From Sphingomonas pokkalii (lineage in GTDB: Bacteria > Pseudomonadota > Alphaproteobacteria > Sphingomonadales > Sphingomonadaceae), in the NCBI RefSeq assembly GCF_003096275.1, contig NZ_QENQ01000001.1, positions 1,149,923 to 1,213,922 of the forward strand: DNA of 64,000 bases, written 5' to 3'. The position numbers were made by a program, and so were the translations under genes. Below are positions 1-64,000 of the stretch, piece after piece; the stretch's first letter is position 1, and each line of letters opens with the position of its first letter. The notes beneath the pieces were generated by a model. The model was not told where the DNA came from, ran no database searches, and was given only the letters and a program-made list of their open reading frames with translations.

Positions 1-356
1 TCGGGATAGCGGCGGTGGAAGGCGGCCAGCCGCTCGGGCAGCCAGTAGGCGGCGATGGTCTGGCTGGCGACGAGCCGGAGATGGCCGCGCTTCAGCCCGG
101 CATATTCGCCGAGCGCCACTTCCGCTTCGGCCGCCCGTGCGAGGACGGCGCGCGCCTCGTCGAGGAAGAAGCGGCCGGTGTCGGTCAGCTCGATGCCGCG
201 GCCGACGCGGTGGAACAGCTTGATGTCGTGCCGTGCCTCCAGTGCGGCGATGGCGGCGGATGCGGCAGACTGGGTGACGCCCACCGCCTCCGCCGCCCGC
301 GTCATATGCTCGCGTTCGGCGACCGCGACGAAGATGCGAAGCTGTTCGAGGGTCAT
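1..356 (-). CDS. LysR-family transcriptional regulator (partial, N-terminal part)
   Basis: The translation begins MTLEQLRIFVAVAE and continues through a classical LysR winged helix-turn-helix (AAEAVGVTQSAASAAIAALE, about residues 21-40), followed by the typical linker and the start of the effector domain (LRLVASQTIAAYWLPERLA). The gene runs off the left edge, so only about 118 residues are visible. Its ATG overlaps the TGA of the upstream cytochrome b561 gene (ATGA), so it is translationally coupled to the peroxidase/cytochrome transcript. The ligand is unknown. Confidence 0.88.
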   Translation of the reverse strand, partial: MTLEQLRIFVAVAEREHMTRAAEAVGVTQSAASAAIAALEARHDIKLFHRVGRGIELTDTGRFFLDEARAVLARAAEAEVALGEYAGLKRGHLRLVASQTIAAYWLPERLAAFHRRYP

Positions 357-955
357 GCCGGGAACGTAGCGGTTTCCCCGGGTTTGTCATCGTCGGCGAT
401 CGCCGGCGTGTATGTCTTGCGGTGCCCGGTGGTCATGCTCCGCAGCACCCCGTCACGCCGGACCACCCCGTGCATCAGCGCCGCGGCGAGGTGGAGCAGG
501 ATCAGCGCGAAGAAGGCCAGCGCGATCGCCGTGTGCGCGGCGCGCAGCAGCGCATAGAGCGCGAGATCGTGCGGCAGGATCGGCGGCAGCACGATTCCAC
601 ACTCCAGTCGGACGGGATAACCGCCGGCGGACAGCATCCCCCAGCCGATCAGCGGCAGGGCGAACAGCGTGGCGTAGAGCAGCACGTGCGATCCCCAGGC
701 GATGCGCTTCTGCAGCGGCGCAAGATCCTTCGGCAGCGCGGGCGCGCCGGTGGCGAGACGCAGCGGCAGGCGCAGCAGCACGAGGACGAGGATGGCGATG
801 CCGATCGGACGGTGCAGATCGAGCAGCGCCACATAGGCCGGGCCGCTGGTGGACACCATGAAGACGCCGATGAACAGCATCGCCAGCACCAGCGCCGCCA
901 TCAGCCAGTGCAGCACGCGCAAAGCCGGGTGGAAATCGGAGGACACGCGCGTCAT
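353..955 (-). CDS. Cytochrome b561 family membrane protein
   Basis: This 200-residue protein has four hydrophobic segments and histidines placed as in bacterial di-haem cytochrome b561 (H9 and H16 near the N-terminus, others in DLHRPIG and in RAAHTAIALAFFALILLH). The family passes electrons from the quinol pool or supports periplasmic redox enzymes. It lies directly downstream of the membrane-anchored catalase-like peroxidase (stop and start overlap by 4 nt), which suggests it supplies electrons to that enzyme or works in the same peroxide response. The partner role is inferred from position only. Confidence 0.88.
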   Translation of the reverse strand: MTRVSSDFHPALRVLHWLMAALVLAMLFIGVFMVSTSGPAYVALLDLHRPIGIAILVLVLLRLPLRLATGAPALPKDLAPLQKRIAWGSHVLLYATLFALPLIGWGMLSAGGYPVRLECGIVLPPILPHDLALYALLRAAHTAIALAFFALILLHLAAALMHGVVRRDGVLRSMTTGHRKTYTPAIADDDKPGETATFPA

Positions 956-2031
956 TGCTGCGCTCCCTTGGCCAGGTCTTGCCCGACGGCGCTGGGATGC
1001 GGGCCTTCGGCGGCGCGGCGGGTGAAGGACGAGGAATAGCCCTTGGAGCGGGCGGCGAGCAGCGGATCGTCGGACAAGGCAATGCCCTCCGGCAGGATGG
1101 TGGGGTCGAAGTTGAAGTCGCGGCAGCTGCCGGTTTCCTCCGGCTGAGTCGCGCGGATCGTCAGCGTGCCGGCATCGATCGTTCGGTGCGGGCCTTGCCA
1201 GGCGACCGTCGCCTTATCGGTCACGTCACCGGGATTGGCCTCGACCAGCAGCAGATGCCAGCGCGACGGGCCCTTGGCGGTGCGGGCGATCATCTCCTGG
1301 AACAGCGCGTCGCGGGGGAGCAGGTCAAGATGCTGCTTGTCGAGGCCGGCAAGCGGCGCCTCGGGCACGAACTGCCAGCGCACGAACCGTGTCGTCCCAC
1401 CGGCATCGGTGAAGCGGAAGGCGTTGATGCTATAATAGGTCGCGTTGGCGAAGCTGTTCGGCAGCACCGCCTTGGCCATGTATGCCTGGAACGCCTTGAC
1501 CTCCGGATGGGCTGCCAGGAACGGCTTCATCGCCGCGGGGTTGGGCTTGCCGGTCCTGGGATCGGGCGTGGTCGCGCGCTGGAGTGCGATGAACGAGGCG
1601 ACATCGGCCACCGGGAAGATCGGCGTATGGTCCAGCGCCATGCGCCATTCCTGCCCGTCCGGCGTCTTCAGCAGCAGCGCCATCGAGTGGAACACGTTGC
1701 GGCCATCGCCCGCCAGGGGATTGCCCCCTGCCACCGAGAAGCGGCCGAGCACCGGTAGCGTGCCGGCGCGTAGCATCCGCGCGGTGGTGAGCGCGCTGCC
1801 CTCACCGTTCGCCGCGAAGTCGCCGGTGAAGCACAGGCCCTTGGCATGTGCGCGGCGGTAACCCGGCTTCGTGCCGCCGGTATTCGCTTCGAGTGCGGTC
1901 GTGATGTCGCCGCCGTTGATGCGTCCGCCGCCGAGCCAGCCGGCGGCCCAGCAAAAGCCTGCGAGCAGCGCCAGGACGATAGCGCCGATCAGCGCGAAGG
2001 CGCCGATCGCGCGCGGGTTAAGCGAAGGCAT
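952..2031 (-). CDS. Catalase-family (SrpA-like) peroxidase, membrane anchored
   Basis: The 359-residue protein starts MPSLNPRAIG and has one N-terminal membrane segment (about residues 10-32), so the enzyme domain probably faces the periplasm. The domain is the short catalase-related type: a catalytic histidine in YRRAHAKGLCFTGDF (H62) and a proximal haem-tyrosine region near the C-terminus (LAARSKGYSSSFTRR). It is much shorter than true catalases, which agrees with the peroxidase-like subfamily. The start at 2031 is preferred because a GGAG lies about 7 nt upstream and an ECF-type promoter ends about 35 nt upstream. A longer reading frame would run over that promoter. Confidence 0.9.
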   Translation of the reverse strand: MPSLNPRAIGAFALIGAIVLALLAGFCWAAGWLGGGRINGGDITTALEANTGGTKPGYRRAHAKGLCFTGDFAANGEGSALTTARMLRAGTLPVLGRFSVAGGNPLAGDGRNVFHSMALLLKTPDGQEWRMALDHTPIFPVADVASFIALQRATTPDPRTGKPNPAAMKPFLAAHPEVKAFQAYMAKAVLPNSFANATYYSINAFRFTDAGGTTRFVRWQFVPEAPLAGLDKQHLDLLPRDALFQEMIARTAKGPSRWHLLLVEANPGDVTDKATVAWQGPHRTIDAGTLTIRATQPEETGSCRDFNFDPTILPEGIALSDDPLLAARSKGYSSSFTRRAAEGPHPSAVGQDLAKGAQQ

Positions 2032-2065
2032 GACGGCTCCGATCCAAGCTGAAGTTGTCCGGTTG

Positions 2066-2090
2066 GACGATGCTGTCCCGTCAATATTCC
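2066..2090 (-). promoter_or_regulatory. ECF-type promoter of the peroxidase operon
   Basis: Read on the minus strand this is GGAAT, a 16-nt spacer, then CGTC, the layout of alphaproteobacterial ECF promoters. The -10 element (2069-2066) lies about 35 nt upstream of the peroxidase ATG, leaving a leader of about 30 nt. The same arrangement occurs in the opposite direction in front of the adjacent ECF sigma gene, so both are probably read by that sigma factor. Confidence 0.65.
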
Positions 2091-2117
2091 CTGCACCGGC
2101 AAGAAACATTAGACCAT

Positions 2118-2142
2118 GGAATACTGGCGCGGCCAGCGCGTC
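2118..2142 (+). promoter_or_regulatory. ECF-type promoter of the sigma/anti-sigma operon
   Basis: GGAAT (2118-2122), a 16-nt spacer and CGTC (2139-2142) match the divergent promoter in front of the peroxidase exactly in both elements and in spacing. A start site 6-8 nt after CGTC falls at or just before the first ATG codons (2151, 2154), so the sigma mRNA may be nearly leaderless. The match implies autoregulation. Confidence 0.65.
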
Positions 2143-2150
2143 TCCTTCGT

Positions 2151-2690
2151 ATGATGGTCTCAATGTCGGTCAGCGCGCAGATGATCGCGGAAGTGCAGCC
2201 GCTGATTCCAGCATTGCGGCGCTATGCGCGCGCGATGCTGCGCAACCGCGATGATGCCGACGATCTGGTGCAGGACGTGCTGGAGCGTGCATTGGCGAAC
2301 TGGCAGGGCCGTCGCAAGGCAGCCAGCTTGCGATCTTGGCTGTTCGCCATCCTGCACAATCTGGCGGTCGACAGGCTGCGGCATCGTGCCCGGCGCGGGA
2401 TCGACGCGACTATCGAGTCGGTACCCGAAGCGCGGCTGGCGTGTCCGCCCGAACAGGAACATGGGCTCGGTCAACAGGACGTTCTGGCGCATCTCGCAAA
2501 GCTGCCCAACGATCAGCGTGCTGTGCTGCTGCTCGTGAGTGTGGAGGACCTCAGCTATGCAGAGGCTGCCGTCGTGCTGGACATTCCGATGGGAACGGTG
2601 ATGTCGCGCCTTTCCCGCGCCCGAGAACGGCTGCGCCGCCAGATGAGAGACGGGGTGCGCGCGCACCCCACACTGAGGGTCGTACGGTGA
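2151..2690 (+). CDS. ECF RNA polymerase sigma factor
   Basis: This group IV sigma factor of about 179 residues has region 2 (RNRDDADDLVQDVLERALANW) and region 4 (EDLSYAEAAVVLDIPMGTVMSRLSRARERL). It is divergent from the peroxidase gene and directly followed by an anti-sigma factor. The start is uncertain: ATG codons at 2151, 2154 and 2163 are all in frame and none has a good ribosome site. The predicted promoter puts the transcript start near 2150, favouring a leaderless or very short leader. Control of an oxidative stress regulon is inferred from the matching promoter of the peroxidase. Confidence 0.92.
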   Translation: MMVSMSVSAQMIAEVQPLIPALRRYARAMLRNRDDADDLVQDVLERALANWQGRRKAASLRSWLFAILHNLAVDRLRHRARRGIDATIESVPEARLACPPEQEHGLGQQDVLAHLAKLPNDQRAVLLLVSVEDLSYAEAAVVLDIPMGTVMSRLSRARERLRRQMRDGVRAHPTLRVVR

Positions 2691-3463
2691 GTGAAGAGCC
2701 TGTAACCGAAGCCGAACTGCAGGCGCATGTCGACGGACACCTGCTCCCGGCGCGTGAGCCGGTCGTCCTTGCCTGGCTGGCGGCGCACCCAGAGGAGGCG
2801 CGCCGGATCGCGGCGTACCGTGCGCAGGCCGATGCACTTCGGCAGGCACTGGAGGGGATCGTCGACGAACCCGTGCCGGCGGCGCTCGACCTTCGCCTGC
2901 AGCTGCAGCATCTCGGCCGTCGAGCCGGGCTGCGACCCGCTGCTGCCGCTGCCTGTGCAGCAGGTTTGCTCCTCGCCGGAGGCGCGGGCGGCTGGGCGCT
3001 GCGAGGCAAGGCGTTGCCGCCGCAGACCGGGACCGCAGCGCTCGCGCGGGAGGCGGCGTCGAGCTATGCGGTCTACGCGAACGATGCCACCCGGCCGGTG
3101 GAACTGGCCGCCGCAGAGCGCGGGGCGCTCGACAGCTGGTTTTCGCGGCGGCTCGCGCGTCCCATCCGGGCGCCGAATCTGCAAGCTGCGGGTCTTACGC
3201 TCATCGGCGGACGCCTCGTCGCCACGGAGCACGGCGCTGCGGCGCTTTATCTCTACCAGGATCAGGTGGGGCGCCGTCTGGTCGTCTATCTTCGGCCGAT
3301 GCAAGTGGAGCGGACTGATCATATGCAGCCTCGGCGGGACGGCGCGATTGGGGGCTGGACCTGGGCAGATGACGGCTTGGGCTTCGGGGTTTTCGGAACG
3401 GCACCGGTGGATAGTCTGCACGGAGCTGCCAATATCGTGCGGTCGCAGTTGAAAAGCGTCTAG
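2687..3463 (+). CDS. Membrane anti-sigma factor
   Basis: This 258-residue protein starts with GTG, overlapping the sigma-factor stop (GTGA), with GAGGG about 9 nt upstream. The N-terminal part carries an RsiW-like helix (EAELQAHVDGHL, about residues 8-19). A single membrane segment follows (about residues 84-105), then a periplasmic domain. It would hold the adjacent ECF factor inactive at the membrane until a signal arrives. No His/Cys zinc motif of the ZAS class is seen in the cytoplasmic part, so it is not an obvious redox-zinc anti-sigma. Confidence 0.87.
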   Translation: MSEEPVTEAELQAHVDGHLLPAREPVVLAWLAAHPEEARRIAAYRAQADALRQALEGIVDEPVPAALDLRLQLQHLGRRAGLRPAAAAACAAGLLLAGGAGGWALRGKALPPQTGTAALAREAASSYAVYANDATRPVELAAAERGALDSWFSRRLARPIRAPNLQAAGLTLIGGRLVATEHGAAALYLYQDQVGRRLVVYLRPMQVERTDHMQPRRDGAIGGWTWADDGLGFGVFGTAPVDSLHGAANIVRSQLKSV

Positions 3464-4329
3464 CCAAGGTGCGAATGTGAATATCGCAAAATATTACGGT
3501 CTGCATGGCAATAATGGTATGCGTTTACGAGGTTTGACCAATCTCACCGCGATTAGAGAACTGCAATATTTTATAGATCATAAAGATCGATAATATTATA
3601 GAGGTGTGGCTTAGGCAAATCATCTTGTAAGGTAAGGTCAGTCGCTTTTCCCTTACTGGGTCGGATCATTGAAGGCGAGGGCGGCGTCGATCCGAAGGAT
3701 GCGGCCGGGTGTCGACGTTGCAAGGCGGGCAAGAAGGCCTCCGACTGAAGTCGGGTACTACGGCGTCGCTGGCGCAGCGCCGAGTTAGCGAGCTTTCTCA
3801 GCCCTTCAAATTTGATCGCTGACGCTGGCCCGATCCTGCGGATCGGCGGCCGGCAGGTGCCGGCAGCGGAACGCGGGTTCGGTGCGCGCGCTGGCGCACG
3901 CCTGCGGCGACACCAGGGCTTGCAGGTTGCTGGTGCCCGCGTGGGCACACTTGCCCGGGCGGGAGGCACGGGCGGCGGCTGGCGCACGTGCTGGCGCGCG
4001 CACGCCGCCCGCGCGAGGCCCGCCCGGTTGCAAGGGTGCGGTTCTTGTTCGGGCGCCGGTGGGCGCCCGGCAGCGCGGTCGCGCTGACAGGATGGTCGCC
4101 GCGCCTCAGCGCGGCGGCGTTGGTGCGCCGGCACGCGGGAAAGGACGGGGGAGCGTCGCTCGCCTCTAGTCCTGCCGCGGCATGCTGCAAGCCGGGCGGT
4201 GCCCGGCTACTCCTCTTCGTTCCGGCCCTCGCGGGTGCAGCCTGCCTCTGACGGCAGGACTGCCGGTTCGCTCCTGCCGCTCCCCCGCCCTTCCGGCGCC
4301 GGTTGCGGTGTTTTGGAAGGAGCAGGATC
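3464..4329. other. Intergenic stretch at the left edge of the mobile island
   Basis: No convincing gene is visible. The first part (3540-3620) is AT-rich. From about 3840 to 4290 the sequence is extremely GC-rich, with many short GCGCGC and CACGCC repeats and several overlapping short frames whose translations are low-complexity Arg/Ala/Gly. A sharp base-composition change near 3800 may mark the edge of the acquired DNA. A good ribosome site (GGAAGGAG, 4315-4321) precedes the next gene. Confidence 0.5.
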
Positions 4330-5238
4330 ATGGGTGTTGGACACGAGAACCGTGCAAGCCTCTATGCCGAGGTGACAGGCCGGGTGATTGCCGAGCTGGA
4401 GCAGGGGCGGCTGCCCTGGGTGCAGCCTTGGGATGTTGCGGCGTGCGGGTGCGCTATGCCGGCCAATGCCATGACCGGGCGGCGCTATTCGGGGATCAAT
4501 GTGCTGATCCTCTGGGCGGCGGTGATCGAGGGGCGGTACGCCTCGCAGCGCTGGCTGACCTTTCGGCAGGCCCGGGCGGCGGGGGGAAGCGTACGGCGCG
4601 GCGAGCGGGGGACGACGATCTGCTATGCGGATCGCTTCACCCCGAAGGACGAAGCCGAACGGGCGCGCGACGAGGATCGCGAGGCGCGGCAGCTGGCATT
4701 TCTGAAGCGGTTCACCGTGTTCAACGTCGACCAGTGCGAGGGCCTGCCCGAGCGTCTGACGGCGGTGGAGCACACCGAACCGGTGGCCGAGGCGGATCGC
4801 ATTCCCGCAGCACATGCGCTGATGGAAGCGTGTGGTGCAGATATCCGGATCGGCGGCGGAGAGGCCTATTACAGTCCGTCGGGCGACTATGTCGCGGTGC
4901 CGCCGCAGCTCGCCTTTTACGACCGCATCAACTGGTATCGCACCGTGTTGCACGAGCTGGGGCACTGGACCGGACATGGCTCCCGCCTTGGCCGCGACCA
5001 GTCCGGGGCATTTGGCAGTGCCGCCTATAGCCGGGAAGAACTGGTCGCCGAAATGGCAAGCGCGTTCACCTGCGCATTGTTGGCGATCCGGCCAACCGTG
5101 CGGCATGCCGATTATATCGGCAGCTGGCTGGCGGTGCTGCGCGAGGACGAAAAGGCGATCTTTCGGGCGGCGAGCGCTGCCAGCAAGGCGGCGGATTACC
5201 TGCTTTCGTTCACCTCAAACGAGGAGGCGGGGCAATGA
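4330..5238 (+). CDS. ArdC-like antirestriction protein (DUF1738, zincin-type)
   Basis: The protein has 302 residues. An N-terminal ssDNA-binding ArdC domain (about residues 8-130, including VTGRVIAELEQGRLPWVQPW and TGRRYSGINVLIL) is followed by a metallopeptidase-like domain with HELGHWTGH (residues 208-216) and a downstream EELVAEM. Such proteins protect incoming plasmid or island DNA from host restriction. The ATG at 4330 is chosen because GGAAGGAG lies 8 nt upstream. It begins an operon-like run with the next small gene (ATGA overlap) and sits in the same island as a relaxase, supporting a role in conjugative transfer. Confidence 0.9.
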   Translation: MGVGHENRASLYAEVTGRVIAELEQGRLPWVQPWDVAACGCAMPANAMTGRRYSGINVLILWAAVIEGRYASQRWLTFRQARAAGGSVRRGERGTTICYADRFTPKDEAERARDEDREARQLAFLKRFTVFNVDQCEGLPERLTAVEHTEPVAEADRIPAAHALMEACGADIRIGGGEAYYSPSGDYVAVPPQLAFYDRINWYRTVLHELGHWTGHGSRLGRDQSGAFGSAAYSREELVAEMASAFTCALLAIRPTVRHADYIGSWLAVLREDEKAIFRAASAASKAADYLLSFTSNEEAGQ

Positions 5239-5444
5239 TGCGTCGGCTTCGACTGCGGCGGATGCGCCGCGCCTTTCGCGCTCTCCCCGAGCGGGATCGG
5301 GCAATCTTCGGATCGGTTCGGTTCGACGATTTGGACTACATCGAAACGGCCCGGCGGCATGGCTGCTCCGTGGAAGAGGTGGTGCAAACCGTCGCCCGCG
5401 TGCTGATCGCGCTGGGTCGAGCGGAGCGGGGCGAACAGCCATGA
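5235..5444 (+). CDS. Small sigma-70 region 4-like protein
   Basis: This 69-residue basic protein reads RRMRRAFRALPERDRAIFGSV, then DDLDYIETARRHGCSVEEVVQTVARVLIAL. It resembles a free-standing sigma region 4 helix-turn-helix (the 'LPERDRAIF ... YIETARRHG' layout) without region 2. It overlaps the ArdC stop codon by 4 nt, so the two are co-translated. Without region 2 it cannot be a full sigma factor; it is more likely a DNA-binding regulator or co-regulator of the island. The family name is uncertain. Confidence 0.7.
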   Translation: MMRRLRLRRMRRAFRALPERDRAIFGSVRFDDLDYIETARRHGCSVEEVVQTVARVLIALGRAERGEQP

Positions 5445-5506
5445 GCGATGCGACACCTCGCCCGGTCAAACCGGGCGAGGTGTACGCCGCTGCATCAGCG
5501 CGTTAG
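5441..5506 (+). CDS. Possible 21-residue ORF over a perfect hairpin
   Basis: An ATG overlapping the previous stop (ATGA) opens a 21-codon frame (MSDATPRPVKPGEVYAAASAR). Most of it is the two arms of a 12-bp inverted repeat (5455-5466 and 5470-5481, loop CAA). The coupling favours translation, but the hairpin may be the real feature, either a terminator without a T-run or a mRNA-stability element. Low confidence that it is a gene. Confidence 0.25.
   Translation: MSDATPRPVKPGEVYAAASAR
5455..5481. terminator. Perfect 12-bp hairpin after the ArdC operon
   Basis: ACCTCGCCCGGT and its exact complement flank a 3-nt loop (CAA). No U-run follows, so if it terminates transcription it would not be a classical intrinsic terminator. 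It separates the ArdC pair from the next gene, which has its own start at 5516. Confidence 0.4.
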
Positions 5507-5515
5507 GATCGGAAT

Positions 5516-6439
5516 ATGAGGACCAGCCTCGATCATCTGCCCCCGGCCAAACAGCGCGAGTTGGAGCGCGTCGTCCAGATCCTGTTCGAGGAATTTGGCG
5601 ACGCGATCGCCATTGCCACCTCTGATTGGAAGAAGCAGGCGCGCATCCTCAAGGTTATCCTCTACGGCAGCTATGCGCGCGGCGGATGGGTCGACGAGCC
5701 GCATACTGCCAAGGGCTATCAGTCGGACTTCGACCTGCTGGTCATCGTCAATCACGACAAGCTCACCGACCGCGTCGAATTCTGGGCTACCGCCGAGGAT
5801 CGGCTGAACCGCGAACTGGCGATCACCAAGACGCTGCGCACGCCGGTCAACTTCATCGTCCATACGCTGCAGGAGGTGAATGACGGGCTGGCGCATGGGC
5901 GCTATTTCTTCATGGATGTCGCTCGCGACGGCATCGCGCTTTACCAGATCGACGACACCGAACTGCATCAGCCCAAGCCGAAAACGCCTGATCGCGCACT
6001 GGCGATGGCACGGGAATATTTTCAGGAGTGGTTGCCAACCGCGGGGGAGTTCTACGGTTCTGCCAAGCACTCCATCGAGCAAGGCTGGCTAAAGAAGGCA
6101 GCTTTCGACCTCCATCAGGCTACGGAGCGGCTCTACCACTGCGTGCTCCTGGTCTGCACCTTCTACACGCCGCATGTGCATAATCTGGGGTTCCTGCGCA
6201 CCCAAGCAGAGCGCATCGACCCGCGACTGGTCGATGCCTGGCCGCGCGATACGCGAACCGACCGCGCCCGCTTCGAGAAGCTGAAAGAGGCCTATGTGAA
6301 GGCGCGCTATTCGAAGCACTACCGCATCAGCGAGGAAGAACTGGCGTGGCTCGGCGAGCGTGTCGAGGCACTCGGTCAGGCCGTGCAGGTGATCTGCGAA
6401 GAGCGGATCGCGGCACTCGAACGCAGCGCCGCCGCCTGA
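5516..6439 (+). CDS. Nucleotidyltransferase-HEPN fusion protein (MNT-HEPN type)
   Basis: The 307-residue protein joins two domains usually encoded by separate toxin-antitoxin genes. The N-terminal nucleotidyltransferase has GSYARGGW (residues 51-58) and the metal-binding SDFDLLV (D71, D73). The C-terminal HEPN domain (about residues 160-300) has KARYSKHYRI, where R264 and H268 may correspond to the RNase Rx(n)H motif. In two-gene MNT/HEPN systems the transferase modifies and silences the HEPN RNase; here both lie in cis. It lies in the mobilisation module and may be a maintenance or defence factor. Activity is not predictable from sequence. Confidence 0.8.
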   Translation: MRTSLDHLPPAKQRELERVVQILFEEFGDAIAIATSDWKKQARILKVILYGSYARGGWVDEPHTAKGYQSDFDLLVIVNHDKLTDRVEFWATAEDRLNRELAITKTLRTPVNFIVHTLQEVNDGLAHGRYFFMDVARDGIALYQIDDTELHQPKPKTPDRALAMAREYFQEWLPTAGEFYGSAKHSIEQGWLKKAAFDLHQATERLYHCVLLVCTFYTPHVHNLGFLRTQAERIDPRLVDAWPRDTRTDRARFEKLKEAYVKARYSKHYRISEEELAWLGERVEALGQAVQVICEERIAALERSAAA

Positions 6440-6440
6440 C

Positions 6441-6803
6441 CTAGGCGGCGATTTTCCCGGCGTCCGCGAACGACAATTCGCGCTGCATCTGCAGCGCTTC
6501 ACTGCGTTCGGCGCAGTGCATGTCGCGGGCAATCGCGACGCTGATCCACTCGATTTTCCACGCCAGATCGAGCACGTCGCCGCGCTCCGCGCGGCTGATT
6601 GTAGCGATACCGGCGCCCTCGACGGTGACCGAAAATCGGCATTCGTCTACCCAATTATCGAAGCGTCCCTGCACCAGCGTGCCGTCCGAAATCGCGATGG
6701 CGAAGCCCTCATCGAGCGCCCGTGCGGACAGGCAAATCTCGTCCTCCACGTCGCCGGAAAGCTTCAGCCGGCCGTTCTCCAGTGGTTCGATCCTGATCGA
6801 CAT
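6441..6803 (-). CDS. Hypothetical protein of 120 residues
   Basis: The product begins MSIRIEPLENGRLKLSGDVE and is acidic and soluble, with alternating beta-like segments (GFAIAISDGTLVQGRF, CRFSVTVEGAGIATI). No signal peptide, membrane segment or recognised catalytic motif is seen. It converges on the nucleotidyltransferase-HEPN gene with a 1-nt gap. The ATG at 6803 is the first in a reading frame that fits the local codon bias. No function can be given; similar small proteins accompany relaxase genes in sphingomonad islands. Confidence 0.55.
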   Translation of the reverse strand: MSIRIEPLENGRLKLSGDVEDEICLSARALDEGFAIAISDGTLVQGRFDNWVDECRFSVTVEGAGIATISRAERGDVLDLAWKIEWISVAIARDMHCAERSEALQMQRELSFADAGKIAA

Positions 6804-6913
6804 ATCGGGCCTATTTCTAGCGAATCGGAAAGGCCCCGATAGTAGAACATAGAAAGAACATATGAAAGACTGGCGGGGATCGGCGGGGGGATAGAAGGGA
6901 TGGCAAGATAAAA

Positions 6914-6990
6914 GCGGTGCCTCCAAGCGGCCCCGGAAGTGGCGTCTGCACGTCGTTTTTGATGGAGGCATGCCCATGGCGGTGCCTCCA
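6914..6990. other. Candidate oriT region upstream of the relaxase gene
   Basis: The 309-nt gap before the relaxase contains a 12-bp direct repeat GCGGTGCCTCCA (6914-6925 and 6979-6990). An inverted copy TGGAGGCA (6963-6970) pairs with the second repeat across a 12-nt loop. Direct and inverted repeats just upstream of a relaxase gene are usual in origins of transfer. No nic-site consensus was recognised, so this is a positional inference. Confidence 0.35.
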
Positions 6991-7112
6991 TCTGGAAGGC
7001 GCAGTTGCCGGAACACCAGCAATTCTGCGGCTTTCCGGCCCCCCGAATGGAGGCCCTTGAAGGGCTGCGCCTGCGCACCCTCATCTGGCACTTTCCAGCA
7101 TGGGATAGCGTC

Positions 7113-9074
7113 ATGGCCGAGGATCCATTCGAGCTATGGTTGGGGCGGGTCGGCGCGGATCGCCCGTTCGCGCACCAGCTTCGCAAGGCGACCAATCTGG
7201 CGGGCGGGTCGGTGCGATCGTCGGCCGCCCGCGCCCGGCATTTCGATGGCAGCAGGATTGGGCGCGGTTCGGGCGTCGGCCGGGTGCTCGGGGCGTCCGA
7301 TCGTTTTGCCGGAATTCGCACGCGCCGCGTCGTCGTGAAGGCCCGCTTCGTGAAGCTGGCAGGGAAGGGGGCGAAGGGCGCTGCCGCGCACCTGCGGTAT
7401 CTGCAGCGCGACGGCACCACCCGCGAGGGCGGACGCGGCACGCTCTATGCCGCTGACCATGATGTCGCCGACGGCAAGGCATTCCTCGAACGCGGCGTCG
7501 ACGACCGGCACCAGTTTCGCTTCATCGTCGCGCCCGAAGACGGCGCGCAGTACGAAGATCTAAAGCCGCTGGTGCGGCGCTGGATGGCGCAGGTCGAGCA
7601 GGACCTCGGCACGAAGCTCGACTGGGTGGCCGTCGACCATTTCAACACCGGTCATCCGCATGCCCATGTGTTGGTGCGCGGGGTCGACGATCGCGGCCAG
7701 GATCTGATCATCGCCCGCGAATATATCAGCCGGGGTCTCGCCGCGCGGGCGGCGGAGCTGGTCAATGTCGACCTCGGGCCGCGCACCGACCGCGAGATTT
7801 TCGAGGGCCGCGAGCGCGAGGTCGGCCAGGAGCGGTTCACCAGCATCGATCGCAGGTTGCTGGCTGGGCGCGAGGCCGACGGGCTGGTGTCGTTCTGGCA
7901 TGGCGACCACGTCGAGCAGGGGCTGCGCGCCGCGCGCCTCGGCACGCTCGCGCGGATGGGACTGGCGACCGTCGAGGGGAAAGGGCGCTTCCGGCTCGCC
8001 GACGACCTGGAGGCCACGCTGCGGGCGATGGGCCGCCGAGGCGACATCATCGCGGCGATGCACGTGCAGCTGAAGGCGCGTGCGCCCGAGGTGCATCCGC
8101 AGGACTATGCGATCTACGACCCGGCCGAGGGCAAGCCGCTGGTCGGCCGTGTCGTGGCGACCGGGCTGGCTGACGAGCATCGCGACCGCCATTACCTGAT
8201 CGTGGCCGCGACCGACGGGCGCAGCCACTATGTCGAGCTGGGCAATCGGTCGCTCTCGGAAGTGAGCGAGCGCCCCGAGATTGTGCGGGTGTCGCCGGTC
8301 ATCGCTGGCATCCGCGATGTCGATCGAACGGTTGCCGAGGTCGCTGCCGCCAACAACGGCATTTACAGCGTCGACGGGCACCTGCGCCATGATGCCAGTG
8401 CCAGTCAGCGCTTCGCCGAAGCCCATGCCCGGCGGCTGGAAGCGATGCGGCGGGGAGGGGGCGAGGTCGAGCGGCGTGCCGATGGCAGCTGGAAAATCGG
8501 CACCGATCATCTCGACAAGGTCCTGACCTTTGAACGGAGGGCGGCTGCGGCACGGCCCGTCGAGATCGAAGCGCTTGCCGAGCGCCCGGTCCTGGAACTG
8601 GTCCGCCACAACGGCGTGACCTGGCTCGACGAGCAGCATGTCGCGAAGGAGCCGGAAGCGCTGGGCGGCGGGTTCGGGGCACAGGTGCGGCAGGCATTGG
8701 TGCTTCGCCGCCAATGGCTGATCGAGGAGGACCTCGCTTGGCGCGACGGCGACGCCGTCCGCTTCCGCGCCAATTTGCTGACCGAGCTCCGCCGCCGGAA
8801 ACTGCGACAGGTCGCGGATCAGCTCTCGAAGGAAACGGGGCTCGGCTATGCCGAGCATCGCGGTGGCGCGATTGAGGGTACCTATCGCAAGGCGGTGCAG
8901 GTCGGCGCCGCGAAATATGCGGTGATCGAGAAATCGCGGGAATTCACGCTGGTGCCTTGGCGGCCGGTGCTGGAAAAGCAGATCGGCCGGACCGTTTCCG
9001 GCATCGATCGCGGCGGTGCGATCAGCTGGACATTTGGGCGCCGGCGTTCGGGTCCGGAGATCGGCGGGTTCTGA
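7113..9074 (+). CDS. VirD2-type relaxase (DUF3363-like)
   Basis: The protein has 653 residues. The relaxase core contains VAVDHFNTGHPHAHVLVRG, with the HxHxH metal ligands at H181, H183 and H185, preceded by KGAKGAAAHLRYLQRDG (about residues 85-101). The long C-terminal part is rich in charged residues, as in the DUF3363 relaxases of alpha- and betaproteobacteria. It would nick oriT and pilot the DNA strand. The start at 7113 (MAEDPFELW) is preferred over an earlier in-frame codon at 7005, which would extend into low-complexity sequence. No coupling protein or type IV secretion genes are in the window, so the element looks mobilisable rather than self-transmissible. Confidence 0.9.
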   Translation: MAEDPFELWLGRVGADRPFAHQLRKATNLAGGSVRSSAARARHFDGSRIGRGSGVGRVLGASDRFAGIRTRRVVVKARFVKLAGKGAKGAAAHLRYLQRDGTTREGGRGTLYAADHDVADGKAFLERGVDDRHQFRFIVAPEDGAQYEDLKPLVRRWMAQVEQDLGTKLDWVAVDHFNTGHPHAHVLVRGVDDRGQDLIIAREYISRGLAARAAELVNVDLGPRTDREIFEGREREVGQERFTSIDRRLLAGREADGLVSFWHGDHVEQGLRAARLGTLARMGLATVEGKGRFRLADDLEATLRAMGRRGDIIAAMHVQLKARAPEVHPQDYAIYDPAEGKPLVGRVVATGLADEHRDRHYLIVAATDGRSHYVELGNRSLSEVSERPEIVRVSPVIAGIRDVDRTVAEVAAANNGIYSVDGHLRHDASASQRFAEAHARRLEAMRRGGGEVERRADGSWKIGTDHLDKVLTFERRAAAARPVEIEALAERPVLELVRHNGVTWLDEQHVAKEPEALGGGFGAQVRQALVLRRQWLIEEDLAWRDGDAVRFRANLLTELRRRKLRQVADQLSKETGLGYAEHRGGAIEGTYRKAVQVGAAKYAVIEKSREFTLVPWRPVLEKQIGRTVSGIDRGGAISWTFGRRRSGPEIGGF

Positions 9075-9149
9075 GAGTCCCCAAAGAGGTACCGGGATTC
9101 ACCAGCCAGGACCTGTAACGGAAGCGGGAACAGGCGGATTCTGCACCAC

Positions 9150-9575
9150 ATGCAGACGCGCAAGACCCGCCACCAATTCTATCTTCCCGACGAGCTGTCG
9201 GCGAAGCTCGACGCGATGGCTGCGCAGCCGGGATCGTCGAAGACCGCGATCCTGACCGACGCGCTGACCGCCTGGTTCGATCGCCGTGCCGGCCATGAAC
9301 TCGACCAGCGCTTCGGCGCGCGGCTCGACCGCCAGAACCGCGCCGCCGACCGGATGGAGCAGAAGCTCGACTATCTGACCGAAGCCCTCGGGCTCTTCGT
9401 CCGCCACCAGCTTACCCTCACGGCGCACCAGCCGGCCTTTGATACCGAGACGCAGCGTCTCGGCCGGCTTCGCTACGACGCCTTCGTCGAGCTCGTCGGT
9501 CGAGCAATCGCCCGGGGCGACACGAACAACCGCATCGCCAACCGTCAATCCCCAGAACTGGGGAGGGACAGATGA
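9150..9575 (+). CDS. CopG/ribbon-helix-helix regulator
   Basis: This 141-residue protein begins RKTRHQFYLPDELSAKLDAMA, a typical ribbon-helix-helix strand plus first helix, followed by GSSKTAILTDALTAWF as the second helix. The C-terminal half (RMEQKLDYLTEALGLFVRHQL) is helical and could multimerise. It lies 75 nt after the relaxase and overlaps the next gene (ATGA). In relaxase operons such proteins usually act as oriT-binding accessory proteins or autorepressors. That role is inferred from context. Confidence 0.8.
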   Translation: MQTRKTRHQFYLPDELSAKLDAMAAQPGSSKTAILTDALTAWFDRRAGHELDQRFGARLDRQNRAADRMEQKLDYLTEALGLFVRHQLTLTAHQPAFDTETQRLGRLRYDAFVELVGRAIARGDTNNRIANRQSPELGRDR

Positions 9576-10030
9576 AGGAGCGTCCCATGCGTCCTACGCT
9601 GAGCAAGCCGAACACCGACCTGTCGCCCATCACGCTGCGGATTGCTGATGCCTGCCGTATCACCGGCATCGGCCGGTCGAAGTTCTACGAGCTGATTAAG
9701 GCCGGCGAGATCGGGGTGATCAAGGTGGGGGCAATCACCCTTGTGCCTATGACCAGCATCGATGCGTTGCTTCAGCGTGGCGGTCCCACCGCAGGCGACG
9801 GCGCCCGGCCCCCCTTAGCCGAGGTGATGCACCCGTTTCTGGCCAATGCCATTTTGACGGCGAGCCTTGCCTCGACCCCCGAGGCGGTTCGTCGCGAACT
9901 TTCGTCGTCGGACGAGGGACGGCGGAGGAAAGCAGAAGACGGCGTTGTCGAGCGTATGATTTTGGCGCTCTATGATCGAGACGACGGGGCCGGCGTGGAT
10001 CGTTCATCCCCCCTCACGCCCTCTCGCTGA
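9572..10030 (+). CDS. Helix-turn-helix protein, excisionase-like DNA-binding domain
   Basis: The 152-residue product has an N-terminal AlpA/excisionase-type winged helix: SPITLRIADACRITGIGRSKF followed by YELIKAGEIGVIKVGAITLVP, about residues 19-60. A variable C-terminal tail follows. The ATG overlaps the stop of the ribbon-helix-helix gene, with GGGAGGGA upstream. It could be a recombination directionality factor or regulator of the element. An ATG five codons downstream (9587) also has a ribosome site (AAGGAG), so the first residues are uncertain. Confidence 0.75.
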   Translation: MKERPMRPTLSKPNTDLSPITLRIADACRITGIGRSKFYELIKAGEIGVIKVGAITLVPMTSIDALLQRGGPTAGDGARPPLAEVMHPFLANAILTASLASTPEAVRRELSSSDEGRRRKAEDGVVERMILALYDRDDGAGVDRSSPLTPSR

Positions 10031-10251
10031 GATAGTATTGGCTTGGGCCTCTGCTTGGAACATTCGTAGAGCTGACATGCGAGATAGAATGAATTTGGGA
10101 CTTTTCTGCCGTTCGTCACAGTGACCGGGGGCGTCGGTTTGCGCCAACACCGGCCATTCGCACGTTCGGCAGTGCGCAAAATCTACTTCTTCTAGGCTTT
10201 TTGGATCCTCCGCTAAGACGGAGTGAGTTTATACGAGAATATTGTTAGATC
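10031..10251. other. Gap before the IS630-type insertion
   Basis: No gene, repeat or recognisable site is seen here, apart from the TA (10252-10253) that served as the insertion target of the adjacent IS element. Confidence 0.5.
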
Positions 10252-10253
10252 TA

Positions 10254-11305
10254 GAGCGGTTTCCACTCATTCCGGTTCGTAGCCGCACGAGCTGAAGTAG
10301 TTGGCGCATTCGGCGGGCTGAAAGATGTCGACGAGCCTGCCGATCAAACCCCACAGCCCGTTGACAGTTCGTTCGCCCGCCTTGCGCAGCATGGCCTTGA
10401 GGCGGGAGAAGGCCTTTTCAATGGGATTGAAGTCGGGGCTGTAGGGCGGGAGAAAGCGGAGGGCTGCTCCGGCCGCTTCGATCCGCTCTTTCACGGCGGC
10501 CCGCTTGTGGCTCGAGAGGTTGTCCATGATGACGACGTCGCCGGGCCGCAACTCTGGCACCAGGACCTGCGCCACATAGGCTTCGAACCAATCGCCGTTG
10601 ATCGGCCCGTCCAGCACCATCGGCGCGACCATGCCGGTCATGCGCAGGCCGGCGACCAGCGTTGTGGTCTTGCGATGGCCATGCGGGAAGCCCATCCGCA
10701 ATCGCTCGCCCTTGGCGCAGCGCCCGTGGCTGCGGGTCATGTTTGTCGCAGTCCAGGTTTCGTCGATGAACACGAGGCGTTCGGGCTCGAGATCGATCTG
10801 GCCGTCGAACCAGCGCTGGCGTTGCCTCAGGACGTCGGGACGGTCTTGCTCGATCGCGTGCCCGGTCTTTTTTTGCGCGTAATCCCGTGACGGACGAAGA
10901 AGCGATGCACCGTGCCGATCCCGACCATGGCACCGCGCTCGATCAACCGCACCTGAACCTCCGCCAGGGTCATGTCGCCCTGCTCGGCGATCAGTGCCCG
11001 GATGAAGTCGCCGTGCGCTTCGATCTTGCCCGAATGCCGGTCGCCGCCGCGTCGCTTGGCCACGGCACGGCCATGTTCCAACGCAAGACGTCGCCAGCGG
11101 ATCGCACTCGACACGCTGACACCAAAGCGCGCCGCCGCGGCACGGCAGCTCAGGCCGCCGTCAATTGCGGCGACAACCCTGTCTCGAAGGTCCTGTGAAA
11201 GCGTTCGCGCCATCCATGCTGGCCTCCTGCCACCAGCAGGAAGCGTGAATCACATCACGCCGCAAATGGGAATCCCCGACGACTCAGATCGTGTGGAAAC
11301 CGCTC
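10254..11305. mobile_element. IS630-family insertion sequence, complete
   Basis: The element is 1052 bp. Its ends are the inverted repeats GAGCGGTTTCCAC and GTGGAAACCGCTC. It is flanked by the TA dinucleotide duplicated as target site (10252-10253 and 11306-11307), the hallmark of IS630/Tc1-mariner transposition. It carries one transposase read in two frames on the minus strand. The intact ends and clean target duplication suggest a recent insertion. It separates the relaxase module from the defence-type cluster. Confidence 0.93.
10267..11213 (-). CDS. IS630-family transposase (two frames joined by -1 frameshift)
   Basis: The first frame (11213 down to about 10827) encodes the HTH DNA-binding part (MARTLSQDLRDRVVAAIDGG). 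The second frame encodes the DDE catalytic part with the three acidic residues in LVFIDETW, VIMDNLSSHK and NPIEKAFSRLK. The frames join at a run of seven A on the minus strand (10874-10868), a standard slippery site: a -1 shift converts ITRKKRPG into KKKTGHAIEQDRPD and continues uninterrupted. Programmed frameshifting at such a run is common in this family, so the gene is probably functional. The fused product would have about 313 residues. Confidence 0.88.
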
Positions 11306-11446
11306 TAGGTGCTTGGGAAAAATATGAGATGACACCAGAACCTGAATTAAAAGAAAGCCAGTCATGGCATGGGCGTTGTTTGTACACGCCACGAGGGAGA
11401 TCCCGCCTGATCTGCCCGCCGAGTCAAACGGGCGTAGCGGGGTCGT

Positions 11447-12667
11447 TCATTTGAAAAACGCGTTAAGAAGTTCGAAATCGAGTTGCTGAACTTTGTCGAC
11501 CGGGCTCAGATATTTCTCCATCTCGGCGAAAAGGCCGGGGATATCGGCAAGCTGGGCGTCGGTGTAGATCAGCGCATAGACGCCATGCTTCTTGAAATAT
11601 GCGCGAAGCTTATCTGCCTCCTTCTCGAAATTGGCTTTGGCTTCTTCGTTTATCTCGGCCTGTGTCTTTGTTTTTATTCCTTTAAGCTGACCGTGGGTTG
11701 ACCAAGGCGAAAGCTCGAAACCGACCTTTTCCATCGTGAACGGGTTGATGATCGTGAAGTCGAGGCGATAGCCGTGCTTGGCATCCTTGCCGCCATAGCG
11801 AAATTCCGGGATGAGGAGCGGCACATGCTCGGGCTCAGGTGCCGCGCGCACAAAGTCGATATAGTGCTGGGCGATCGCCCTCTCATACGGCGAGCCTGAG
11901 GCGCGCACCAAAGTGTTTTTGAAGAAGGCAAGATAGGCCTCGGTGTCGGCGAAGCGGATCGGATCCTCGTCGCCGTCGACGACAAGGCCCGATGCGAGCA
12001 CATGGCCGATCGTCCAATAACGCTTGGGGAAGTGCCGGATCTCGCTGCGGTCATTGACCCACTCGCCCTTGCGCCAGGTGGGGGTGATGAACAGGCCATA
12101 ATGCGCCTTGTTCTGGCCGATCCAGATCATCGACTCTTCGAGCTGCGGACGCATCCGCGAATATTCGTCGAAATGCTTGAGGTAGGAACGCTTGAGAAAC
12201 AGTGCAAAATATTTCTGTGCGATCTCAGAATTCTTGAATCGCTCATAATTTTCGCGATGAGTTTGTGCGCCCCATTGCGCCTTAGCTTCGTCAAAGCCCT
12301 TTATGTAGAGCGAAAGGTAGGAATCGGGTGAGAGTATTTGCGCATGGTGAAGGTCCATGAATTCTGCCGCCTTGCCCCCGATTACCGCGTTGAGCGAAGC
12401 CTCGGTCTTCCAGCCGGTTTCAGCCAGTACCTGGTCGACCATCGAGCGCAGTTCTTCAGACATCTTCTTGATGATCCGGTTGCGCTCGGTCTTGCTCGGA
12501 TCGCGCGGTTTGGGAGTCTTCTTTGGTCCTGCAGCCGCCTTCGCAGAAAGCTTCGCAGCAGCCGGGCTAGTCACCGCAGGCTTGGTTGCCTTAGACGGAG
12601 GCGACTTAACAATTTTCTTCGGATTAGGCTTGTTCACGAGCGTTTTGCTGGGCGTTTCTTTCGGCAC
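11447..12667 (-). CDS. Putative nuclease-like protein of the SIR2-HerA cluster
   Basis: The product has about 406 residues if the GTG at 12667 is used, which has GAGAGA upstream; a longer frame opens at a TTG at 12760 without a ribosome site. The N-terminus is a Lys/Pro/Ala-rich, basic, probably disordered tail (about 60 residues). The C-terminal domain contains GGKDAKHGYRLDFTI followed by VGFELSPW. This resembles the beta-hairpin of PD-(D/E)xK nucleases (D then E), but the usual lysine is replaced, so catalysis is uncertain. It is the last gene of the minus-strand defence-type cluster, 234 nt after the HerA gene. Function is unknown; the nuclease idea is inference. Confidence 0.6.
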   Translation of the reverse strand: MPKETPSKTLVNKPNPKKIVKSPPSKATKPAVTSPAAAKLSAKAAAGPKKTPKPRDPSKTERNRIIKKMSEELRSMVDQVLAETGWKTEASLNAVIGGKAAEFMDLHHAQILSPDSYLSLYIKGFDEAKAQWGAQTHRENYERFKNSEIAQKYFALFLKRSYLKHFDEYSRMRPQLEESMIWIGQNKAHYGLFITPTWRKGEWVNDRSEIRHFPKRYWTIGHVLASGLVVDGDEDPIRFADTEAYLAFFKNTLVRASGSPYERAIAQHYIDFVRAAPEPEHVPLLIPEFRYGGKDAKHGYRLDFTIINPFTMEKVGFELSPWSTHGQLKGIKTKTQAEINEEAKANFEKEADKLRAYFKKHGVYALIYTDAQLADIPGLFAEMEKYLSPVDKVQQLDFELLNAFFK

Positions 12668-12901
12668 GTCGGGACTGTCTCTCTCGATTCTCCATCTTAG
12701 GCCAGACGTTATATTTCCGCTGCGGCGAGCGCTATAGGCGATTGCGGGTACTCGCCCCAACGTCCGTTGACCCGATCTCGTCCGACATCACCTCTCCGCT
12801 CAAAGAGCGGCTATCAGCCCGTCGATGGCCCAGCGCGCAAGGCGGCCTTCAGACCGCGCATACTGATCGCCAAGTGAACTTGCCGAACTTCCCGCTTAGG
12901 A

Positions 12902-14998
12902 TCACGCGGGCGGCTCGCCAATCCAGTCCTGCACGAGCGCAGGCCAGTCGATCACGCGCAGACTCTTGCCGGTCCACACGTCCCAGAAATCAGGGTCTGA
13001 AGATTGCGGTCTATGTTCCTCTGCCAGTTCGTCCATTTCGACCAGCAACGGGATCGGCGTCGCCCAACCAAGAAGCACGGCCTGACGCGATGGCAGACTG
13101 GGAAGCTCCTTCAGCAGACCAGCAACGTTATCCGGAACAAGGCGTGCGACCAACGCCTGGTCAAGGTCATTCACGATCCGATGAAGCAGGAAGGTGTTGC
13201 ACTGGGCAAGGATGGTTGGCGACAGTTCGGACGGTCGCTGTGAAGATAGCATGAGGCCCAGGCCGAACTTTCGTCCCTCACGCGCGATCTTTTCGAACGT
13301 CTCGCGGCAGAGTTGCGCGGGGTTTTCAGGAACGCCCTCATCGTTCCCGCCGCGGCGAACGAAGCTATGCGCTTCTTCCAGGACCAGCGTCGTGGGCAGC
13401 GGCCTGCCGTCCGGATGCAGCCGTCTGTAGCGCTGCAATGCCTCGAAAGTCAGTCGGCCGAGCACAGCGACAACGATATGGATGATCTCGGAGGGAACGA
13501 GCGAAAGATCGATGATCGCCACCTGACCGTTCGCCGACGCGTTGCTGCCGACTAAGTCGTCTAGCCAAGTATCGAAGCTGATCTGCGGTTCGCTGCCGAC
13601 AACCTGCCCGAGCCGGGGATCCGCCATCATTCCCCGGATTCGCATCCCAAGCGTGCTGATGAAGCCCGCAAGTCCGCCCCCTTCGGTCGCGGCGATCCGC
13701 TCGAGGTGATCCGGCAACATCTGTACGTCGAAGGGGATCGGCGCATCCTCGGTGATTTGCGCGGCCGCCAAGGCATCCTCGACCTGATCGAGGAATGATT
13801 GCAGGGCAGCCTGAACAGATTCAATTTCCTCGACAGAGAAGCTGTTGAACCAACCATTGTTTCCGCGACGATTATTGGCGACATCTCGAATGGTCGCGGC
13901 AATGTCGGTGAGCATTGCCGCAGCGTTGCCGTCGAGCCGCGCGCTCATCGCGTCGCAATCCGCCGCCATATTGTCCATCAGGTCCCCGCATTGGCGTCGT
14001 GGCCCGGCATCGCCCGCAAACGCCGCCGGTCCGCGCGCGAGCAAGGCATCGACCAGCAGCCTGTACGAGTAGATGTGCCGCCGAACCAGCGCCTCCGCCG
14101 GCACGCCGGCGATATTGCCGCTTTTCAGGTCACGAAGGGCTTGGAGCAATAGCGGTCGCTGCGCGCCCGGGCGGGCGAACGACACCGCCGTCCATTCATG
14201 GCCGTTCCAGAGCCAGGCCGGCAGGCGCAACGCTCGCTCACCCTTCTGGTCGTCGACGGGTGGCACGCGGAACAGCCGGACATTGCCAGCGCGATCGGCG
14301 AACGCTTTGGCGTATTCCCCATTGGGGTCGAGAATAATGAACCGAGCGTTGGGCCCTTGAGCCGGGTTTGTGAGCGCAGTTTGCGCGGCGTCGAGCGACC
14401 ATCGGATTAGACCTGCAACCGAGCAGGACTTGCCGCTGCCGGTATTACCGAGCACAGCGACGTGTCGCCCAAAAATCTTGTCAGGGTCGACCATGATCGA
14501 GGTGTTTGCGGCAAGCGGCGAAGAGCCGATCCGGACACGGCGATCCTTGTCCTTTGCACCGACAATGGCTGCGATCTGCTCGGGCGTCGGTATGAGGATC
14601 TGATCGCCGACAGAGGGAAAAGCGACCACGCCGCGGCTGAGGTCGTAAACGCTGGCTCCTGCTCGGCGATCGCGGCGCACGGTCAGCGTGCCAATCGGAG
14701 TGAGCGTCATTTTCCGCAGCGGAAACGGCAGGTCGATGAGGCCGAAGTCCTTCAGCCCCGAGCGTTTTGGATATGGCGAGCGCTCGATGCCGATCCAGGT
14801 GACATAGGCCACCGTCGCGCCAGCCTCATTGGGTATCAGAACATAGCTGTTGAGGCGGGGAAAACTGGTCGGCGTACCGGTATTGAGTGCGGTTGATTGT
14901 GGCGCATCGAGATCTAGGAGGACGCGGATTTCGTCGGACGAGATGGACTCGACCGTGCCGATGACCAACTCGGACAACCGCTCGATAGGAGACCTCAT
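12902..14998 (-). CDS. HerA-like ATPase (DUF87-type, HAS barrel)
   Basis: The protein has 698 residues. An N-terminal HAS-barrel-like region (LVIGTVESISSDEIRVLLDL) precedes a HerA/FtsK-type ATPase domain with Walker A GNTGSGKS (residues 184-191), Walker B with acidic pair in LVLEEAHSFV (about residue 545), and a C-terminal arginine-containing SSQRPSELSPTIL. HerA proteins form hexameric rings and act as DNA-translocating motors or regulators of partner effectors. Its ATG overlaps the SIR2 gene stop codon (ATGA), so the two are made together, as in SIR2-HerA antiphage systems. Confidence 0.9.
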   Translation of the reverse strand: MRSPIERLSELVIGTVESISSDEIRVLLDLDAPQSTALNTGTPTSFPRLNSYVLIPNEAGATVAYVTWIGIERSPYPKRSGLKDFGLIDLPFPLRKMTLTPIGTLTVRRDRRAGASVYDLSRGVVAFPSVGDQILIPTPEQIAAIVGAKDKDRRVRIGSSPLAANTSIMVDPDKIFGRHVAVLGNTGSGKSCSVAGLIRWSLDAAQTALTNPAQGPNARFIILDPNGEYAKAFADRAGNVRLFRVPPVDDQKGERALRLPAWLWNGHEWTAVSFARPGAQRPLLLQALRDLKSGNIAGVPAEALVRRHIYSYRLLVDALLARGPAAFAGDAGPRRQCGDLMDNMAADCDAMSARLDGNAAAMLTDIAATIRDVANNRRGNNGWFNSFSVEEIESVQAALQSFLDQVEDALAAAQITEDAPIPFDVQMLPDHLERIAATEGGGLAGFISTLGMRIRGMMADPRLGQVVGSEPQISFDTWLDDLVGSNASANGQVAIIDLSLVPSEIIHIVVAVLGRLTFEALQRYRRLHPDGRPLPTTLVLEEAHSFVRRGGNDEGVPENPAQLCRETFEKIAREGRKFGLGLMLSSQRPSELSPTILAQCNTFLLHRIVNDLDQALVARLVPDNVAGLLKELPSLPSRQAVLLGWATPIPLLVEMDELAEEHRPQSSDPDFWDVWTGKSLRVIDWPALVQDWIGEPPA

Positions 14999-16296
14999 GC
15001 GGCACCGCCCTGTTCAGCCGGCGCATCCGCAGCCGGTGCCGCGACGATAACCGGGACTTCGGTGAAGGCCCGGTTCTTCAGGAGCTCCGACATCCGTCCG
15101 GTAATATAGTCAAGCGCGGGCTTTGGCAGATAGTCGTCGACCAGACGCTGAAGGCTTCCGAAATGTCGGCCAGCAAGGAGGCTGACCTGGGCTGGCCGGG
15201 TCAGCGCAAGGAACCCCTTGATGCGATCATCGAGATCGAACGCGATGATAACGAGATGCGCAGATGGCACCGACAGCATGTCGAGGAGCACCCGGTTGAT
15301 GTGATCGTCACCAAAGCCGTAGCCGTAGGTGACGACGACGGAATTTGGCCTGCACGTCGCAGAAGCGAAATCTCGAAACAACTCCGCATAGGGGTATTGA
15401 GTCGTCTCGACGTCTTTCGCCGGATTTGGATAGATCATGACAGTATCGACGGGAGAATCCGGAAGGCTTGGATGATCTTCCGCCGCCCCAAAGGGAGTCT
15501 CGGCGCGATAAATGCGCCGCGTAGCCTCGTCGAAGCGCCAATCGAGACTGCCGTGCAACTTCGTCAGGCGAACGACGCCTTCCATGAAGCGCGGTTCACC
15601 ACGGATTCCCGGCGGATTATAGTGATAGTCCAGCTCGATGCGAGTGTTGCGAAACAAGGGGCGCAAGGTGCCTACGAACCGATCGATGATGCGCAGGCCG
15701 GCATCGTCGCACCCGCGTTCGATCAGTCGGTCGTAATTGGTCGTAAACACGTGCAGCCGCTCGCGTGATGCCGCACGGCTGGCGAAGCTCAGAAGAAAGG
15801 ACTGGAGCATGGCGGAGGCTGGCGCGCTGTCGGCGTCGGCGATGCCCCGTTCGGTCGCGAGGAGCGAATAGAGAAAGGTCTCGATTGCAGAGTTGATGTC
15901 GGAACGGACGGATTTCGCAGCATCCTTATCGATGATGTCGAGCCCGTCGAGCACGGCAATGGCGCTGCGCAGCTGATCCTCAATATTGGCTTCGCCGCGT
16001 CCCATCTTCTTGGCGCTGGCGGCAGCATGATCCATGATTGCCTTGGCATGGGGCGAAGTGCCAGCAGCCACATCCATTCCCGTTGCGGGTACCCCCGCCG
16101 CGAACGCGACAGATGTCGTGAATCCGCTGCCGAGCAGCAGGTTGAGATGCTCTGCCTGAAAAACCGCAGATAGCCAGGGCTCGATTCGGCGACGGTGCAG
16201 CGAGACGAACTGATCGAGCTCATCCGCGTCCGTCGGGATGTCGTCAAAGGTCTCATTTGAAGCTCCCACCCGGTAGCCGTGCGCCTTCCACTCCAT
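14995..16296 (-). CDS. SIR2-like NADase-type protein
   Basis: The protein has 433 residues with the SIR2_2 features: LLLGSGFTTS (GSG at residues 56-58), VFTTNYDRL (N187), RLTKLHGSLDWRF (H248) and a C-terminal VTYGYGFGDDHINRVL. N187 and H248 are in the positions of the NAD-hydrolysing residues of defence sirtuins. Proteins of this class deplete NAD+ on infection. GGGGGAAAGT precedes the ATG. It is directly coupled to the HerA-like ATPase and follows a large NTPase gene by 107 nt. The role in defence is inferred from the SIR2-HerA pair. Confidence 0.9.
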   Translation of the reverse strand: MEWKAHGYRVGASNETFDDIPTDADELDQFVSLHRRRIEPWLSAVFQAEHLNLLLGSGFTTSVAFAAGVPATGMDVAAGTSPHAKAIMDHAAASAKKMGRGEANIEDQLRSAIAVLDGLDIIDKDAAKSVRSDINSAIETFLYSLLATERGIADADSAPASAMLQSFLLSFASRAASRERLHVFTTNYDRLIERGCDDAGLRIIDRFVGTLRPLFRNTRIELDYHYNPPGIRGEPRFMEGVVRLTKLHGSLDWRFDEATRRIYRAETPFGAAEDHPSLPDSPVDTVMIYPNPAKDVETTQYPYAELFRDFASATCRPNSVVVTYGYGFGDDHINRVLLDMLSVPSAHLVIIAFDLDDRIKGFLALTRPAQVSLLAGRHFGSLQRLVDDYLPKPALDYITGRMSELLKNRAFTEVPVIVAAPAADAPAEQGGAA

Positions 16297-16403
16297 ACTT
16301 TCCCCCGACCTGTATCAATGAAGCTGTGCCATAACTGACCCGGTCAACCGAGACGCCGTAAGCTCCATTCTCCGCTGGCTCGGTCACGGTTCTTCGTACC
16401 CTC

Positions 16404-19400
16404 TCATGCGTTGCTATGGTTCATGGCGGCGTAGGGGCCCGGAGACTCAAGGGTCTTCACGTCGGGAACAGACGCGCGAGGAAAGGACCGGCGCAGTTCG
16501 CGCGCCATCGCACCGACTGCGTCCTGTTTTCTCAACGCGTGCTCCACGAGAAAGGCAGCGAGTGCCCGAGCGTTCGACTGAGCGTCACGCTCATATTCGT
16601 TTTGAATTCCTCGGAGCGCCTTGCGCCAGCCAATCGCAGCACTGGCCGGTTCGATAAGGCTCAGCAAACGATCGAATGCATCAGGCGTGACATCGGCGAT
16701 GATGCGTATCAGCAGGAGTTTCTCGTGCAAATAATTGGGGTGCTGTTGCGAAAGGCTGTCCGCCAGTTCCTTCAAGTTGGTTTGCAGCAACCGGTCGAGA
16801 AGATTGGGGCGGACCGCCGCAACATGACCGGTGATAAGAGCTCCCCATTCCCATCGGTGATCGAAGCCGACCAGGCGGCCGGCATTGAGTTGTTCGATCG
16901 CGAGGTCGGGGAACATGAGGGCGAGGCGTGCAGCCATAACCCTCATGGACGGGAGGTGTGGTGCGATCAGGTCTTTGAGTACCGGCCTGATCTGGGGATC
17001 ACCAAAGGCGACGCCTAGCAGCACTTCTCCGTCGCCTCCGCCACCAGACCAGTCGTCGCCAATCGTCCTGCTCACTGCGTCCCAGTCGATCGCTCGGACA
17101 ACCGTGCAGAAAGTCTCGTGCGCGATGTCCTGCAGGAACGACAGCAGCATCGCACAGCTTTGGTAATCGCGCTTCTTCGCGGACGAGATCGACGCCGCGA
17201 GCGACGCCTTGGCGAACACAGCAGCGTATTTCCTGCCGATCGCCTTGCGTCTCCGATTGGGCGCGCGTTTGCCAACATAGATGCCCAGCACATCCAGCAG
17301 TCTGAGCGAATGCGATATTACATCGTTCAGTTCGTGAAACGCGTCTATCGGGTCGGCTGCAATCGGGGCTCCAATGGCTCCGGAAAGCGCCTCTGTGATC
17401 TCTAAGCCATAGGCTTCGTCTGCGTAGACCATGAATTTGGAGATTTCGGCAGCGTAGGAAAGCGGTAGTGATGCGGGCCACTCTGCCATCAATCTGGATA
17501 GTGCGGGCCGATCGAGCGCCTGCAGGAATGCCGCCCGTCCCGCTGACTTGTCCCAATGCAAACGCAGCTTTGATGCCAGTGCAATCACTTCTGCTGTGCG
17601 CCGCGCGTCGCCCGCATCGATATTCCGCGTGAAGACCGCGCTGTCGATACGGTACCTGATCGCTGTGCCCAGCGCCTCGTCGATGTTGAGGATATGGTTT
17701 GCCAGGTTGCCAAGGGCATAGCAGGCGCCAGTTGGACAGGTGGCGATCCAGTCCGAGATCGTTGACTGGTGTGCCGCGAAGAGCGCCTTCTCGTTTGGGT
17801 GAATTCCGCCGATCTCGGATAGGAACCAAGCGGCATCTCGAATTTCGATCGGGCTTTGCGCGCTCCAGCATCTTGCCAGCCCCGGCTCTAGCCAGTCCGG
17901 ATCGACCATCGAGGACCAGCCGCGGTACCGATTCCCGGCATGCGCATACCGCAAATCATGGATCAACGTCGCGAGTCCGGCAAGGGGCAGGCTCGGATTG
18001 CTCAAGACACGCTGCAGAACCAGGCGGAAGCGCTGCCGCTCCTCGGCCTCGACTCCAGTTAGAACCTGGTCGATCAGCACGGACCCGAAGCGCTGGTGCG
18101 GGCATCGCAGATCATCGGGCCTCAGGAGCAGCCGCTGGGCGAGTAGCCAGTCAATCGCGGACGCGATCCGCTGGTCTTCCACAATGCCGTCGAGCAGCAC
18201 GTGGGCTTCCTCTGGAGCGAAATGGGCATCGCGCGCTGCGAGCTGACGGATCGCGAGTGCTGCCAGCGTCAGATCGGCCCCTGCCGAGCGGGCCGATGCA
18301 GCGAATGCCGTAGCGCGGCGCCATCCGCCGCTCAGGATGAAGCAGAACTGCCAAGGAACATCCGCAGTCGCCGCTGCTCTCAGCCGATCCTCCAGCCGCT
18401 CGTCGCCCATCGATGCGCCGATCCGGTCATCAAGCCGACGCACGGCTTCAAAAGTTCGCCCGTAATCGGCCTCGAGCCCGTTGGCGATGGTCTTCACGGC
18501 GCGAACGGCATCGAGATGCACGGTTCCGCGCGCGGCGACTTTGCCGGGGGCGATCGTGTGAGCGCTCAAGAGCCAGGTGGATGGGCCGCAGCCTTCCTCC
18601 AGACGCCGCACGTGCACGGGATTAGCGAGGTGCGCATCGTCTATGAGGTGCAGAACAGGCTGGTTCGAAGCAATGAGTGGGGGCAGCGACGCGTTCGCAT
18701 CATCCAGGCGGACCACTCGCCATCCGCGCCCAGCAATCTGGTTAGCAACCTGCAGCATCGATATTGATTTGCCAGCGCCGGGCACACCGGCGATGCGAGC
18801 AGCGCCGACTGCCTCGAGCTGGGCAAGGAGCGTGTCCGCTTCGATCAGTCTTGGGCAGGCAGCGACATCGGCTGGACCGAGCATCTCACCGAGCAGCGCA
18901 GGGGCTATGCCTCGGTCGCTGCCGAATGCGACCGGAAGCCAGCGCCCCTCTGCAGTAATTTCTGCGGTTGTGCTCGCAGTGCGAACGGCGACTGCGACCC
19001 CGTCGAGCTTGGTCTCGATCCGCTCCAGAAGGGCGGCGCTCTGCTCGGCGTGCACGTTGGCTGCGGAAAGGATCAGCCTGGTATCGCTGCTGACCTTGGC
19101 TTTCAGAGTGAGCGCGAGGAACGAGACGCCATAGACGAACAGCGGCTCACCGAGCCAAGCGCCGTCGTCCGACGAAACTGCATAGAGCCGCTTCGCCTCC
19201 TCGATCTCGGCAGTGAGATCGGCGCCGGCCACCAATGCCAAGGCCGATCGCTTGAGAAGCGCACGCACGTCGTCCCGCCGCAACCAGTCGCGCGCCTCCG
19301 CGTCCGCGAAAATTGACGGTGGATCAGACAATCGGCCTTTGATCCAGCCGAGGATGTGGTCCGGCAAGGTGTCTGCTTCGCCGAGGAGGACTTGGATCGC

Positions 19401-19550
19401 TTCGTTGAGCTCATTGTCGATGGAGGCCGGATTGCTCGCCTGCAAGTCGCCGGCGCCGCGGCGAGCGAGTTCCTCGCGCACACGGCGGAACAACGGCGGC
19501 AAAAACGCGCCGGCACCTCTGCCGAGCAGTGCGGATCCACCGTCTGTCAT
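16404..19550 (-). CDS. Large P-loop NTPase (STAND/AAA-like) of the SIR2-HerA cluster
   Basis: The 1048-residue protein starts MTDGGSALLG at 19550, where AAGGGGAGAG is 7 nt upstream; an earlier in-frame start at 19646 lacks a ribosome site. A variable N-terminal region (about 240 residues) precedes an NTPase domain with Walker A GVPGAGKS (about 255-262) and Walker B VLHLIDDAH (about 299-307). About 500 residues of helical repeats follow, as in STAND-type sensors. It is the first gene of the cluster, with SIR2 107 nt downstream. A sensor for phage components is an inference; the family is unrecognised. Confidence 0.75.
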   Translation of the reverse strand: MTDGGSALLGRGAGAFLPPLFRRVREELARRGAGDLQASNPASIDNELNEAIQVLLGEADTLPDHILGWIKGRLSDPPSIFADAEARDWLRRDDVRALLKRSALALVAGADLTAEIEEAKRLYAVSSDDGAWLGEPLFVYGVSFLALTLKAKVSSDTRLILSAANVHAEQSAALLERIETKLDGVAVAVRTASTTAEITAEGRWLPVAFGSDRGIAPALLGEMLGPADVAACPRLIEADTLLAQLEAVGAARIAGVPGAGKSISMLQVANQIAGRGWRVVRLDDANASLPPLIASNQPVLHLIDDAHLANPVHVRRLEEGCGPSTWLLSAHTIAPGKVAARGTVHLDAVRAVKTIANGLEADYGRTFEAVRRLDDRIGASMGDERLEDRLRAAATADVPWQFCFILSGGWRRATAFAASARSAGADLTLAALAIRQLAARDAHFAPEEAHVLLDGIVEDQRIASAIDWLLAQRLLLRPDDLRCPHQRFGSVLIDQVLTGVEAEERQRFRLVLQRVLSNPSLPLAGLATLIHDLRYAHAGNRYRGWSSMVDPDWLEPGLARCWSAQSPIEIRDAAWFLSEIGGIHPNEKALFAAHQSTISDWIATCPTGACYALGNLANHILNIDEALGTAIRYRIDSAVFTRNIDAGDARRTAEVIALASKLRLHWDKSAGRAAFLQALDRPALSRLMAEWPASLPLSYAAEISKFMVYADEAYGLEITEALSGAIGAPIAADPIDAFHELNDVISHSLRLLDVLGIYVGKRAPNRRRKAIGRKYAAVFAKASLAASISSAKKRDYQSCAMLLSFLQDIAHETFCTVVRAIDWDAVSRTIGDDWSGGGGDGEVLLGVAFGDPQIRPVLKDLIAPHLPSMRVMAARLALMFPDLAIEQLNAGRLVGFDHRWEWGALITGHVAAVRPNLLDRLLQTNLKELADSLSQQHPNYLHEKLLLIRIIADVTPDAFDRLLSLIEPASAAIGWRKALRGIQNEYERDAQSNARALAAFLVEHALRKQDAVGAMARELRRSFPRASVPDVKTLESPGPYAAMNHSNA

Positions 19551-20143
19551 CTCTCCCCTTCGTCGTCGGAGCACTATCCTAGGGTTATGGAACACGTGTT
19601 GGTAAGCCTCAACCTTTGAAGCGGACGCTGTCGTGACGAGGCGCACGTGGTACTGGAGATCGACACAGTAGGCGGTCCTGCGACACGCTTGATTGTGTGG
19701 TCGAGACTCATAGCGCCGCCCATCGAGGCGCTTGCGAACGGGCTGGTGGAAGGTCGAGGCGGTGGACTGTTCCGGCCCACCTAGGGAAGATTGCGCCGCC
19801 CAGTTAGGCTGGTCTTTACGTCGACATCGACACGCAGATTACACGCAAGCGAACCGGTCGATGCGGCCCGCCTTTGCCTTAACGACTAGTGGGTCGGCAG
19901 GTTTCCACGCAATTGATGGCCATTGATTCATGGCTGAATGGATGGCTTTCGGGATCACTGCATCCGGCGCCGAAGACCCGGTGCGAATCGGGCATTTTCA
20001 GCGTTCGACCGGCTGAGGAGACGAACGTCGCAGCTCCGGAACAATCTGTGAAAGTCCGCCGATTTCCAGCTACGGTTTTGCAGTAAATTTGCAGTAAGTT
20101 GCACCTTCGTGCAGCCATTCAGCAGCTAAGCGATTGAAATCGC
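19551..20143. other. Upstream region of the defence cluster
   Basis: Short frames only, without convincing coding bias or ribosome sites. It should contain the promoter of the minus-strand NTPase-SIR2-HerA operon, but no clear -35/-10 pair was recognised. It ends at the tRNA-Glu 3' fragment. Confidence 0.5.
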
Positions 20144-20187
20144 TGGTGACCCCTACGGGACTCGAACCCGTGTTTTCGCCGTGAGAG
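20144..20187 (-). other. tRNA-Glu(CTC) 3' fragment, candidate att site
   Basis: On the minus strand this 44-nt segment reads from the anticodon loop (CTCTCAC, anticodon CTC) through the 3' anticodon stem GGCGA, the T-arm (ACGGG, TTCGAGT, CCCGT), the acceptor strand AGGGGTC, discriminator A and CCA. The 5' half is absent: the flanking bases do not fold into D-arm or 5' acceptor. This is the exact kind of 3' tRNA duplicate left by tyrosine integrases, and an integrase gene lies 57 bp away. Confidence 0.8.
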
Positions 20188-20244
20188 TTAGGTTTTGCAT
20201 GAATCTATTTCGTTCGAAGCGTTATCTTTGCAGCCTTAGGGCGC

Positions 20245-21498
20245 CTACGTTGCCGGGGGTTCTTCCAGTTCAGGGCCATCCGTCGGGAGGGAGCCCGCGC
20301 TGGCGGAAGCGCAGTAGGTCGCCCAATCGGCCATCAGTGATCGCCGCTTCTCGAAGGCGTCGCCGCGGCGATACGCTCGGACAGTGGCATCACCGGCGCT
20401 ATGGGCCAACGCAGCTTCGGCGACTGACTCCGAATGCATGGTGCACTCGCCGGCCCAATCTCGAAAGGACGATCTCGCCGTTCCGTGGACCGTGTAATCT
20501 CCATATCCCATCCGCCGGAGGAGCATCATCATAGACATCTGCGAGAGCGGATTACCTTCGGACACGGCGAAGACGTAGTCGTCGCTTCCCAACGGCTCGC
20601 AGAGGGGCGCGAGGATCTCAGCGGCGCGATCGCTCAAGGGTATGCGATGCTCTCTCCGCATTTTGGTTCGCTCCGCAGGGACAATCCACGTGCGGCGCTC
20701 CAGATCGAATTCCTTCCGTTTTGCTTTCAGGGTTTCGTTCGTGCGGGTGGCGCAAAGAATGGTGAGTTCCAGCGCCCTAGCGGCCAACGCGGAGCGTTGG
20801 CGCAGTTTGTGGATGAACTGCGGGATCTCTTCGAAGGGCATTGCCGCCTGATGCCCTCGCGCAGTGAGCTTGCGACGCGGCGGTAGTAGGTGAGCGAGAT
20901 GCCCCCGCCATCTCGCAGGGTTCTCCCAAGGTGGGGTGATCAGTCCCCTAGCTCGAGCCGCATCCAGAACTCGCTCGATGCGACCTCGAACTCGGCTCGC
21001 GGTTTCGTTCTGCGTTATCCATAGCGGTCTGAGGACATCCAGCACAGCGTCCGTGGTGACTTCCTCAAGTTCAAGGTGGCGCAGTATCTTTGCTTTGGTT
21101 CGGAAGGTCTCACGCCATTGCCTCAAGTGGACTGGATTTGACCAGCCGGCTGAGAGTTCGTCCACTAAGGCGTCGGCAAACTGCCCGAAGTTGTCGAACT
21201 TCTGTTTTCGAGCGGCCGCTTTCGCCGCGGCAAGGTCAGCGAATGGGTCGTTCCCCTCAACAATCGCCTGCCGAAACTCGGCCGCACGCTGACGCGCATG
21301 GCTCAGGCTGACGTCGATCGCGGAGCCCAGTCCGATCTCCCGACGCTTCCCGCCAACGCTTGAGACAAAGAACCAAGACGCCACACCGTTAGGTCTCAGC
21401 CGCAGGTACAATCCTCCCCCATCCCCGTAGGCGACGGCTTTCGAGACCCTTTGGTTCAAGTAAGCGGCAACTCCCCGCGCAGACAATTTGTTGAGCAT
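20245..21498 (-). CDS. Tyrosine-type integrase (DUF4102/P4-like)
   Basis: The protein has 417 residues. An N-terminal arm-binding DUF4102 domain (GGGLYLRLRPNGVASWFF) is followed by the catalytic domain with R252 (CATRTNETL), H338/R342 (VHGTARSSFRDW), H366 (AHSAGD) and the nucleophile Y376 (VRAYRRGD). All catalytic residues are present. Its stop lies 57 bp from the 44-nt tRNA-Glu fragment, the expected attachment site. Which flank it mobilises is unclear: by tRNA orientation the fragment looks like the left end of DNA extending rightwards, or a junction between two elements. Confidence 0.92.
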   Translation of the reverse strand: MLNKLSARGVAAYLNQRVSKAVAYGDGGGLYLRLRPNGVASWFFVSSVGGKRREIGLGSAIDVSLSHARQRAAEFRQAIVEGNDPFADLAAAKAAARKQKFDNFGQFADALVDELSAGWSNPVHLRQWRETFRTKAKILRHLELEEVTTDAVLDVLRPLWITQNETASRVRGRIERVLDAARARGLITPPWENPARWRGHLAHLLPPRRKLTARGHQAAMPFEEIPQFIHKLRQRSALAARALELTILCATRTNETLKAKRKEFDLERRTWIVPAERTKMRREHRIPLSDRAAEILAPLCEPLGSDDYVFAVSEGNPLSQMSMMMLLRRMGYGDYTVHGTARSSFRDWAGECTMHSESVAEAALAHSAGDATVRAYRRGDAFEKRRSLMADWATYCASASAGSLPTDGPELEEPPAT

Positions 21499-21516
21499 GG
21501 CTGAAATCCCTCGCCC

Positions 21517-21576
21517 CGGTCATAAGATCAACCGGCTTCTGGGTGACAATCTCGGTCATAATATCGGTCATAAAAT
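21517..21576. repeat. 12-bp repeats upstream of the integrase gene
   Basis: CGGTCATAANAT occurs at 21517-21528, 21553-21564 and 21565-21576. The last two are directly tandem and the first lies three repeat units (36 bp) upstream. A degenerate copy occupies 21541-21552. Phased short direct repeats next to an integrase gene fit arm-type integrase-binding sites or an operator controlling it. They lie within 80 bp upstream of the integrase start. Confidence 0.5.
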
Positions 21577-22339
21577 CAGCGGCGGAAAGCCCTAAACGCG
21601 ACCGAACAGCTCCGGATTGGGCGCACTCATTTATGAATGCATAAATCGCTTTATATCAATGTGATAACGGACGAGTGTGCACTGCCGCGGCCCCCTGCGC
21701 ATGCGGCACTTCGATTCCCCTCAGCTCCACCACCGCCTTCTAGCACAAATTTCAGCTTCTCCCTTCGGCGACGACAGTGCGCCGGAGCCGGTTCGGCGAC
21801 GTTGCTATCGCTGGTCTCGCAAGTGCGTTCGCGCTGTTTTTCTCTAAAGACTGTCGGTTCGCTCTGCCGTCGATCATGTGTAGCGTTGCCGCGCCAAATG
21901 AATGCCGGGAGAATGAAGCTCGCCCGACGGAGGAGCGCATTTTTCGCATAGATCTCATGTTCTTGCCGATATCCGTCGCTTGGGTGAACGGAGAGGCCTG
22001 ATGCGTGCGCATAGCAGAGTGGATTTGCCGCTGTGACGGAGTTTCCGGGTTAGATACGGGATTTGATGTATTTTAGGATCACCGGATGATGATATTGTGT
22101 AAAGTAATACGCGTTCATTTCTTGCTTGGGAGGATTAAATTTCCAGAAAAATATTGATAAACGTCGTATAATTGTAAATAGTGGTTGAAAATCTACGTTA
22201 TATAATTTGCGCAGTGGTGAACATTAAGCGAAAATGATATGGTTTGTGCTAATATATTACATACAGTGTCATCGAACTGACTATAATTATACATAGAAGC
22301 CGCCCCGACCGGGAATGATCCCGGCTAGGGGAATCCACC
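21577..22339. other. Long intergenic region between integrase and TonB receptor
   Basis: No convincing gene. Short frames between 21637 and 22001 lack ribosome sites and have atypical composition. The part from about 22060 to 22300 is strongly AT-rich and probably holds the receptor promoter. AGGGGAA sits just before the receptor ATG. Confidence 0.5.
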
Positions 22340-24730
22340 ATGTCGAACATCAACCGCATTCGCGCCGCCCTGCTGCTGGGCGCCGCTTTTGCGAGCCCGG
22401 CGCTGGCGCATGGCCAGACGGTCGCGGCAGCGGTCGCCGCCGGCACCGATGCTGCCGCGGACGACAAGGGCCTTACCGAGATCGTCGTCACCGCCACCAA
22501 GCGCGAGACGAATTTGCAGCGCACGCCGATCGCGATCTCCGTCGTCGACCCGACGATGTTGAAGGACCGCCACATCCAGAGCCTGATCGATCTGGCCGAT
22601 GGCGGCGTGCCGTCGCTGCGCGTCGCCACGTTCGAAGCGCGCCAGTCCGCGCTCACCGTCGGCATCCGCGGCATCGTGCCGTTCGACGCGAATCAGACCG
22701 CACGTGACCAGGGTGTCGGTGTCTATATCGACGGCGTGTATCTCGGCCGCCAGCAGGGGCTGAACGCCGCGCTGTTCGACGTCGAGCGCATCGAAGTGCT
22801 GCGCGGCCCGCAAGGCACGCTGTTCGGCCGCAACACCGAAGGTGGCGCGGTCAGCATCGTCACCAAGGCGCCGACCGGTGTGTTCGATGGCCGTGCGCAG
22901 GCCGGCTTCGGCAATTACGGCAGCTATAATGGCGAGCTTCACCTCGATCTGCCGGCGGTCGCGAATGTCGCCGTCAAGCTGGACGGCTTGATCCAGCACC
23001 AGGATCCGACCGTGAAGAACCCGCTGGACGGCCAGGCCGGCTGGAACCAGTTCAACCGCGTCGGTGGCCGCGCGACGGCGCAGTGGAAGCCGGTCGACGG
23101 TTTCACCGCTACCTTCTCCTATGACAAGGCGCGGGACGAGAACACGCCCAACTACAGCCAGCTGGTTAACTACAACCCGCTGAACCTCCCGGTCGGCAGC
23201 TATACCGGCAGCACGCTGACCTGCCCGGCGGGCGCCGCCAAGTGCATCGCGCCGCTTTCGCCGCTGGTGAAGGTGAGCGGGGGCGATCGCATGAAGGTCG
23301 CCGATATCGGCGTACCGCAGCAGGTGAGTGTCGACGATACGCACGGCTTCACCGCCAACCTGAAGTATGATGTCGCACCGAATATCGAGCTGCGTTCGAT
23401 CACGGCATGGCGCGGCGTCGACACGGCGCAGTGGGACAATTCGGGTGGCGCGCATCGCACCATCTTCGCGCCCAACGGCAAGTTCAGCCGCTACAGCCTG
23501 TCGAACCTGCACCAGCGCCAGTTCAGCCAGGAATTCCAGCTGGTCGGGCATAGCGACCAGATCGATTACGTCGCCGGCCTCTATTATTTCAACGAGCACG
23601 CCACCGAATTCGCCGCTACGCCGTCGAGCAACCAGTGGAACGCGGACGGTACCGGCTATACCGTGCTGAGCCCGACCGTGTCCGGCGCGATCACTTCGGG
23701 TAACCAGGGCTGGGATCGCGACAGCTGGTTCGTTCAGCGCGCCAGCCGCGCCAAGGCTTCCAGCTACGCCGCCTATGCCCAGGCGACTTATTCCCCCGAA
23801 GCACTGTCGATGGTGCACCTCACCGTCGGTGGCCGCGTGACCAAGGACAAGCGCAGCGGCCTGCTTTACACCGTGCAGGGCAAAAGCTCGGCCTTCACCT
23901 TCGATTATGACAAGACCCGCTTCGATCCGATGGTGACGCTGGCGGTGGATGTTGCGCCGACGGCGCAGGTCTATGCCAAATACGCCACCGGCTTCCGCGC
24001 CGGCGGTGCCAATGATCGTTCGCAGACCTTCAGCGCGTTCGGCCCGGAAGAGGTGAAGTCCTACGAGATCGGCGCGAAGATGGACCTGGTCGATCACCAT
24101 GTCCGGTTGAACCTGGCCGGTTACATCATGGATCGCACCGGCACCCAGACCGATTTCGACAATGTCGACACCAACCCGGCCAGCCCCACGTTCAACCTTC
24201 ATACCGAAGAAACGCGTAACGCCCCCGGCACGTCGAAGATTCGTGGTGTCGAGGCCGATCTGACGGTGCGGCCGGTGGACCACGTCACGCTGGGCGCGGC
24301 CTATGCCTATACGTACACCAAGGTGCCGCCGACGGCGAACCCGTTCCTCAACAACGCGCCCTTCCAGGTCTATACGGTGTTCACGCCGCGCAACGCCGCA
24401 TCGGCCTATGCCGATTACGAAGTGCCGGTGGGCGGCGACGGCATGGCGGTGCGGATGCACATCGACGCCAACTATGCCTCCAGCCAGTACAGCTTCCAGG
24501 CGGAACCGGTGAAGACCGATGCCAGCTTCGTGGTCAACGGCCGGATCGCGCTGGCGGACGTGCCGCTCAACGATCGCGGACAGAAAGTCACCTTCTCGGT
24601 GTGGGCGCGCAATCTGCTCGACGCTACCTACATCTATCGCCGTTCGGCAGCGAATGCCGCCGTGCTCGGGGAGTATGCGAACTACAACCCGCCGCGCACC
24701 TTCGGCGGCGATGTCAGCCTGAAATTCTGA
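22340..24730 (+). CDS. TonB-dependent outer-membrane receptor
   Basis: The protein has 796 residues. A signal peptide (about residues 1-25, ending ALAHG) is followed by a TonB box-like EIVVTATKR (47-55), a plug domain with VGVYIDGVYLGRQQG and ERIEVLRGPQGTLFGRN, and a beta-barrel ending in the C-terminal phenylalanine (FGGDVSLKF). This matches the carbohydrate/xenobiotic-type receptors abundant in sphingomonads. The substrate is not predictable. A terminator follows directly, shared with the convergent histidine kinase gene. The next element upstream is the integrase, so it may be cargo. Confidence 0.92.
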   Translation: MSNINRIRAALLLGAAFASPALAHGQTVAAAVAAGTDAAADDKGLTEIVVTATKRETNLQRTPIAISVVDPTMLKDRHIQSLIDLADGGVPSLRVATFEARQSALTVGIRGIVPFDANQTARDQGVGVYIDGVYLGRQQGLNAALFDVERIEVLRGPQGTLFGRNTEGGAVSIVTKAPTGVFDGRAQAGFGNYGSYNGELHLDLPAVANVAVKLDGLIQHQDPTVKNPLDGQAGWNQFNRVGGRATAQWKPVDGFTATFSYDKARDENTPNYSQLVNYNPLNLPVGSYTGSTLTCPAGAAKCIAPLSPLVKVSGGDRMKVADIGVPQQVSVDDTHGFTANLKYDVAPNIELRSITAWRGVDTAQWDNSGGAHRTIFAPNGKFSRYSLSNLHQRQFSQEFQLVGHSDQIDYVAGLYYFNEHATEFAATPSSNQWNADGTGYTVLSPTVSGAITSGNQGWDRDSWFVQRASRAKASSYAAYAQATYSPEALSMVHLTVGGRVTKDKRSGLLYTVQGKSSAFTFDYDKTRFDPMVTLAVDVAPTAQVYAKYATGFRAGGANDRSQTFSAFGPEEVKSYEIGAKMDLVDHHVRLNLAGYIMDRTGTQTDFDNVDTNPASPTFNLHTEETRNAPGTSKIRGVEADLTVRPVDHVTLGAAYAYTYTKVPPTANPFLNNAPFQVYTVFTPRNAASAYADYEVPVGGDGMAVRMHIDANYASSQYSFQAEPVKTDASFVVNGRIALADVPLNDRGQKVTFSVWARNLLDATYIYRRSAANAAVLGEYANYNPPRTFGGDVSLKF

Positions 24731-24747
24731 TCGGGTTAACGATGCTG

Positions 24748-24786
24748 AAAAGGGGCCGGGCGGCGATGTCGCCCGACCCCTTTTTT
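24748..24786. terminator. Bidirectional intrinsic terminator
   Basis: AAAAGGGGCCGGGCG and CGCCCGACCCCTTTTTT form a GC-rich stem with A- and T-runs on either side. It ends the TonB receptor gene and, in the other direction, lies at the end of the histidine kinase gene, whose stop is at 24786. Confidence 0.88.
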
Positions 24787-26132
24787 CATGCGATGCCGGC
24801 CGCCGGCAGGCGAACCCGCACCGCCAGCCCCGGCGCGGCATCTTCCAGTACCAGACTGCCGCGATGGAGTTGGGCGATCGCGGCGCCGAGCGGCAGGCCC
24901 AGGCCATGGCCAGGTTTGCTTCGGCTCGTTTCCAGTCGGCCGAAGCGACGGAGCGCCCGTTCCCGTGCCTCGGCCGGGATGCCCGGCCCGTCGTCGCACA
25001 CGCTGAGCAGTGCTTCGCCCGGCGCAGTGGCCAGCTCGACGCGAATGGTGGTGCCAGGGGGAGTATGTGCCATCGCGTTTTCGACCAGGTTGACGAGCAA
25101 TTGCGTCAGCAGCCGCGCATCGCCGTCGATCACGATCGGTGCGCCGGCTGGTGCGGCAACCAGCTGCCGGCCGCCATCTTCGGCCAACAATGCCAGCCCC
25201 TCGACGATATCCGCGACCAGTTCGGCAAGGTCGATCCGGGTAAAGCCGGCCCGCCGGGCGCCGCCTTCGACTTCGGCGATACGCAGCATGGCGGCGAAAA
25301 GGGCAAGGATCTCCTCGCTCTCGGCGACGGCGGCGACGATCTCCTGTCGTACCGGCGCCGCTTCGGGCGCGCGGGCCAGTGCCGCCAACCGGCCGTGCAG
25401 CCGCGCCAGCGGCGTGCGGAGATCGTGCGCGACATCGTTGGAGACGCTGCGCATTCCCGCCATCAACTCGCCGATCCGATCGAGCATCCGGTTATAGGTC
25501 GCCGCAAGCCCGCCAAAGGCGCCGCGCGCGGATTCCACCGGCACGCGCGCGCGCAGATCCCCGTCGATGATCGCCTCAGCGGTGCCGCGCAGGGCACGAA
25601 TATTGGCGCGGATGGTCGCGGTCAGCGCGTAGATACCGGCGACTACGATCAGCACGACGCTACCGAACCCGGCGGCGAGGATCAGCAGGCGCTTGCGATC
25701 GTGGCGGTCGATCGGCTCGCTCTCGGCGATCAGCGTCAGCGTGCCGCCGCCAGCCAATGCGGTCCGCAACGCGCGACCGCGGCTGAGCCCCGGTATTGCG
25801 GCCTCCGCGCCCAGCGTCGACAAGCCGATGGGAACGGGCTTCGCAGGCACGACATTGCCGGCGATCGGCCTGTCACGGATGTCGCGTAGCAGGAAGCCGA
25901 TATCGCCGCTTTCGCGCGTCTGCTGCTTGCGCGCGATGCGCCGTGCGATCTCCGCCAATGTGGGATGGCCGGCGAGCACGTCCCGCATTTCCGTTTCGAT
26001 CCGCAGGTCCACCTGGCGATCGACCGCGCTAACCAGCGCGAGATAGACGGCGACGCCGCTGGCCGCCGTCGCCCCCGAAAGCAGCAGGGCGAACCATGCC
26101 GAAATCCCGCGCAGCGATCGGAGCCGCCGCAC
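24786..26132 (-). CDS. Sensor histidine kinase
   Basis: The protein has 448 residues: two membrane segments (about 12-34 and 150-172) flank a periplasmic sensor domain, then a HAMP-like linker, a HisKA domain with phosphoacceptor H236 (VAHDLRTPLARL) and a HATPase_c domain with NLVENAMAHTP (N box), CDDGPGIP and GHGLGLPL (G boxes). It starts 3 nt after the response-regulator stop, so the two are one operon. The signal is unknown. Confidence 0.93.
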   Translation of the reverse strand: MRRLRSLRGISAWFALLLSGATAASGVAVYLALVSAVDRQVDLRIETEMRDVLAGHPTLAEIARRIARKQQTRESGDIGFLLRDIRDRPIAGNVVPAKPVPIGLSTLGAEAAIPGLSRGRALRTALAGGGTLTLIAESEPIDRHDRKRLLILAAGFGSVVLIVVAGIYALTATIRANIRALRGTAEAIIDGDLRARVPVESARGAFGGLAATYNRMLDRIGELMAGMRSVSNDVAHDLRTPLARLHGRLAALARAPEAAPVRQEIVAAVAESEEILALFAAMLRIAEVEGGARRAGFTRIDLAELVADIVEGLALLAEDGGRQLVAAPAGAPIVIDGDARLLTQLLVNLVENAMAHTPPGTTIRVELATAPGEALLSVCDDGPGIPAEARERALRRFGRLETSRSKPGHGLGLPLGAAIAQLHRGSLVLEDAAPGLAVRVRLPAAGIA

Positions 26133-26135
26133 CGA

Positions 26136-26861
26136 TCAAGCGCAGAACATGTAGCCGACGCCGCGCACCGTCACGATCGGGTCGGGCAGGCCCGGCATGT
26201 CGAGCCGCTGGCGCAGCTTCAGGATGTGTACGTCGACGACATTCGCGGTGGGCACGAAATCATAGCCCCATACCCGTTCGAGCAGCATCGGCCGCGTGAG
26301 CACATTGCCCGCTTCGCGCACCAGTTCGGCAAGCAGCCGAAGCTCGGTCTTCTGCAGCGGAATCACCTTGCCCGCGCGGGTGACGCGGTGGCGCAGCACG
26401 CTGACGGTAACATCGCCGGCGGTGAGCGTGGCATTGTCCGTTGCCGGGGCGGCGCGGCGGCGAAGCACCGCGCGGATGCGGGCATGGAGTTCCTCGATCT
26501 CGAACGGCTTGACGATATAGTCGTCGGCGCCTGCTTCGAGCCCTTCGACGCGTTCGGCGGTCATCCCAAGCGCCGTGAGCAGGATTACCGGGGTTTCGAC
26601 GCCCTCGCCGCGCATTCGCTGCAGCACATCGATTCCGTCGATCACGGGCAGCATCCGATCGAGCAGCACGACATCGAACCGCGTATCGGCCAGCGCGGTG
26701 ATCGCGGTACGTCCATCGCCGACCGCCTGTACCTCGTAGCCGAGGCCGCCCAGCTGGCGGGCGAGCAAGGCGGAAAGCTCGGCATCGTCTTCCACGACCA
26801 GCGCGCGGAGCGCGATAGCGGTATCGTCGGCATCAGGCGAAGGGGAGGCAGGGGTACGCAT
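26136..26861 (-). CDS. OmpR-family response regulator
   Basis: The 241-residue product has a receiver domain with acidic pocket EDD (24-26), phosphoacceptor D68 (VVLLDRMLP), conserved T in ILLTAL and K in IVKPF. A winged-helix DNA-binding domain follows (RPMLLERVWGYDF, VDVHILKLRQRL). It is the partner of the downstream kinase. A GTG one codon upstream (26864) is also possible. The targets are not visible; the neighbouring TonB receptor genes are candidates. Confidence 0.93.
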   Translation of the reverse strand: MRTPASPSPDADDTAIALRALVVEDDAELSALLARQLGGLGYEVQAVGDGRTAITALADTRFDVVLLDRMLPVIDGIDVLQRMRGEGVETPVILLTALGMTAERVEGLEAGADDYIVKPFEIEELHARIRAVLRRRAAPATDNATLTAGDVTVSVLRHRVTRAGKVIPLQKTELRLLAELVREAGNVLTRPMLLERVWGYDFVPTANVVDVHILKLRQRLDMPGLPDPIVTVRGVGYMFCA

Positions 26862-26972
26862 CACGAAATCGTCCTCACGGCGGATGGCTTCCCCTTTACG
26901 CAGCTCTTGGCCCGCCGTCGACGCCCTGTCGCGCGGATGCGGGACGGGGCGTCGGGCCGGGTTCGGGCCGGA

Positions 26973-29915
26973 TCAGAAGGTGAGCGTCGCGCCGAAGAAG
27001 ACGGTGCGGCCGAGCGGATCATACACGCCCGGATAGGTGTTGCCGTTGCCGAAGCTGGCGAGGACGCCGGAGGCAATCGCCGGCGGCGACTTGTCGGTCA
27101 GGTTGTTGATGCCGGCGCGGAACTGCAGCTGCTTCGCGGCCGAAATGGTGGTGGCGAGATCGAAATAGTTATAGCTGGGGATTCTGGCGTTGATGATGCT
27201 GGGCGTACCCGTCAGGAACGGATTGGAGGACAGGCTGGACAGCTGTGTGCCGGCAAAATGCCGCCAGGCGAGCGATAGCGTCGCCTTCTCCCCCGGCGCG
27301 ATCCAGGTCAGCCGGCCGACATGGCGCCAGGCCGGATTGGGCTGGCCGCAGCTATAACCGTAATAACCCTTGCAGTCATAGGTGCCGAGGTTGGGCAGCG
27401 TTTCCACCGTTTGTTGTTCCTGCCACGTGCCCACGATGCTGGCGTCGAGCTTGCCGAGGCTGCCGATACGGGTGAGATAGCTTGCGCCGACATCGATGCC
27501 GGAGGTGCGCAGATAGCCGGTGTTTAGCGTGCTGCCGACCACATAGCCGTTCGACCCGAACAATGCGCCGGTTCGCGGATCGCGCCGGAACAGCCCGCAA
27601 TAGAAGGGATCGCTGGTCGCTGTGCATTGGCTGACCACCAGCGATGGCCCGATCCCGCCGATATAGCCCTTCACCTTGATGTGGTAATAGTCCACCGAAA
27701 GCGAGAAGCCGGGCACCTGCTTCGGCGTCAGCACCACGCCGAAGGTGTAGGTGTCTCCCACTTCCGGTTTCAACGCCGGATTGCCGCCATAGGATTGCGA
27801 GCAGGTGTCGGCCGGGCACTGGATAATATGGCCATATTGCGCATCGGTTACGCCGGTAAGTTTGCAGGTGGTCAGCGAAGCTTCGGGCGTGGCACCGGCG
27901 CACGGATCGTTCAGGGACACGTTGCCGATGCCGCGCGCGCCGAACAGTTCGCTGATATTGGGCGCGCGGATCGCTCGATTGTAGCTGGCGCGGAAGCGCG
28001 CGCCGTCCACCGGCGACCAGGCGAGTTCGGCCTTGTAGGTCCACACCTTGTACGACGACTTGGTCGAGGTCGACCGCTGTTCGTTGGTGTAGGAGGAGTA
28101 GCGCACGCCGCCGTTGACGGTGAGTTCGTGAAGGAACGGAACGTCGGCGACGAGCGGCAGCTCGAGTTCGCCATAGGCTTCGTTCACGCTGATCACCCCG
28201 TCTGCATTGGCCGCGCCGCCCTGGGCTGCAACTTCATCGACGGTGTAGCGCAGCGTTTCTCGGCGATGTTCCACGCCCAGCGCGATGCCCGCGCCCCGGC
28301 GCGCCCAGGGGCTCTGGAGGCCGAAGGTGCCGAGGTCGCCACTGACGGTGCCCGACATGACTTCGAGCGTGTTGCGCGAGGCGGTATTCGATGGGCTGAA
28401 CAGATATTGCGCCTGGGATGCGCTGATGCCGTTGGCGCGGAAGATGTCGATCGGCACGCAGGCCGGATCGCTGCCGTCGATCTTGGATTGGCAGGTAGGC
28501 GTACTGCCGACCAGCACGGCGTTCAGGGCGCGTTGCGCCTTCACATTGTCGACGTTGTTGAGATAGGTCTCGTCGAACCGTGACAGCGCGTAGAGATAGC
28601 TCACGTCATAGCGGAAGCCCTGGCCGATATCGCCCTTCACGCCGGCATTGTAGCGATAGTCCTGGTGGCGCAGATCGTCGCGGCGCGAATAGGTGCTGTC
28701 GAGGCGATAGCCGATCAGCGTATCGGTGGTGGCGCTGGTGCCGGCGGCGGTGCCGCACAGCGCGCTGGCCTGCGCGCTACTCATCAGTGGGTTGTTGCAG
28801 GGAATGGTGAAGGTGGTGCCGAGGAACAGGGCGGACGGCGCGACCTGCGAGAAGGTGTGATCCTTCATCCACATGAAGCTGCCATAGACCTTGGCGACCG
28901 GCGCGATCTCGAACGATGCGAAGCCGCCGCCGGTATAGCGCTCGTCGGAGCGCTGGATGTAGTTGGTCGGCGAGTAGTTATACGCGTAGCTGGCGTCGTA
29001 CGGTACCCAGTTCTTCGAACCGTCGCGCGCATTGGTGAGATAGCCCAGGCCGGCACTAGGGCCTGCGAGCGGCGCGAAGGTGCCGAAGGTAGTGTTGCTC
29101 GACCCGCCGCAAACCAGATTGGTCTGGCTGGCGGCGTTGAGCGCGCAGGAGGAATAATCGCGGGTTGATTGCTGCACCGGCTCGGTGTGGCGATAGCCGC
29201 CATAGAGCATGATCTTGGCGCGGCCATCGGCGAAGGTCTTGCCGAACGCGCCGTTGATGTCCTGCTTCCCGCCGTCGATCACGCTGCGCGGCGCCAACTG
29301 ATAGCCCTTTGCCGACACCAGGCCGCGGACATAGGCATTGTCGTTGGTGTGCTGGGCGAAGCTGGTCTGCGCGTCGAGCCGGAAGCCGTCGAGATGATCG
29401 CGCAGCACGAAATTGACGACGCCGGACATCGCATCCGAGCCATAGACCGCGGAGGCGCCGCCGGTCACGACGTCGACACGCTCGATCAGCGCGGTGGGGA
29501 TGAAGTTGATGTCGGTCGCCTGCGAAGAAAGGATGCGCTGGCCATTGATCAGCGTGAGCACCCGGTTCGAGCCGAGATTGCGCAGGTTGATCTGTGCCGA
29601 CCCGTCTGCACCGTTTGAGACATTGTCGTTCGCGTCCGGGGTGAACTGCGGCATCCGGGCGAGGAGCGTCTCCGCATTCACAACGCCCTGATAGCGGATT
29701 TCCTTGTCGCTGATGGTGGTCAGGGGACTATTGCTCGCCAGATCGGGGCGGGCAATGCGCGTGCCCGTGACCAGGATTTCGCTGGGGCCGTCACTGGCTT
29801 CGGTCGATGGGCTTGCCGGCTCTGCAACCTGCTGCGCCTGCGCACTGCTCGCCAACATCGCGACCGCAAGCGCGCCCGCCGCTACCGATGCCCGAATTGT
29901 ATTATTATTACACAC
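26973..29915 (-). CDS. TonB-dependent receptor of the Hyp locus
   Basis: The protein has 980 residues. The GTG start (MCNNNTIRASVAAGALAVAML) is preceded by AGGGGG; a signal peptide ends near AQA (26-28). The TonB box-like SEILVTGTRIARP (45-57) is followed by plug-domain motifs VVTGGASAVYGSDAMSGVVN and a barrel ending FFGATLTF. The layout matches the large CarO/SusC-like receptors of sphingomonads that import oligomers. It is divergent from the hydroxyproline catabolic genes, and an operator-like TATACGATAT lies about 68 nt upstream. The import of Hyp-peptides or arabinosylated peptides is inferred. Confidence 0.9.
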   Translation of the reverse strand: MCNNNTIRASVAAGALAVAMLASSAQAQQVAEPASPSTEASDGPSEILVTGTRIARPDLASNSPLTTISDKEIRYQGVVNAETLLARMPQFTPDANDNVSNGADGSAQINLRNLGSNRVLTLINGQRILSSQATDINFIPTALIERVDVVTGGASAVYGSDAMSGVVNFVLRDHLDGFRLDAQTSFAQHTNDNAYVRGLVSAKGYQLAPRSVIDGGKQDINGAFGKTFADGRAKIMLYGGYRHTEPVQQSTRDYSSCALNAASQTNLVCGGSSNTTFGTFAPLAGPSAGLGYLTNARDGSKNWVPYDASYAYNYSPTNYIQRSDERYTGGGFASFEIAPVAKVYGSFMWMKDHTFSQVAPSALFLGTTFTIPCNNPLMSSAQASALCGTAAGTSATTDTLIGYRLDSTYSRRDDLRHQDYRYNAGVKGDIGQGFRYDVSYLYALSRFDETYLNNVDNVKAQRALNAVLVGSTPTCQSKIDGSDPACVPIDIFRANGISASQAQYLFSPSNTASRNTLEVMSGTVSGDLGTFGLQSPWARRGAGIALGVEHRRETLRYTVDEVAAQGGAANADGVISVNEAYGELELPLVADVPFLHELTVNGGVRYSSYTNEQRSTSTKSSYKVWTYKAELAWSPVDGARFRASYNRAIRAPNISELFGARGIGNVSLNDPCAGATPEASLTTCKLTGVTDAQYGHIIQCPADTCSQSYGGNPALKPEVGDTYTFGVVLTPKQVPGFSLSVDYYHIKVKGYIGGIGPSLVVSQCTATSDPFYCGLFRRDPRTGALFGSNGYVVGSTLNTGYLRTSGIDVGASYLTRIGSLGKLDASIVGTWQEQQTVETLPNLGTYDCKGYYGYSCGQPNPAWRHVGRLTWIAPGEKATLSLAWRHFAGTQLSSLSSNPFLTGTPSIINARIPSYNYFDLATTISAAKQLQFRAGINNLTDKSPPAIASGVLASFGNGNTYPGVYDPLGRTVFFGATLTF

Positions 29916-29982
29916 GGCCCGTAACCCCCTTTTTATGAGTCGCGCAATTGCAGCATTTTTTGCACCAATCCGTCAAATATTT

Positions 29983-29992
29983 TATACGATAT
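29983..29992 (+). promoter_or_regulatory. Putative GntR operator, site a
   Basis: TATACGATAT lies about 68 nt upstream of the GTG of the divergent TonB receptor. It is one of five related near-palindromes (TATACGRTAT) at promoters of this locus. Confidence 0.5.
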
Positions 29993-30097
29993 CCTAAAAA
30001 TAGCAGCGGGACTGGGGGTTGTGGGGTGATGCGCTGGTGGGCGCCGGATGGCGGAGCGACGCCGCAAATGGTAGGACAACGCTTGCGTTAAGGAAGA

Positions 30098-30107
30098 ATA
30101 CCGTATA
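30098..30107 (-). promoter_or_regulatory. Putative GntR operator, site b
   Basis: ATACCGTATA on the plus strand, that is TATACGGTAT on the minus strand, lies 34 nt upstream of the deaminase ATG. With site a it frames the divergent promoter region. Confidence 0.55.
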
Positions 30108-30140
30108 CGAAAACGTGATGCTTTGGAGGATGATGTTTCG

Positions 30141-31064
30141 ATGAATGCACGCAAGCCGCTATGGGCCGGTGTTTACCCTGCAGCGACGACGCAGTTCGCC
30201 GAGGACCTTTCCGTCGATCTCGCTGCCACCCAGAAGACGCAGACGGCGCTGGTCGACGACGGTGTCGATGGCCTGATTTTGCTCGGTACCTGCGGCGAGA
30301 ACAACTCGCTGGAAGCCGAGGAGAAGCGGCAGGTGCTGCGCGCCGGTGTCGAGGCGGTCGGCGGACGCGTGCCGCTGGTGGCGGGCGTTTCGGAATTCAC
30401 CACCGCGCGCGCGATCGAATATGTCCGCGATGCCGAGAAGATCGGCATCGATGCGCTGATGCTGCTTCCTGCCATGGTCTATGTGCCGACCGCCGAAGAG
30501 CTGGAGGCGCATTTTCGCGCGGTGGCCGCGGCGACGTCGCTGCCGATCATGCTGTACAACAACCCCCCGGCCTATCGCGTCTCGATCGACACCGACACGC
30601 TGGACCGGCTGGTGGACGTGCCGAACATCGTTGCGGTGAAGGAAAGCGCGCCCGATCCGCGCCGCTTCACCGATCTCTTCAACCGCTACGGGGATCGCTA
30701 CACGCTGATGGCGGGCTTGGACGATGTAGCGCTCGAAGGGCTGTTCCTGGGCGCATCGGGCTGGGTTTCGGGTCTAACCAGCGCCTTCCCGGAAGAATCG
30801 GTGCGGCTGGTCGCGGCGTTCAACGAGGGGCGGTTCGACGAGGCGCGGGCTATCTATCGCTGGTTCATGCCGCTGCTCCACCTGGACGCCGAACATGACC
30901 TCGTCCAATCAATCAAGCTCGCCGAGCAGATCATGGGCCGGGGCAGTGAACGCGTGCGGATGCCGCGCCTGCCGCTGTCGGGGGAACGCCGTGCGCAGGT
31001 GATCCGCTTCGTTGAGGAAGCCGCGGCGACGCGGCCGAGCCGGCGCGAGGCCAAGGCAGCGTAA
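30141..31064 (+). CDS. DHDPS/NAL-family lyase, probable pyrroline-4-hydroxy-2-carboxylate deaminase
   Basis: The 307-residue protein has the Schiff-base fold signature: GTCGENNSL (49-57), the catalytic tyrosine in LYNNPPAY (Y139) and the Schiff-base lysine in AVKES (K167). The family includes dihydrodipicolinate synthase, N-acetylneuraminate lyase and the deaminase of hydroxyproline degradation. The neighbouring epimerase and amino-acid oxidase genes favour the deaminase, which turns pyrroline-4-hydroxy-2-carboxylate into 2-oxoglutarate semialdehyde. The start at 30141 (MNARKP) follows GGAGG. Specificity is from context. Confidence 0.82.
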   Translation: MNARKPLWAGVYPAATTQFAEDLSVDLAATQKTQTALVDDGVDGLILLGTCGENNSLEAEEKRQVLRAGVEAVGGRVPLVAGVSEFTTARAIEYVRDAEKIGIDALMLLPAMVYVPTAEELEAHFRAVAAATSLPIMLYNNPPAYRVSIDTDTLDRLVDVPNIVAVKESAPDPRRFTDLFNRYGDRYTLMAGLDDVALEGLFLGASGWVSGLTSAFPEESVRLVAAFNEGRFDEARAIYRWFMPLLHLDAEHDLVQSIKLAEQIMGRGSERVRMPRLPLSGERRAQVIRFVEEAAATRPSRREAKAA

Positions 31065-31073
31065 ATCCCGAAC

Positions 31074-32072
31074 ATGCGCCACACCTTCTTCTGCATCGAC
31101 GGCCACACCGCGGGAAACCCGGTGCGGCTGGTGGCGGGCGGTGCGCCGCTGCTACGCGGTGGCGACATGCTGGCGCGGCGCACGGACTTTCTGGAGCGCT
31201 TCGACTGGATCCGCACCGGACTGTGCTTCGAGCCGCGCGGGCACGACATGATGTCGGGCGGGTTCCTCTACCCGCCCACCCGCGACGATACCGATTGCGG
31301 GATCCTGTTCATCGAGACCTCGGGCTGCCTGCCAATGTGCGGCCACGGCACGATCGGCATGGTGACCTTCGGGCTCGAGCACGGCCTGATCACCCCGCGC
31401 ACGCCAGGCCAGCTGCGGATCGAAGTACCGGCGGGGGTGATCGACATCGCATATGGCATGGAGGGCGACCGGGTGCGCTGGGTGCGCATCCGCAACGTGC
31501 CCGCCTATGTTGCCGCCACCGGAATCCAGATCGAGGTGCCTGGCTTCGGCCCGCTGACCGTAGATGTTTCCTATGGCGGCAATTATTACGCGATCATCGA
31601 GCCGCAGGGGCCTTATACCGGGCTCGACGATCTCGGCGCCTCGCGCATCGTCGAGCTCAGCCGCACGATCCGCACGCTGATGCGCGCCGCGATCGAGCCG
31701 GTGCATCCGCTCGACGACCGCATCCGCGGGGTCAGCCATGTCCTGTGGGCCGACAAGCCGAAGGGCGAGGGCGCCGATGGCCGCAACGCCGTCTTCTATG
31801 GCGAGCGCGCGATCGATCGCAGCCCGTGCGGTACCGGCACCTCGGCGCGGCTTGCCCATCTGGCCCATCAGGGCCGGCTGAAGGTGGGTGATCGATTTGT
31901 CCATGAAAGCTATATCGGCAGCCGGTTCATCGGCCGGGTGGAGGATAGCGTGATGGTGGGCGACCGGCCCGGCATCATTCCTTCAATCGAAGGATCGGCG
32001 ATCGCGACCGGTTTCAACACCATCTGGATCGATCGCGAAGACCCGTTCTGGGCTGGTTTCTCGGTCGTCTGA
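31074..32072 (+). CDS. 4-hydroxyproline 2-epimerase
   Basis: This proline-racemase-family protein of 332 residues has both catalytic cysteines: C89 in PMCGHGTIG and C252 in DRSPCGTGTSA. Retention of the second cysteine separates epimerases from trans-3-hydroxyproline dehydratases, in which it is threonine. It interconverts trans-4-hydroxy-L-proline and cis-4-hydroxy-D-proline, the first step of bacterial hydroxyproline catabolism. It lies 10 nt after the deaminase gene, in one operon with it and the permease. Confidence 0.9.
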   Translation: MRHTFFCIDGHTAGNPVRLVAGGAPLLRGGDMLARRTDFLERFDWIRTGLCFEPRGHDMMSGGFLYPPTRDDTDCGILFIETSGCLPMCGHGTIGMVTFGLEHGLITPRTPGQLRIEVPAGVIDIAYGMEGDRVRWVRIRNVPAYVAATGIQIEVPGFGPLTVDVSYGGNYYAIIEPQGPYTGLDDLGASRIVELSRTIRTLMRAAIEPVHPLDDRIRGVSHVLWADKPKGEGADGRNAVFYGERAIDRSPCGTGTSARLAHLAHQGRLKVGDRFVHESYIGSRFIGRVEDSVMVGDRPGIIPSIEGSAIATGFNTIWIDREDPFWAGFSVV

Positions 32073-32097
32073 CGACAACGACACAAACGGGGGTTGC

Positions 32098-33504
32098 ATG
32101 GGATTTTGGGGACCGATCAAACCGATCGAACGCAGCACGGGCCATAGCGCGCATCGGCTGCGCCCCACGCTTTCCTGGCCGCACCTGATCGCGCTCGGCG
32201 TCGGCGCCATTGTCGGCACCGGCATCTACACGCTGACCGGCGTAGGAGCGGAGCGGGCAGGGCCGGCGGTGATCCTGGCCTTCGTCATCGCTGGTCTGGT
32301 CTGCGCCTGCGCCGCGCTTGCCTATGCCGAGCTGGCGACGATGATTCCCACTGCCGGCAGCGCCTATACCTATAGCTATTCGGTGCTGGGGGAGACGATC
32401 GCCTGGGTGGTCGGTTGGAGCCTGATCCTCGAATATTCGCTGGCTTGTTCGGCGGTGGCGGTGGGCTGGTCCGGTTATCTGGTCGGCTGGCTGCAATCGG
32501 CGGGCGTCCATCTGCCGGCGATGCTGTTGCAGGGGCCGCATGCCGGCGGCATCGTCAACCTGCCTGCGGTGCTCGTTTCCTTCGCCATCGCCGGCATGTT
32601 GATGGCCGGGACGCGGGAGAGCGCCACGCTGAACATCGTGTTGGTGGTGATCAAGCTGGTCGCGCTCGCCGTGTTCGTGCTGCTGGCGCTGCCCGGCTTC
32701 GACACCGCCCATTTTCACCCCTTCATGCCGTACGGTTTCGCATCCCATGCCGATGGCAGCAGCACGCGCGGCGTGATGGCGGCTGCGGCGATCGTGTTCT
32801 TCGCCTTTTACGGCTTCGACGCCGTCGCCACCTCGGCCGAGGAAGCCAAGCGGCCGGGGCGCGACCTGACGATCGGCATCGTCGGATCGATGGCGCTGTG
32901 CACCACCATCTATATCCTGGTCGCGGTCGCGGCGGTGGGGGCGATGCCCTATACCGTGCTCGGCAACTCGCCGGAGCCGCTGGCGCTGGTGCTGCGCACG
33001 CTGGGCCATCCGCTCGCCGCCTGGGCGATCGCTGCCGCGGCGCTGGTCGCGCTGCCCTCGGTGATCCTCGTCATGATGTACGGGCAGAGCCGCATCTTCT
33101 TCGTGATGGCACGGGACGGGCTGTTGCCGCGAAGCCTCGCCAAGGTATCCCCGCGCACCGGCGCACCGGTGCTGGTGACTGGCATCACCGGACTGTTCGT
33201 GGCAGCTGTCGCTGGGTTCCTCCGGCTCGACGAGATCGCGGAACTCGCAAATGCCGGCACGCTGATCGCGTTCATCGCCGTGGGCATCTGTATGATGCTG
33301 CTGCGCCGCCGCGCGCCCGAGGCGCCCCGTATCTTCCGCTGCCCGCAGCCCTATGTCGTCGGTACGCTGGCGGTGCTAGGCTGCCTCTATCTGCTCTTCT
33401 CGCTGCCCGAGAAGACGTTGCTCCGCTTCCTGCTCTGGAACGTTGCGGGGCTTGCCGTCTATTTCCTCTATGGTCGCGCGCGCAGCGTGCTGGCGCGGGG
33501 CTGA
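32098..33504 (+). CDS. APC-superfamily amino acid permease
   Basis: The protein has 468 residues and about twelve membrane segments. The N-terminal GVGAIVGTGIYTLTGV matches the APC/CAT family substrate-binding helix 1, and AFYGFDAVATSAEEAKRP the conserved helix 6 region. It is the third gene of the operon after deaminase and epimerase. It probably carries hydroxyproline or another amino acid across the inner membrane. Its stop is 3 nt from the convergent regulator stop. Confidence 0.9.
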   Translation: MGFWGPIKPIERSTGHSAHRLRPTLSWPHLIALGVGAIVGTGIYTLTGVGAERAGPAVILAFVIAGLVCACAALAYAELATMIPTAGSAYTYSYSVLGETIAWVVGWSLILEYSLACSAVAVGWSGYLVGWLQSAGVHLPAMLLQGPHAGGIVNLPAVLVSFAIAGMLMAGTRESATLNIVLVVIKLVALAVFVLLALPGFDTAHFHPFMPYGFASHADGSSTRGVMAAAAIVFFAFYGFDAVATSAEEAKRPGRDLTIGIVGSMALCTTIYILVAVAAVGAMPYTVLGNSPEPLALVLRTLGHPLAAWAIAAAALVALPSVILVMMYGQSRIFFVMARDGLLPRSLAKVSPRTGAPVLVTGITGLFVAAVAGFLRLDEIAELANAGTLIAFIAVGICMMLLRRRAPEAPRIFRCPQPYVVGTLAVLGCLYLLFSLPEKTLLRFLLWNVAGLAVYFLYGRARSVLARG

Positions 33505-33507
33505 GGC

Positions 33508-34152
33508 TCAGCCGTTCAACTGGCGGCGGAGATCGGTGAGGGTGCCTTCGATATGCGCGCGGGCCAGCACGCGGGCGCGATCGACGTCACCCGTTTCCCA
33601 TGCGTCGATCAGATCGGCATGTTCGAGATGGGCGCGATCTTCCCGGCCGGCCGGTTCGAGGTGCTTGTGGACATAGCGCTCGGACAGGATCTGAAGCCGT
33701 TCGACGAGCTGGGTGGTGAGCAGTCGACCGCCGGGGCGTACCAGCGCCATGTGGAATTCACGATTCCGCGCGGCGACTTCATCGAGATGTTCGGCGGCGG
33801 CGAGATCGAGCGCGGCCAGTGCCTCGCGCGCGGCCGCGCGATCCGCATCCGTGGCAGACAACGCACCCGCCACGACGGCATCGGGTTCGATGGCGAGCCG
33901 GAGAGCATAGATCTCCTCGGCTTCGCCGGACGACATGGCGCGGACGAAATAGCCGCGGTTCGCCTGACCGACAAGCAGCCCTTCCTGCTCCAGCCGCGCC
34001 AGCGCCTCGCGCAGCGGGATCTTGCTGACCCCCAGCGAGTTGGCCAGGGCATCCTGCCGGATCGCCTGATCCACCGGCAATTTGCCCGAAACGATCTGCT
34101 CGCGCACGATCGCGAAAATCTGCTCCGACAAGGTGCGGACTACGATACTCAT
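33508..34152 (-). CDS. GntR-family regulator with FCD domain
   Basis: The 214-residue protein begins MSIVVRTLSEQIFAIVREQI. It has a winged helix (DALANSLGVSKIPLREALARLEQEG is the recognition region) and an FCD ligand-binding domain with histidines in AARNREFHMAL and EHADLIDAW. The start at 34152 has GGAGGA upstream. FCD regulators usually bind small acids or amino-acid breakdown products. Five near-palindromic sites at surrounding promoters are its likely operators; one (34252-34261) lies in its own divergent promoter region. Confidence 0.9.
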   Translation of the reverse strand: MSIVVRTLSEQIFAIVREQIVSGKLPVDQAIRQDALANSLGVSKIPLREALARLEQEGLLVGQANRGYFVRAMSSGEAEEIYALRLAIEPDAVVAGALSATDADRAAAREALAALDLAAAEHLDEVAARNREFHMALVRPGGRLLTTQLVERLQILSERYVHKHLEPAGREDRAHLEHADLIDAWETGDVDRARVLARAHIEGTLTDLRRQLNG

Positions 34153-34251
34153 GATAGGAAATCCTCCGTCGGGGCGATCGCTTCTGCCAACCGCGCCGGT
34201 TCTCGGCAACCGTTAGTGGCACTAGCATCATCTAACGGTTCAGCATTGGAA

Positions 34252-34261
34252 ATACGGTATA
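34252..34261. promoter_or_regulatory. Putative GntR operator, site c
   Basis: ATACGGTATA reads TATACCGTAT on the other strand and lies between the gntR start (100 nt away) and the D-amino-acid dehydrogenase start (23 nt away). It could control both the regulator and the oxidase. Confidence 0.55.
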
Positions 34262-34283
34262 CATCGGAGGTGGGATCGGCAAG

Positions 34284-35534
34284 ATGAGGCCGATGCAGCG
34301 AGAAATGAATGTGATCGGCGGAGGCGTGGTAGGCTTGGCGAGCGCGCTTGCCCTTGCCCGCGCCGGCTTCGCGGTGACGGTAATCGACGACGATCCTGGT
34401 CGGCAGGCCGCGTCCTGGGGCAATGCCGGCCATATCGCCATCGAGCAGGTGGCGCCGCTCGCATCCTGGGCTACCGTGCGCAGCCTGCCGCGGCGGCGCT
34501 TCGCCGCGGGCGGTGCAGTGGGGTTGCCGCCGGCGGCGTGGCGGCGCTGGCTGCCTTTCGGGCTGCGGCTGCTGGGTGCGGCGCGGCCGGCGCGATTTGC
34601 CGTCGGCAAGGCGGCATTGGGCGGCCTGCTGGCGGAGGCGATGCCGGCCTGGCAACGGTTGGGCGAAACGCTGGGCCAGCCTGGTCTGCTGCGCATCGAC
34701 GGGCATATCGTCGCCTGGTCGCGTCCGGCAGCGGCAGCGGCAGGCTGGCGATCCTGGATGGCCGCAGACATCGGCACGGCCGCGTTTCGCGACACCAGCC
34801 GGGCCGAGCGCGCGGCGTTCCCCGGTGGCCCGCTGGCAGACGCGATCCGCTTCACCAATACGGCGCAGATTGCCGATCTGGGGAGGCTGGATCGGGCGTT
34901 GCGGGCGGCGCTCGCGGCGGCGGGGGGCGTATTTCGCGCCGGTGCGGCGGGATTGGAAATGGTCGATGGCGCGGCGCGGGTGCGGCTGGACGGCAGTTTG
35001 CTGGCGGAAGGGCCGGTGCTGGTGGCGGGAGGTGCGCGTTCCGGCACGCTGCTCGCGCCGCTGGGGCGGCGGGTACCGATCATCGCCGAGCGCGGCTACC
35101 ACCTGCGCACCTCGGACCATGACTGGCCTGCCGACCTGCCGCCGATGGTGTTCGAGGATCGATCGATGATCGTCACCCGCTATGCCGATTGCGTGCAGGT
35201 GGCGAGCTTTGTCGAATTCGCTGCTATCGATACGCCCGCCGATCCCGCGAAATGGGAACGTCTGGAAGCGCATGTCGCCGCGCTGGGCCTGCCGCTACGC
35301 GGACCGTTCACCCGCTGGATCGGCGCGCGGCCGACGCTCCCCGATTACCTGCCCGCGATCGGGCGGAGCGCGCGGGCGCCAAACCTGCTCTATGCCTTTG
35401 GCCACCAGCATCTCGGGCTCACGCTCGCGGCGCTGACCGGAGAGATCGTTGCCGCCCTGGCCGCCGATGCGCCCCCGGTGGTGGACCTCGCGCCCTTTTC
35501 TATCGAACGTTTCGGATCAAGGACCAAGCAATGA
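34284..35534 (+). CDS. FAD-dependent D-amino-acid dehydrogenase, probable D-hydroxyproline dehydrogenase
   Basis: The protein has 416 residues. The N-terminal Rossmann motif is VIGGGVVGLASALALARAG (GxGxxG), followed by the DadA-type GNAGHIAIEQVAP and the C-terminal IGRSARAPNLLYAFGHQHLG typical of DAO/DadA enzymes. With the epimerase, the natural substrate is cis-4-hydroxy-D-proline, giving pyrroline-4-hydroxy-2-carboxylate for the deaminase. GGAGG is found about 13 nt before ATG 34284; codons 34293 and 34305 are also possible. The stop overlaps the next gene. Confidence 0.87.
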   Translation: MRPMQREMNVIGGGVVGLASALALARAGFAVTVIDDDPGRQAASWGNAGHIAIEQVAPLASWATVRSLPRRRFAAGGAVGLPPAAWRRWLPFGLRLLGAARPARFAVGKAALGGLLAEAMPAWQRLGETLGQPGLLRIDGHIVAWSRPAAAAAGWRSWMAADIGTAAFRDTSRAERAAFPGGPLADAIRFTNTAQIADLGRLDRALRAALAAAGGVFRAGAAGLEMVDGAARVRLDGSLLAEGPVLVAGGARSGTLLAPLGRRVPIIAERGYHLRTSDHDWPADLPPMVFEDRSMIVTRYADCVQVASFVEFAAIDTPADPAKWERLEAHVAALGLPLRGPFTRWIGARPTLPDYLPAIGRSARAPNLLYAFGHQHLGLTLAALTGEIVAALAADAPPVVDLAPFSIERFGSRTKQ

Positions 35535-36715
35535 CGATCGGCGGCTCCACTGCCGCGGCCGAACTGGCCGCACTTACTCCCTGGGCGGACCGCGCGCCGG
35601 CGATCAGCGAGGCCGAGCGGCTGGCGCGCATCGCCGCGGTGCGCGCGCGGCTGGAGGCGATGGGCGCGCAGGCGCTGCTGGTGAATGCCGGCACGTCGCT
35701 GCGCTATTTCGCCGGCGTGCCCTGGGGGGCGACCGAGCGGCTGGTAGCGATGCTACTGCCGCTCCACGGCGAGCCGATCCTGATCTGCCCGCGCTTCGAA
35801 CTGGGCTCGCTCAGCGCCGACCTGGGCATCACCGCCGACATGCGGCTGTGGGAGGAGGATGAGGATCCCTTCGCGCTCGTTGCCGATGCGCTGGGGGGTA
35901 TTGCAACGCTTGCGATCGATCCGGCGCTGCCCTTCCAGATGGCTGAGCGATTGCGTCGTGCCGCGCCGGGGGTGTCGCTGGTCGACGGCGCGCCGGCGAT
36001 CGACGGCTGTCGGATGCGCAAGTCTCCCGCCGAGATCGCGTTGATGCAGCAGGCGAAGAACATGACGCTGGCGGTGCATCTCGCCGCCGCGCGCATCCTG
36101 GCGCCGGGGATCACCACCGGCGCGGTGAAGCGCTTCATCGATCAGGCGCATCGCGCGCTGGGTGCGGCGGGATCGAGCTTCTGCATCGTCCAGTTCGGCC
36201 GCGCGACGGCCTTTCCGCACGGCCTGCCCGGCGAGCAGGCGCTGGAGGAAGGCCAGCTGGTGCTGATCGACACCGGCTGCACCGTCGAAGGCTATCATTC
36301 GGACATCACCCGCACCTATGCGTTCGGCCGGGTTTCCGACGAGGAGCAGGCGATCTGGTCGCTGGAAAAGGAAGCGCAGGCCGCCGCCTTCGCCGCTGCC
36401 GAGCTTGGTGCGCCGTGCGAGCGCGTAGATATGGCGGCGCGGACGGTGCTGGAGAAGGCGGGGCTGGGGCCGGACTATCGCCTGCCGGGGCTGCCGCACC
36501 GCACCGGCCACGGCATCGGCTTGTCGATTCACGAGCCGGCCTATCTGGTGCGCGGGGACCGAACCCCGCTCGATGTGGGGATGTGCTTTTCGAACGAGCC
36601 GATGATCGTGGTGCCCGATCGCTTCGGCGTACGGCTGGAGGACCATTTCCACATGACCGAAACCGGCCCGCGCTGGTTCACCGAGCCGCAGGCGGCGATC
36701 GACCGGCTGGCATAA
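35531..36715 (+). CDS. M24-family metallopeptidase (Xaa-Pro-peptidase type)
   Basis: The 394-residue protein has a creatinase-like N-terminal domain (about 1-160) and a pita-bread M24 domain with the metal ligands in VLIDTGC, HSDITRTY, RTGHGIGL, SNEPMIV and RLEDHF. Aminopeptidase P and prolidase are of this type; they cut next to proline. It overlaps the D-amino-acid dehydrogenase stop (ATGA). In this locus it would release Hyp/Pro from peptides. Chain length and lack of a signal peptide suggest a cytoplasmic enzyme. Confidence 0.88.
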   Translation: MTIGGSTAAAELAALTPWADRAPAISEAERLARIAAVRARLEAMGAQALLVNAGTSLRYFAGVPWGATERLVAMLLPLHGEPILICPRFELGSLSADLGITADMRLWEEDEDPFALVADALGGIATLAIDPALPFQMAERLRRAAPGVSLVDGAPAIDGCRMRKSPAEIALMQQAKNMTLAVHLAAARILAPGITTGAVKRFIDQAHRALGAAGSSFCIVQFGRATAFPHGLPGEQALEEGQLVLIDTGCTVEGYHSDITRTYAFGRVSDEEQAIWSLEKEAQAAAFAAAELGAPCERVDMAARTVLEKAGLGPDYRLPGLPHRTGHGIGLSIHEPAYLVRGDRTPLDVGMCFSNEPMIVVPDRFGVRLEDHFHMTETGPRWFTEPQAAIDRLA

Positions 36716-36720
36716 ACGAA

Positions 36721-36746
36721 GCGGCCGCCGTTCGCACGGCGGCCGC
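36721..36746. terminator. GC-rich 11-bp hairpin
   Basis: GCGGCCGCCGT and its perfect complement (loop TCGC) lie between the convergent peptidase and porin genes. No long T-run follows, so it is probably a Rho-assisted or mRNA-end hairpin for both genes. Confidence 0.55.
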
Positions 36747-36753
36747 TTGCAGA

Positions 36754-38253
36754 TCAGAAGGTGATGCCGACGCCGGCAGTGACCGTCTGGCCATTATCCT
36801 TGCCGGTAAACGAGCCCGCGCGGTTGTTGGTGTTCCATTGGATCAGGTTCAGTTGGACGCGGATGATGCTGTCCAGGAACCAGTTGGTGCCGATCGTGGC
36901 CGCCGTGCCCTTGCCGCCAGTCGGCAGGCCCGAATAGTCGACGCTCTCGTAGCGGGCGAGCAGCTCGATCGCGCCGGGGCCGCCTTCGAACACCGGCCGC
37001 AGCACGCGCGGTTGGGCGAAGGTGCCGAGACGCGGGTTGTAGGGCGGTAGATCGCCGGTGACGAAGAAGCCGGTGGAAAGGCTCCACGCCTTGCTTTCGA
37101 AATCCGGCCGGCCGCCATTCAGGTGCGCATTGCGCTTGCCTGCTTCGCCCATCACCCAGAAGGGGCCGGTATAGCCGCCCACCTCGACGCCATAGCCGGT
37201 GGTGCCGGTGCCGCCGACAAGCGTGCCGGTCTGCACGCGAAGATTGCCGTTGAAGCGGCCACCGATCACAGTGTTGCGGGTAAGCGTGCCCGGGCTGCGC
37301 GAGGACAGCGACTCATCAAAGCCCCAGAGGCCAAGATGGACGATCGAGCGATCGGTTTTGAACGGGTTCCAATGCACGCGGCTCATCACCGTGCGGCCGT
37401 CGTTCATACCCTGGCTGGCATCGACGCTGTCGCCGCTGAGCGTGATGGATGCGTGGCCGCGATCCCAGAACAGGCGGGACATGAGCGCGATGCCGTAGAA
37501 GCCCCGCTGTGGAATGATCGAGGTGGCAACGACGTTGCGCTCCAGGAACGGCGGCGCGTCCGAACCGCCCGAACCTTCGAAGCTGCGATCGTTGAACATG
37601 TTGCCGAAGCGGACGTCGTAGGAAACCTTGCCAATGTCGTCCCGCCAGCCGACGAACATCGTGCCGACGTCCGAGGTGTTGTCGGCGAAGTCGTTTTCGA
37701 ACTGGTAGAAGAAATGCGGGCCGACCGCGCCTTCGATGCCGATGCGCAGCGCGCGGGCGCCGGTGGTGGTTTCATTGCGCGCACCATATTTCGAGCCGAA
37801 CGTCGAACTGACGTGGTTGATCATGCGGCCGCGCATCTTGAACAGGAACTTGCCGTCCGCCGAGCGGAAGATCGGCAGGCCCCCGCGCCATTCGGTGGTG
37901 ACGTTGGACAGATTCTGCGCCGAGCGGGCCTGTTGGACGGTCTGGTCGGCCAGATCCGCAGAGGCGAGCTGCGGGGCGAAGGAGTCCGGCACGCCGTCGT
38001 CGTTGGCGACTTGGGTGCGCGGTGCCTGCGGTGCCTGCTGCGTGGTTGCAGGCGTTACCGCCTGCGCCGCCGGTGCGGCCTGCTGGCGGCCTTCGAGTCG
38101 ATCGAGCCTGGCCCGGAGGGCGGCGATTTCTTCGGTCTGCGCGCGCAGGAGCCTGATCAGCTCGGCCTGGTCCGACTGTGCGCTCTGGGCGAGCGTAGGC
38201 GTAGCGAAAACGAGCACGGACGCAGCCGCACCCGCGAGCAGCGAGATTTTCAT
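36754..38253 (-). CDS. Phosphate-selective porin OprO/OprP-like protein
   Basis: The 499-residue protein starts MKISLLAGAAASVLVFATPTLA (signal peptide), then has a short coiled-coil (ELIRLLRAQTEEIAALRARLDRLEG, about 30-55, given in part) and a beta-barrel of the OprO/P porin type (KFLFKMRGRM) ending AGVGITF. Such porins pass anions or small solutes. The ATG at 38253 has GGGGAACTC before it. It sits between the peptidase and glycoside hydrolase genes, but no operator-like site was seen upstream, so its link with the locus is only positional. Confidence 0.87.
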   Translation of the reverse strand: MKISLLAGAAASVLVFATPTLAQSAQSDQAELIRLLRAQTEEIAALRARLDRLEGRQQAAPAAQAVTPATTQQAPQAPRTQVANDDGVPDSFAPQLASADLADQTVQQARSAQNLSNVTTEWRGGLPIFRSADGKFLFKMRGRMINHVSSTFGSKYGARNETTTGARALRIGIEGAVGPHFFYQFENDFADNTSDVGTMFVGWRDDIGKVSYDVRFGNMFNDRSFEGSGGSDAPPFLERNVVATSIIPQRGFYGIALMSRLFWDRGHASITLSGDSVDASQGMNDGRTVMSRVHWNPFKTDRSIVHLGLWGFDESLSSRSPGTLTRNTVIGGRFNGNLRVQTGTLVGGTGTTGYGVEVGGYTGPFWVMGEAGKRNAHLNGGRPDFESKAWSLSTGFFVTGDLPPYNPRLGTFAQPRVLRPVFEGGPGAIELLARYESVDYSGLPTGGKGTAATIGTNWFLDSIIRVQLNLIQWNTNNRAGSFTGKDNGQTVTAGVGITF

Positions 38254-38504
38254 GAGTTCCCCGACATGATTGAGATGGGATCGCCGTGTCCAGCGATCTT
38301 CCCTACTATAGGCCGAAGAAGTCGCAGGCCGGACTCCGCCCCGCAGAAAGCGGTTCACTATATTTGTGGAGCAGCAGGCTCCAAGAAGGCATGCATTTGT
38401 AAGGTGTTTTCAGTAAATATAAGAAAATCATATATAAATGAAAACACTGTGGCGAGCGATGGGTTTGCACTGCCGTCTTTCGGATAGGTAGAGTTCCTTA
38501 GGTG

Positions 38505-41264
38505 TTACAAGGCGGGTTTGCTGTCGGTTCTGGACTTTACTAGCTTGATTTCCTGCGGTGCCGCCGTGAGCGGCAGCGTCGTTCCGCCGCGCTCGGGAGC
38601 ACCTGCCTCGACGACGTAGCGCGGCCCGGCGACGGTTCTTTCCAGCCGCAGCAGGGCGCGCGGCGTCGTTGCGGTGCGCGGATCGAGCGTGAGCGTCACC
38701 ACGCCGGTGGATGGCTGATAGCGTGCCGAGGCGATCTTCCCCGCCTCCAGTGTGATCCACAGCCCCGCCGGGGCCACGAACAGCCGGCTGCGGGCGCCGT
38801 CTTTCGGAACGATCGTCACTGCATCGGCAGCGGTTCGCACATTGCCGCCATAGCCGAGCCAGCCGAACACAGGATCCCGCACCAGATAGGTGGCGGCAGC
38901 ATAGGCGTGCGCGAAGAAGCCGGAGCCATAGTCGCCGGTATATGGATCCCAGGCCATCCGATCGGGCCAGGCGTGGAAGGCGGCGGATCCGAAGCCATCG
39001 CGATCGATATTGGTGATGCCGCCCATCAACCCGCCATAGGCGACGCGCAGCAGGTGCAGGTCGGTGGGGTCGGCGCGGAACGCTTCGAACAGCGGCAGCG
39101 CGTTGTTGGTCGAGCCATAATGGTGGATCTGGCGCTCGATGCGCGGATATTTGCCGCCGTACAAGAAATCCCAGTAGCGCCGGGCATTGCCGTTATAGCC
39201 CCAGTGCGGGATCAGCGGATCATAGCCGAGGATCACCTCCACCGTTTCCGCAGCCTGTTTGGGATGGCCGAAATAGCGCATCCAGGCATAGACTTCGGGC
39301 TGGCCGGTCGAATCCCAGGCCATTTCGCTGCCGAACGGATAGGCGAGGCCCTTCCAGTGATCCGCGCGGCCCTTCATCAAGCCTTCGATCTGGGCGGCGT
39401 GCTGCGTCAGTCCTTCGCGCTTCAGGGCGTTAAGGATATCGACAAAAACGTTGCCCTCCATCTGGCCGAACTGGGTGTAGTAGGGCGCGTCGCGCATCAT
39501 CGCCACGATCGTCCAGCGGGCATGGTCGAGATACCAGCGCCAATCGTGATGCGTCACCAGCCCCGGGTGGTTGCGCGCGAGCCGGTAGAGCACCCAATAG
39601 CCGAGCGCGACGTGCGGATAGTTGAACGAGCGGCCGAGATCGTCGGCCTCTTTCTTCGGCCAGCTGGTCCAGCTCGACCAGTCGGATGCCGGATCGTAGA
39701 AGCCGTGGAACGCGGCGGGATCGTAATAGAAAAGGCTTTTCTTCACGGCTCCGGCATGATCGCCCCCGGCGACCTGCAGCTTGCCGAGGATCGTCTGGTC
39801 GATCACGGTTTCCAGCTTGGCGATCTCGCCCGCATCGGGATTGTCGAGCTGCTTCATCACGGCGGCGATCCAGCCGCCGGCACCGCCTTCGTCGCTCATC
39901 CCGGCGATCCAGACACGCGGCTCCTGGGTGAGGATCCGCGCGCTCGCGCGGTCGTAGCTGAGGATCGCGGGCGCGCGATGGAAGGGATCGTTCGCGTCGT
40001 CGAACCACTGTTCCGTCGTGGTGAAGCGGCCCAGATCGGCCATTGTCTGTTCGAGCGGCTTGGTGACGAAATAGCTGACGGTCTGCGCGGTGCCATCGGC
40101 ATAGGTGATCGTCACCCGCGCGCGCCCCCAGCCCAGCCCGCGCACCGCATAGCGGCGCCAGCCGTTCACCGTTCCCGCTGCCGAGACCGTCATCGCGCCG
40201 GCCGGTGCCACGTCGATTCGGGCGACGGGTGCCCGGTAGCGGAGGAAAAGCGAGGCTTCGAGGTCGTTCGGCACGACATAGCCGGGCACGCCCAGCGCGA
40301 CGGGGCGGCCCTGCGCGACCAGCGCCGGCTGGATGCCACGGATCGACGGCGCCTGCACCAGCCGCACGCCGATGCTGCGCGCCGCGCCCGGGGCCAGGGT
40401 GAAGCTGGTCGGCACGTTCCATTGCTCGCCCGCGCCGCGCCATTCCTGCTCGGCAAAGCCCCTGGACGCGATCGTCCAGTCGTAAAAGCCTTCGGAGACC
40501 TGGCTGCGCGGGCTCTTGTCGGTGAACACCGCGCCGGCGCCGGCCTCTTTCGGCGTCTTGAGCGGTGCATAGGCTTCGAGCGGGGTGCGGCCATCGGGCA
40601 GCACCAGCAGCGCCGGCCCCTTGCCGTTCAGGCGCGTGACCTGAAGATAGCCGGCATCGCGGCCGATATAGGGGTCGACGAAGCTCGCCTGGGCATGGGC
40701 GGTTTCGAGCGTGCGATCGCGGATGATATTGTCGAATACCATCGGCAGGCCGAGGCCGCCGATCTCGATCGGCTTGTCGGTGGGGTTCACCAGCCGGAAG
40801 CGCAGCACCGGCACGCCGCCCTGGTTCAGCCAGCGCCGTTCGATTCGCAGCGGGAAGCCCGGCCCCATGCTGGCGCTGATATCCGCGGCTGCGAACACAT
40901 TGCCGCCGGTGGCGAGCAGCCGGATCGGCCGGCGGAGGTGCCAGGATGCGAAATCCCGCCAGCCGCCGCCTGCGCTGCGCAGCCGCACATCGATATCGCC
41001 GATATGGGCATAGCCATCGCCCTGTCGCTCCGCCTCGCGGTTGCCCGGCACGAAATCGAAGGCGGGTTCTGTGACGGGGGATAGCCGTGCCAGCGTCTGG
41101 GTATCGCTGCGCAGGGCAAGCGCGAAGCCGCCGATACGAAAGGCGGTGCTGTGCACCGGCGGGAAGGTGGTGGTTGCGCCGGGCGCAGCGGGCACTGCCA
41201 CCAGCGGCATCGTCATGCCGCCAAAGGCGACGGCGGCGAGGAAAATCGAGCGAAGCTTGCGCAT
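38505..41264 (-). CDS. DUF5695 protein, glycoside-hydrolase-like
   Basis: The secreted protein has 919 residues: a signal peptide (1-28), an N-terminal beta-rich part, and a C-terminal helical domain with SYDRASARILTQEPRVWIAG, GGWIAAVMKQLDNP and WDSTGQPEVYAWMRYFGHP. The catalytic part resembles alpha/alpha-toroid carbohydrate-active enzymes. The activity is not established. An operator-like perfect TATACGGTAT lies 42 nt upstream, and it is divergent from the GH127 gene, so both are probably co-induced. A role on plant cell-wall glycans is inferred. Confidence 0.75.
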   Translation of the reverse strand: MRKLRSIFLAAVAFGGMTMPLVAVPAAPGATTTFPPVHSTAFRIGGFALALRSDTQTLARLSPVTEPAFDFVPGNREAERQGDGYAHIGDIDVRLRSAGGGWRDFASWHLRRPIRLLATGGNVFAAADISASMGPGFPLRIERRWLNQGGVPVLRFRLVNPTDKPIEIGGLGLPMVFDNIIRDRTLETAHAQASFVDPYIGRDAGYLQVTRLNGKGPALLVLPDGRTPLEAYAPLKTPKEAGAGAVFTDKSPRSQVSEGFYDWTIASRGFAEQEWRGAGEQWNVPTSFTLAPGAARSIGVRLVQAPSIRGIQPALVAQGRPVALGVPGYVVPNDLEASLFLRYRAPVARIDVAPAGAMTVSAAGTVNGWRRYAVRGLGWGRARVTITYADGTAQTVSYFVTKPLEQTMADLGRFTTTEQWFDDANDPFHRAPAILSYDRASARILTQEPRVWIAGMSDEGGAGGWIAAVMKQLDNPDAGEIAKLETVIDQTILGKLQVAGGDHAGAVKKSLFYYDPAAFHGFYDPASDWSSWTSWPKKEADDLGRSFNYPHVALGYWVLYRLARNHPGLVTHHDWRWYLDHARWTIVAMMRDAPYYTQFGQMEGNVFVDILNALKREGLTQHAAQIEGLMKGRADHWKGLAYPFGSEMAWDSTGQPEVYAWMRYFGHPKQAAETVEVILGYDPLIPHWGYNGNARRYWDFLYGGKYPRIERQIHHYGSTNNALPLFEAFRADPTDLHLLRVAYGGLMGGITNIDRDGFGSAAFHAWPDRMAWDPYTGDYGSGFFAHAYAAATYLVRDPVFGWLGYGGNVRTAADAVTIVPKDGARSRLFVAPAGLWITLEAGKIASARYQPSTGVVTLTLDPRTATTPRALLRLERTVAGPRYVVEAGAPERGGTTLPLTAAPQEIKLVKSRTDSKPAL

Positions 41265-41305
41265 TCCCGTTGTAGATCATGGGGGCGGAAACGCGTCAAC
41301 GATAT

Positions 41306-41315
41306 TATACGGTAT
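41306..41315 (+). promoter_or_regulatory. Putative GntR operator, site d
   Basis: A perfect TATACGGTAT lies 42 nt upstream of the DUF5695 start and 76 nt upstream of the GH127 ATG. It lies in the divergent promoter region of these two genes. Confidence 0.55.
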
Positions 41316-41364
41316 ATTGTTGCGTGATCCGGCGTTGACCGGCAGCGCAGAGCTTCGTAGATCG

Positions 41365-41374
41365 TATACGATAA
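41365..41374 (+). promoter_or_regulatory. Putative GntR operator, site e
   Basis: TATACGATAA (9 of 10 to the consensus), within the larger palindrome ATCGTATACGAT, ends 16 nt before the GH127 ATG, a position suited to a repressor. Confidence 0.5.
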
Positions 41375-41390
41375 TGCGAGGGGATGACGA

Positions 41391-43766
41391 ATGAACAGAA
41401 CGCGCAGGGAAGTGCTGGCGGGTACGAGCGGTGTCTTTCTCGCCGCCGGCGGCGGCATCGGGCTTGCCCGGGCGGCTGGGGTCGCAGCGCTGCCTGCAAA
41501 GCTAACGCCGCTGCCGCTTACCGCGCTGCGGCTGCGCCCGTCCGACTTCGCCAATGCAGTCGCGCTGAACCATCGCTACCTGCTGGCGCTCAGCCCCGAC
41601 AGGCTGCTGCACAACTTCCGCAAATATGCGGGAATGGAGCCGAAGGCGCCGATTTATGGCGGCTGGGAAAGCGATACGATCGCGGGCCATACGCTTGGTC
41701 ACTACCTCACGGCGCTGGTGCTCACCTGGCAGCAGACCGACGATGCCGAGATGCGTCGTCGCGCGGACTATATCGTCGCCGAACTGGCGGCGGCGCAGGC
41801 GAAGCGCGGCACCGGCTATGTCGGTGCACTGGGACGCAAGCAGCCAGACGGCACGATCGTCGATGGCGAGGCGATCTTCGGCGAGATCATGCGCGGGGAG
41901 ATCAAGTCCGGCGGGTTCGATCTCAACGGGTCCTGGTCGCCGCTCTATACGGTGCACAAGCTGTTCGCCGGGCTGCTCGACGTCCATGTCGGCTGGGGCA
42001 ACCCCCAGGCGCTGCAGGTGACGCTGGGCCTGGCCAGCTATTTCGAACGGGTGTTCGCTGCGCTCGACGACGATCGGATGCAGCAGGTGCTGGGCTGCGA
42101 ATATGGCGGGCTGAACGAAAGCTTCGCCGAGCTTTATGCCCGCACCCGCGATCCGCGCTGGATGGTGGTGGCGAAGCGGCTGTACGACAACCGGGTGCTC
42201 GATCCGCTGAAGGCGGGGGAGGACAAGCTCGCCAATTTCCACGCCAATACCCAGGTGCCCAAGCTGATCGGGCTGGCGCGCATCCACGAACTGACCGGCG
42301 ATGGCGGCGACGCCGCGGCAGCGCGGTTCTTCTGGGAGCGGGTGACGCAGCACCACAGCTATGTGATCGGCGGCAATGCCGACCGCGAATATTTCGCCGC
42401 GCCGGACAGCATTGCGCTGCACATCACCGATCAGACGTGCGAGCATTGCAACACCTACAACATGCTCAAGTTGACGCGACATCTGTTCGCCTGGAAGCCC
42501 GATGCGTCGCTGTTCGACTTTTACGAGCGGGCACATCTGAACCATGTGATGGCGGCGCAGGATCCGAAGACCGGCGGCTTCACCTATATGACGCCGCTGA
42601 TGAGCGGGGCAGTGCGCCAGTTCGCGCAGCCCGATCGGGAGGAATTCTGGTGCTGCGTCGGCTCCGGCATGGAAAGCCATGCCAAGCATGGCGAAGCGGC
42701 GTTCTGGGAAGGCGAAGGGACGTTCCTCGTCAACCTGTACGTGCCGGCGGAGGTGACGTGGAAGGCGCAAGGGGCGCGGCTGGTGCTCGATGGCAGCTAT
42801 CCGATCGGCGGCACGGCGACATTGACGGTGGCGGCGCTGGCCAAGCCGGGCCGCTTCGCCATCGCGTTGCGCGTGCCGGGATGGGCGAAGGGCCGGGCGG
42901 TAGTGACGGTCAACGGCAAGCCGGCCGGCGCCATGTTCGACAAGGGCTATGCGATCGTCGCACGGGCATGGAAGCCGGGCGACGCGCTGGCGATCACCTT
43001 GCCGATGGAGCCCCGGCTGGAAGCGACGCCGGGCGATGATTCGGTCGTGGCAGTGCTGCACGGGCCGCTGGTGCTGGCGGGCGATCTGGGCGCGGCATCC
43101 GATCCGTGGGACGGGGCGGACCCGGCGATGGTGGGGCAGGATCTGCTCGCCGGATTCCGTGCCGAGGCCGAGCCTGCCGTCTATGCCACCCAAGGGGTGG
43201 TGCGCCCCGGCGATCTGCGTTTCGTCCCCTTCTATCGCCAGGCGGATCGGCGCAGTGCCGTCTATTTCAAGCGCTTCGGCGAAAACGCATGGAAGGCCGA
43301 GCAGGCTACCTATTTCGCCGAGCAGGCACGGCTGAAGGACGTGCAGGCGCGCGCGGTGGACGTGATGCATCTGGGCGAGATGCAGCCGGAACGCGATCAT
43401 GATCTGCGCACGGGCGGTGCGTCCTACCCCGTCGCCTATCGCGGGCGACAGGGGCGGGATGCGCGCTCGGGCGGCTGGTTCGACTTCCGGTTGAAGACGC
43501 GCGAAGGCCCGCTGGTGCTCCAGGCGACCTATTGGGGCGGCGAGCGCAGCCGCGCTTTCGACATTCTGGTCGACGATGTGAAGATCGCGACCCAGCATCT
43601 GGAGGAGAGCGATCGGCCGGGGAAGTTCTTCGATGTCGAATATCCGCTGCCGGAAGCGCTGACCAAGGGCAAGCAATCGATCCGCGTGCGGTTCGTGCCG
43701 AAGGATCGCGATACCGCCGGTCCGGTGTTCGGCGTGGTGCTGTTCACCGCACGCACGTCCGGATAG
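41391..43766 (+). CDS. GH127-type beta-L-arabinofuranosidase (DUF1680)
   Basis: The protein has 791 residues. It has a twin-arginine-type signal (NRTRREVLAGTSGVFLAAGG), an (alpha/alpha)6-like barrel and C-terminal beta domains. The GH127 zinc-thiolate site is present: TCEHCNTYN (E351, C353) and FWCCVGSGMESH (C421, C422, one being the nucleophile). In characterised enzymes such as Bifidobacterium HypBA1 this fold removes beta-L-arabinose from hydroxyproline-linked arabinooligosaccharides of extensin. The neighbouring hydroxyproline genes make that substrate attractive. Other GH127/146 enzymes act on different arabinans, so specificity is not proven. Confidence 0.85.
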   Translation: MNRTRREVLAGTSGVFLAAGGGIGLARAAGVAALPAKLTPLPLTALRLRPSDFANAVALNHRYLLALSPDRLLHNFRKYAGMEPKAPIYGGWESDTIAGHTLGHYLTALVLTWQQTDDAEMRRRADYIVAELAAAQAKRGTGYVGALGRKQPDGTIVDGEAIFGEIMRGEIKSGGFDLNGSWSPLYTVHKLFAGLLDVHVGWGNPQALQVTLGLASYFERVFAALDDDRMQQVLGCEYGGLNESFAELYARTRDPRWMVVAKRLYDNRVLDPLKAGEDKLANFHANTQVPKLIGLARIHELTGDGGDAAAARFFWERVTQHHSYVIGGNADREYFAAPDSIALHITDQTCEHCNTYNMLKLTRHLFAWKPDASLFDFYERAHLNHVMAAQDPKTGGFTYMTPLMSGAVRQFAQPDREEFWCCVGSGMESHAKHGEAAFWEGEGTFLVNLYVPAEVTWKAQGARLVLDGSYPIGGTATLTVAALAKPGRFAIALRVPGWAKGRAVVTVNGKPAGAMFDKGYAIVARAWKPGDALAITLPMEPRLEATPGDDSVVAVLHGPLVLAGDLGAASDPWDGADPAMVGQDLLAGFRAEAEPAVYATQGVVRPGDLRFVPFYRQADRRSAVYFKRFGENAWKAEQATYFAEQARLKDVQARAVDVMHLGEMQPERDHDLRTGGASYPVAYRGRQGRDARSGGWFDFRLKTREGPLVLQATYWGGERSRAFDILVDDVKIATQHLEESDRPGKFFDVEYPLPEALTKGKQSIRVRFVPKDRDTAGPVFGVVLFTARTSG

Positions 43767-43813
43767 CCTGACGCCTGTCCTCTCCTTCTCCTCCTGCGAG
43801 CGAGCCTGCATCG

Positions 43814-45577
43814 ATGAACGCCAAGCCCCTGCTGCCCCTGATCCTGTTCGCGCTCGCCGCGCCTGCCGCTGCAGGCACGCCGCCCGCGCGGACGCCGATG
43901 TCCGCCGACGCACGGTTGAAGGCCCTCTACACAGCGGAATATGCCTGGCGCCGCCAGCAGCAGGGGCCGGGGGAGGATACGCCCAACGGCCCCGCCGGCG
44001 GCCTGCCCGATGCCGGCCCTGCCGCCCAGGCCGCGCGCCTTGCCCGCTGGACCGAGACGGCACGGCAACTGGCGGCGATCGATCCCGCCAAGCTTTCGGC
44101 CAAGGGGCGGATCGATTACCTCGTCTATAAGGGGCAGATCGATGCACTGCTCGCCGAACAACGGTTCCGCGATTATGAAAAGCCGCTCACCTCGGACACC
44201 AGCTTCTGGAGCGACGTGGCGGAAGCGGCGCGCGGGCGGTTCGTGCGCGAGGCCGATTACCGCGCCTATCTGAAGACGCTGCGCGACGTGCCGCGCTACT
44301 TCGATCAGAACATCGCCAATATGCGTGCCGGGTTGCAGCGCGGCTTCACGCCGCCGCAAATCACCCTGGCCGGGCGCGACATCGGCGTGGCGCAGGTGGT
44401 GGAGGCGCCGGGCGACGACAATCTGTTCTATGCGCCGTTCCGGCAGTTTCCGGCCGCGATCCCTGCCGCCGTGCAGGAATCGCTGCGGCGCGAAGGGATG
44501 GCGGCGATACGCGAGGCGGTGATCCCGGCGCACGCCAAGCTGCTGCAATTCCTCCGCACGGAATATATGCCCGGTGCGCGCAAGGCGCTGGCTGCCACCG
44601 ATCTGCCCGATGGCCAGGCCTATTACCGTTCCAAGATCCGCGAATATGTGACGCGCGACATGACCGCCGAGCAGGTCCATGCGATCGGCGTGCGGGAAGT
44701 GGCGAAGATCCGCGCCGAGATGCTGGCGGTGATGCGCGAGGTGAAGTTCGATGGCGATCTGACCGCCTTCCTCACCTTTCTGCGCACCGATCCGCGCTTC
44801 TACCCGAAGACGCCGCAGGAATTGCTGGAGCACGCCGCCTGGATCGCCAAGACCTTCGATGGCAAGGCCAGCCAGTATTTCGGCCGGCTGCCGCGCAGCC
44901 GGTTCGCGATCAAGCCGGTGCCGGCCGATCTCGCGCCCTTCTACACCAGCGGCCGGGGCGGGCCGGGCATCTATCTGCTCAACACCTATGACCTGAAATC
45001 GCGGGCCAATTATCAGCTCACCGCGCTGACCCTGCACGAAAGCGCGCCGGGCCATGCGTTCCAGATGCCGCTCGCCAATGAGAACAAGGAGCTGCCGGCG
45101 TTCCGGCGCGAAACCTATCTTTCCGCTTATGGCGAGGGCTGGGCGCTCTATTCGGAGAAGCTGGGCGTCGAGATGGGCATGTACGAAACGCCCTATGACC
45201 GGTTCGGGATGCTCAGCTACCAGATGTGGCGCGCGTCGCGACTGGTGGTCGACACCGGCATCCACGCGCTCGGCTGGAGTCGCGAGAAGGCGCAGCAGTT
45301 CCTGCGCGACAATACGGCGCTGAGCAATCACGAGATCGAGACCGAAGTCGATCGCTACATCGCGTGGCCGGGGCAGGCGCTGAGCTATTATATGGGCGAA
45401 CTGGCGCTGCTCGACGCGCGGGCGCGGGCGGAAAAGGCACTGGGCGGGCGCTTCAACATCCGTGCCTGGCACGATGCGATGCTGCAGCTGGGATCCGTGC
45501 CGCTGACGGTGATCGACCTGCGCACCGACCAGTTCATCCGGGACGGCGGCAAGGGGCCCTATCCCGACGAGGAATAG
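43814..45577 (+). CDS. DUF885-family putative metallopeptidase
   Basis: This 587-residue protein has a signal peptide (MNAKPLLPLILFALAAPAAA) and the zinc-peptidase-like motif LTLHESAPGHAFQM (H408, E409), followed by SAYGEGWALYSEKLG, which carries the third ligand. DUF885 proteins are thought to be carboxypeptidase-like. The signal peptide places it in the periplasm. It lies 47 nt after GH127 and probably continues that transcript. A role in breaking down Hyp-rich peptides is inferred. Confidence 0.83.
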   Translation: MNAKPLLPLILFALAAPAAAGTPPARTPMSADARLKALYTAEYAWRRQQQGPGEDTPNGPAGGLPDAGPAAQAARLARWTETARQLAAIDPAKLSAKGRIDYLVYKGQIDALLAEQRFRDYEKPLTSDTSFWSDVAEAARGRFVREADYRAYLKTLRDVPRYFDQNIANMRAGLQRGFTPPQITLAGRDIGVAQVVEAPGDDNLFYAPFRQFPAAIPAAVQESLRREGMAAIREAVIPAHAKLLQFLRTEYMPGARKALAATDLPDGQAYYRSKIREYVTRDMTAEQVHAIGVREVAKIRAEMLAVMREVKFDGDLTAFLTFLRTDPRFYPKTPQELLEHAAWIAKTFDGKASQYFGRLPRSRFAIKPVPADLAPFYTSGRGGPGIYLLNTYDLKSRANYQLTALTLHESAPGHAFQMPLANENKELPAFRRETYLSAYGEGWALYSEKLGVEMGMYETPYDRFGMLSYQMWRASRLVVDTGIHALGWSREKAQQFLRDNTALSNHEIETEVDRYIAWPGQALSYYMGELALLDARARAEKALGGRFNIRAWHDAMLQLGSVPLTVIDLRTDQFIRDGGKGPYPDEE

Positions 45578-45682
45578 GCCGGAGTCCGTACTAGCCCCAA
45601 TTCAGCCGCGGTCTCGCGCGGCGCATGACATGCCGGAAACCCGCATCCGCCGCCCCCGCGCGGCACGAGCATGGAGCCCGGC

Positions 45683-47074
45683 ATGTCCTTCGCGACCACC
45701 AATCCCTATACCGGCGAAACGCTGAAGACCTTTCCGACGGCGACCGACGACGAGGTTCGCACCGCGATCGATCGCGCGCATCGGGCCTTTCTCGGCTGGC
45801 GCGATGCCAGTTTTGCCGAACGTGCGGCGGTGATGCGGGCGGCGGCGGCGATCCTGCGCCGCGACGTGGAGAAATATGCCCCGCTGCTCACGCTGGAAAT
45901 GGGCAAGCTGATCGGCGAGGCGAAGGCGGAAGTGGAACTGTCCGCCGCGATCTTCGACTATTATGCGGAAAATGCCGAGCGGCTGCTCGCCCCGGAACCG
46001 CTGCCGGTGGCCGATCCGGCCGAGGGGCAGGCGGTGCTGGTGTGCGATCCGCTGGGCGTGCTGCTCGCGATCGAGCCGTGGAATTTCCCCTATTACCAGA
46101 TCGCCCGGATCATCGCGCCGCAGCTTTCGGCCGGCAACACGATCCTGTTGAAGCACGCCTCGAACGTGCCGCAATGCGCAGCGGCGTTCGAGGCGCTGAT
46201 GCGCGAGGCGGGACTGCCGGAAGGAGGGTTCCTGAACCTCTATGCCGCGCATGATCAGGTCGAACTGATCCTCGCCGATCCGCGCGTGCACGGGGTGGCG
46301 CTTACCGGGTCGGAAGCGGCCGGCGCGCAGGTGGCCGCGATCGCGGGCAAGGCGCTGAAGAAATCGACGATGGAACTGGGCGGTGCCGATGCGTTCGTCG
46401 TGCTGAAGGACGCGGACCTCGAAAAGACCGTGCGATGGGCGGTGTTCGGCCGCCACTGGAATGGCGGGCAGGTGTGCGTCTCCTCGAAGCGGATGATCAT
46501 CGCCGACGAACTCTATGACAGCTTCCTGGCGCGGTACCGGGAGGGCGTGGCGGCGCTGCGCATGGGCGATCCGTTCGATGCCGAGACGACGCTGGCGCCG
46601 CTCTCCTCGCAAAAGGCGGCGGACGATGTGCGGGCGATGGTTGCCCAGGCCGTCGCCCATGGCGCGACCGCCACGCCCGTGGGCCCGGACGTGCCGAACC
46701 AGGGCGCGTTCGTGCAGCCCGTGATCCTGACGGACGTGGGGGACAGCAATCCTGCCCGGCACTGGGAGTTTTTCGGCCCGGTTTCGATGCTGTTCCGTGC
46801 CCGCGACGAGGAGGATGCGATCCGCATCGCCAATGATTCGCCCTTCGGTCTCGGCGGTTCGGTGTTCACCTGCGATCCCGAACGCGGCGCGGCGGTGGCT
46901 CGGCGGATCGAGACCGGGATGGTGTTCGTCAATCACCCGACGATGGTGAAGGCCGATCTGCCGTTCGGCGGAATCCGCCGTTCCGGCTATGGCCGGGAAC
47001 TGCTCGGTCTGGGGATCCGCGAGTTTGTGAACCACAAGCTGATCGACATCGTCGATATCGACGCGCCGTTCTGA
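45683..47074 (+). CDS. NAD(P)-dependent aldehyde dehydrogenase, probable 2-oxoglutarate semialdehyde dehydrogenase
   Basis: The 463-residue ALDH has the catalytic residues N134 (IEPWNFPYY), E231 (STMELGGAD) and C265 (GGQVCVSSKR). It most resembles succinate-semialdehyde dehydrogenases. In hydroxyproline catabolism the last step, 2-oxoglutarate semialdehyde to 2-oxoglutarate, uses this family. The start at 45683 is favoured, with GGAG 7 nt upstream; 45671 is an alternative. It is at the end of the GH127/DUF885 run, 105 nt away. Confidence 0.85.
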   Translation: MSFATTNPYTGETLKTFPTATDDEVRTAIDRAHRAFLGWRDASFAERAAVMRAAAAILRRDVEKYAPLLTLEMGKLIGEAKAEVELSAAIFDYYAENAERLLAPEPLPVADPAEGQAVLVCDPLGVLLAIEPWNFPYYQIARIIAPQLSAGNTILLKHASNVPQCAAAFEALMREAGLPEGGFLNLYAAHDQVELILADPRVHGVALTGSEAAGAQVAAIAGKALKKSTMELGGADAFVVLKDADLEKTVRWAVFGRHWNGGQVCVSSKRMIIADELYDSFLARYREGVAALRMGDPFDAETTLAPLSSQKAADDVRAMVAQAVAHGATATPVGPDVPNQGAFVQPVILTDVGDSNPARHWEFFGPVSMLFRARDEEDAIRIANDSPFGLGGSVFTCDPERGAAVARRIETGMVFVNHPTMVKADLPFGGIRRSGYGRELLGLGIREFVNHKLIDIVDIDAPF

Positions 47075-47732
47075 ACGCGAAGGACGCGGGGCGCCGCCGT
47101 TCAGATCGCGGAAAGCCCCGCTCGAAACCGGACCGTTTCGTCTCCGCGCAATGGCGGTGCCTCGCTTATTGCTGCAAATGCGAAATGGATGCCATCTGCA
47201 ATGCAAAATACTGTGACATTGTAGAATGCAAATATGTCATAATTTCTGTCAAATCGTTCGCGATTGCGATCGGTAATCTTGCGTAAATATTGTATACTAT
47301 CGTTATAAGGTAGAATAAATTCAACATTGTTGAAGTTTATATATTATATATTTCTTTTCATTTTATTCTGAATGTCCAGAATAGTTGTAATATTTTTGAA
47401 GATGATGGGTATTATTTTATCATTTTACGATATGTTTATGATACATATTTTTTAATGGCATTGAACTTATAATGTTATCAATGATAAACTTTGTAAAAAG
47501 TTGCGATACTATATCTGAAACATAGAAGTATTGCTTAGTTTTATTGAAGATCGGTCTGCTTAGTGAGAAATTTCTGGATGATGTTGCGGAAGTATCCATT
47601 GAGCTTCCGGGTCCTTTTAAAGGATCATTAACGTCGCCGATGATAGCGCGCGCCCATCGCAGCACCCGGGCATGGGGTGTGCAAGCGACGAAAAGTCGCT
47701 GCTGCGTTAAAGGGAAGGGCTTGGTGACTTTA
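47075..47732. other. AT-rich promoter region of the TonB receptor
   Basis: No gene seen. The stretch from about 47200 to 47540 is strongly AT-rich with several TATA-like runs. TGTATACTATCG (47291-47302) is a weak relative of the operator motif at the locus. A reading frame opens at 47544 (TTG) in the receptor frame but has no signal peptide or ribosome site, so the receptor start is set at 47733. Confidence 0.5.
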
Positions 47733-50700
47733 ATGAATTCCGCGTTTTTAACTCTGCGATACGGGATCTCGACGGCGGCGTTGCTTACCGCGATTGTGGC
47801 CCCAGCGCACGCGCAGGACGCTGTGCCGTCGACGATGACGGGAGCCGTTGCCGCCGATGCTGATGTTGCGTCGCAGCAGACCGATGCGACCACAGGCCAG
47901 GATCGGCAGGCTGATGCCGCACCCGCAGCGCAACCCGACGCTGGCCAGGGCACCGCGATCGTCGTCACCGGAACGCTGTTCCGCGATTCCAACGCCTCCT
48001 CGATCTCGCCCGTGACCGTGCTCAGCGCTGCGACGCTGCAGCGGGCCAACATCACCACCGCGCAGGACGCGATCCGCTCGGTTTCGGCCGACAGCGCCGG
48101 CTCGATTTCGACCGGCTTCCGCAACGGCTTCTCGGCCGGCGGTGCCGCCGTATCGCTTCGCGGCCTGGGCGTTTCGTCCACCGTCGTGCTTATCGATGGC
48201 CTGCGCTCGGCGAACTTTCCGCTCAACGACGACGGCCACAACGCCTATGTCGACCTGAACTCGATTCCGTTCAGCACCATCGATCGCATCGAAGTGCTGA
48301 AGGACGGCGCCTCCTCCACCTATGGGGCGGATGCGATTGGTGGTGTGGTCAACCTCATCAGCAAGAAGAACGTCCAGGGCGTTTCGGGCTCGGTGCAGGG
48401 TGGCACCACGGGCCATGGCGACGGTTCGCACTACCGGGCGACGCTGACCGCCGGCGTGGGCGACTATCGCGAGAAGGGCTGGAACTTCTATGTCAACGGT
48501 GAATACACCTATGACGGGTTCATCACCAACCATTCGCGCGGTTATCCGTTCAACACGCTGGACCTGCGTCCGAGCGGCCTGAAGGACCAGAACCTCAACG
48601 ACGAATCGCTGGTGACCCCCAACCCGCAGGCGGTCGTCACCCGCGTGCGGCAGACCGACCTCAACAATCCCCTGGCCGGTCAGGTCGGTGCGCCGCTCAG
48701 CAACCAGTATCAGCTGCTCAACCCGAACGGCTGCCCCTTCGGCACCTTCACCGTGACTTCGGGTGCAGCACAGGGCACCGGCTGCGCCCATAACCTTCCG
48801 GATGAATATTCGATCATCCAGCCGAAGCAGCAGCGCTATTCGACGACCGCTCGCCTAACCGTGCGCCTGGCCGACAATTGGGAGGCCTTTGCCTCGGGCA
48901 GCTATTCGCGTTCCGAAGTCACGATCACGGGCACGCCTGCAGGCATCCGCCAGACCCAGCCGTTCGGCGGCTCCGCGGCGATTGCGTCCAACAATCCCGG
49001 CATCGTGCTGCCGGTCTATGTCTGCGCCGCCGGCGTGAACTGCGCCACCGCGGCGGACCGGCGGGTGAACCCCAATAACCCCTACGCTGCTGCTGCCGAC
49101 GCCGCAGGCACACCTGCCGAAGGCGCCGCGCGCATCTATTATCTGTTCGGCGACATCCCGGCCGGCAGCTTCCGCGCTGTCGACGTGTACCGCGCGACCG
49201 CGGGTATTTCGGGCGATCTCGGCAACGGTTTCCGCTTCCGCCTGAACGGCGTCTATGCCCGTGACAATCTCAGCGTCACGCAACGCGGCTTCATCAACAT
49301 CCAGGGCCTGATCAACGCGATCAACACCGGCGCCTACAATTTCGTCAATCCGGAACAGAACAGCGCGGCGGTGCGCAATCAGGTATCGCCGGATCGCACC
49401 ACCCCGTCCTATTCGACGGTGGCGACGATCGGTGGCTCGCTCATCAAGTCGATGATGGAACTGCCGGGTGGGGACCTCAACGTGGGCGCCGGCTTCCAGA
49501 TCCGTCGCGAAACGCTGATGAACCGCAACGCGAATTTCGATCTGGCCTATTACGGCATGAACACCTCGTCGGCCCAGGGCCGCCAGACCGTTACCGCCGG
49601 CTTCTTCGAAATCGACGCGCCGTTCACGCGCGCGATCGACCTCAATGTGTCGGGCCGCTACGACCATTACTCGCAGGGCTACAGCCACTTCTCGCCCAAG
49701 GTGGGCGTGAAATACACGCCGATCGAGCAGGTCTCGTTCCGCGCTACCTACTCGCAGGGTTTCCGCGCACCGACCTTCGCGGAAAACAATCCGGCCAGCA
49801 GCTATGCCGGCTTCTCGTCCCTTACGCTGGATCCGAAATCGGCGTTCGTCCTCGCCCATCCGGGCAATCCTGCCTACACCACCACGTACAATATCGGCAG
49901 CGGCTCCCAGGGTAACCCGAACATCCTGCCGGAAGTGTCGCGCAGCATCACGGTCGGCACGATGTTGAAGCCGACGCGCTGGCTGAACCTGACCGTCGAC
50001 TATTACAATATCAAGAAATCGCATCTGATTGTCAGCGGCCCGCTGGGTCCCAAGGCCGTCGACGCCTATTACAGCAAGACCAACGCGGTCGATGGCTGCG
50101 CCGCGCTCGCCGCAGTGGGGCCGGGCTATGCCTGCCGCGTCATCGATGCGCCGGATCCGGTCAACCCAAACGCGCTGCCGCGCCTGCTGGTGTATGATGT
50201 CCCCTACGTCAACGCCAACTATCAGGTAAGTTCGGGCATCGACATGCAGGCAAGCGCCAACCTGCGCCTGTCCGACAATGTGCGCCTGATCAGCCGCCTC
50301 GACGTCACGCGCGTGCTTCGCCTCGATCTGGTGACCCCGGAGGGCGTGGTGCAGAAATATGCAGGTACGCTTGGGCCGTACCGGCTGTCTTCGGGTGGCG
50401 GCACGCCGCGCATCCGTGGCAACTGGCAGAACAGCCTCGAAATGGGCAAGCTCTCGCTCACGGCGACGACCTATTATGTCGGTCGGATCAAGCAGGTCGC
50501 AGCCGATCGCATCGCGGCCGACAAAACAACCGGCGTAATCGACCTGTCGTGCAAGAACAACCTGGCTCCCGTGCCGGACGGCGTCGACAAGACCCGCCAG
50601 TGCTTCATCCGCCCGTTCATCTATGTCGACCTGAACGCCGCGGTGAAGGTGAACGAGCAGTTCCGGTTCTTCGTCAACGTCCAGAACCTGACCGATGCCC

Positions 50701-50813
50701 GCGCGCCGCTGGCAGCGGGTGCCTATACCAGCAACCCCAACTATCTGAGCAGCTGGCACTATGCCGGTCTCGTCGGCCGCAACTTCAGCGCAGGCGTGAA
50801 CGTCAACTTCTGA
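47733..50813 (+). CDS. TonB-dependent receptor (large, with plug domain)
   Basis: The protein has 1026 residues from ATG 47733, with GGGAAGG upstream. A signal peptide ends near APAHAQ; a TonB box-like GTAIVVTGTLF is followed by plug motifs (RIEVLKDGASSTYGADAIGG) and a barrel with IKKSHLIVSGPLG and a C-terminal RNFSAGVNVNF. It is of the same broad type as the 26973-29915 receptor. It follows the aldehyde dehydrogenase on the same strand and may import the oligomers processed by the locus. The substrate is not known. Confidence 0.9.
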   Translation: MNSAFLTLRYGISTAALLTAIVAPAHAQDAVPSTMTGAVAADADVASQQTDATTGQDRQADAAPAAQPDAGQGTAIVVTGTLFRDSNASSISPVTVLSAATLQRANITTAQDAIRSVSADSAGSISTGFRNGFSAGGAAVSLRGLGVSSTVVLIDGLRSANFPLNDDGHNAYVDLNSIPFSTIDRIEVLKDGASSTYGADAIGGVVNLISKKNVQGVSGSVQGGTTGHGDGSHYRATLTAGVGDYREKGWNFYVNGEYTYDGFITNHSRGYPFNTLDLRPSGLKDQNLNDESLVTPNPQAVVTRVRQTDLNNPLAGQVGAPLSNQYQLLNPNGCPFGTFTVTSGAAQGTGCAHNLPDEYSIIQPKQQRYSTTARLTVRLADNWEAFASGSYSRSEVTITGTPAGIRQTQPFGGSAAIASNNPGIVLPVYVCAAGVNCATAADRRVNPNNPYAAAADAAGTPAEGAARIYYLFGDIPAGSFRAVDVYRATAGISGDLGNGFRFRLNGVYARDNLSVTQRGFINIQGLINAINTGAYNFVNPEQNSAAVRNQVSPDRTTPSYSTVATIGGSLIKSMMELPGGDLNVGAGFQIRRETLMNRNANFDLAYYGMNTSSAQGRQTVTAGFFEIDAPFTRAIDLNVSGRYDHYSQGYSHFSPKVGVKYTPIEQVSFRATYSQGFRAPTFAENNPASSYAGFSSLTLDPKSAFVLAHPGNPAYTTTYNIGSGSQGNPNILPEVSRSITVGTMLKPTRWLNLTVDYYNIKKSHLIVSGPLGPKAVDAYYSKTNAVDGCAALAAVGPGYACRVIDAPDPVNPNALPRLLVYDVPYVNANYQVSSGIDMQASANLRLSDNVRLISRLDVTRVLRLDLVTPEGVVQKYAGTLGPYRLSSGGGTPRIRGNWQNSLEMGKLSLTATTYYVGRIKQVAADRIAADKTTGVIDLSCKNNLAPVPDGVDKTRQCFIRPFIYVDLNAAVKVNEQFRFFVNVQNLTDARAPLAAGAYTSNPNYLSSWHYAGLVGRNFSAGVNVNF

Positions 50814-50835
50814 ACGCACAGCGTTGACCAAAACA

Positions 50836-50865
50836 CATCGGGGCGGCCCTTGTGCCGCCCCGATG
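50836..50865. terminator. Strong hairpin between convergent genes
   Basis: CATCGGGGCGGC and its exact complement flank a 6-nt loop (CCTTGT). On the minus strand it is followed by TGTTTT, so it looks like a terminator for the oxidoreductase gene, and it can also stop the receptor transcript. Confidence 0.7.
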
Positions 50866-50920
50866 CCTATGGGGTATCGCATCTCCACGCAGATGTGCGG
50901 CGATATCCCCTGCTCCAGGC

Positions 50921-52555
50921 CTATCGTGGTCCACCGGCGAGCGCCAAAATCTGGCCCTCGGACAGGAGTCGCTGGCGCAACTGCGCATAGGGCACCGCCT
51001 GCACGGGCAGGTCGCCTGCGATCGCCAGGTCGGCGGCGGCGGCGGCGGACTGGCCCAAGATCATGAAGACCGGCTCCATCCGGATCGTGCCATAGGCGAT
51101 GTGCGACGCAGACAGCGCCACCGGCACCAGCAGATTGCGTGCCTCCGCGCGTTTCGGCACGATCGCATCGTAGCTGATCGGATAGGCGTGGCCGACGGGC
51201 ACTTCGATATTGCCTTCGTTGCGCACATGGCCTTCGCCGTCGACGATCCGCTGGGTGTTGTGCGAATCCATCTGGTACGAACCCATGCCGATCGGTCGCG
51301 GCGTCGGCTGCAGCCCGCGCACCTGCGGTTCCGCCATCACGAAATCGGAGACCATCCGCCGCGCCTCGCGGACGTACATTTCCCGCGGCCAGCCGGCGTT
51401 TGCCGTGAATTCGTCGCGGCACAGCCCCCAGCGCCCCATCTCCGCACGGGTCTCGGCCGGCACGTGCGGATCGTGCGCCATGAACCACAACAGGCCCTGC
51501 TGATACCGGATATGCTCGCGGGCGATCGCCTGGCGTTCCACATCGCTGCCTTCCGGGTAGCGATAGTTCCGGCCGATATTGTCGATGGAGAAGGCGCCGA
51601 AATTGTTCACATCCGCCTTGCCGTTGGGAATGCGATCGAACTTCTGGAAGAAGTTGCGATAGCCCGCGTCCATGTAACGCTGGAGCAGCGCATATTGGCT
51701 GGGATCATAGCCGGCCGGCTTCGGCAGCGGCAAACGGTTCGCCGCCACGTCCGTCAGGCACAGCCGGTAGGTATAGGCCTGGATCTTGGTGTCACCGCTC
51801 CCGTCCGGCGCAGGCTTATCGGCGCTGATCCGCGGAAGCAGGCCGCTGCTCGGGTCGCCGGGCACCCTGTACGGGTCGATATCGAGCGTGAACTGATGGT
51901 TGGTCGTTTTGCCGAGCTGAACGCCGTTCAGCGCTTCGCCATAGGTGGCATTCGCCTCGCGCCCGACCGTGAAGGAGACCCCCGCGGCCGCCATCAGGTC
52001 GCCCTCGTAGCTGGCGTCGATGAACATGCGCCCGGCGAACCGCCTTCCTGCCTTCGACCGGAAGGCGACCAGCGTCGTGCCGCGGCGCTCAACACCGCGG
52101 CGACCGCGGTCGAGCGGCTGGCTCCGCTCGACACGGACGCCGGCGGTGCGCACCCAATCCTCCAGAATGCGTTCTGCAACCTTCGGTTCGAACTGCCACA
52201 TTGCGCCATCATCGACGAAATTCTCGGCGCGTGCCGGTCGCGGCGCGTGGATCCAGGCGCCCGGGTCGTCATAGTGCCGCTTCACACGCCGATAGAATTC
52301 GAGCGCGAGCCCACCGATCGCTCGATGGTTGCCGGTGTCGGACCAACTAAGGCCATTGGTGGTCATTCCGCCGAGATAGGCGTCCCGGCAGACCAGCGTG
52401 ACGCTGCGCCCGAGCCGCCGTCCCTCGATCGCGGCGATCACGCCCCCTGCGGTGCAGCCATAGATGACGATATCGGCGGGGGCTGGGGCCTGCCGCGCCA
52501 TGGCGGGCGTGGGCGCGGCAAGCAGCGCCGCTGAAGCGAGAAGCAGCGATCGCAT
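50921..52555 (-). CDS. FAD-dependent oxidoreductase (FAD_oxidored type)
   Basis: The 544-residue protein starts MRSLLLASAALLAAPTPAMA (signal peptide), followed by the FAD-binding motif IVIYGCTAGGVIAAIEG and the conserved FIDASYEGDLMAAAGV. Such periplasmic family members often accompany TonB receptors for carbohydrate or other substrates, but the substrate is unknown. ATG 52555 is chosen; a TTG 15 nt upstream overlaps the receptor stop. It is downstream of the STN-type TonB receptor and probably in its operon. Confidence 0.85.
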   Translation of the reverse strand: MRSLLLASAALLAAPTPAMARQAPAPADIVIYGCTAGGVIAAIEGRRLGRSVTLVCRDAYLGGMTTNGLSWSDTGNHRAIGGLALEFYRRVKRHYDDPGAWIHAPRPARAENFVDDGAMWQFEPKVAERILEDWVRTAGVRVERSQPLDRGRRGVERRGTTLVAFRSKAGRRFAGRMFIDASYEGDLMAAAGVSFTVGREANATYGEALNGVQLGKTTNHQFTLDIDPYRVPGDPSSGLLPRISADKPAPDGSGDTKIQAYTYRLCLTDVAANRLPLPKPAGYDPSQYALLQRYMDAGYRNFFQKFDRIPNGKADVNNFGAFSIDNIGRNYRYPEGSDVERQAIAREHIRYQQGLLWFMAHDPHVPAETRAEMGRWGLCRDEFTANAGWPREMYVREARRMVSDFVMAEPQVRGLQPTPRPIGMGSYQMDSHNTQRIVDGEGHVRNEGNIEVPVGHAYPISYDAIVPKRAEARNLLVPVALSASHIAYGTIRMEPVFMILGQSAAAAADLAIAGDLPVQAVPYAQLRQRLLSEGQILALAGGPR

Positions 52556-52566
52556 CCCCGCGCGCC

Positions 52567-55533
52567 TCAAAACGTCGCCGCCAGACCGAAGAAGATGCGC
52601 CGATCCTCGCGCGCGCTCGTCAACAGCCGGAGCTGTTCCTGCAGATACTGCCGGTCGATCGAGCGGGTGAGGTTGATCGCTTCCACCGTCAGCCGCAGGC
52701 TGCGGGTAAGGTTGAGCTGTGCCGAGGCGTCGAGCTGTCCGCGCCCGGCGGCATAGGAACTGCCACCGGCTGCCGCACTGCCCTGGCCGAGAAGATAGCT
52801 GGAGCGATAGATATAGGCGACACGCGCGGAGAGCGTCTTGTCTTCATAGAAGCCGATGAGATTGTAGCTGTGCCTGGACAGGCCGGGCAGCGGCAGCCGC
52901 GCGCGCGTCGCCTCGTCGATCAGCGGTGTCTCGCTGTCGACATAGGTGTAGTTGGCCTGCACGCCCAGATTGCCGAGCAGGCCCGGCAGGAACCGGAGCG
53001 ACTGCTGATAGGCGAGTTCGACGCCCTTGATCTTGCCCGATGCGCCGTTGACCGGCTGGGTGATCTGGAAGGCGCCATAGGTCTGGCCGGTGCTGGGATC
53101 GATCTGGTCCGACAGGCCGGGGATGAACTCGCTCTGGGTACGGTTGAGCGTGAACGAATCAACATTCTTGTAGAAGCCGGCGACCGTCAACGCGCTGGAC
53201 GGCGCGAAATACCATTCGAGCGTGGCATCATATTGCGTCGCCTCGAACGGGCGCAGCGCCGGATTGCCGCGCGATCCGGTGCGCGAGACGAACAGCGGCA
53301 CGAAGCTCACGCCCACGTCGCTGAGGCTGGGCCGCGCGACGACCTTCGCCGCGGCGAGCCGGAAGGTGAGATCGCGGCGAAGCTCGAGCGAGGCGTTGGC
53401 GCTCGGCAGCCAATAGCCGAAGCGCGACTTGGATGCCGTTGGCTGCGTATCGGAGAGATAGCCTGACGAAATCCGTTCGAAGCTGATGTAGCGGACGCCG
53501 GCATTGCCGGTGAGCGGCAGCGATCCGATCGTGCCTTCGACATTGCCCTTGGCATAGAAGGCCAGCGTGTCCTGGCGGACATCCTTGATCGACACGCGCC
53601 CGAACGGAATCGTGTCTGCGCGCGGCACCGGCAGGCCGAAGGCATCGCGTGCGGCCTGTTTGCTCGTCGTGCCGCCCAGGATGTCGCGCGGGAAGGTGCC
53701 CGGCACGCCCGGATAGAAGCTGCCCTGCCGGTTGTTGTAGACCAGCCCGGGAAGCTCATCGACGGTCAGGATCCCGTCGCCATTCTTGTCCCCGCGCGAC
53801 AACAGGCTGGCCGCGGTCGGAATGTTTTGCGGCGCTTCGGAATAGAATTGGATCGATTCATACCGGCTGCCGACCTCGATCGATTTCAGGGGGCCGGCAT
53901 CGGTGCGGATGGTGAAGTCCACCCGGCCGTCATAGCCGCTATTGTCGGTGCGGAAGTCGTTCTCGAAGATCGAGGCGAGCTGATATTGCGTCGGATCGTT
54001 CAGGTTGAAGTTGGAGGCAAGCGACAGGTCCGGGACGGTCCCGCCGCGCGAAAAGTCGATCGTGGCGTTGGCGGTGCGCCCCGCGCGGGGCACGACCACA
54101 TAGGTGAAGGATGCGCCCGGGCCGCCATCGGTGCCGAGGCCCTTGGCGTAGGAGGCGTCGGCCTTCACCGTCACGATCTCGCCCGCATATCTGGTGGAGA
54201 AGCCGATATTGGTCGACTTGAACTCGGTCGGCTCGTCATAGACCAGCGGGCGCACGGTGACGCCGGTATAGGTTGAGCGCACCACGGTGCCGCTCCCGTC
54301 CGCCACCGCCCCGACGTCATTGTCGTTGAACAGGATCTGGTAGTTGGCGCTCTGTCGGTTGCGCTTCAGCCGGGTATAGGTGCCGTCGAGGATCATCTCC
54401 CAGCGTTCGCCCGGCCGATACTGGAGCGAACTGTTGAGCGTCAGCCGTTCCTCGGCGCGATCGTAGATCCGCGCCATATAGCGATTGGGGCGGTACAGGC
54501 CGGGATCGTTCACCCCGTCGCCATTGCCGTCGATATTGTTGGTGCGGGTCCAGCCGCCGGTGTCGAACGCATAGCCGCGCGTGTGGGTGTTCGAATAGGC
54601 GGCGCTCGCCAGGATGCCGACCTTGTCGCCGAACGTCTTCGAAACCAGCGCGGAGCCGCGATAGCCGAGATGGTCGGCCTGATCGGTATAGGCGCCCTGC
54701 AGGCGACCGCTGACGACGAAATCGGCAAGCTCCAGCGGCCGCTTGGTCTTGAGGTTCACGGTGGCGCCCAGTGCGCCTTCCGGCATGTCCGCGGTCGGCG
54801 ATTTCGACACGACGATGCTGGAGATGATCTCCGGGCTCACCGATTCCAGCGATGCGCTTCCGCCGGCACCGGGGCCGAGAAAGGTGCGGCCGTTGATCTC
54901 CAGCCGGTTCTGCGAAATGCCGCGCACGGTGAAGTTCGAGCCATCGCCTTCGCGCCGGGTGATCTGCACGCCGGTGATCCGGCTCATCGACTCCGCGACA
55001 TTCTGGTCAGGCAGCTTGCCGATGTCCTGCGCGGTGATGACGTCGACGATGTTGCCGGCGGCGCGCTTGACGTTGATCGATTGCTGCAGCGAGGCACGGA
55101 TGCCGGTGACGACGATTTCCTCGCCGGCGGTCGGCTCCGCCTGTGCTGCGGGCTCGGCCGCCAGCGGCATCGGCGCCGGTTCGACCTGCGCGGCAGCGGG
55201 GGTGAGCGAGGCGGACTCGTTCGCAGCGCGGCGGCGCAGGACGATCGCGCCGCCCGCGCGCACCGGCACAAGGTCCGTCCCGTCGAGCAGCAGGCGCAGC
55301 GCCGCGGTGACATCCAGCGCGCCCTTCACCCGGTTGACCCGGAGGTGCTCCGCCAGCGGACCGGGCACCAGGATCTGGATGCCGGCCTGGTGCGCGAACT
55401 GGGGAATGCCGGTGCGGGCGGGCTGCGCCGCGACATCGAACTGGCGGGTCTGGGCGGCCGCCGCGGCCGCTGGGGCGACCGACGCGAATAGAATGGCCGC
55501 GGAGCCGAGCATCTGCGAACGCACGGAAATCAT
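52567..55533 (-). CDS. TonB-dependent transducer with STN domain
   Basis: The protein has 988 residues from ATG 55533, which has GGGAGAGG upstream. A signal peptide is followed by an STN domain (about 30-95: VAAQPARTGIPQFAHQAG and VKGALDVTAALRLLLDG), which contacts FecR; then a TonB box EEIVVTGIRAS, a plug (VKRAAGNIVDVITAQDIG) and a barrel ending FFGLAATF. The STN domain and the adjacent FecR and sigma genes make it a FecA-type receptor that signals substrate binding to the sigma factor. The barrel is of the CarO/sucrose-type family. The substrate is unknown. Confidence 0.92.
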   Translation of the reverse strand: MISVRSQMLGSAAILFASVAPAAAAAAQTRQFDVAAQPARTGIPQFAHQAGIQILVPGPLAEHLRVNRVKGALDVTAALRLLLDGTDLVPVRAGGAIVLRRRAANESASLTPAAAQVEPAPMPLAAEPAAQAEPTAGEEIVVTGIRASLQQSINVKRAAGNIVDVITAQDIGKLPDQNVAESMSRITGVQITRREGDGSNFTVRGISQNRLEINGRTFLGPGAGGSASLESVSPEIISSIVVSKSPTADMPEGALGATVNLKTKRPLELADFVVSGRLQGAYTDQADHLGYRGSALVSKTFGDKVGILASAAYSNTHTRGYAFDTGGWTRTNNIDGNGDGVNDPGLYRPNRYMARIYDRAEERLTLNSSLQYRPGERWEMILDGTYTRLKRNRQSANYQILFNDNDVGAVADGSGTVVRSTYTGVTVRPLVYDEPTEFKSTNIGFSTRYAGEIVTVKADASYAKGLGTDGGPGASFTYVVVPRAGRTANATIDFSRGGTVPDLSLASNFNLNDPTQYQLASIFENDFRTDNSGYDGRVDFTIRTDAGPLKSIEVGSRYESIQFYSEAPQNIPTAASLLSRGDKNGDGILTVDELPGLVYNNRQGSFYPGVPGTFPRDILGGTTSKQAARDAFGLPVPRADTIPFGRVSIKDVRQDTLAFYAKGNVEGTIGSLPLTGNAGVRYISFERISSGYLSDTQPTASKSRFGYWLPSANASLELRRDLTFRLAAAKVVARPSLSDVGVSFVPLFVSRTGSRGNPALRPFEATQYDATLEWYFAPSSALTVAGFYKNVDSFTLNRTQSEFIPGLSDQIDPSTGQTYGAFQITQPVNGASGKIKGVELAYQQSLRFLPGLLGNLGVQANYTYVDSETPLIDEATRARLPLPGLSRHSYNLIGFYEDKTLSARVAYIYRSSYLLGQGSAAAGGSSYAAGRGQLDASAQLNLTRSLRLTVEAINLTRSIDRQYLQEQLRLLTSAREDRRIFFGLAATF

Positions 55534-55610
55534 GGGTGAACCTCTCCCTGTGTCGGCGCCTTCTGTTGCGAGACGCTCCCACCCTACGAGCCGGCGCAAC
55601 CGCGTTTCCG

Positions 55611-56558
55611 TCAGCGCCGATCCACATTTTTGCGTGTGACGCGGATTTCCTGCGGCGTGGCGATGACCTGCGCATCGAACGACGCGGCCAGCGTTGCGGC
55701 GAAGTCGCCCGGCTTGTCGATCTGGAACAGGCCGATCAGCCGCTCGCGCGCCAGTTGCGAATCTTCCACCACCAGCTGCTGGCGGTTGTAGCGATTGAAC
55801 TGGGCGACGGCGCTTGCGACGGTTTCGTTTTCCAGCGCGATTTCGCCGCTGCGCCAGGCCAGCGCGCGGGTGATGGCGGCAGGCGCCGTGCCGACGACGG
55901 GCGCTGTCGCACCGGCATGAAAGCGTGCGAACTGGCCGGCCTCGATGATCGTCATCGCGCCGCTGGCGTCGGCGGCCCACACCGCCACGCTGCCTTCGGT
56001 CACGGCGATTTCCACGCCCTGATCGCGGCGCTCGACCGAAAAGGCGGTTCCCACCGCCCGCACCAGCGCGATCCCGGCATCGACCACGAAGGGGCGGGCA
56101 CGATCCTTGGCAACCTGGAACCAGGCCTGGCCATGATCGAGCGAGACGCGCCGAATATCCCGCTCCAGCGCGACGCTGAGCGCGCTGTCGGTGTTGATCA
56201 TCGCAACCGATCCATCGGCAAGCGGCAGGCGGCGGATCTCGCCCCGTGCGGTTTCGACGTGCTGCGCGCGCCAATATTGCCATCCGAACAGGCCGGTGAT
56301 GCTCGCGGCAAGCGCGGCGCCCGCACCGGCGAGAAGGCGGCGGCGCAGGCGCGACGGCGGGGGCGGTTCGTCCGCGAGGTCGGCGCGCGGCGGGGCGATG
56401 GCCTGATCGACAAGGCTGAGCCCCGCCATTGCCCGCAGCAGCGCACCGGCATGGGCGGGATCTTCCGCCAGCCACGCTTCGAGCGCGGCAGCCCCCGCCG
56501 TATCGAGCGGATGGCGCAGCGCCCATTCGGCCGCCGCTTGCTCAACGCGATCGGACAT
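55611..56558 (-). CDS. FecR-family anti-sigma regulator
   Basis: The 315-residue protein has a cytoplasmic DUF4880-like N-terminus (AAAEWALRHPLDTAGAAALEAW), one membrane segment (about 74-96) and the periplasmic FecR domain (IRRLPLADGSVAMINTDSAL). It overlaps the sigma gene by 17 nt and precedes the STN receptor by 77 nt. It would convey the signal from receptor to sigma factor. The C-terminal STN-like tail (RLIGLFQIDKPGDFAATLAA) is also typical. Confidence 0.92.
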   Translation of the reverse strand: MSDRVEQAAAEWALRHPLDTAGAAALEAWLAEDPAHAGALLRAMAGLSLVDQAIAPPRADLADEPPPPSRLRRRLLAGAGAALAASITGLFGWQYWRAQHVETARGEIRRLPLADGSVAMINTDSALSVALERDIRRVSLDHGQAWFQVAKDRARPFVVDAGIALVRAVGTAFSVERRDQGVEIAVTEGSVAVWAADASGAMTIIEAGQFARFHAGATAPVVGTAPAAITRALAWRSGEIALENETVASAVAQFNRYNRQQLVVEDSQLARERLIGLFQIDKPGDFAATLAASFDAQVIATPQEIRVTRKNVDRR

Positions 56559-57090
56559 GGGCTCTTCCTTCCTCCGCCGGGGATGCGGCGTCCGACGGTT
56601 CGGTCAATATCCGCAGGATCGCGCGAAGGCTGCGGCTGGCATCATTCTCCACCACCGCCTCCGTGACGCCGAGGCGCGCGGCGATTTCCTTCTGGCTGAG
56701 CCCGTCGATGCGCCGGAGCAGGAAGATCCGACGGGCGCGATCGGACAAGGTGCCGAGCGCGGCGCGCACGCGATCAAGCTCCTGCCGGCCCGCTGCGATC
56801 CGATCGGGCAGGGGGAGATCGCTTGCCAGTTCGTTGTCTTCCTTCTGCGCGATCGGCTCGATCCGCACGACGCGGGCGCGCCGCCGCTGCCGGTGGGCGA
56901 GGTTGCGCGCCATGGCGAACAGATAGGCGCGCGGCTCGGCGATATGGGAGACGTCGGTGATCTGTGCGATTCTGCAATAGCATTCCTGCACGATATCCTC
57001 CACGTCGGCAGCCGCCATCACACGCGAGCGCAACCAAGTGCGCAGATCGCGTTCATGGGGCAGGATCTCGCGCCCTACCCATTCCGCCAA
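56542..57090 (-). CDS. ECF sigma factor, FecI type
   Basis: Region 2 (DVEDIVQECYCRIAQI) and region 4 (LRRIDGLSQKEIAARLGVTE) are intact, and the N-terminus AEWVGREILPHE is typical of FecI-like factors. The only conventional start is TTG at 57090 without a good ribosome site. In the same frame, five codons upstream, ACG (57105-57103) would give ERTALAEWVGRE and has AGGAGAG 5 nt upstream, so the ancestral start was probably ATG there. The gene lies next to transposase remnants. It drives the FecR and receptor genes. Confidence 0.85.
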   Translation of the reverse strand: MAEWVGREILPHERDLRTWLRSRVMAAADVEDIVQECYCRIAQITDVSHIAEPRAYLFAMARNLAHRQRRRARVVRIEPIAQKEDNELASDLPLPDRIAAGRQELDRVRAALGTLSDRARRIFLLRRIDGLSQKEIAARLGVTEAVVENDASRSLRAILRILTEPSDAASPAEEGRAHVRSR

Positions 57091-57195
57091 AGCTGTCCGT
57101 TCCGTGGCCGCTCTCCTATACCGATCGTTCGAGACACGAGATCGCGCTTTCCGTCACCCTGCGAGCAGAAATAATCGCCACTCTACACGAGCAAG

Positions 57196-57660
57196 GGCGT
57201 GGCGAGGGAGCGGCTTCACGTGGCGACGCTGATGAAGCGGATGGGATTGGAGGCGCTCTACCGGCGCCCGAATACGTTGAAGCCGACACCCTGGCAGAAG
57301 GTCTATCCCTATCTGCTGCGCAATCTGGCGGTAATCCGGCCCAACCAGAGCCTGCCCCCGCGAAGGCGGGGGGCAACCGACATTACCCCGGCCTTCGCCG
57401 GGGCAGGCTCCATGTGCTGATGGCACGCGGCTTCGTCTATCTCGTCGCCATTGTTGACTGGTTCAAGCGGAGGGTGCTGGCATCGCGGATATCGATCTCG
57501 CTCGATGCTGCGTTCTGCATCGAGGCGCTGGCGCGCCATGGCAAGCCGGCAATCTTCAACGGCGACCAGGGTTCGCAGTTCACCAGCACCGCCTTCACCG
57601 CCATCCTGCACCGCGAGCAGATCGCCATCAGCATGGACGGAAAGCCGCGCGCCTGGCTAG
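57196..57660 (+). pseudogene. IS3-family orfB transposase remnant, interrupted by a palindromic repeat
   Basis: Recognisable pieces are VATLMKRMGLEALYRRPNTL (HTH_21 part) and, after the repeat, ARGFVYLVAIVDWFKRRVL and NGDQGSQFTSTAFTAIL (DDE part). The segment with the first catalytic Asp is lost where the repeat sits, and the end with the last Glu is missing. It cannot be functional. Confidence 0.8.
57349..57410. repeat. Palindromic repeat inside the transposase remnant
   Basis: The outer arms GAGCCTGCCCC and GGGGCAGGCTC are perfect complements. Between them are two smaller hairpins, CCCCGCGAAGGCGGGG and CCCCGGCCTTCGCCGGGG. This resembles a REP-type dimer. It interrupts the reading frame of the IS3-type transposase, so the repeat was inserted after the IS or by recombination. 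Confidence 0.75.
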
Positions 57661-57744
57661 ATACACTTCGACCAGCCGCTACCCGCAGCGGCATGAGCAA
57701 CCAGCGGCCCTCCACTTATCCATGCCGCGAGCCTGTGCAGACAA

Positions 57745-57945
57745 ACCGAGCCACCTCCAAGGCCGACCGCAAAGTCCCGATCCCACACGACACAGGGCTC
57801 TACCGCCAGCGCCACAGGATCGAAAACATGTTGGGGAAACTCAAGGACCGGCGCCGCATCCATACCCGCTACGACCGTTGCGCCCACATTCATGTCCGCG
57901 ATCTGTATCGCCGCGACCGTTCTCTCCTGGCGCAATCAATGCGCC
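57745..57945 (+). pseudogene. IS5-family transposase 3' remnant
   Basis: ADRKVPIPHDTGLYRQRHRI and ENMLGKLKDRRRIHTRYDRCAH match the end of IS5-type transposases. The expected MSAICIAATV that should follow is found in another frame at about 57892, so there is a frameshift. No 5' part or inverted repeats are seen. Confidence 0.75.
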
Positions 57946-57971
57946 CTGAGCCTGGAGGATTTTGAGTCTGT

Positions 57972-59114
57972 TCAAGAAAGTATCATCTGCAAAGAACGTT
58001 GCAGCATCGCTACGCTATCAACATCCCCACGATGGGCTGCAGCTTCGGATCGAAATCTCAAGCTATCTGAAATAAATACCTCTACTTTACAGCTCGCCTC
58101 ATAAATAATATTTGCGAGATCATCAAGAAAAATCTCCGGAATATCCACCGTTTTACTATGCAAACGAGAGATATCAAACGACGTATAGTCAATCCCGAAT
58201 ACGTCCCTTAACCAGATGCAATCATCCAGCGAGAGATTTTTTACCATCTTCCGCCAATGTGGCGGCATAGAAAACTTATCCCCGCCAATTTTCGAAAGAA
58301 GATCAATGATCGTCTTTCTGCCAACCAACTTTGGTTCAGGAACACCTATAACGGGATAAATTTCGTTAATTCTGCTCAAGATTCGCACTGCATTCATAGA
58401 GAGCGAAGCATTGGGTCGCGTACCTGCCGGCTCGTCCTCGTCTACCGCCGGCGGCAACCCCATCACCTGAAGGGCGCGTCGCAAAATCCCTCCATGCTGT
58501 TTGGAGGCGTGATCATAATCGACGACGGTGATGTTATCGCGCCCAAATGCCTCTGCAAACCCACCGATCCGGCGAGCATAGCACGGCAGCGACGGCCATT
58601 TCTCTTCGCGTGCGATGGTGCTGCCACCCTTGATGAGTTCCTGCGCAAAACTCGTTGCGAAGTCGATTGGGTTACGGGTGAAGACGATGATGTTGATCGC
58701 ATCGGCATATTCAGCCAGCATCGAATGCAGCTCGACGGCGCCTTCGGGCGAAAGAAGCCCCAATGCTTCGCCGGATAAGACCCCGGTGCGGAACGGCCCA
58801 GCCCGCCACGAATCGAGCTCGCTGCGGAATTCTCGCACGATCGTTCGGTTGCGCGCTTCCGCTGCATCTCGAGACGTGAGACCTTTCCGAACATTATCGT
58901 GCTCCTTTTCCGGCTCAGGGCTGAATAGGAGATACAGATCATTGTAATTTGGACGGCCACGAAAGACATGGACGCCCTGATTCCGCATCGGCGCCGCCAG
59001 CGCGTGCAATCGCTGCTGGATGAAGGTGGTTCCCGTCTTTGGAAGGCCGATAAACACGTTAAGCATGAAATGCGAAGATAGTGTATTTCCGGAGGTGAGA
59101 TCGGGTATCAGCAT
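57972..59114 (-). CDS. Sulfotransferase-like protein of the RiPP cluster
   Basis: The 380-residue protein has the P-loop-like PAPS-binding motif FIGLPKTGTTFIQQ (PKTGTT residues 25-30) and a downstream IIVFTRNPIDFATSF matching the 3'-phosphate-binding motif (R followed by S eight residues later). It would transfer sulfate to a hydroxyl or amino group. The ATG at 59114 overlaps the HExxH gene by 7 nt. Composition is lower in GC than flanking genes. A sulfated peptide product is inferred from the neighbours; carbohydrate sulfation is an alternative. Confidence 0.75.
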   Translation of the reverse strand: MLIPDLTSGNTLSSHFMLNVFIGLPKTGTTFIQQRLHALAAPMRNQGVHVFRGRPNYNDLYLLFSPEPEKEHDNVRKGLTSRDAAEARNRTIVREFRSELDSWRAGPFRTGVLSGEALGLLSPEGAVELHSMLAEYADAINIIVFTRNPIDFATSFAQELIKGGSTIAREEKWPSLPCYARRIGGFAEAFGRDNITVVDYDHASKQHGGILRRALQVMGLPPAVDEDEPAGTRPNASLSMNAVRILSRINEIYPVIGVPEPKLVGRKTIIDLLSKIGGDKFSMPPHWRKMVKNLSLDDCIWLRDVFGIDYTSFDISRLHSKTVDIPEIFLDDLANIIYEASCKVEVFISDSLRFRSEAAAHRGDVDSVAMLQRSLQMILS

Positions 59115-60283
59115 AGAACTTCAGCATTATCGAGGTGATGCTTGCCGTGTATCATCAGTGTTACATCGACAATATTCTCGATAAATTCGCGTGACAGATC
59201 CGTGAATAATTCCATCTCTTCAGACACCGTTCTCGCTAGAGAAAGAGCGACTTGAGAGAAATTGCGAAGTCTAGCACGCGCTATTTCGCTATATTCATGT
59301 TCGGAAGCAACGATTTCATCAAACAACATGTACATGTTGGCCATAGCATGCAGCGCCAGTGCAACCCGATCGATCGTTCGCTGGCGCCCATTTATCGCAG
59401 AGCAAAACATGCGGTCGCCACCGCCGTCGCGAACATATGGGCCAAGGCAGCGGCAGAGATTGAACATCTGATGCGAACTTTCGTGCACCAGCGTTTCCGC
59501 GATCAGTACCGGATGGTGCGGCGCCGAAGTGACAATATGCCCTGGTCGCATCGAAACACTTCTGCCGACGAAACCGTGACTGCTGTTTGCACCCACCGCC
59601 GAAATTTGACGAACTGCCTGCAAAACCCAGGACACGGCGCCCGATCCCAATTCGGACAGCAGGTCGATCGCCGCTTCGATAGACTGCTTGGCAGCGGCCA
59701 TACCCGACTCGTTAATTGGTATATCGGAGGGCCGAACAAGTTCAGGATCAATAGCATAGCCGAAGGTTATTGGAATACCGAAGGTTGAAGATTGCACAGC
59801 GATCGGAGCATTGACCAGGTATAATTCTTTCGATTTCCGCTCGAAGTGCATGACATCCCCATCCGATATAATATCGATCCGGCCATCACGAGACGTGATG
59901 ACTACCGTCCCATTTACGCGCACCTGGAAGTGCTGTAGTAATAATGTGCCGCCGGCGCCCACGTTCAGAGTGGCGTCACCGGACCATCCTAAGCCGGCCA
60001 GCGCCAGCACGGCTTGCGTAAACGCCAATGGATGCAACTCGACGGAGCCCGCCGCCAGTTCGTTGGCCCGCCCGAAGGCAGGAGACCAGCATTCTACCCC
60101 GCTGCGCGCCAACACCGCAGGCGCGTCGCAAACAAGCTGCTCATACTTTCCTGCGATCGCAGGCAACCCCCGGACTCGATCCAGGGTTGCGCGCCCATAG
60201 GCGCGGGACAGCTGCGCGACGGTGGCATGGCCATTATCCCGAAATGTGGCGACCCCTTTCAAGATACCAGCCACATCGATCAT
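59108..60283 (-). CDS. HExxH-motif peptide-modification protein
   Basis: The 391-residue protein has AETLVHESSHQMFNL (H267, E268, H271) in the context typical of the HExxH proteins that accompany FxsB-type radical SAM maturases. About 100 residues downstream is a helical part (VALALHAMANMYMLFDEIV) with possible ligands. The exact chemistry of the family is not settled; a metal-dependent oxidation or proteolysis of the precursor is suggested. It overlaps the radical SAM gene by 4 nt (ATGA), so they act together. Confidence 0.78.
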   Translation of the reverse strand: MIDVAGILKGVATFRDNGHATVAQLSRAYGRATLDRVRGLPAIAGKYEQLVCDAPAVLARSGVECWSPAFGRANELAAGSVELHPLAFTQAVLALAGLGWSGDATLNVGAGGTLLLQHFQVRVNGTVVITSRDGRIDIISDGDVMHFERKSKELYLVNAPIAVQSSTFGIPITFGYAIDPELVRPSDIPINESGMAAAKQSIEAAIDLLSELGSGAVSWVLQAVRQISAVGANSSHGFVGRSVSMRPGHIVTSAPHHPVLIAETLVHESSHQMFNLCRCLGPYVRDGGGDRMFCSAINGRQRTIDRVALALHAMANMYMLFDEIVASEHEYSEIARARLRNFSQVALSLARTVSEEMELFTDLSREFIENIVDVTLMIHGKHHLDNAEVLC

Positions 60284-61509
60284 GTCAGCTCTCCGAGCAC
60301 TGGAATCACCGCCGATCGATCGACTTCTTTTTGTCGAAGGGATAATAGCGTGGCTCGCCGCCGCGATAACCTTCTGTCGATCTCGACCGTCGACATCGAT
60401 CTTGCGGCATAAAGGTGCAACCGGTCGCAGACATCCCGATATGTCTCACAATACACGCTCTTCCGCTTGAAACCCGCGACCGGGTCGAAGCGGTTTTCCA
60501 CATCGCCGCCACCGCAGGCACCCGCCCATTTGCAGCTGCTACATTCCTGCTCCGGAAGGTGAAATCCCCAGGCCATTGTGCCCCAGAGATTGTGATCGAA
60601 GAAGGACTGGAGCGAATGCGTGAAGATCGAGCAACCGGAGTTCTGATATTGCAGATCGAGCGGGCCGAGTGCGTCGTGTGGGCAGAGTGCACCATCGGAT
60701 CGCACAACGATCAGCGGAAGTTCATGGGTTGCCGGAAACCAGTTATGGTCAGCAAGAAGGCCGCCGAACAAGCGCCGGAACAGCTCGATCGTGAGCCCTG
60801 GATCACCTCTCGACAGCCATAGGTCGAGAAGTTCTCGATAAAATACGCGGGTTCGCGCTTCCACCTCGGGTGAGAGCGTGCCCCAGTCCATAATCGGCGC
60901 ACGGAACGAGACAGCCCGAACCTTCAGCTCATCGAAAAAATAATCAAAAAGCGTGGCTGCATCGGAATCTTCACCGAGCACGCAGATTGCTGCTGGAGCC
61001 CGAATTTGCCCATTGGCAACTGCTTGCTGCAATTTTGCAAGACCTTCAACGGTCCGACTATGAGTGCCGACGTAGTTTTTGTCGATACGCACACGGTCAT
61101 GCATTGCCGCGGGACCATCTATACTGACACCGATGCCAACGTCATGCTCGGAAAACAATTGTATCCAGGCATCATCGACCAACATGGCATTTGTCTGAAC
61201 GTCGATCCGCAGCCGCACGATATCATCGAGCGCTTCTCTAAGCGCCCGACAGTATGCACCAAATCGTCTTTTCCCTACCATCAATGGTTCGCCACCGTGG
61301 AAGCAAACCGTAAGATCCGTGATACCTAAATCCTCCACGCCCTTTCGAAGAAAATTTGCCGTCTTTACCATTGTGGCATGCGGCATAAAGCCGGGCTTTT
61401 CTTTATAGCTCTCATCGCCGCCGAAGAAAAAATAGCAGTATGTGCAAGCTATGTTGCACACCTCTGCAACCTTAATAACGACGTATAGAGATATCTTTTT
61501 ATCGGGCAT
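60280..61509 (-). CDS. Radical SAM/SPASM peptide maturase
   Basis: The protein has 409 residues from ATG 61509, with AGGAGG 6 nt upstream. The radical SAM cluster is C18-x3-C22-x2-C25 (CNIACTYCYFFFGG), with the GGEP-type motif CFHGGEPLM. A C-terminal SPASM region has cysteines in CPHDAL, CSSCKWAGACGGG and VYCETYRDVC for auxiliary Fe-S clusters. The layout fits the FxsB/XyeB/GrrM-like enzymes that form cross-links on ribosomal peptides. It is coupled with the HExxH protein and next to a C39 exporter. The exact subfamily is not determined. Confidence 0.88.
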   Translation of the reverse strand: MPDKKISLYVVIKVAEVCNIACTYCYFFFGGDESYKEKPGFMPHATMVKTANFLRKGVEDLGITDLTVCFHGGEPLMVGKRRFGAYCRALREALDDIVRLRIDVQTNAMLVDDAWIQLFSEHDVGIGVSIDGPAAMHDRVRIDKNYVGTHSRTVEGLAKLQQAVANGQIRAPAAICVLGEDSDAATLFDYFFDELKVRAVSFRAPIMDWGTLSPEVEARTRVFYRELLDLWLSRGDPGLTIELFRRLFGGLLADHNWFPATHELPLIVVRSDGALCPHDALGPLDLQYQNSGCSIFTHSLQSFFDHNLWGTMAWGFHLPEQECSSCKWAGACGGGDVENRFDPVAGFKRKSVYCETYRDVCDRLHLYAARSMSTVEIDRRLSRRRATLLSLRQKEVDRSAVIPVLGELT

Positions 61510-61561
61510 TTTCGCCTCCTGCAAAACTCTATCACGGGGCCTTTGCTGGAAATTCGCTTTC

Positions 61562-63745
61562 CTAAAGTAAGGACGAAAATGGTGCAGCCACCGAGTGGCA
61601 TTCTGCCCGCATCATGGAATCCATCGACGGCGATGATGCACATGGTTGCTCGACCAGATTGCCATCCTTCAAAGAAAAAATCTTTGAACATGCCGATAGA
61701 ACCTGCGGACGGTGTGCTACTACGATGATAATCTTCTTCAACTGTTGCAGGTTGGACAGAATCTGTGCTTCAAGTGCCTCGTCCATATTCGCCGAGAACT
61801 CATCGAGCAGCAGGACGTCAGGATCCCGATACAGCGCGCGCGCCAGGAGCAGCCGCTGGATCTGCCCGGCCGAGAAGCCTGCGCCACGACGGCCGACAAG
61901 GGCACCATAGCCAAGCGGCTGCCCTTCGATGACGTCGTCAATACAAGCTAGGCGCGCACATTCCGCCGCGCGATTAAGGTCTGGCTCGACATCGAAGAAG
62001 GTTATGTTGTCGAGGATCGTGCCCGTGACCAACACGTCGTTCTGAAGCACGACACCGGCGTTGGAGCGGATTCGCGCAACCGCGGCGCCGGTTTCCCGGC
62101 AGGACCCGGCGGCGATGGTGCCGCTGGCGGGCTCCAAAAGTCCGACCATGAGCTTGATGAGCGTGCTTTTGCCGGTGCCCGATGGCGCGGTGATCCCCAC
62201 CAGTTCGCCGCTTCTTGCTGTAAGGCTGCAGCCTTTAAGTATCCAGGGAGAGAACACACTGTAGCGAAACCACAGCTCGTCCAGGCCAACTTCATCCAGA
62301 ACAGGGCCGACATTGCCTCCGCAAGACGATGTCGTTGCGGTGCGCGTTTCATCGGGAGCGTGAATAATATCGTCGATCCGCGCGAAATGCGTCCTCAACG
62401 AAGCCGCTGCAAGTGCTCCCCGCGCAACCTCCCGCGCTCGGACCAAAATGAAACCACCCCAGGATGCGATGGCCGCTACGGTTCCAACCGAAATATATCC
62501 AGCCAAATTATGGCAAATTGATAGATAAACCGTTGATATCCATGTAAGATTTCCTAACCATTCCTGCTTGGCGCGAAAACCTTCCAGATATGACCAATAT
62601 AGACTTTGGGCACGAGCAGTTTCGCCGTGAACATTGTGCCAGCTTGAAATTCTCTCACTAGCTGCGCCATATACCTTTACTGCGGACATACTGTCCATTG
62701 TTTCAAATACATAGCCATTTTCTGTAAGCTCAGCCTGAATGCTCGCGCCGAGCCGTGCGTTGGTCTCGCGCATGGCGGCAAGCTGGAACGCAAAGAAGGC
62801 GAGAATGCCGATTGCAAACGTCGCTCCGATCAGGAGATCGGTCGCGAGCAGTAGGGCGACGCCTAGTACTACGAATAAAATGTCAACACCGTTGGTCAGT
62901 ATCTGTTCGGTCATGACCGACGAGATGGATTGGACCGCCTGGTACTGGCTTGCGAGGCGATTGGCAGGGCGTTCTTCGAAAAAGCTCGCCTTGGCGTATA
63001 TCAGCTTCCTGAATAGTGCCTGCGCCATCGTCTGCGTCAGGCGCGCCCGAACCTTTGCCATGTGGCCGACCCGGGACAGTTGCAGAAGCAAGTGCGCACA
63101 GGCGACAATGGCGAAAAGCAAGGCAGTTTGATGGATCAGTGGCAAGCTGCGATCTGGAATCAACCGCTCGAATCCGACCTTCAGAAACAGCGGCAGCACC
63201 AGCGCGGCGAGACTCACGGTGATCGAAACGAGCAAGGTTGGGACGGCGGCGATCAACTGCGCTCGCAGGTCCGGCAATAGGAGTTGAATGGCACTTTCCC
63301 GCCGATCCGTCGCAGTCCGCGGCGCGCAGGCGGTGATTTCCAACTCCAGTGTCACGCCCGTAAAATGCCGAGACGCCTCCCGAGCAGTGATCCGGCGACG
63401 CCCGACCGCCGGATCCACGATCTCGAGATACTTCGTCGTGGCCCGCTCAAGCACGACATAATGGCCAAAGTCCCAGTGAAGTATCGCGGGATATTTGATC
63501 CGACGCAGACCATCCAACGACGTCTTAATCGGGCGGCCGGAAATGCCGTAATCCCCAAAAATTTGAATGAGTTGCCGAAGCGATATCGCGCGCAGCCCCA
63601 CGCTCCAACGCTCGCGCAACTCGGCCAAGGTATGTTCGGCGCCCGCGTGCCGCAATATCATTGCAACGCAAGCCAATCCACATTCCGCGTGAGCACCTTG
63701 AAGGACAGGGTCGATCTTCGATGCGCGTCGGGGCCAGCGGCTCAT
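61562..63745 (-). CDS. Peptidase-containing ABC exporter (C39 PCAT)
   Basis: The protein has 727 residues. The N-terminal C39 peptidase has Q16, C22 (QGAHAECGLACVAMI), H95 (FGHYVVL) and D111 (VDPAVGRR), so it is catalytically complete and cuts leaders after a double-glycine. Six membrane segments (about 160-440) and an ATPase domain follow: Walker A APSGTGKS, signature GAGFSAGQIQ, Walker B VLLLDEF. Its ATG directly follows the stop of the upstream small gene (TAGATG). It would export and trim the modified peptide. Confidence 0.92.
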   Translation of the reverse strand: MSRWPRRASKIDPVLQGAHAECGLACVAMILRHAGAEHTLAELRERWSVGLRAISLRQLIQIFGDYGISGRPIKTSLDGLRRIKYPAILHWDFGHYVVLERATTKYLEIVDPAVGRRRITAREASRHFTGVTLELEITACAPRTATDRRESAIQLLLPDLRAQLIAAVPTLLVSITVSLAALVLPLFLKVGFERLIPDRSLPLIHQTALLFAIVACAHLLLQLSRVGHMAKVRARLTQTMAQALFRKLIYAKASFFEERPANRLASQYQAVQSISSVMTEQILTNGVDILFVVLGVALLLATDLLIGATFAIGILAFFAFQLAAMRETNARLGASIQAELTENGYVFETMDSMSAVKVYGAASERISSWHNVHGETARAQSLYWSYLEGFRAKQEWLGNLTWISTVYLSICHNLAGYISVGTVAAIASWGGFILVRAREVARGALAAASLRTHFARIDDIIHAPDETRTATTSSCGGNVGPVLDEVGLDELWFRYSVFSPWILKGCSLTARSGELVGITAPSGTGKSTLIKLMVGLLEPASGTIAAGSCRETGAAVARIRSNAGVVLQNDVLVTGTILDNITFFDVEPDLNRAAECARLACIDDVIEGQPLGYGALVGRRGAGFSAGQIQRLLLARALYRDPDVLLLDEFSANMDEALEAQILSNLQQLKKIIIVVAHRPQVLSACSKIFSLKDGNLVEQPCASSPSMDSMMRAECHSVAAPFSSLL

Positions 63746-63940
63746 CTAGAACACCCCCCATCCAGCGATGTGATCGATAAGGAGGATGGCCACGCTGGCG
63801 AGCACACAACCCACGATAAGGTACACATGGTACAGCCAGGTCCACCGTTCCTGTTCGGGCACGGTGCCCCAGTGCCTGCGATACCGGAAGCGCAACGCTT
63901 CGGCCAAGAACGGCGTGTCATGATCGACCGGCTCAGGCAT
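63746..63940 (-). CDS. Small membrane protein upstream of the exporter (start uncertain)
   Basis: This 64-residue ORF has one C-terminal membrane segment (WLYHVYLIVGCVLASVAILL). The frame stays open to the window edge, and the sequence before ATG 63940 is pyrimidine-rich, without a ribosome site, so the real gene may be longer. Its stop abuts the exporter ATG (TAGATG), which supports real coupled translation. It could be an exporter accessory or immunity protein. It has no Gly-Gly leader pattern, so it is not an obvious precursor peptide. Confidence 0.45.
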   Translation of the reverse strand: MPEPVDHDTPFLAEALRFRYRRHWGTVPEQERWTWLYHVYLIVGCVLASVAILLIDHIAGWGVF

Positions 63941-64000
63941 GAAGGAGGGAAGAATGGGTAAGGATGGCGGCGGAAGGCACGCTCGATGCGCGATCGGTGT

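Follow-up and report, generated by a model that had tools for sequence, protein, structure and literature searches.

Hydroxyproline (Hyp) regulons that are controlled by the GntR-type regulator HypR and include collagenases are described, in passages of two studies, for the Alteromonadales, mostly Shewanella (PMC5343134), and for Streptomyces coelicolor (PMC6608401). Passages of PMC10850190 report that the GH146 members XeHypBA1 and Bll4HypBA1 are active on Araf-β1-Hyp, that the substrates of BT0349 are an arabinan-derived tetraose and β1,2-arabinobiose, and that Bll3HypBA1, also of GH146, cleaves the β1,3-Araf of arabinogalactan-proteins (AGPs) and arabinan.

In this study, we analysed a 64-kb window (the whole stretch of DNA) and focused on positions 26973-50813. 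A sequence-only reading had placed Hyp genes, a GH127-annotated gene, peptidases and TonB receptors there, and Pfam and NCBIfam scans found all of them present. We read the locus as a utilisation regulon for hydroxyproline-rich glycoproteins (HRGPs) under a HypR-like GntR repressor, with a probability of about 75%. HRGPs are structural and defence-related proteins of the plant cell wall. The start of TBDR2 is an ATG read off the sequence, and that of the GntR-FCD gene was placed at the ATG of MSIVV. The features are as follows:

26973..29915, minus strand: TBDR1, TonB-dependent receptor (Pfam PF00593/PF07715)
29984..29992: weak, single degenerate operator-like site ATACGATAT in the gap between TBDR1 and the Hyp operon
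30098..30109: operator 1, ATACCGTATACG, GTATAC-containing candidate site 5' of the DHDPS-family gene
30141..31064, plus strand: DHDPS-family enzyme, probable Pyr4H2C deaminase (HypD-like; PF00701, neighbours)
31074..32072, plus strand: 4-hydroxyproline 2-epimerase (NF010578)
32098..33504, plus strand: APC-family amino-acid permease (PF13520)
33508..34152, minus strand: GntR-FCD regulator, HypR-like (PF00392 + PF07729)
34252..34263: operator 2, ATACGGTATACA, GTATAC-containing candidate site in the GntR/dehydrogenase divergent promoter
34284..35534, plus strand: FAD-dependent oxidoreductase, probable D-Hyp dehydrogenase (PF01266)
35531..36715, plus strand: M24 Xaa-Pro dipeptidase (prolidase; PF00557; chain 5cik)
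36754..38253, minus strand: porin O/P (PF07396)
38505..41264, minus strand: DUF5695 protein with a signal-like N-terminus and three domains, probably a distant PL27 relative (PF18951)
41307..41315: second site, ATACGGTAT, in the GH146/DUF5695 promoter, without GTATAC
41362..41371: operator 3, TCGTATACGA, GTATAC-containing candidate site in the DUF5695/GH146 divergent promoter
41391..43766, plus strand: predicted GH146-type β-L-arabinofuranosidase (PF07944, PF20736, PF20620; 5opj)
43814..45577, plus strand: DUF885 putative metallopeptidase with a signal-like N-terminus and an HESAPGH motif (PF05960)
45671..47074, plus strand: aldehyde dehydrogenase, candidate 2-oxoglutarate semialdehyde dehydrogenase (PF00171)
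47287..47298: operator 4, ATATTGTATACT, GTATAC-containing candidate site about 440 bp upstream of TBDR2
47733..50813, plus strand: TBDR2, TonB-dependent receptor (Pfam on the ORF from 47544)

The window also carries a relaxase, an integrase and a SIR2/HerA-type set.

The epimerase scored 533 bits, above the cut-off of 376 for the NCBIfam 4-hydroxyproline epimerase model NF010578. The cysteine pair claimed for it is present (C89 and C252), and both motifs were kept in 32/32 relatives longer than 320 aa. The DHDPS-family gene matched PF00701 (E 3.8e-57, ORF taken from 30123) and, judging by its neighbouring genes, probably encodes the Pyr4H2C deaminase. The FAD oxidoreductase, a probable D-Hyp dehydrogenase, matched PF01266 (E 5.4e-41) and scored under the NCBIfam cut-offs for D-amino-acid dehydrogenase. 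GntR and FCD domains (PF00392 and PF07729) were found within 33508-34167, and a GntR of the same cluster was present in 18 of the 22 GH146/Hyp stretches (G083 counting as two stretches). As in HypR-type regulons, the GntR gene adjoins the Hyp genes and a shared operator-like site precedes them, and the regulator is putatively HypR-like. The M24 peptidase was closest to chain 5cik, a named proline dipeptidase (E 7.4e-149). The DUF885 protein, a putative peptidase, matched PF05960 (E 9e-153) and 3o0y (E 5.9e-60), an entry with no named function. For the aldehyde dehydrogenase, each of the 25 NCBIfam matches listed fell under its own cut-off. This gene and the porin are barely conserved, each occurring in 1/80 named GH146 loci (the porin in L105); TBDR1 relatives of at least 38% identity occurred in 24/80.

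The glycosidase had been read as GH127, the name of its Pfam match PF07944. Comparison with solved structures did not bear this out: the best relative was 5opj (E 1.6e-134), far ahead of 3wkw (3.7e-14), with 8k7x at 1.2e-48, and we therefore assigned the enzyme to GH146. We take 5opj to be BT0349, the founder of GH146, 3wkw to be the GH127 enzyme HypBA1, and 8k7x to be Bll3HypBA1. Across 80 GH146 sequences, C350, E351, C353, C421 and C422 were near-invariant, as were CEHC at 350 and WCC at 420, in a region that aligned with the same region of 5opj. The CEHC/WCC residues presumably form the zinc-bound catalytic cysteine site, and the N-terminus presumably carries a twin-arginine-like signal motif. 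The product thus appears closest to β-L-arabinofuranosidase-like enzymes; family membership does not set the bond that it cuts, because the substrates of BT0349 and Bll3HypBA1 differ.

Co-occurrence was scored in 249 family genomes at thresholds of at least 54% identity for GH146 and at least 70% for the epimerase. Both genes were found in 21 genomes (15 genera), GH146 alone in 0, the epimerase alone in 12 and neither in 216 (Fisher p 2e-22 by genome and 1e-15 by genus, 15/0/2/79, with kinship ignored in both). The two genes lay 2.1-10.7 kb apart in 19 of the 21. In G083, the GH146 and Hyp genes were on separate contigs, and in G052 the best GH146 (63%) was about 147 kb from the epimerase, the linked copy being the 56% one. 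All three further genomes of the phylum sample with GH146 of at least 54% were linked (2.8, 11.2 and 12.8 kb), one of them from another class. No epimerase, DHDPS or DAO gene was found in the fetched flank (up to 10 kb) of 29/80 named loci; elsewhere in those 29 genomes, an epimerase of 73% or more was found in 20 and a fragment in 1, the matches were limited to 36-37% in 3 and to a weak fragment in 1, and 4 had none. The ORFs of the loci came from a purpose-made caller trained on the window, which gave zero ORFs for stretches L194 and L195. The sequence-only reading had held that varying neighbours would count against it; gene order and orientation did differ between genera, and the porin, the aldehyde dehydrogenase and part of the companions also varied, but the core set was mostly constant.

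The operator-like site proposed to be common to the glycosidase and Hyp genes proved real. GTATAC occurred only four times in the 64 kb (30103, 34257, 41364 and 47292), each time 5' of a locus gene, against a mean of 0.3 when the same intergenic stretches were modelled as a Markov chain; none of 2000 runs reached four or more. The exact core TCGTATACGA is present as a single copy in the 4.22-Mb genome, 5' of GH146; allowing one mismatch, the operator core was found at 39 places genome-wide versus 88 for the reversed control, which makes the mismatch search uninformative. Counted within 200 bp upstream of each gene in the named loci, GTATAC preceded GH146 in 70/79 cases, DHDPS in 47/47, DAO in 27/30 and DUF5695 in 27/61. 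The counts for mostly operon-internal genes were 2/38 (epimerase), 0/29 (M24), 1/29 (permease) and 0/71 (DUF885), and that for other ORFs was 23/624, a background set that leaves out GntR (8/34) and the TonB receptors (TBDR1 5/15). GTATAC also stood 5' of DHDPS in 8 of the 10 Hyp loci without GH146 that were fetched. It was absent from the 350 bp before GH146 in 5/21 family genomes (G225, G123, G229, G083 and G182). Because a second GntR-FCD gene adjoins GH146, directly upstream, in about 12/80 named loci (e.g. L122, L132, L156 and L173), GH146 may in those loci obey a regulator of its own that has a similar palindrome; the window has no such second gene at that place. Together, conserved linkage, co-occurrence and the palindrome strongly support the coupling of glycan stripping to Hyp use in one regulon.

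A narrower form of this reading, that the locus is directed specifically at arabinosylated HRGPs of the extensin type, has in our view an even chance of being right. A GH43 enzyme would take off the α1,3-arabinose, another enzyme would shorten the β1,2 chain, and GH146 would remove the last, Hyp-bound arabinose. GH146 enzymes cutting Araf-β1-Hyp do exist (passages of PMC10850190), and the Xanthomonas set, in passages of PMC6085000, employs GH43, GH121 and XeHypBA1. Companions in the 80 named loci included a GH43 of about 520 aa (33 loci), DPPIV (24 and 12) and GH27 (10), with Pfam names taken from one representative per cluster and the other members tied by blastp; all three are compatible with an HRGP target. 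The GH43 representative was closest to arabinofuranosidase/xylosidase chains and that of GH27 to α-galactosidases; extensin bears Ser-O-galactose. However, the GH43, GH27 and DPPIV genes found in related loci are missing from the window's locus. A GH43 homologue (70%) lies outside the locus at C1:1913862 and a homologue of a 525-aa aldehyde dehydrogenase (62%) at C1:1458540, and neither appears to belong to the regulon, because GTATAC is absent from the 20 kb fetched around each. GH121 was not recognised in Pfam scans of the window and the scanned neighbours, though Pfam may hold no GH121 model, and the ORF lists of the GH146 neighbourhoods of G556, G576 and G372 contained no ORF recognisable as GH121. 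The extensin specificity of the earlier proposal is in doubt because DUF5695 resembles PL27, an AGP enzyme.

The other narrower form, with AGP as the target, is possible but doubtful. Here DUF5695 would act on rhamnose-glucuronate caps and GH146 on terminal β1,3-Araf, and Hyp would come from the AGP core. According to passages of the respective sources, PL27 frees rhamnose from gum arabic (PMC8377490) and the GH146 enzyme Bll3HypBA1 breaks down AGP (PMC10850190). The DUF5695 protein matched PF18951 at 1220 bits, and its predicted structure (pLDDT 85, pTM 0.85) shows the PL27 fold of a β-sandwich and an (α/α) barrel. The model matched 5no8 with E 2.5e-27 and Z 28.1 over 633 residues, the next other entry having Z 15.9; neither GH121 nor GH127 was named among the best 50 matches listed in either structural comparison. 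The sole PDB match of its profile at E ≤10 was the PL27 enzyme BACCELL_00875 (E 2e-5; best stretch 511-725 of 915 positions). The model thus places the protein as a remote relative of PL27, an AGP-acting lyase family, but identity is 14%, the likeness being one of fold and profile. In addition, no exo-β1,3-galactanase was recognised among the neighbours scanned, and DUF5695 occurred in 10/249 family genomes, all among the 21 with GH146 and epimerase, and was missing from 11 of those 21.

It is improbable that GH146 serves arabinan or pectic arabinose and that the link to Hyp is metabolic, with a common regulator via shared 2-oxoglutarate semialdehyde. Arabinose and Hyp can both yield this compound, and DHDPS-family enzymes are also used in arabinose pathways. 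A Gfo/Idh-type gene lies near GH146 in a few loci, and BT0349 is active on arabinan oligosaccharides (passages of PMC10850190). However, prolidase, DUF885 and in part DPPIV accompany GH146, and arabinan use would need none of them. Nor were GH146 copies below 54% identity near an epimerase apart from one: 0/10 copies of 45-50% in the family sample, with GTATAC in 0/8 of those whose upstream DNA was fetched, and 1/10 copies of 36-51% in the phylum sample. The exception, G336, belongs to another class and has GH146 (46%), M24 (64%), DPPIV (63%), DUF885 (47%) and Ldh_2 (56%) beside its Hyp enzymes (epimerase 38%, DHDPS 42%, KGSADH 41%), with GTATAC absent.

Chance neighbourhood or genomic-island co-inheritance without joint function is very improbable: the co-occurrence and palindrome counts led us to reject chance linkage, and although the relaxase, integrase and SIR2/HerA-type set make mobility plausible, core content stays constant while order and orientation differ between genera, the same palindrome recurs across loci, and G336 joins non-orthologous Hyp enzymes to a similar set.

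In the HRGP utilisation regulon that we favour, the TonB receptors would carry plant cell-wall HRGP glycopeptides into the periplasm, where exported GH146 would take off β-L-arabinofuranose, probably the Hyp-bound residue, and the PL27-like DUF5695 protein would trim another part of the glycan. DUF885 would cleave the peptide once exposed, the APC permease would import Hyp and Hyp-containing dipeptides, and the M24 prolidase would free Hyp from the latter. Hyp would then be converted to 2-oxoglutarate via the epimerase, D-Hyp dehydrogenase, deaminase and an aldehyde dehydrogenase. GntR repression at the GTATAC operators that precede the Hyp operon, GH146/DUF5695, the dehydrogenase gene and one receptor gene may be relieved by free Hyp or by a compound derived from it. 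Since these operators stand before both the Hyp and the GH146 genes and would be released by Hyp, the glycosidase inducer would be the amino acid, not a sugar.

The gene set, apparently co-regulated, seems suited to releasing arabinose from proteins of the plant cell wall, cleaving those proteins and using their Hyp, and its recurrence in many related bacteria hints at a food source on plants that is little known. If so, a regulon using both the sugar and the amino acid of HRGPs would account for one source of nutrients of bacteria on leaves and roots (Sphingomonas, Novosphingobium, Caulobacter), the breakdown of extensin or AGP by commensals would become a testable trait, and the uncharacterised families DUF5695 and DUF885 would gain concrete function predictions. 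It may or may not be, with the odds about level, that this is a widespread regulon class in plant-associated bacteria, with glycosidases induced by the protein's own Hyp rather than by sugar, put together on two or more occasions with different Hyp enzymes, and that DUF5695 is a new lyase-like, HRGP-dedicated carbohydrate-active family.

The sequence-only reading did not recognise the arrangement as a described system, and this holds in part. No description of HRGP glycan stripping coupled to Hyp catabolism was found in the open-access literature, most subscription journals lying outside that scope, but the one-regulon coupling is not unprecedented, as passages on the HypR/collagenase regulons show (PMC5343134, PMC6608401). 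In these passages, HypR regulons resemble the window's locus in combining Hyp catabolic genes and a regulator of the GntR family with an enzyme that acts upstream to free a Hyp-rich protein, and those of Alteromonadales and Aeromonas also share proline (di)peptidases. They add collagenases, whereas the window's locus has a glycosidase, a PL27-like protein and TonB receptors, which point to a plant glycoprotein; its palindrome is centred on GTATAC, unlike the S. coelicolor HypR consensus. The HypBA/HypAA systems of Bifidobacterium longum and Xanthomonas euvesicatoria likewise use a GH146 family enzyme, and some relatives of the locus have a prolyl peptidase and a GH43 among their neighbouring genes; in contrast to the window, the passages of PMC6085000 and PMC10850190 make no mention of Hyp catabolism, and the window has DUF5695 in place of a recognised GH121. 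DUF5695 resembles the PL27 L-rhamnose-α-1,4-D-glucuronate lyases (BACCELL_00875) in its N-terminal β-sandwich, (α/α) barrel and detectable profile similarity, and differs in its low identity and an extra C-terminal β-domain. As in TonB-dependent carbohydrate utilisation loci, there are a receptor, exported enzymes, an inner-membrane transporter and a local regulator, but here an amino acid of the protein core is predicted to act as inducer and as the chief source of carbon and nitrogen. By analogy, the locus looks like a plant counterpart of the HypR/collagenase regulons.

We performed a Pfam scan of the locus (window 26973-50813); the window spans C1:1149923-1213922 in a host genome of 4.22 Mb in 18 contigs. 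The scan gave the following genes from left to right:

TonB receptor (TBDR1)
DHDPS-family enzyme, the probable deaminase
hydroxyproline (Hyp) epimerase
APC permease
GntR-FCD regulator
FAD oxidoreductase of the D-amino-acid dehydrogenase type (DAO)
M24 prolidase
porin O/P
DUF5695 protein
GH127/146-type enzyme
DUF885 protein
aldehyde dehydrogenase
TonB receptor (TBDR2)

The results showed that the epimerase passed the curated 4-hydroxyproline epimerase cut-off and kept both cysteines, as the sequence-only reading had stated. That reading had called the glycosidase GH127, whereas its nearest PDB chains make it GH146-like and not GH127-like. Its cysteine-rich site was kept across 80 aligned sequences, and the closest named GH146 among the matches listed (88%) came from Sphingomonas sp. 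ATCC 31555. For the M24 prolidase, the nearest chains bear the name proline dipeptidase (E 7.4e-149). The ~650 bp upstream of TBDR2 (window 47075-47732) read as strikingly AT-rich in a window of 63% GC.

The DUF5695 protein was modelled with AlphaFold2 from 38 sequences (pLDDT 85, pTM 0.85); the model combines a beta-sandwich with a helical domain resembling an (alpha/alpha) barrel and a beta-domain at the C-terminus. The closest structure was PL27 (5no8/5nok; Foldseek E 2.5e-27), whose Z of 28.1 over 633 residues far exceeds the 15.9 of the best-scoring entry after it, and that PL27 protein was also the only match of the sequence profile in the PDB (E 2e-5). PL27 is described in PMC8377490 as taking rhamnose off glucuronate in gum arabic by beta-elimination.

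We then ran the window's GH146 and epimerase against the same 249 Sphingomonadaceae genomes, in which any GH146-type match occurred in 33 and any epimerase-type match in 42. At identities of at least 54% for GH146 and at least 70% for the epimerase, 21 genomes had both, 0 GH146 only, 12 the epimerase only and 216 neither (Fisher 2e-22, the genomes being related to one another). Because of this kinship, co-occurrence was recounted by genus, and among 96 genera 15 had both, 0 GH146 only, 2 the epimerase only and 79 neither (Fisher 1e-15). DUF5695 was present in 10 of the 249 genomes, all among the 21 with both. GH146 and epimerase lay 2.1-10.7 kb apart in 19 of these 21. The two genes were on separate contigs in G083, and the epimerase of G182 sat on a 3.4-kb contig. 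In G052 the epimerase-linked GH146 copy was the 56% identity one, and a 63% copy lay ~147 kb off with a GTATAC of its own. Ten GH146 copies in the 249 genomes had 45-50% identity, and none of them was near an epimerase. In a phylum sample of 349 genomes, three further ones reached 54% or more for GH146 (G520, G581 and G453), with the epimerase linked at 2.8, 11.2 and 12.8 kb, respectively; in G453, of another class, GntR, DAO, DHDPS, epimerase, DUF5695, TBDR1, DUF885, GH146 and M24 were all together.

In the phylum sample, 10 GH146 copies had identities of 36-51%, and only 1 of them was near an epimerase-family gene, namely that of G336 (L207, L208), from another class. Within 23 kb this genome had epimerase (38%), DHDPS (42%), a 2-oxoglutarate semialdehyde dehydrogenase-type gene (41%), M24 (64%), DPPIV (63%), DUF885 (47%), a TonB receptor (30%), an amidohydrolase (67%), GH146 (46%) and Ldh_2 (56%), with no GTATAC in 40 kb. 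Its Hyp enzymes are not close orthologues, and therefore in this one genome the recurring unit seems to be a functional combination rather than a single inherited segment.

To describe the neighbourhoods, we used the best 80 of 276 GH146 relatives from a contig search, mainly from Sphingomonas, Novosphingobium and Caulobacter, with a small remainder that includes Acidobacteria such as Granulicella. Genes were called in flanks of up to 10 kb at identity thresholds of 45-60% depending on the gene. DUF885 was found in 70/80 flanks, DUF5695 in 61/80, and one or more of epimerase, DHDPS and DAO in 51/80. The genomes of the other 29 had an epimerase with 73% identity or more elsewhere (20), a fragment (1), 36-37% matches only (3, acidobacterial), a weak fragment only (1) or, in the search for an epimerase, none (4, including a Granulicella MAG). 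The three acidobacterial matches and this MAG give four acidobacterial records in which a close GH146 is present but this Hyp set is not. In Acidobacteria L139, L145, L159 and L177 (Granulicella and others), GH146 was 65-69% identical to that of the window and the Hyp set was absent nearby, which suggests cross-phylum transfer of GH146.

Unassigned ORFs of the 80 loci were clustered, and one representative per cluster was Pfam-scanned. The companions were an Ldh_2-family dehydrogenase (54/80), GH43 (33/80; representative closest to arabinofuranosidase/xylosidase chains), two DPPIV-type S9 peptidases (24/80 and 12/80), a second GntR-FCD (18/80) and GH27 (10/80; representative closest to alpha-galactosidases). 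This set would suit a proline-rich glycoprotein; the window's own locus has none of these companions.

The window contains four copies of GTATAC, each upstream of a locus gene. A shared operator-like site, as proposed for the glycosidase and Hyp genes, was borne out in the named loci, where the palindrome stood within 200 bp upstream of GH146 (70/79), DHDPS (47/47), DAO (27/30) and DUF5695 (27/61), with flanking letters alike at GH146 and DHDPS sites. Frequencies were 2/38 for the epimerase, 1/29 for the permease, 0/29 for M24, 0/71 for DUF885 and 23/624 for other ORFs, a figure that leaves out GntR (8/34) and TonB receptors (TBDR1 5/15). Ranked against all 64 six-base palindromes, GTATAC came first for GH146, DHDPS, DAO and DUF5695; for TBDR1 it was second and for GntR fourth. 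In the family loci it lay within 350 bp upstream of GH146 in 16/21, and was absent from that interval in G225, G123, G229, G083 and G182. It preceded DHDPS in 8 of the 10 Hyp loci without GH146 that were fetched, consistent with GH146 having joined an already existing Hyp regulon. The second GntR-FCD gene was directly upstream of GH146 in ~12 of its 18 loci (e.g. L156:9158-9910), so this paralogue may read the GTATAC site there and could be a dedicated regulator.

The surroundings also contained other gene groups. A Relaxase/DUF3363 protein (window 7005-9074) suggests a conjugative or mobilisable element next to the locus. Window 12902-21498, adjoining a phage-type integrase, encodes a HerA-like DUF87 protein, a SIR2_2 protein and a third protein, of 1080 aa, whose nSTAND match is weak and falls under the Pfam cut-off; together they resemble a mobile defence set of the SIR2/HerA type. 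Window 50921-57090, with a PF12831 FAD oxidoreductase, an STN-type TonB receptor, FecR and an ECF sigma factor, is a predicted separate signal-transducing receptor system next to the locus. A C39-peptidase ABC transporter, a radical SAM protein, a sulfotransferase-like protein and one unassigned protein make window 57972-63745 a possible RiPP-type cluster.

Glycan stripping and Hyp use had been proposed to form one regulon acting on extensin. Linkage and the palindrome support joint regulation and joint function of the locus genes, without singling out extensin or any other glycoprotein. GH146 is described as covering enzymes specific for Ara-Hyp (extensin-type) as well as others for beta1,3-Araf (AGP-type) (PMC10850190). 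We favour hydroxyproline-rich glycoproteins (HRGPs) in general as the predicted target, with extensin ranked somewhat over arabinogalactan-proteins (AGPs). In passages of PMC9123166, a Sphingomonas isolate under competition in planta induced DPP-4 and polysaccharide-degrading enzymes including xylosidase/arabinosidase, and its authors mention proline-rich wall glycoproteins in connection with the induced DPP-4. HRGP use by Latescibacteria was inferred from genomes, and the passages on it contain no regulon of this kind (PMC4454575). The closest precedent is the group of HypR regulons that include collagenases (PMC5343134, PMC6608401).
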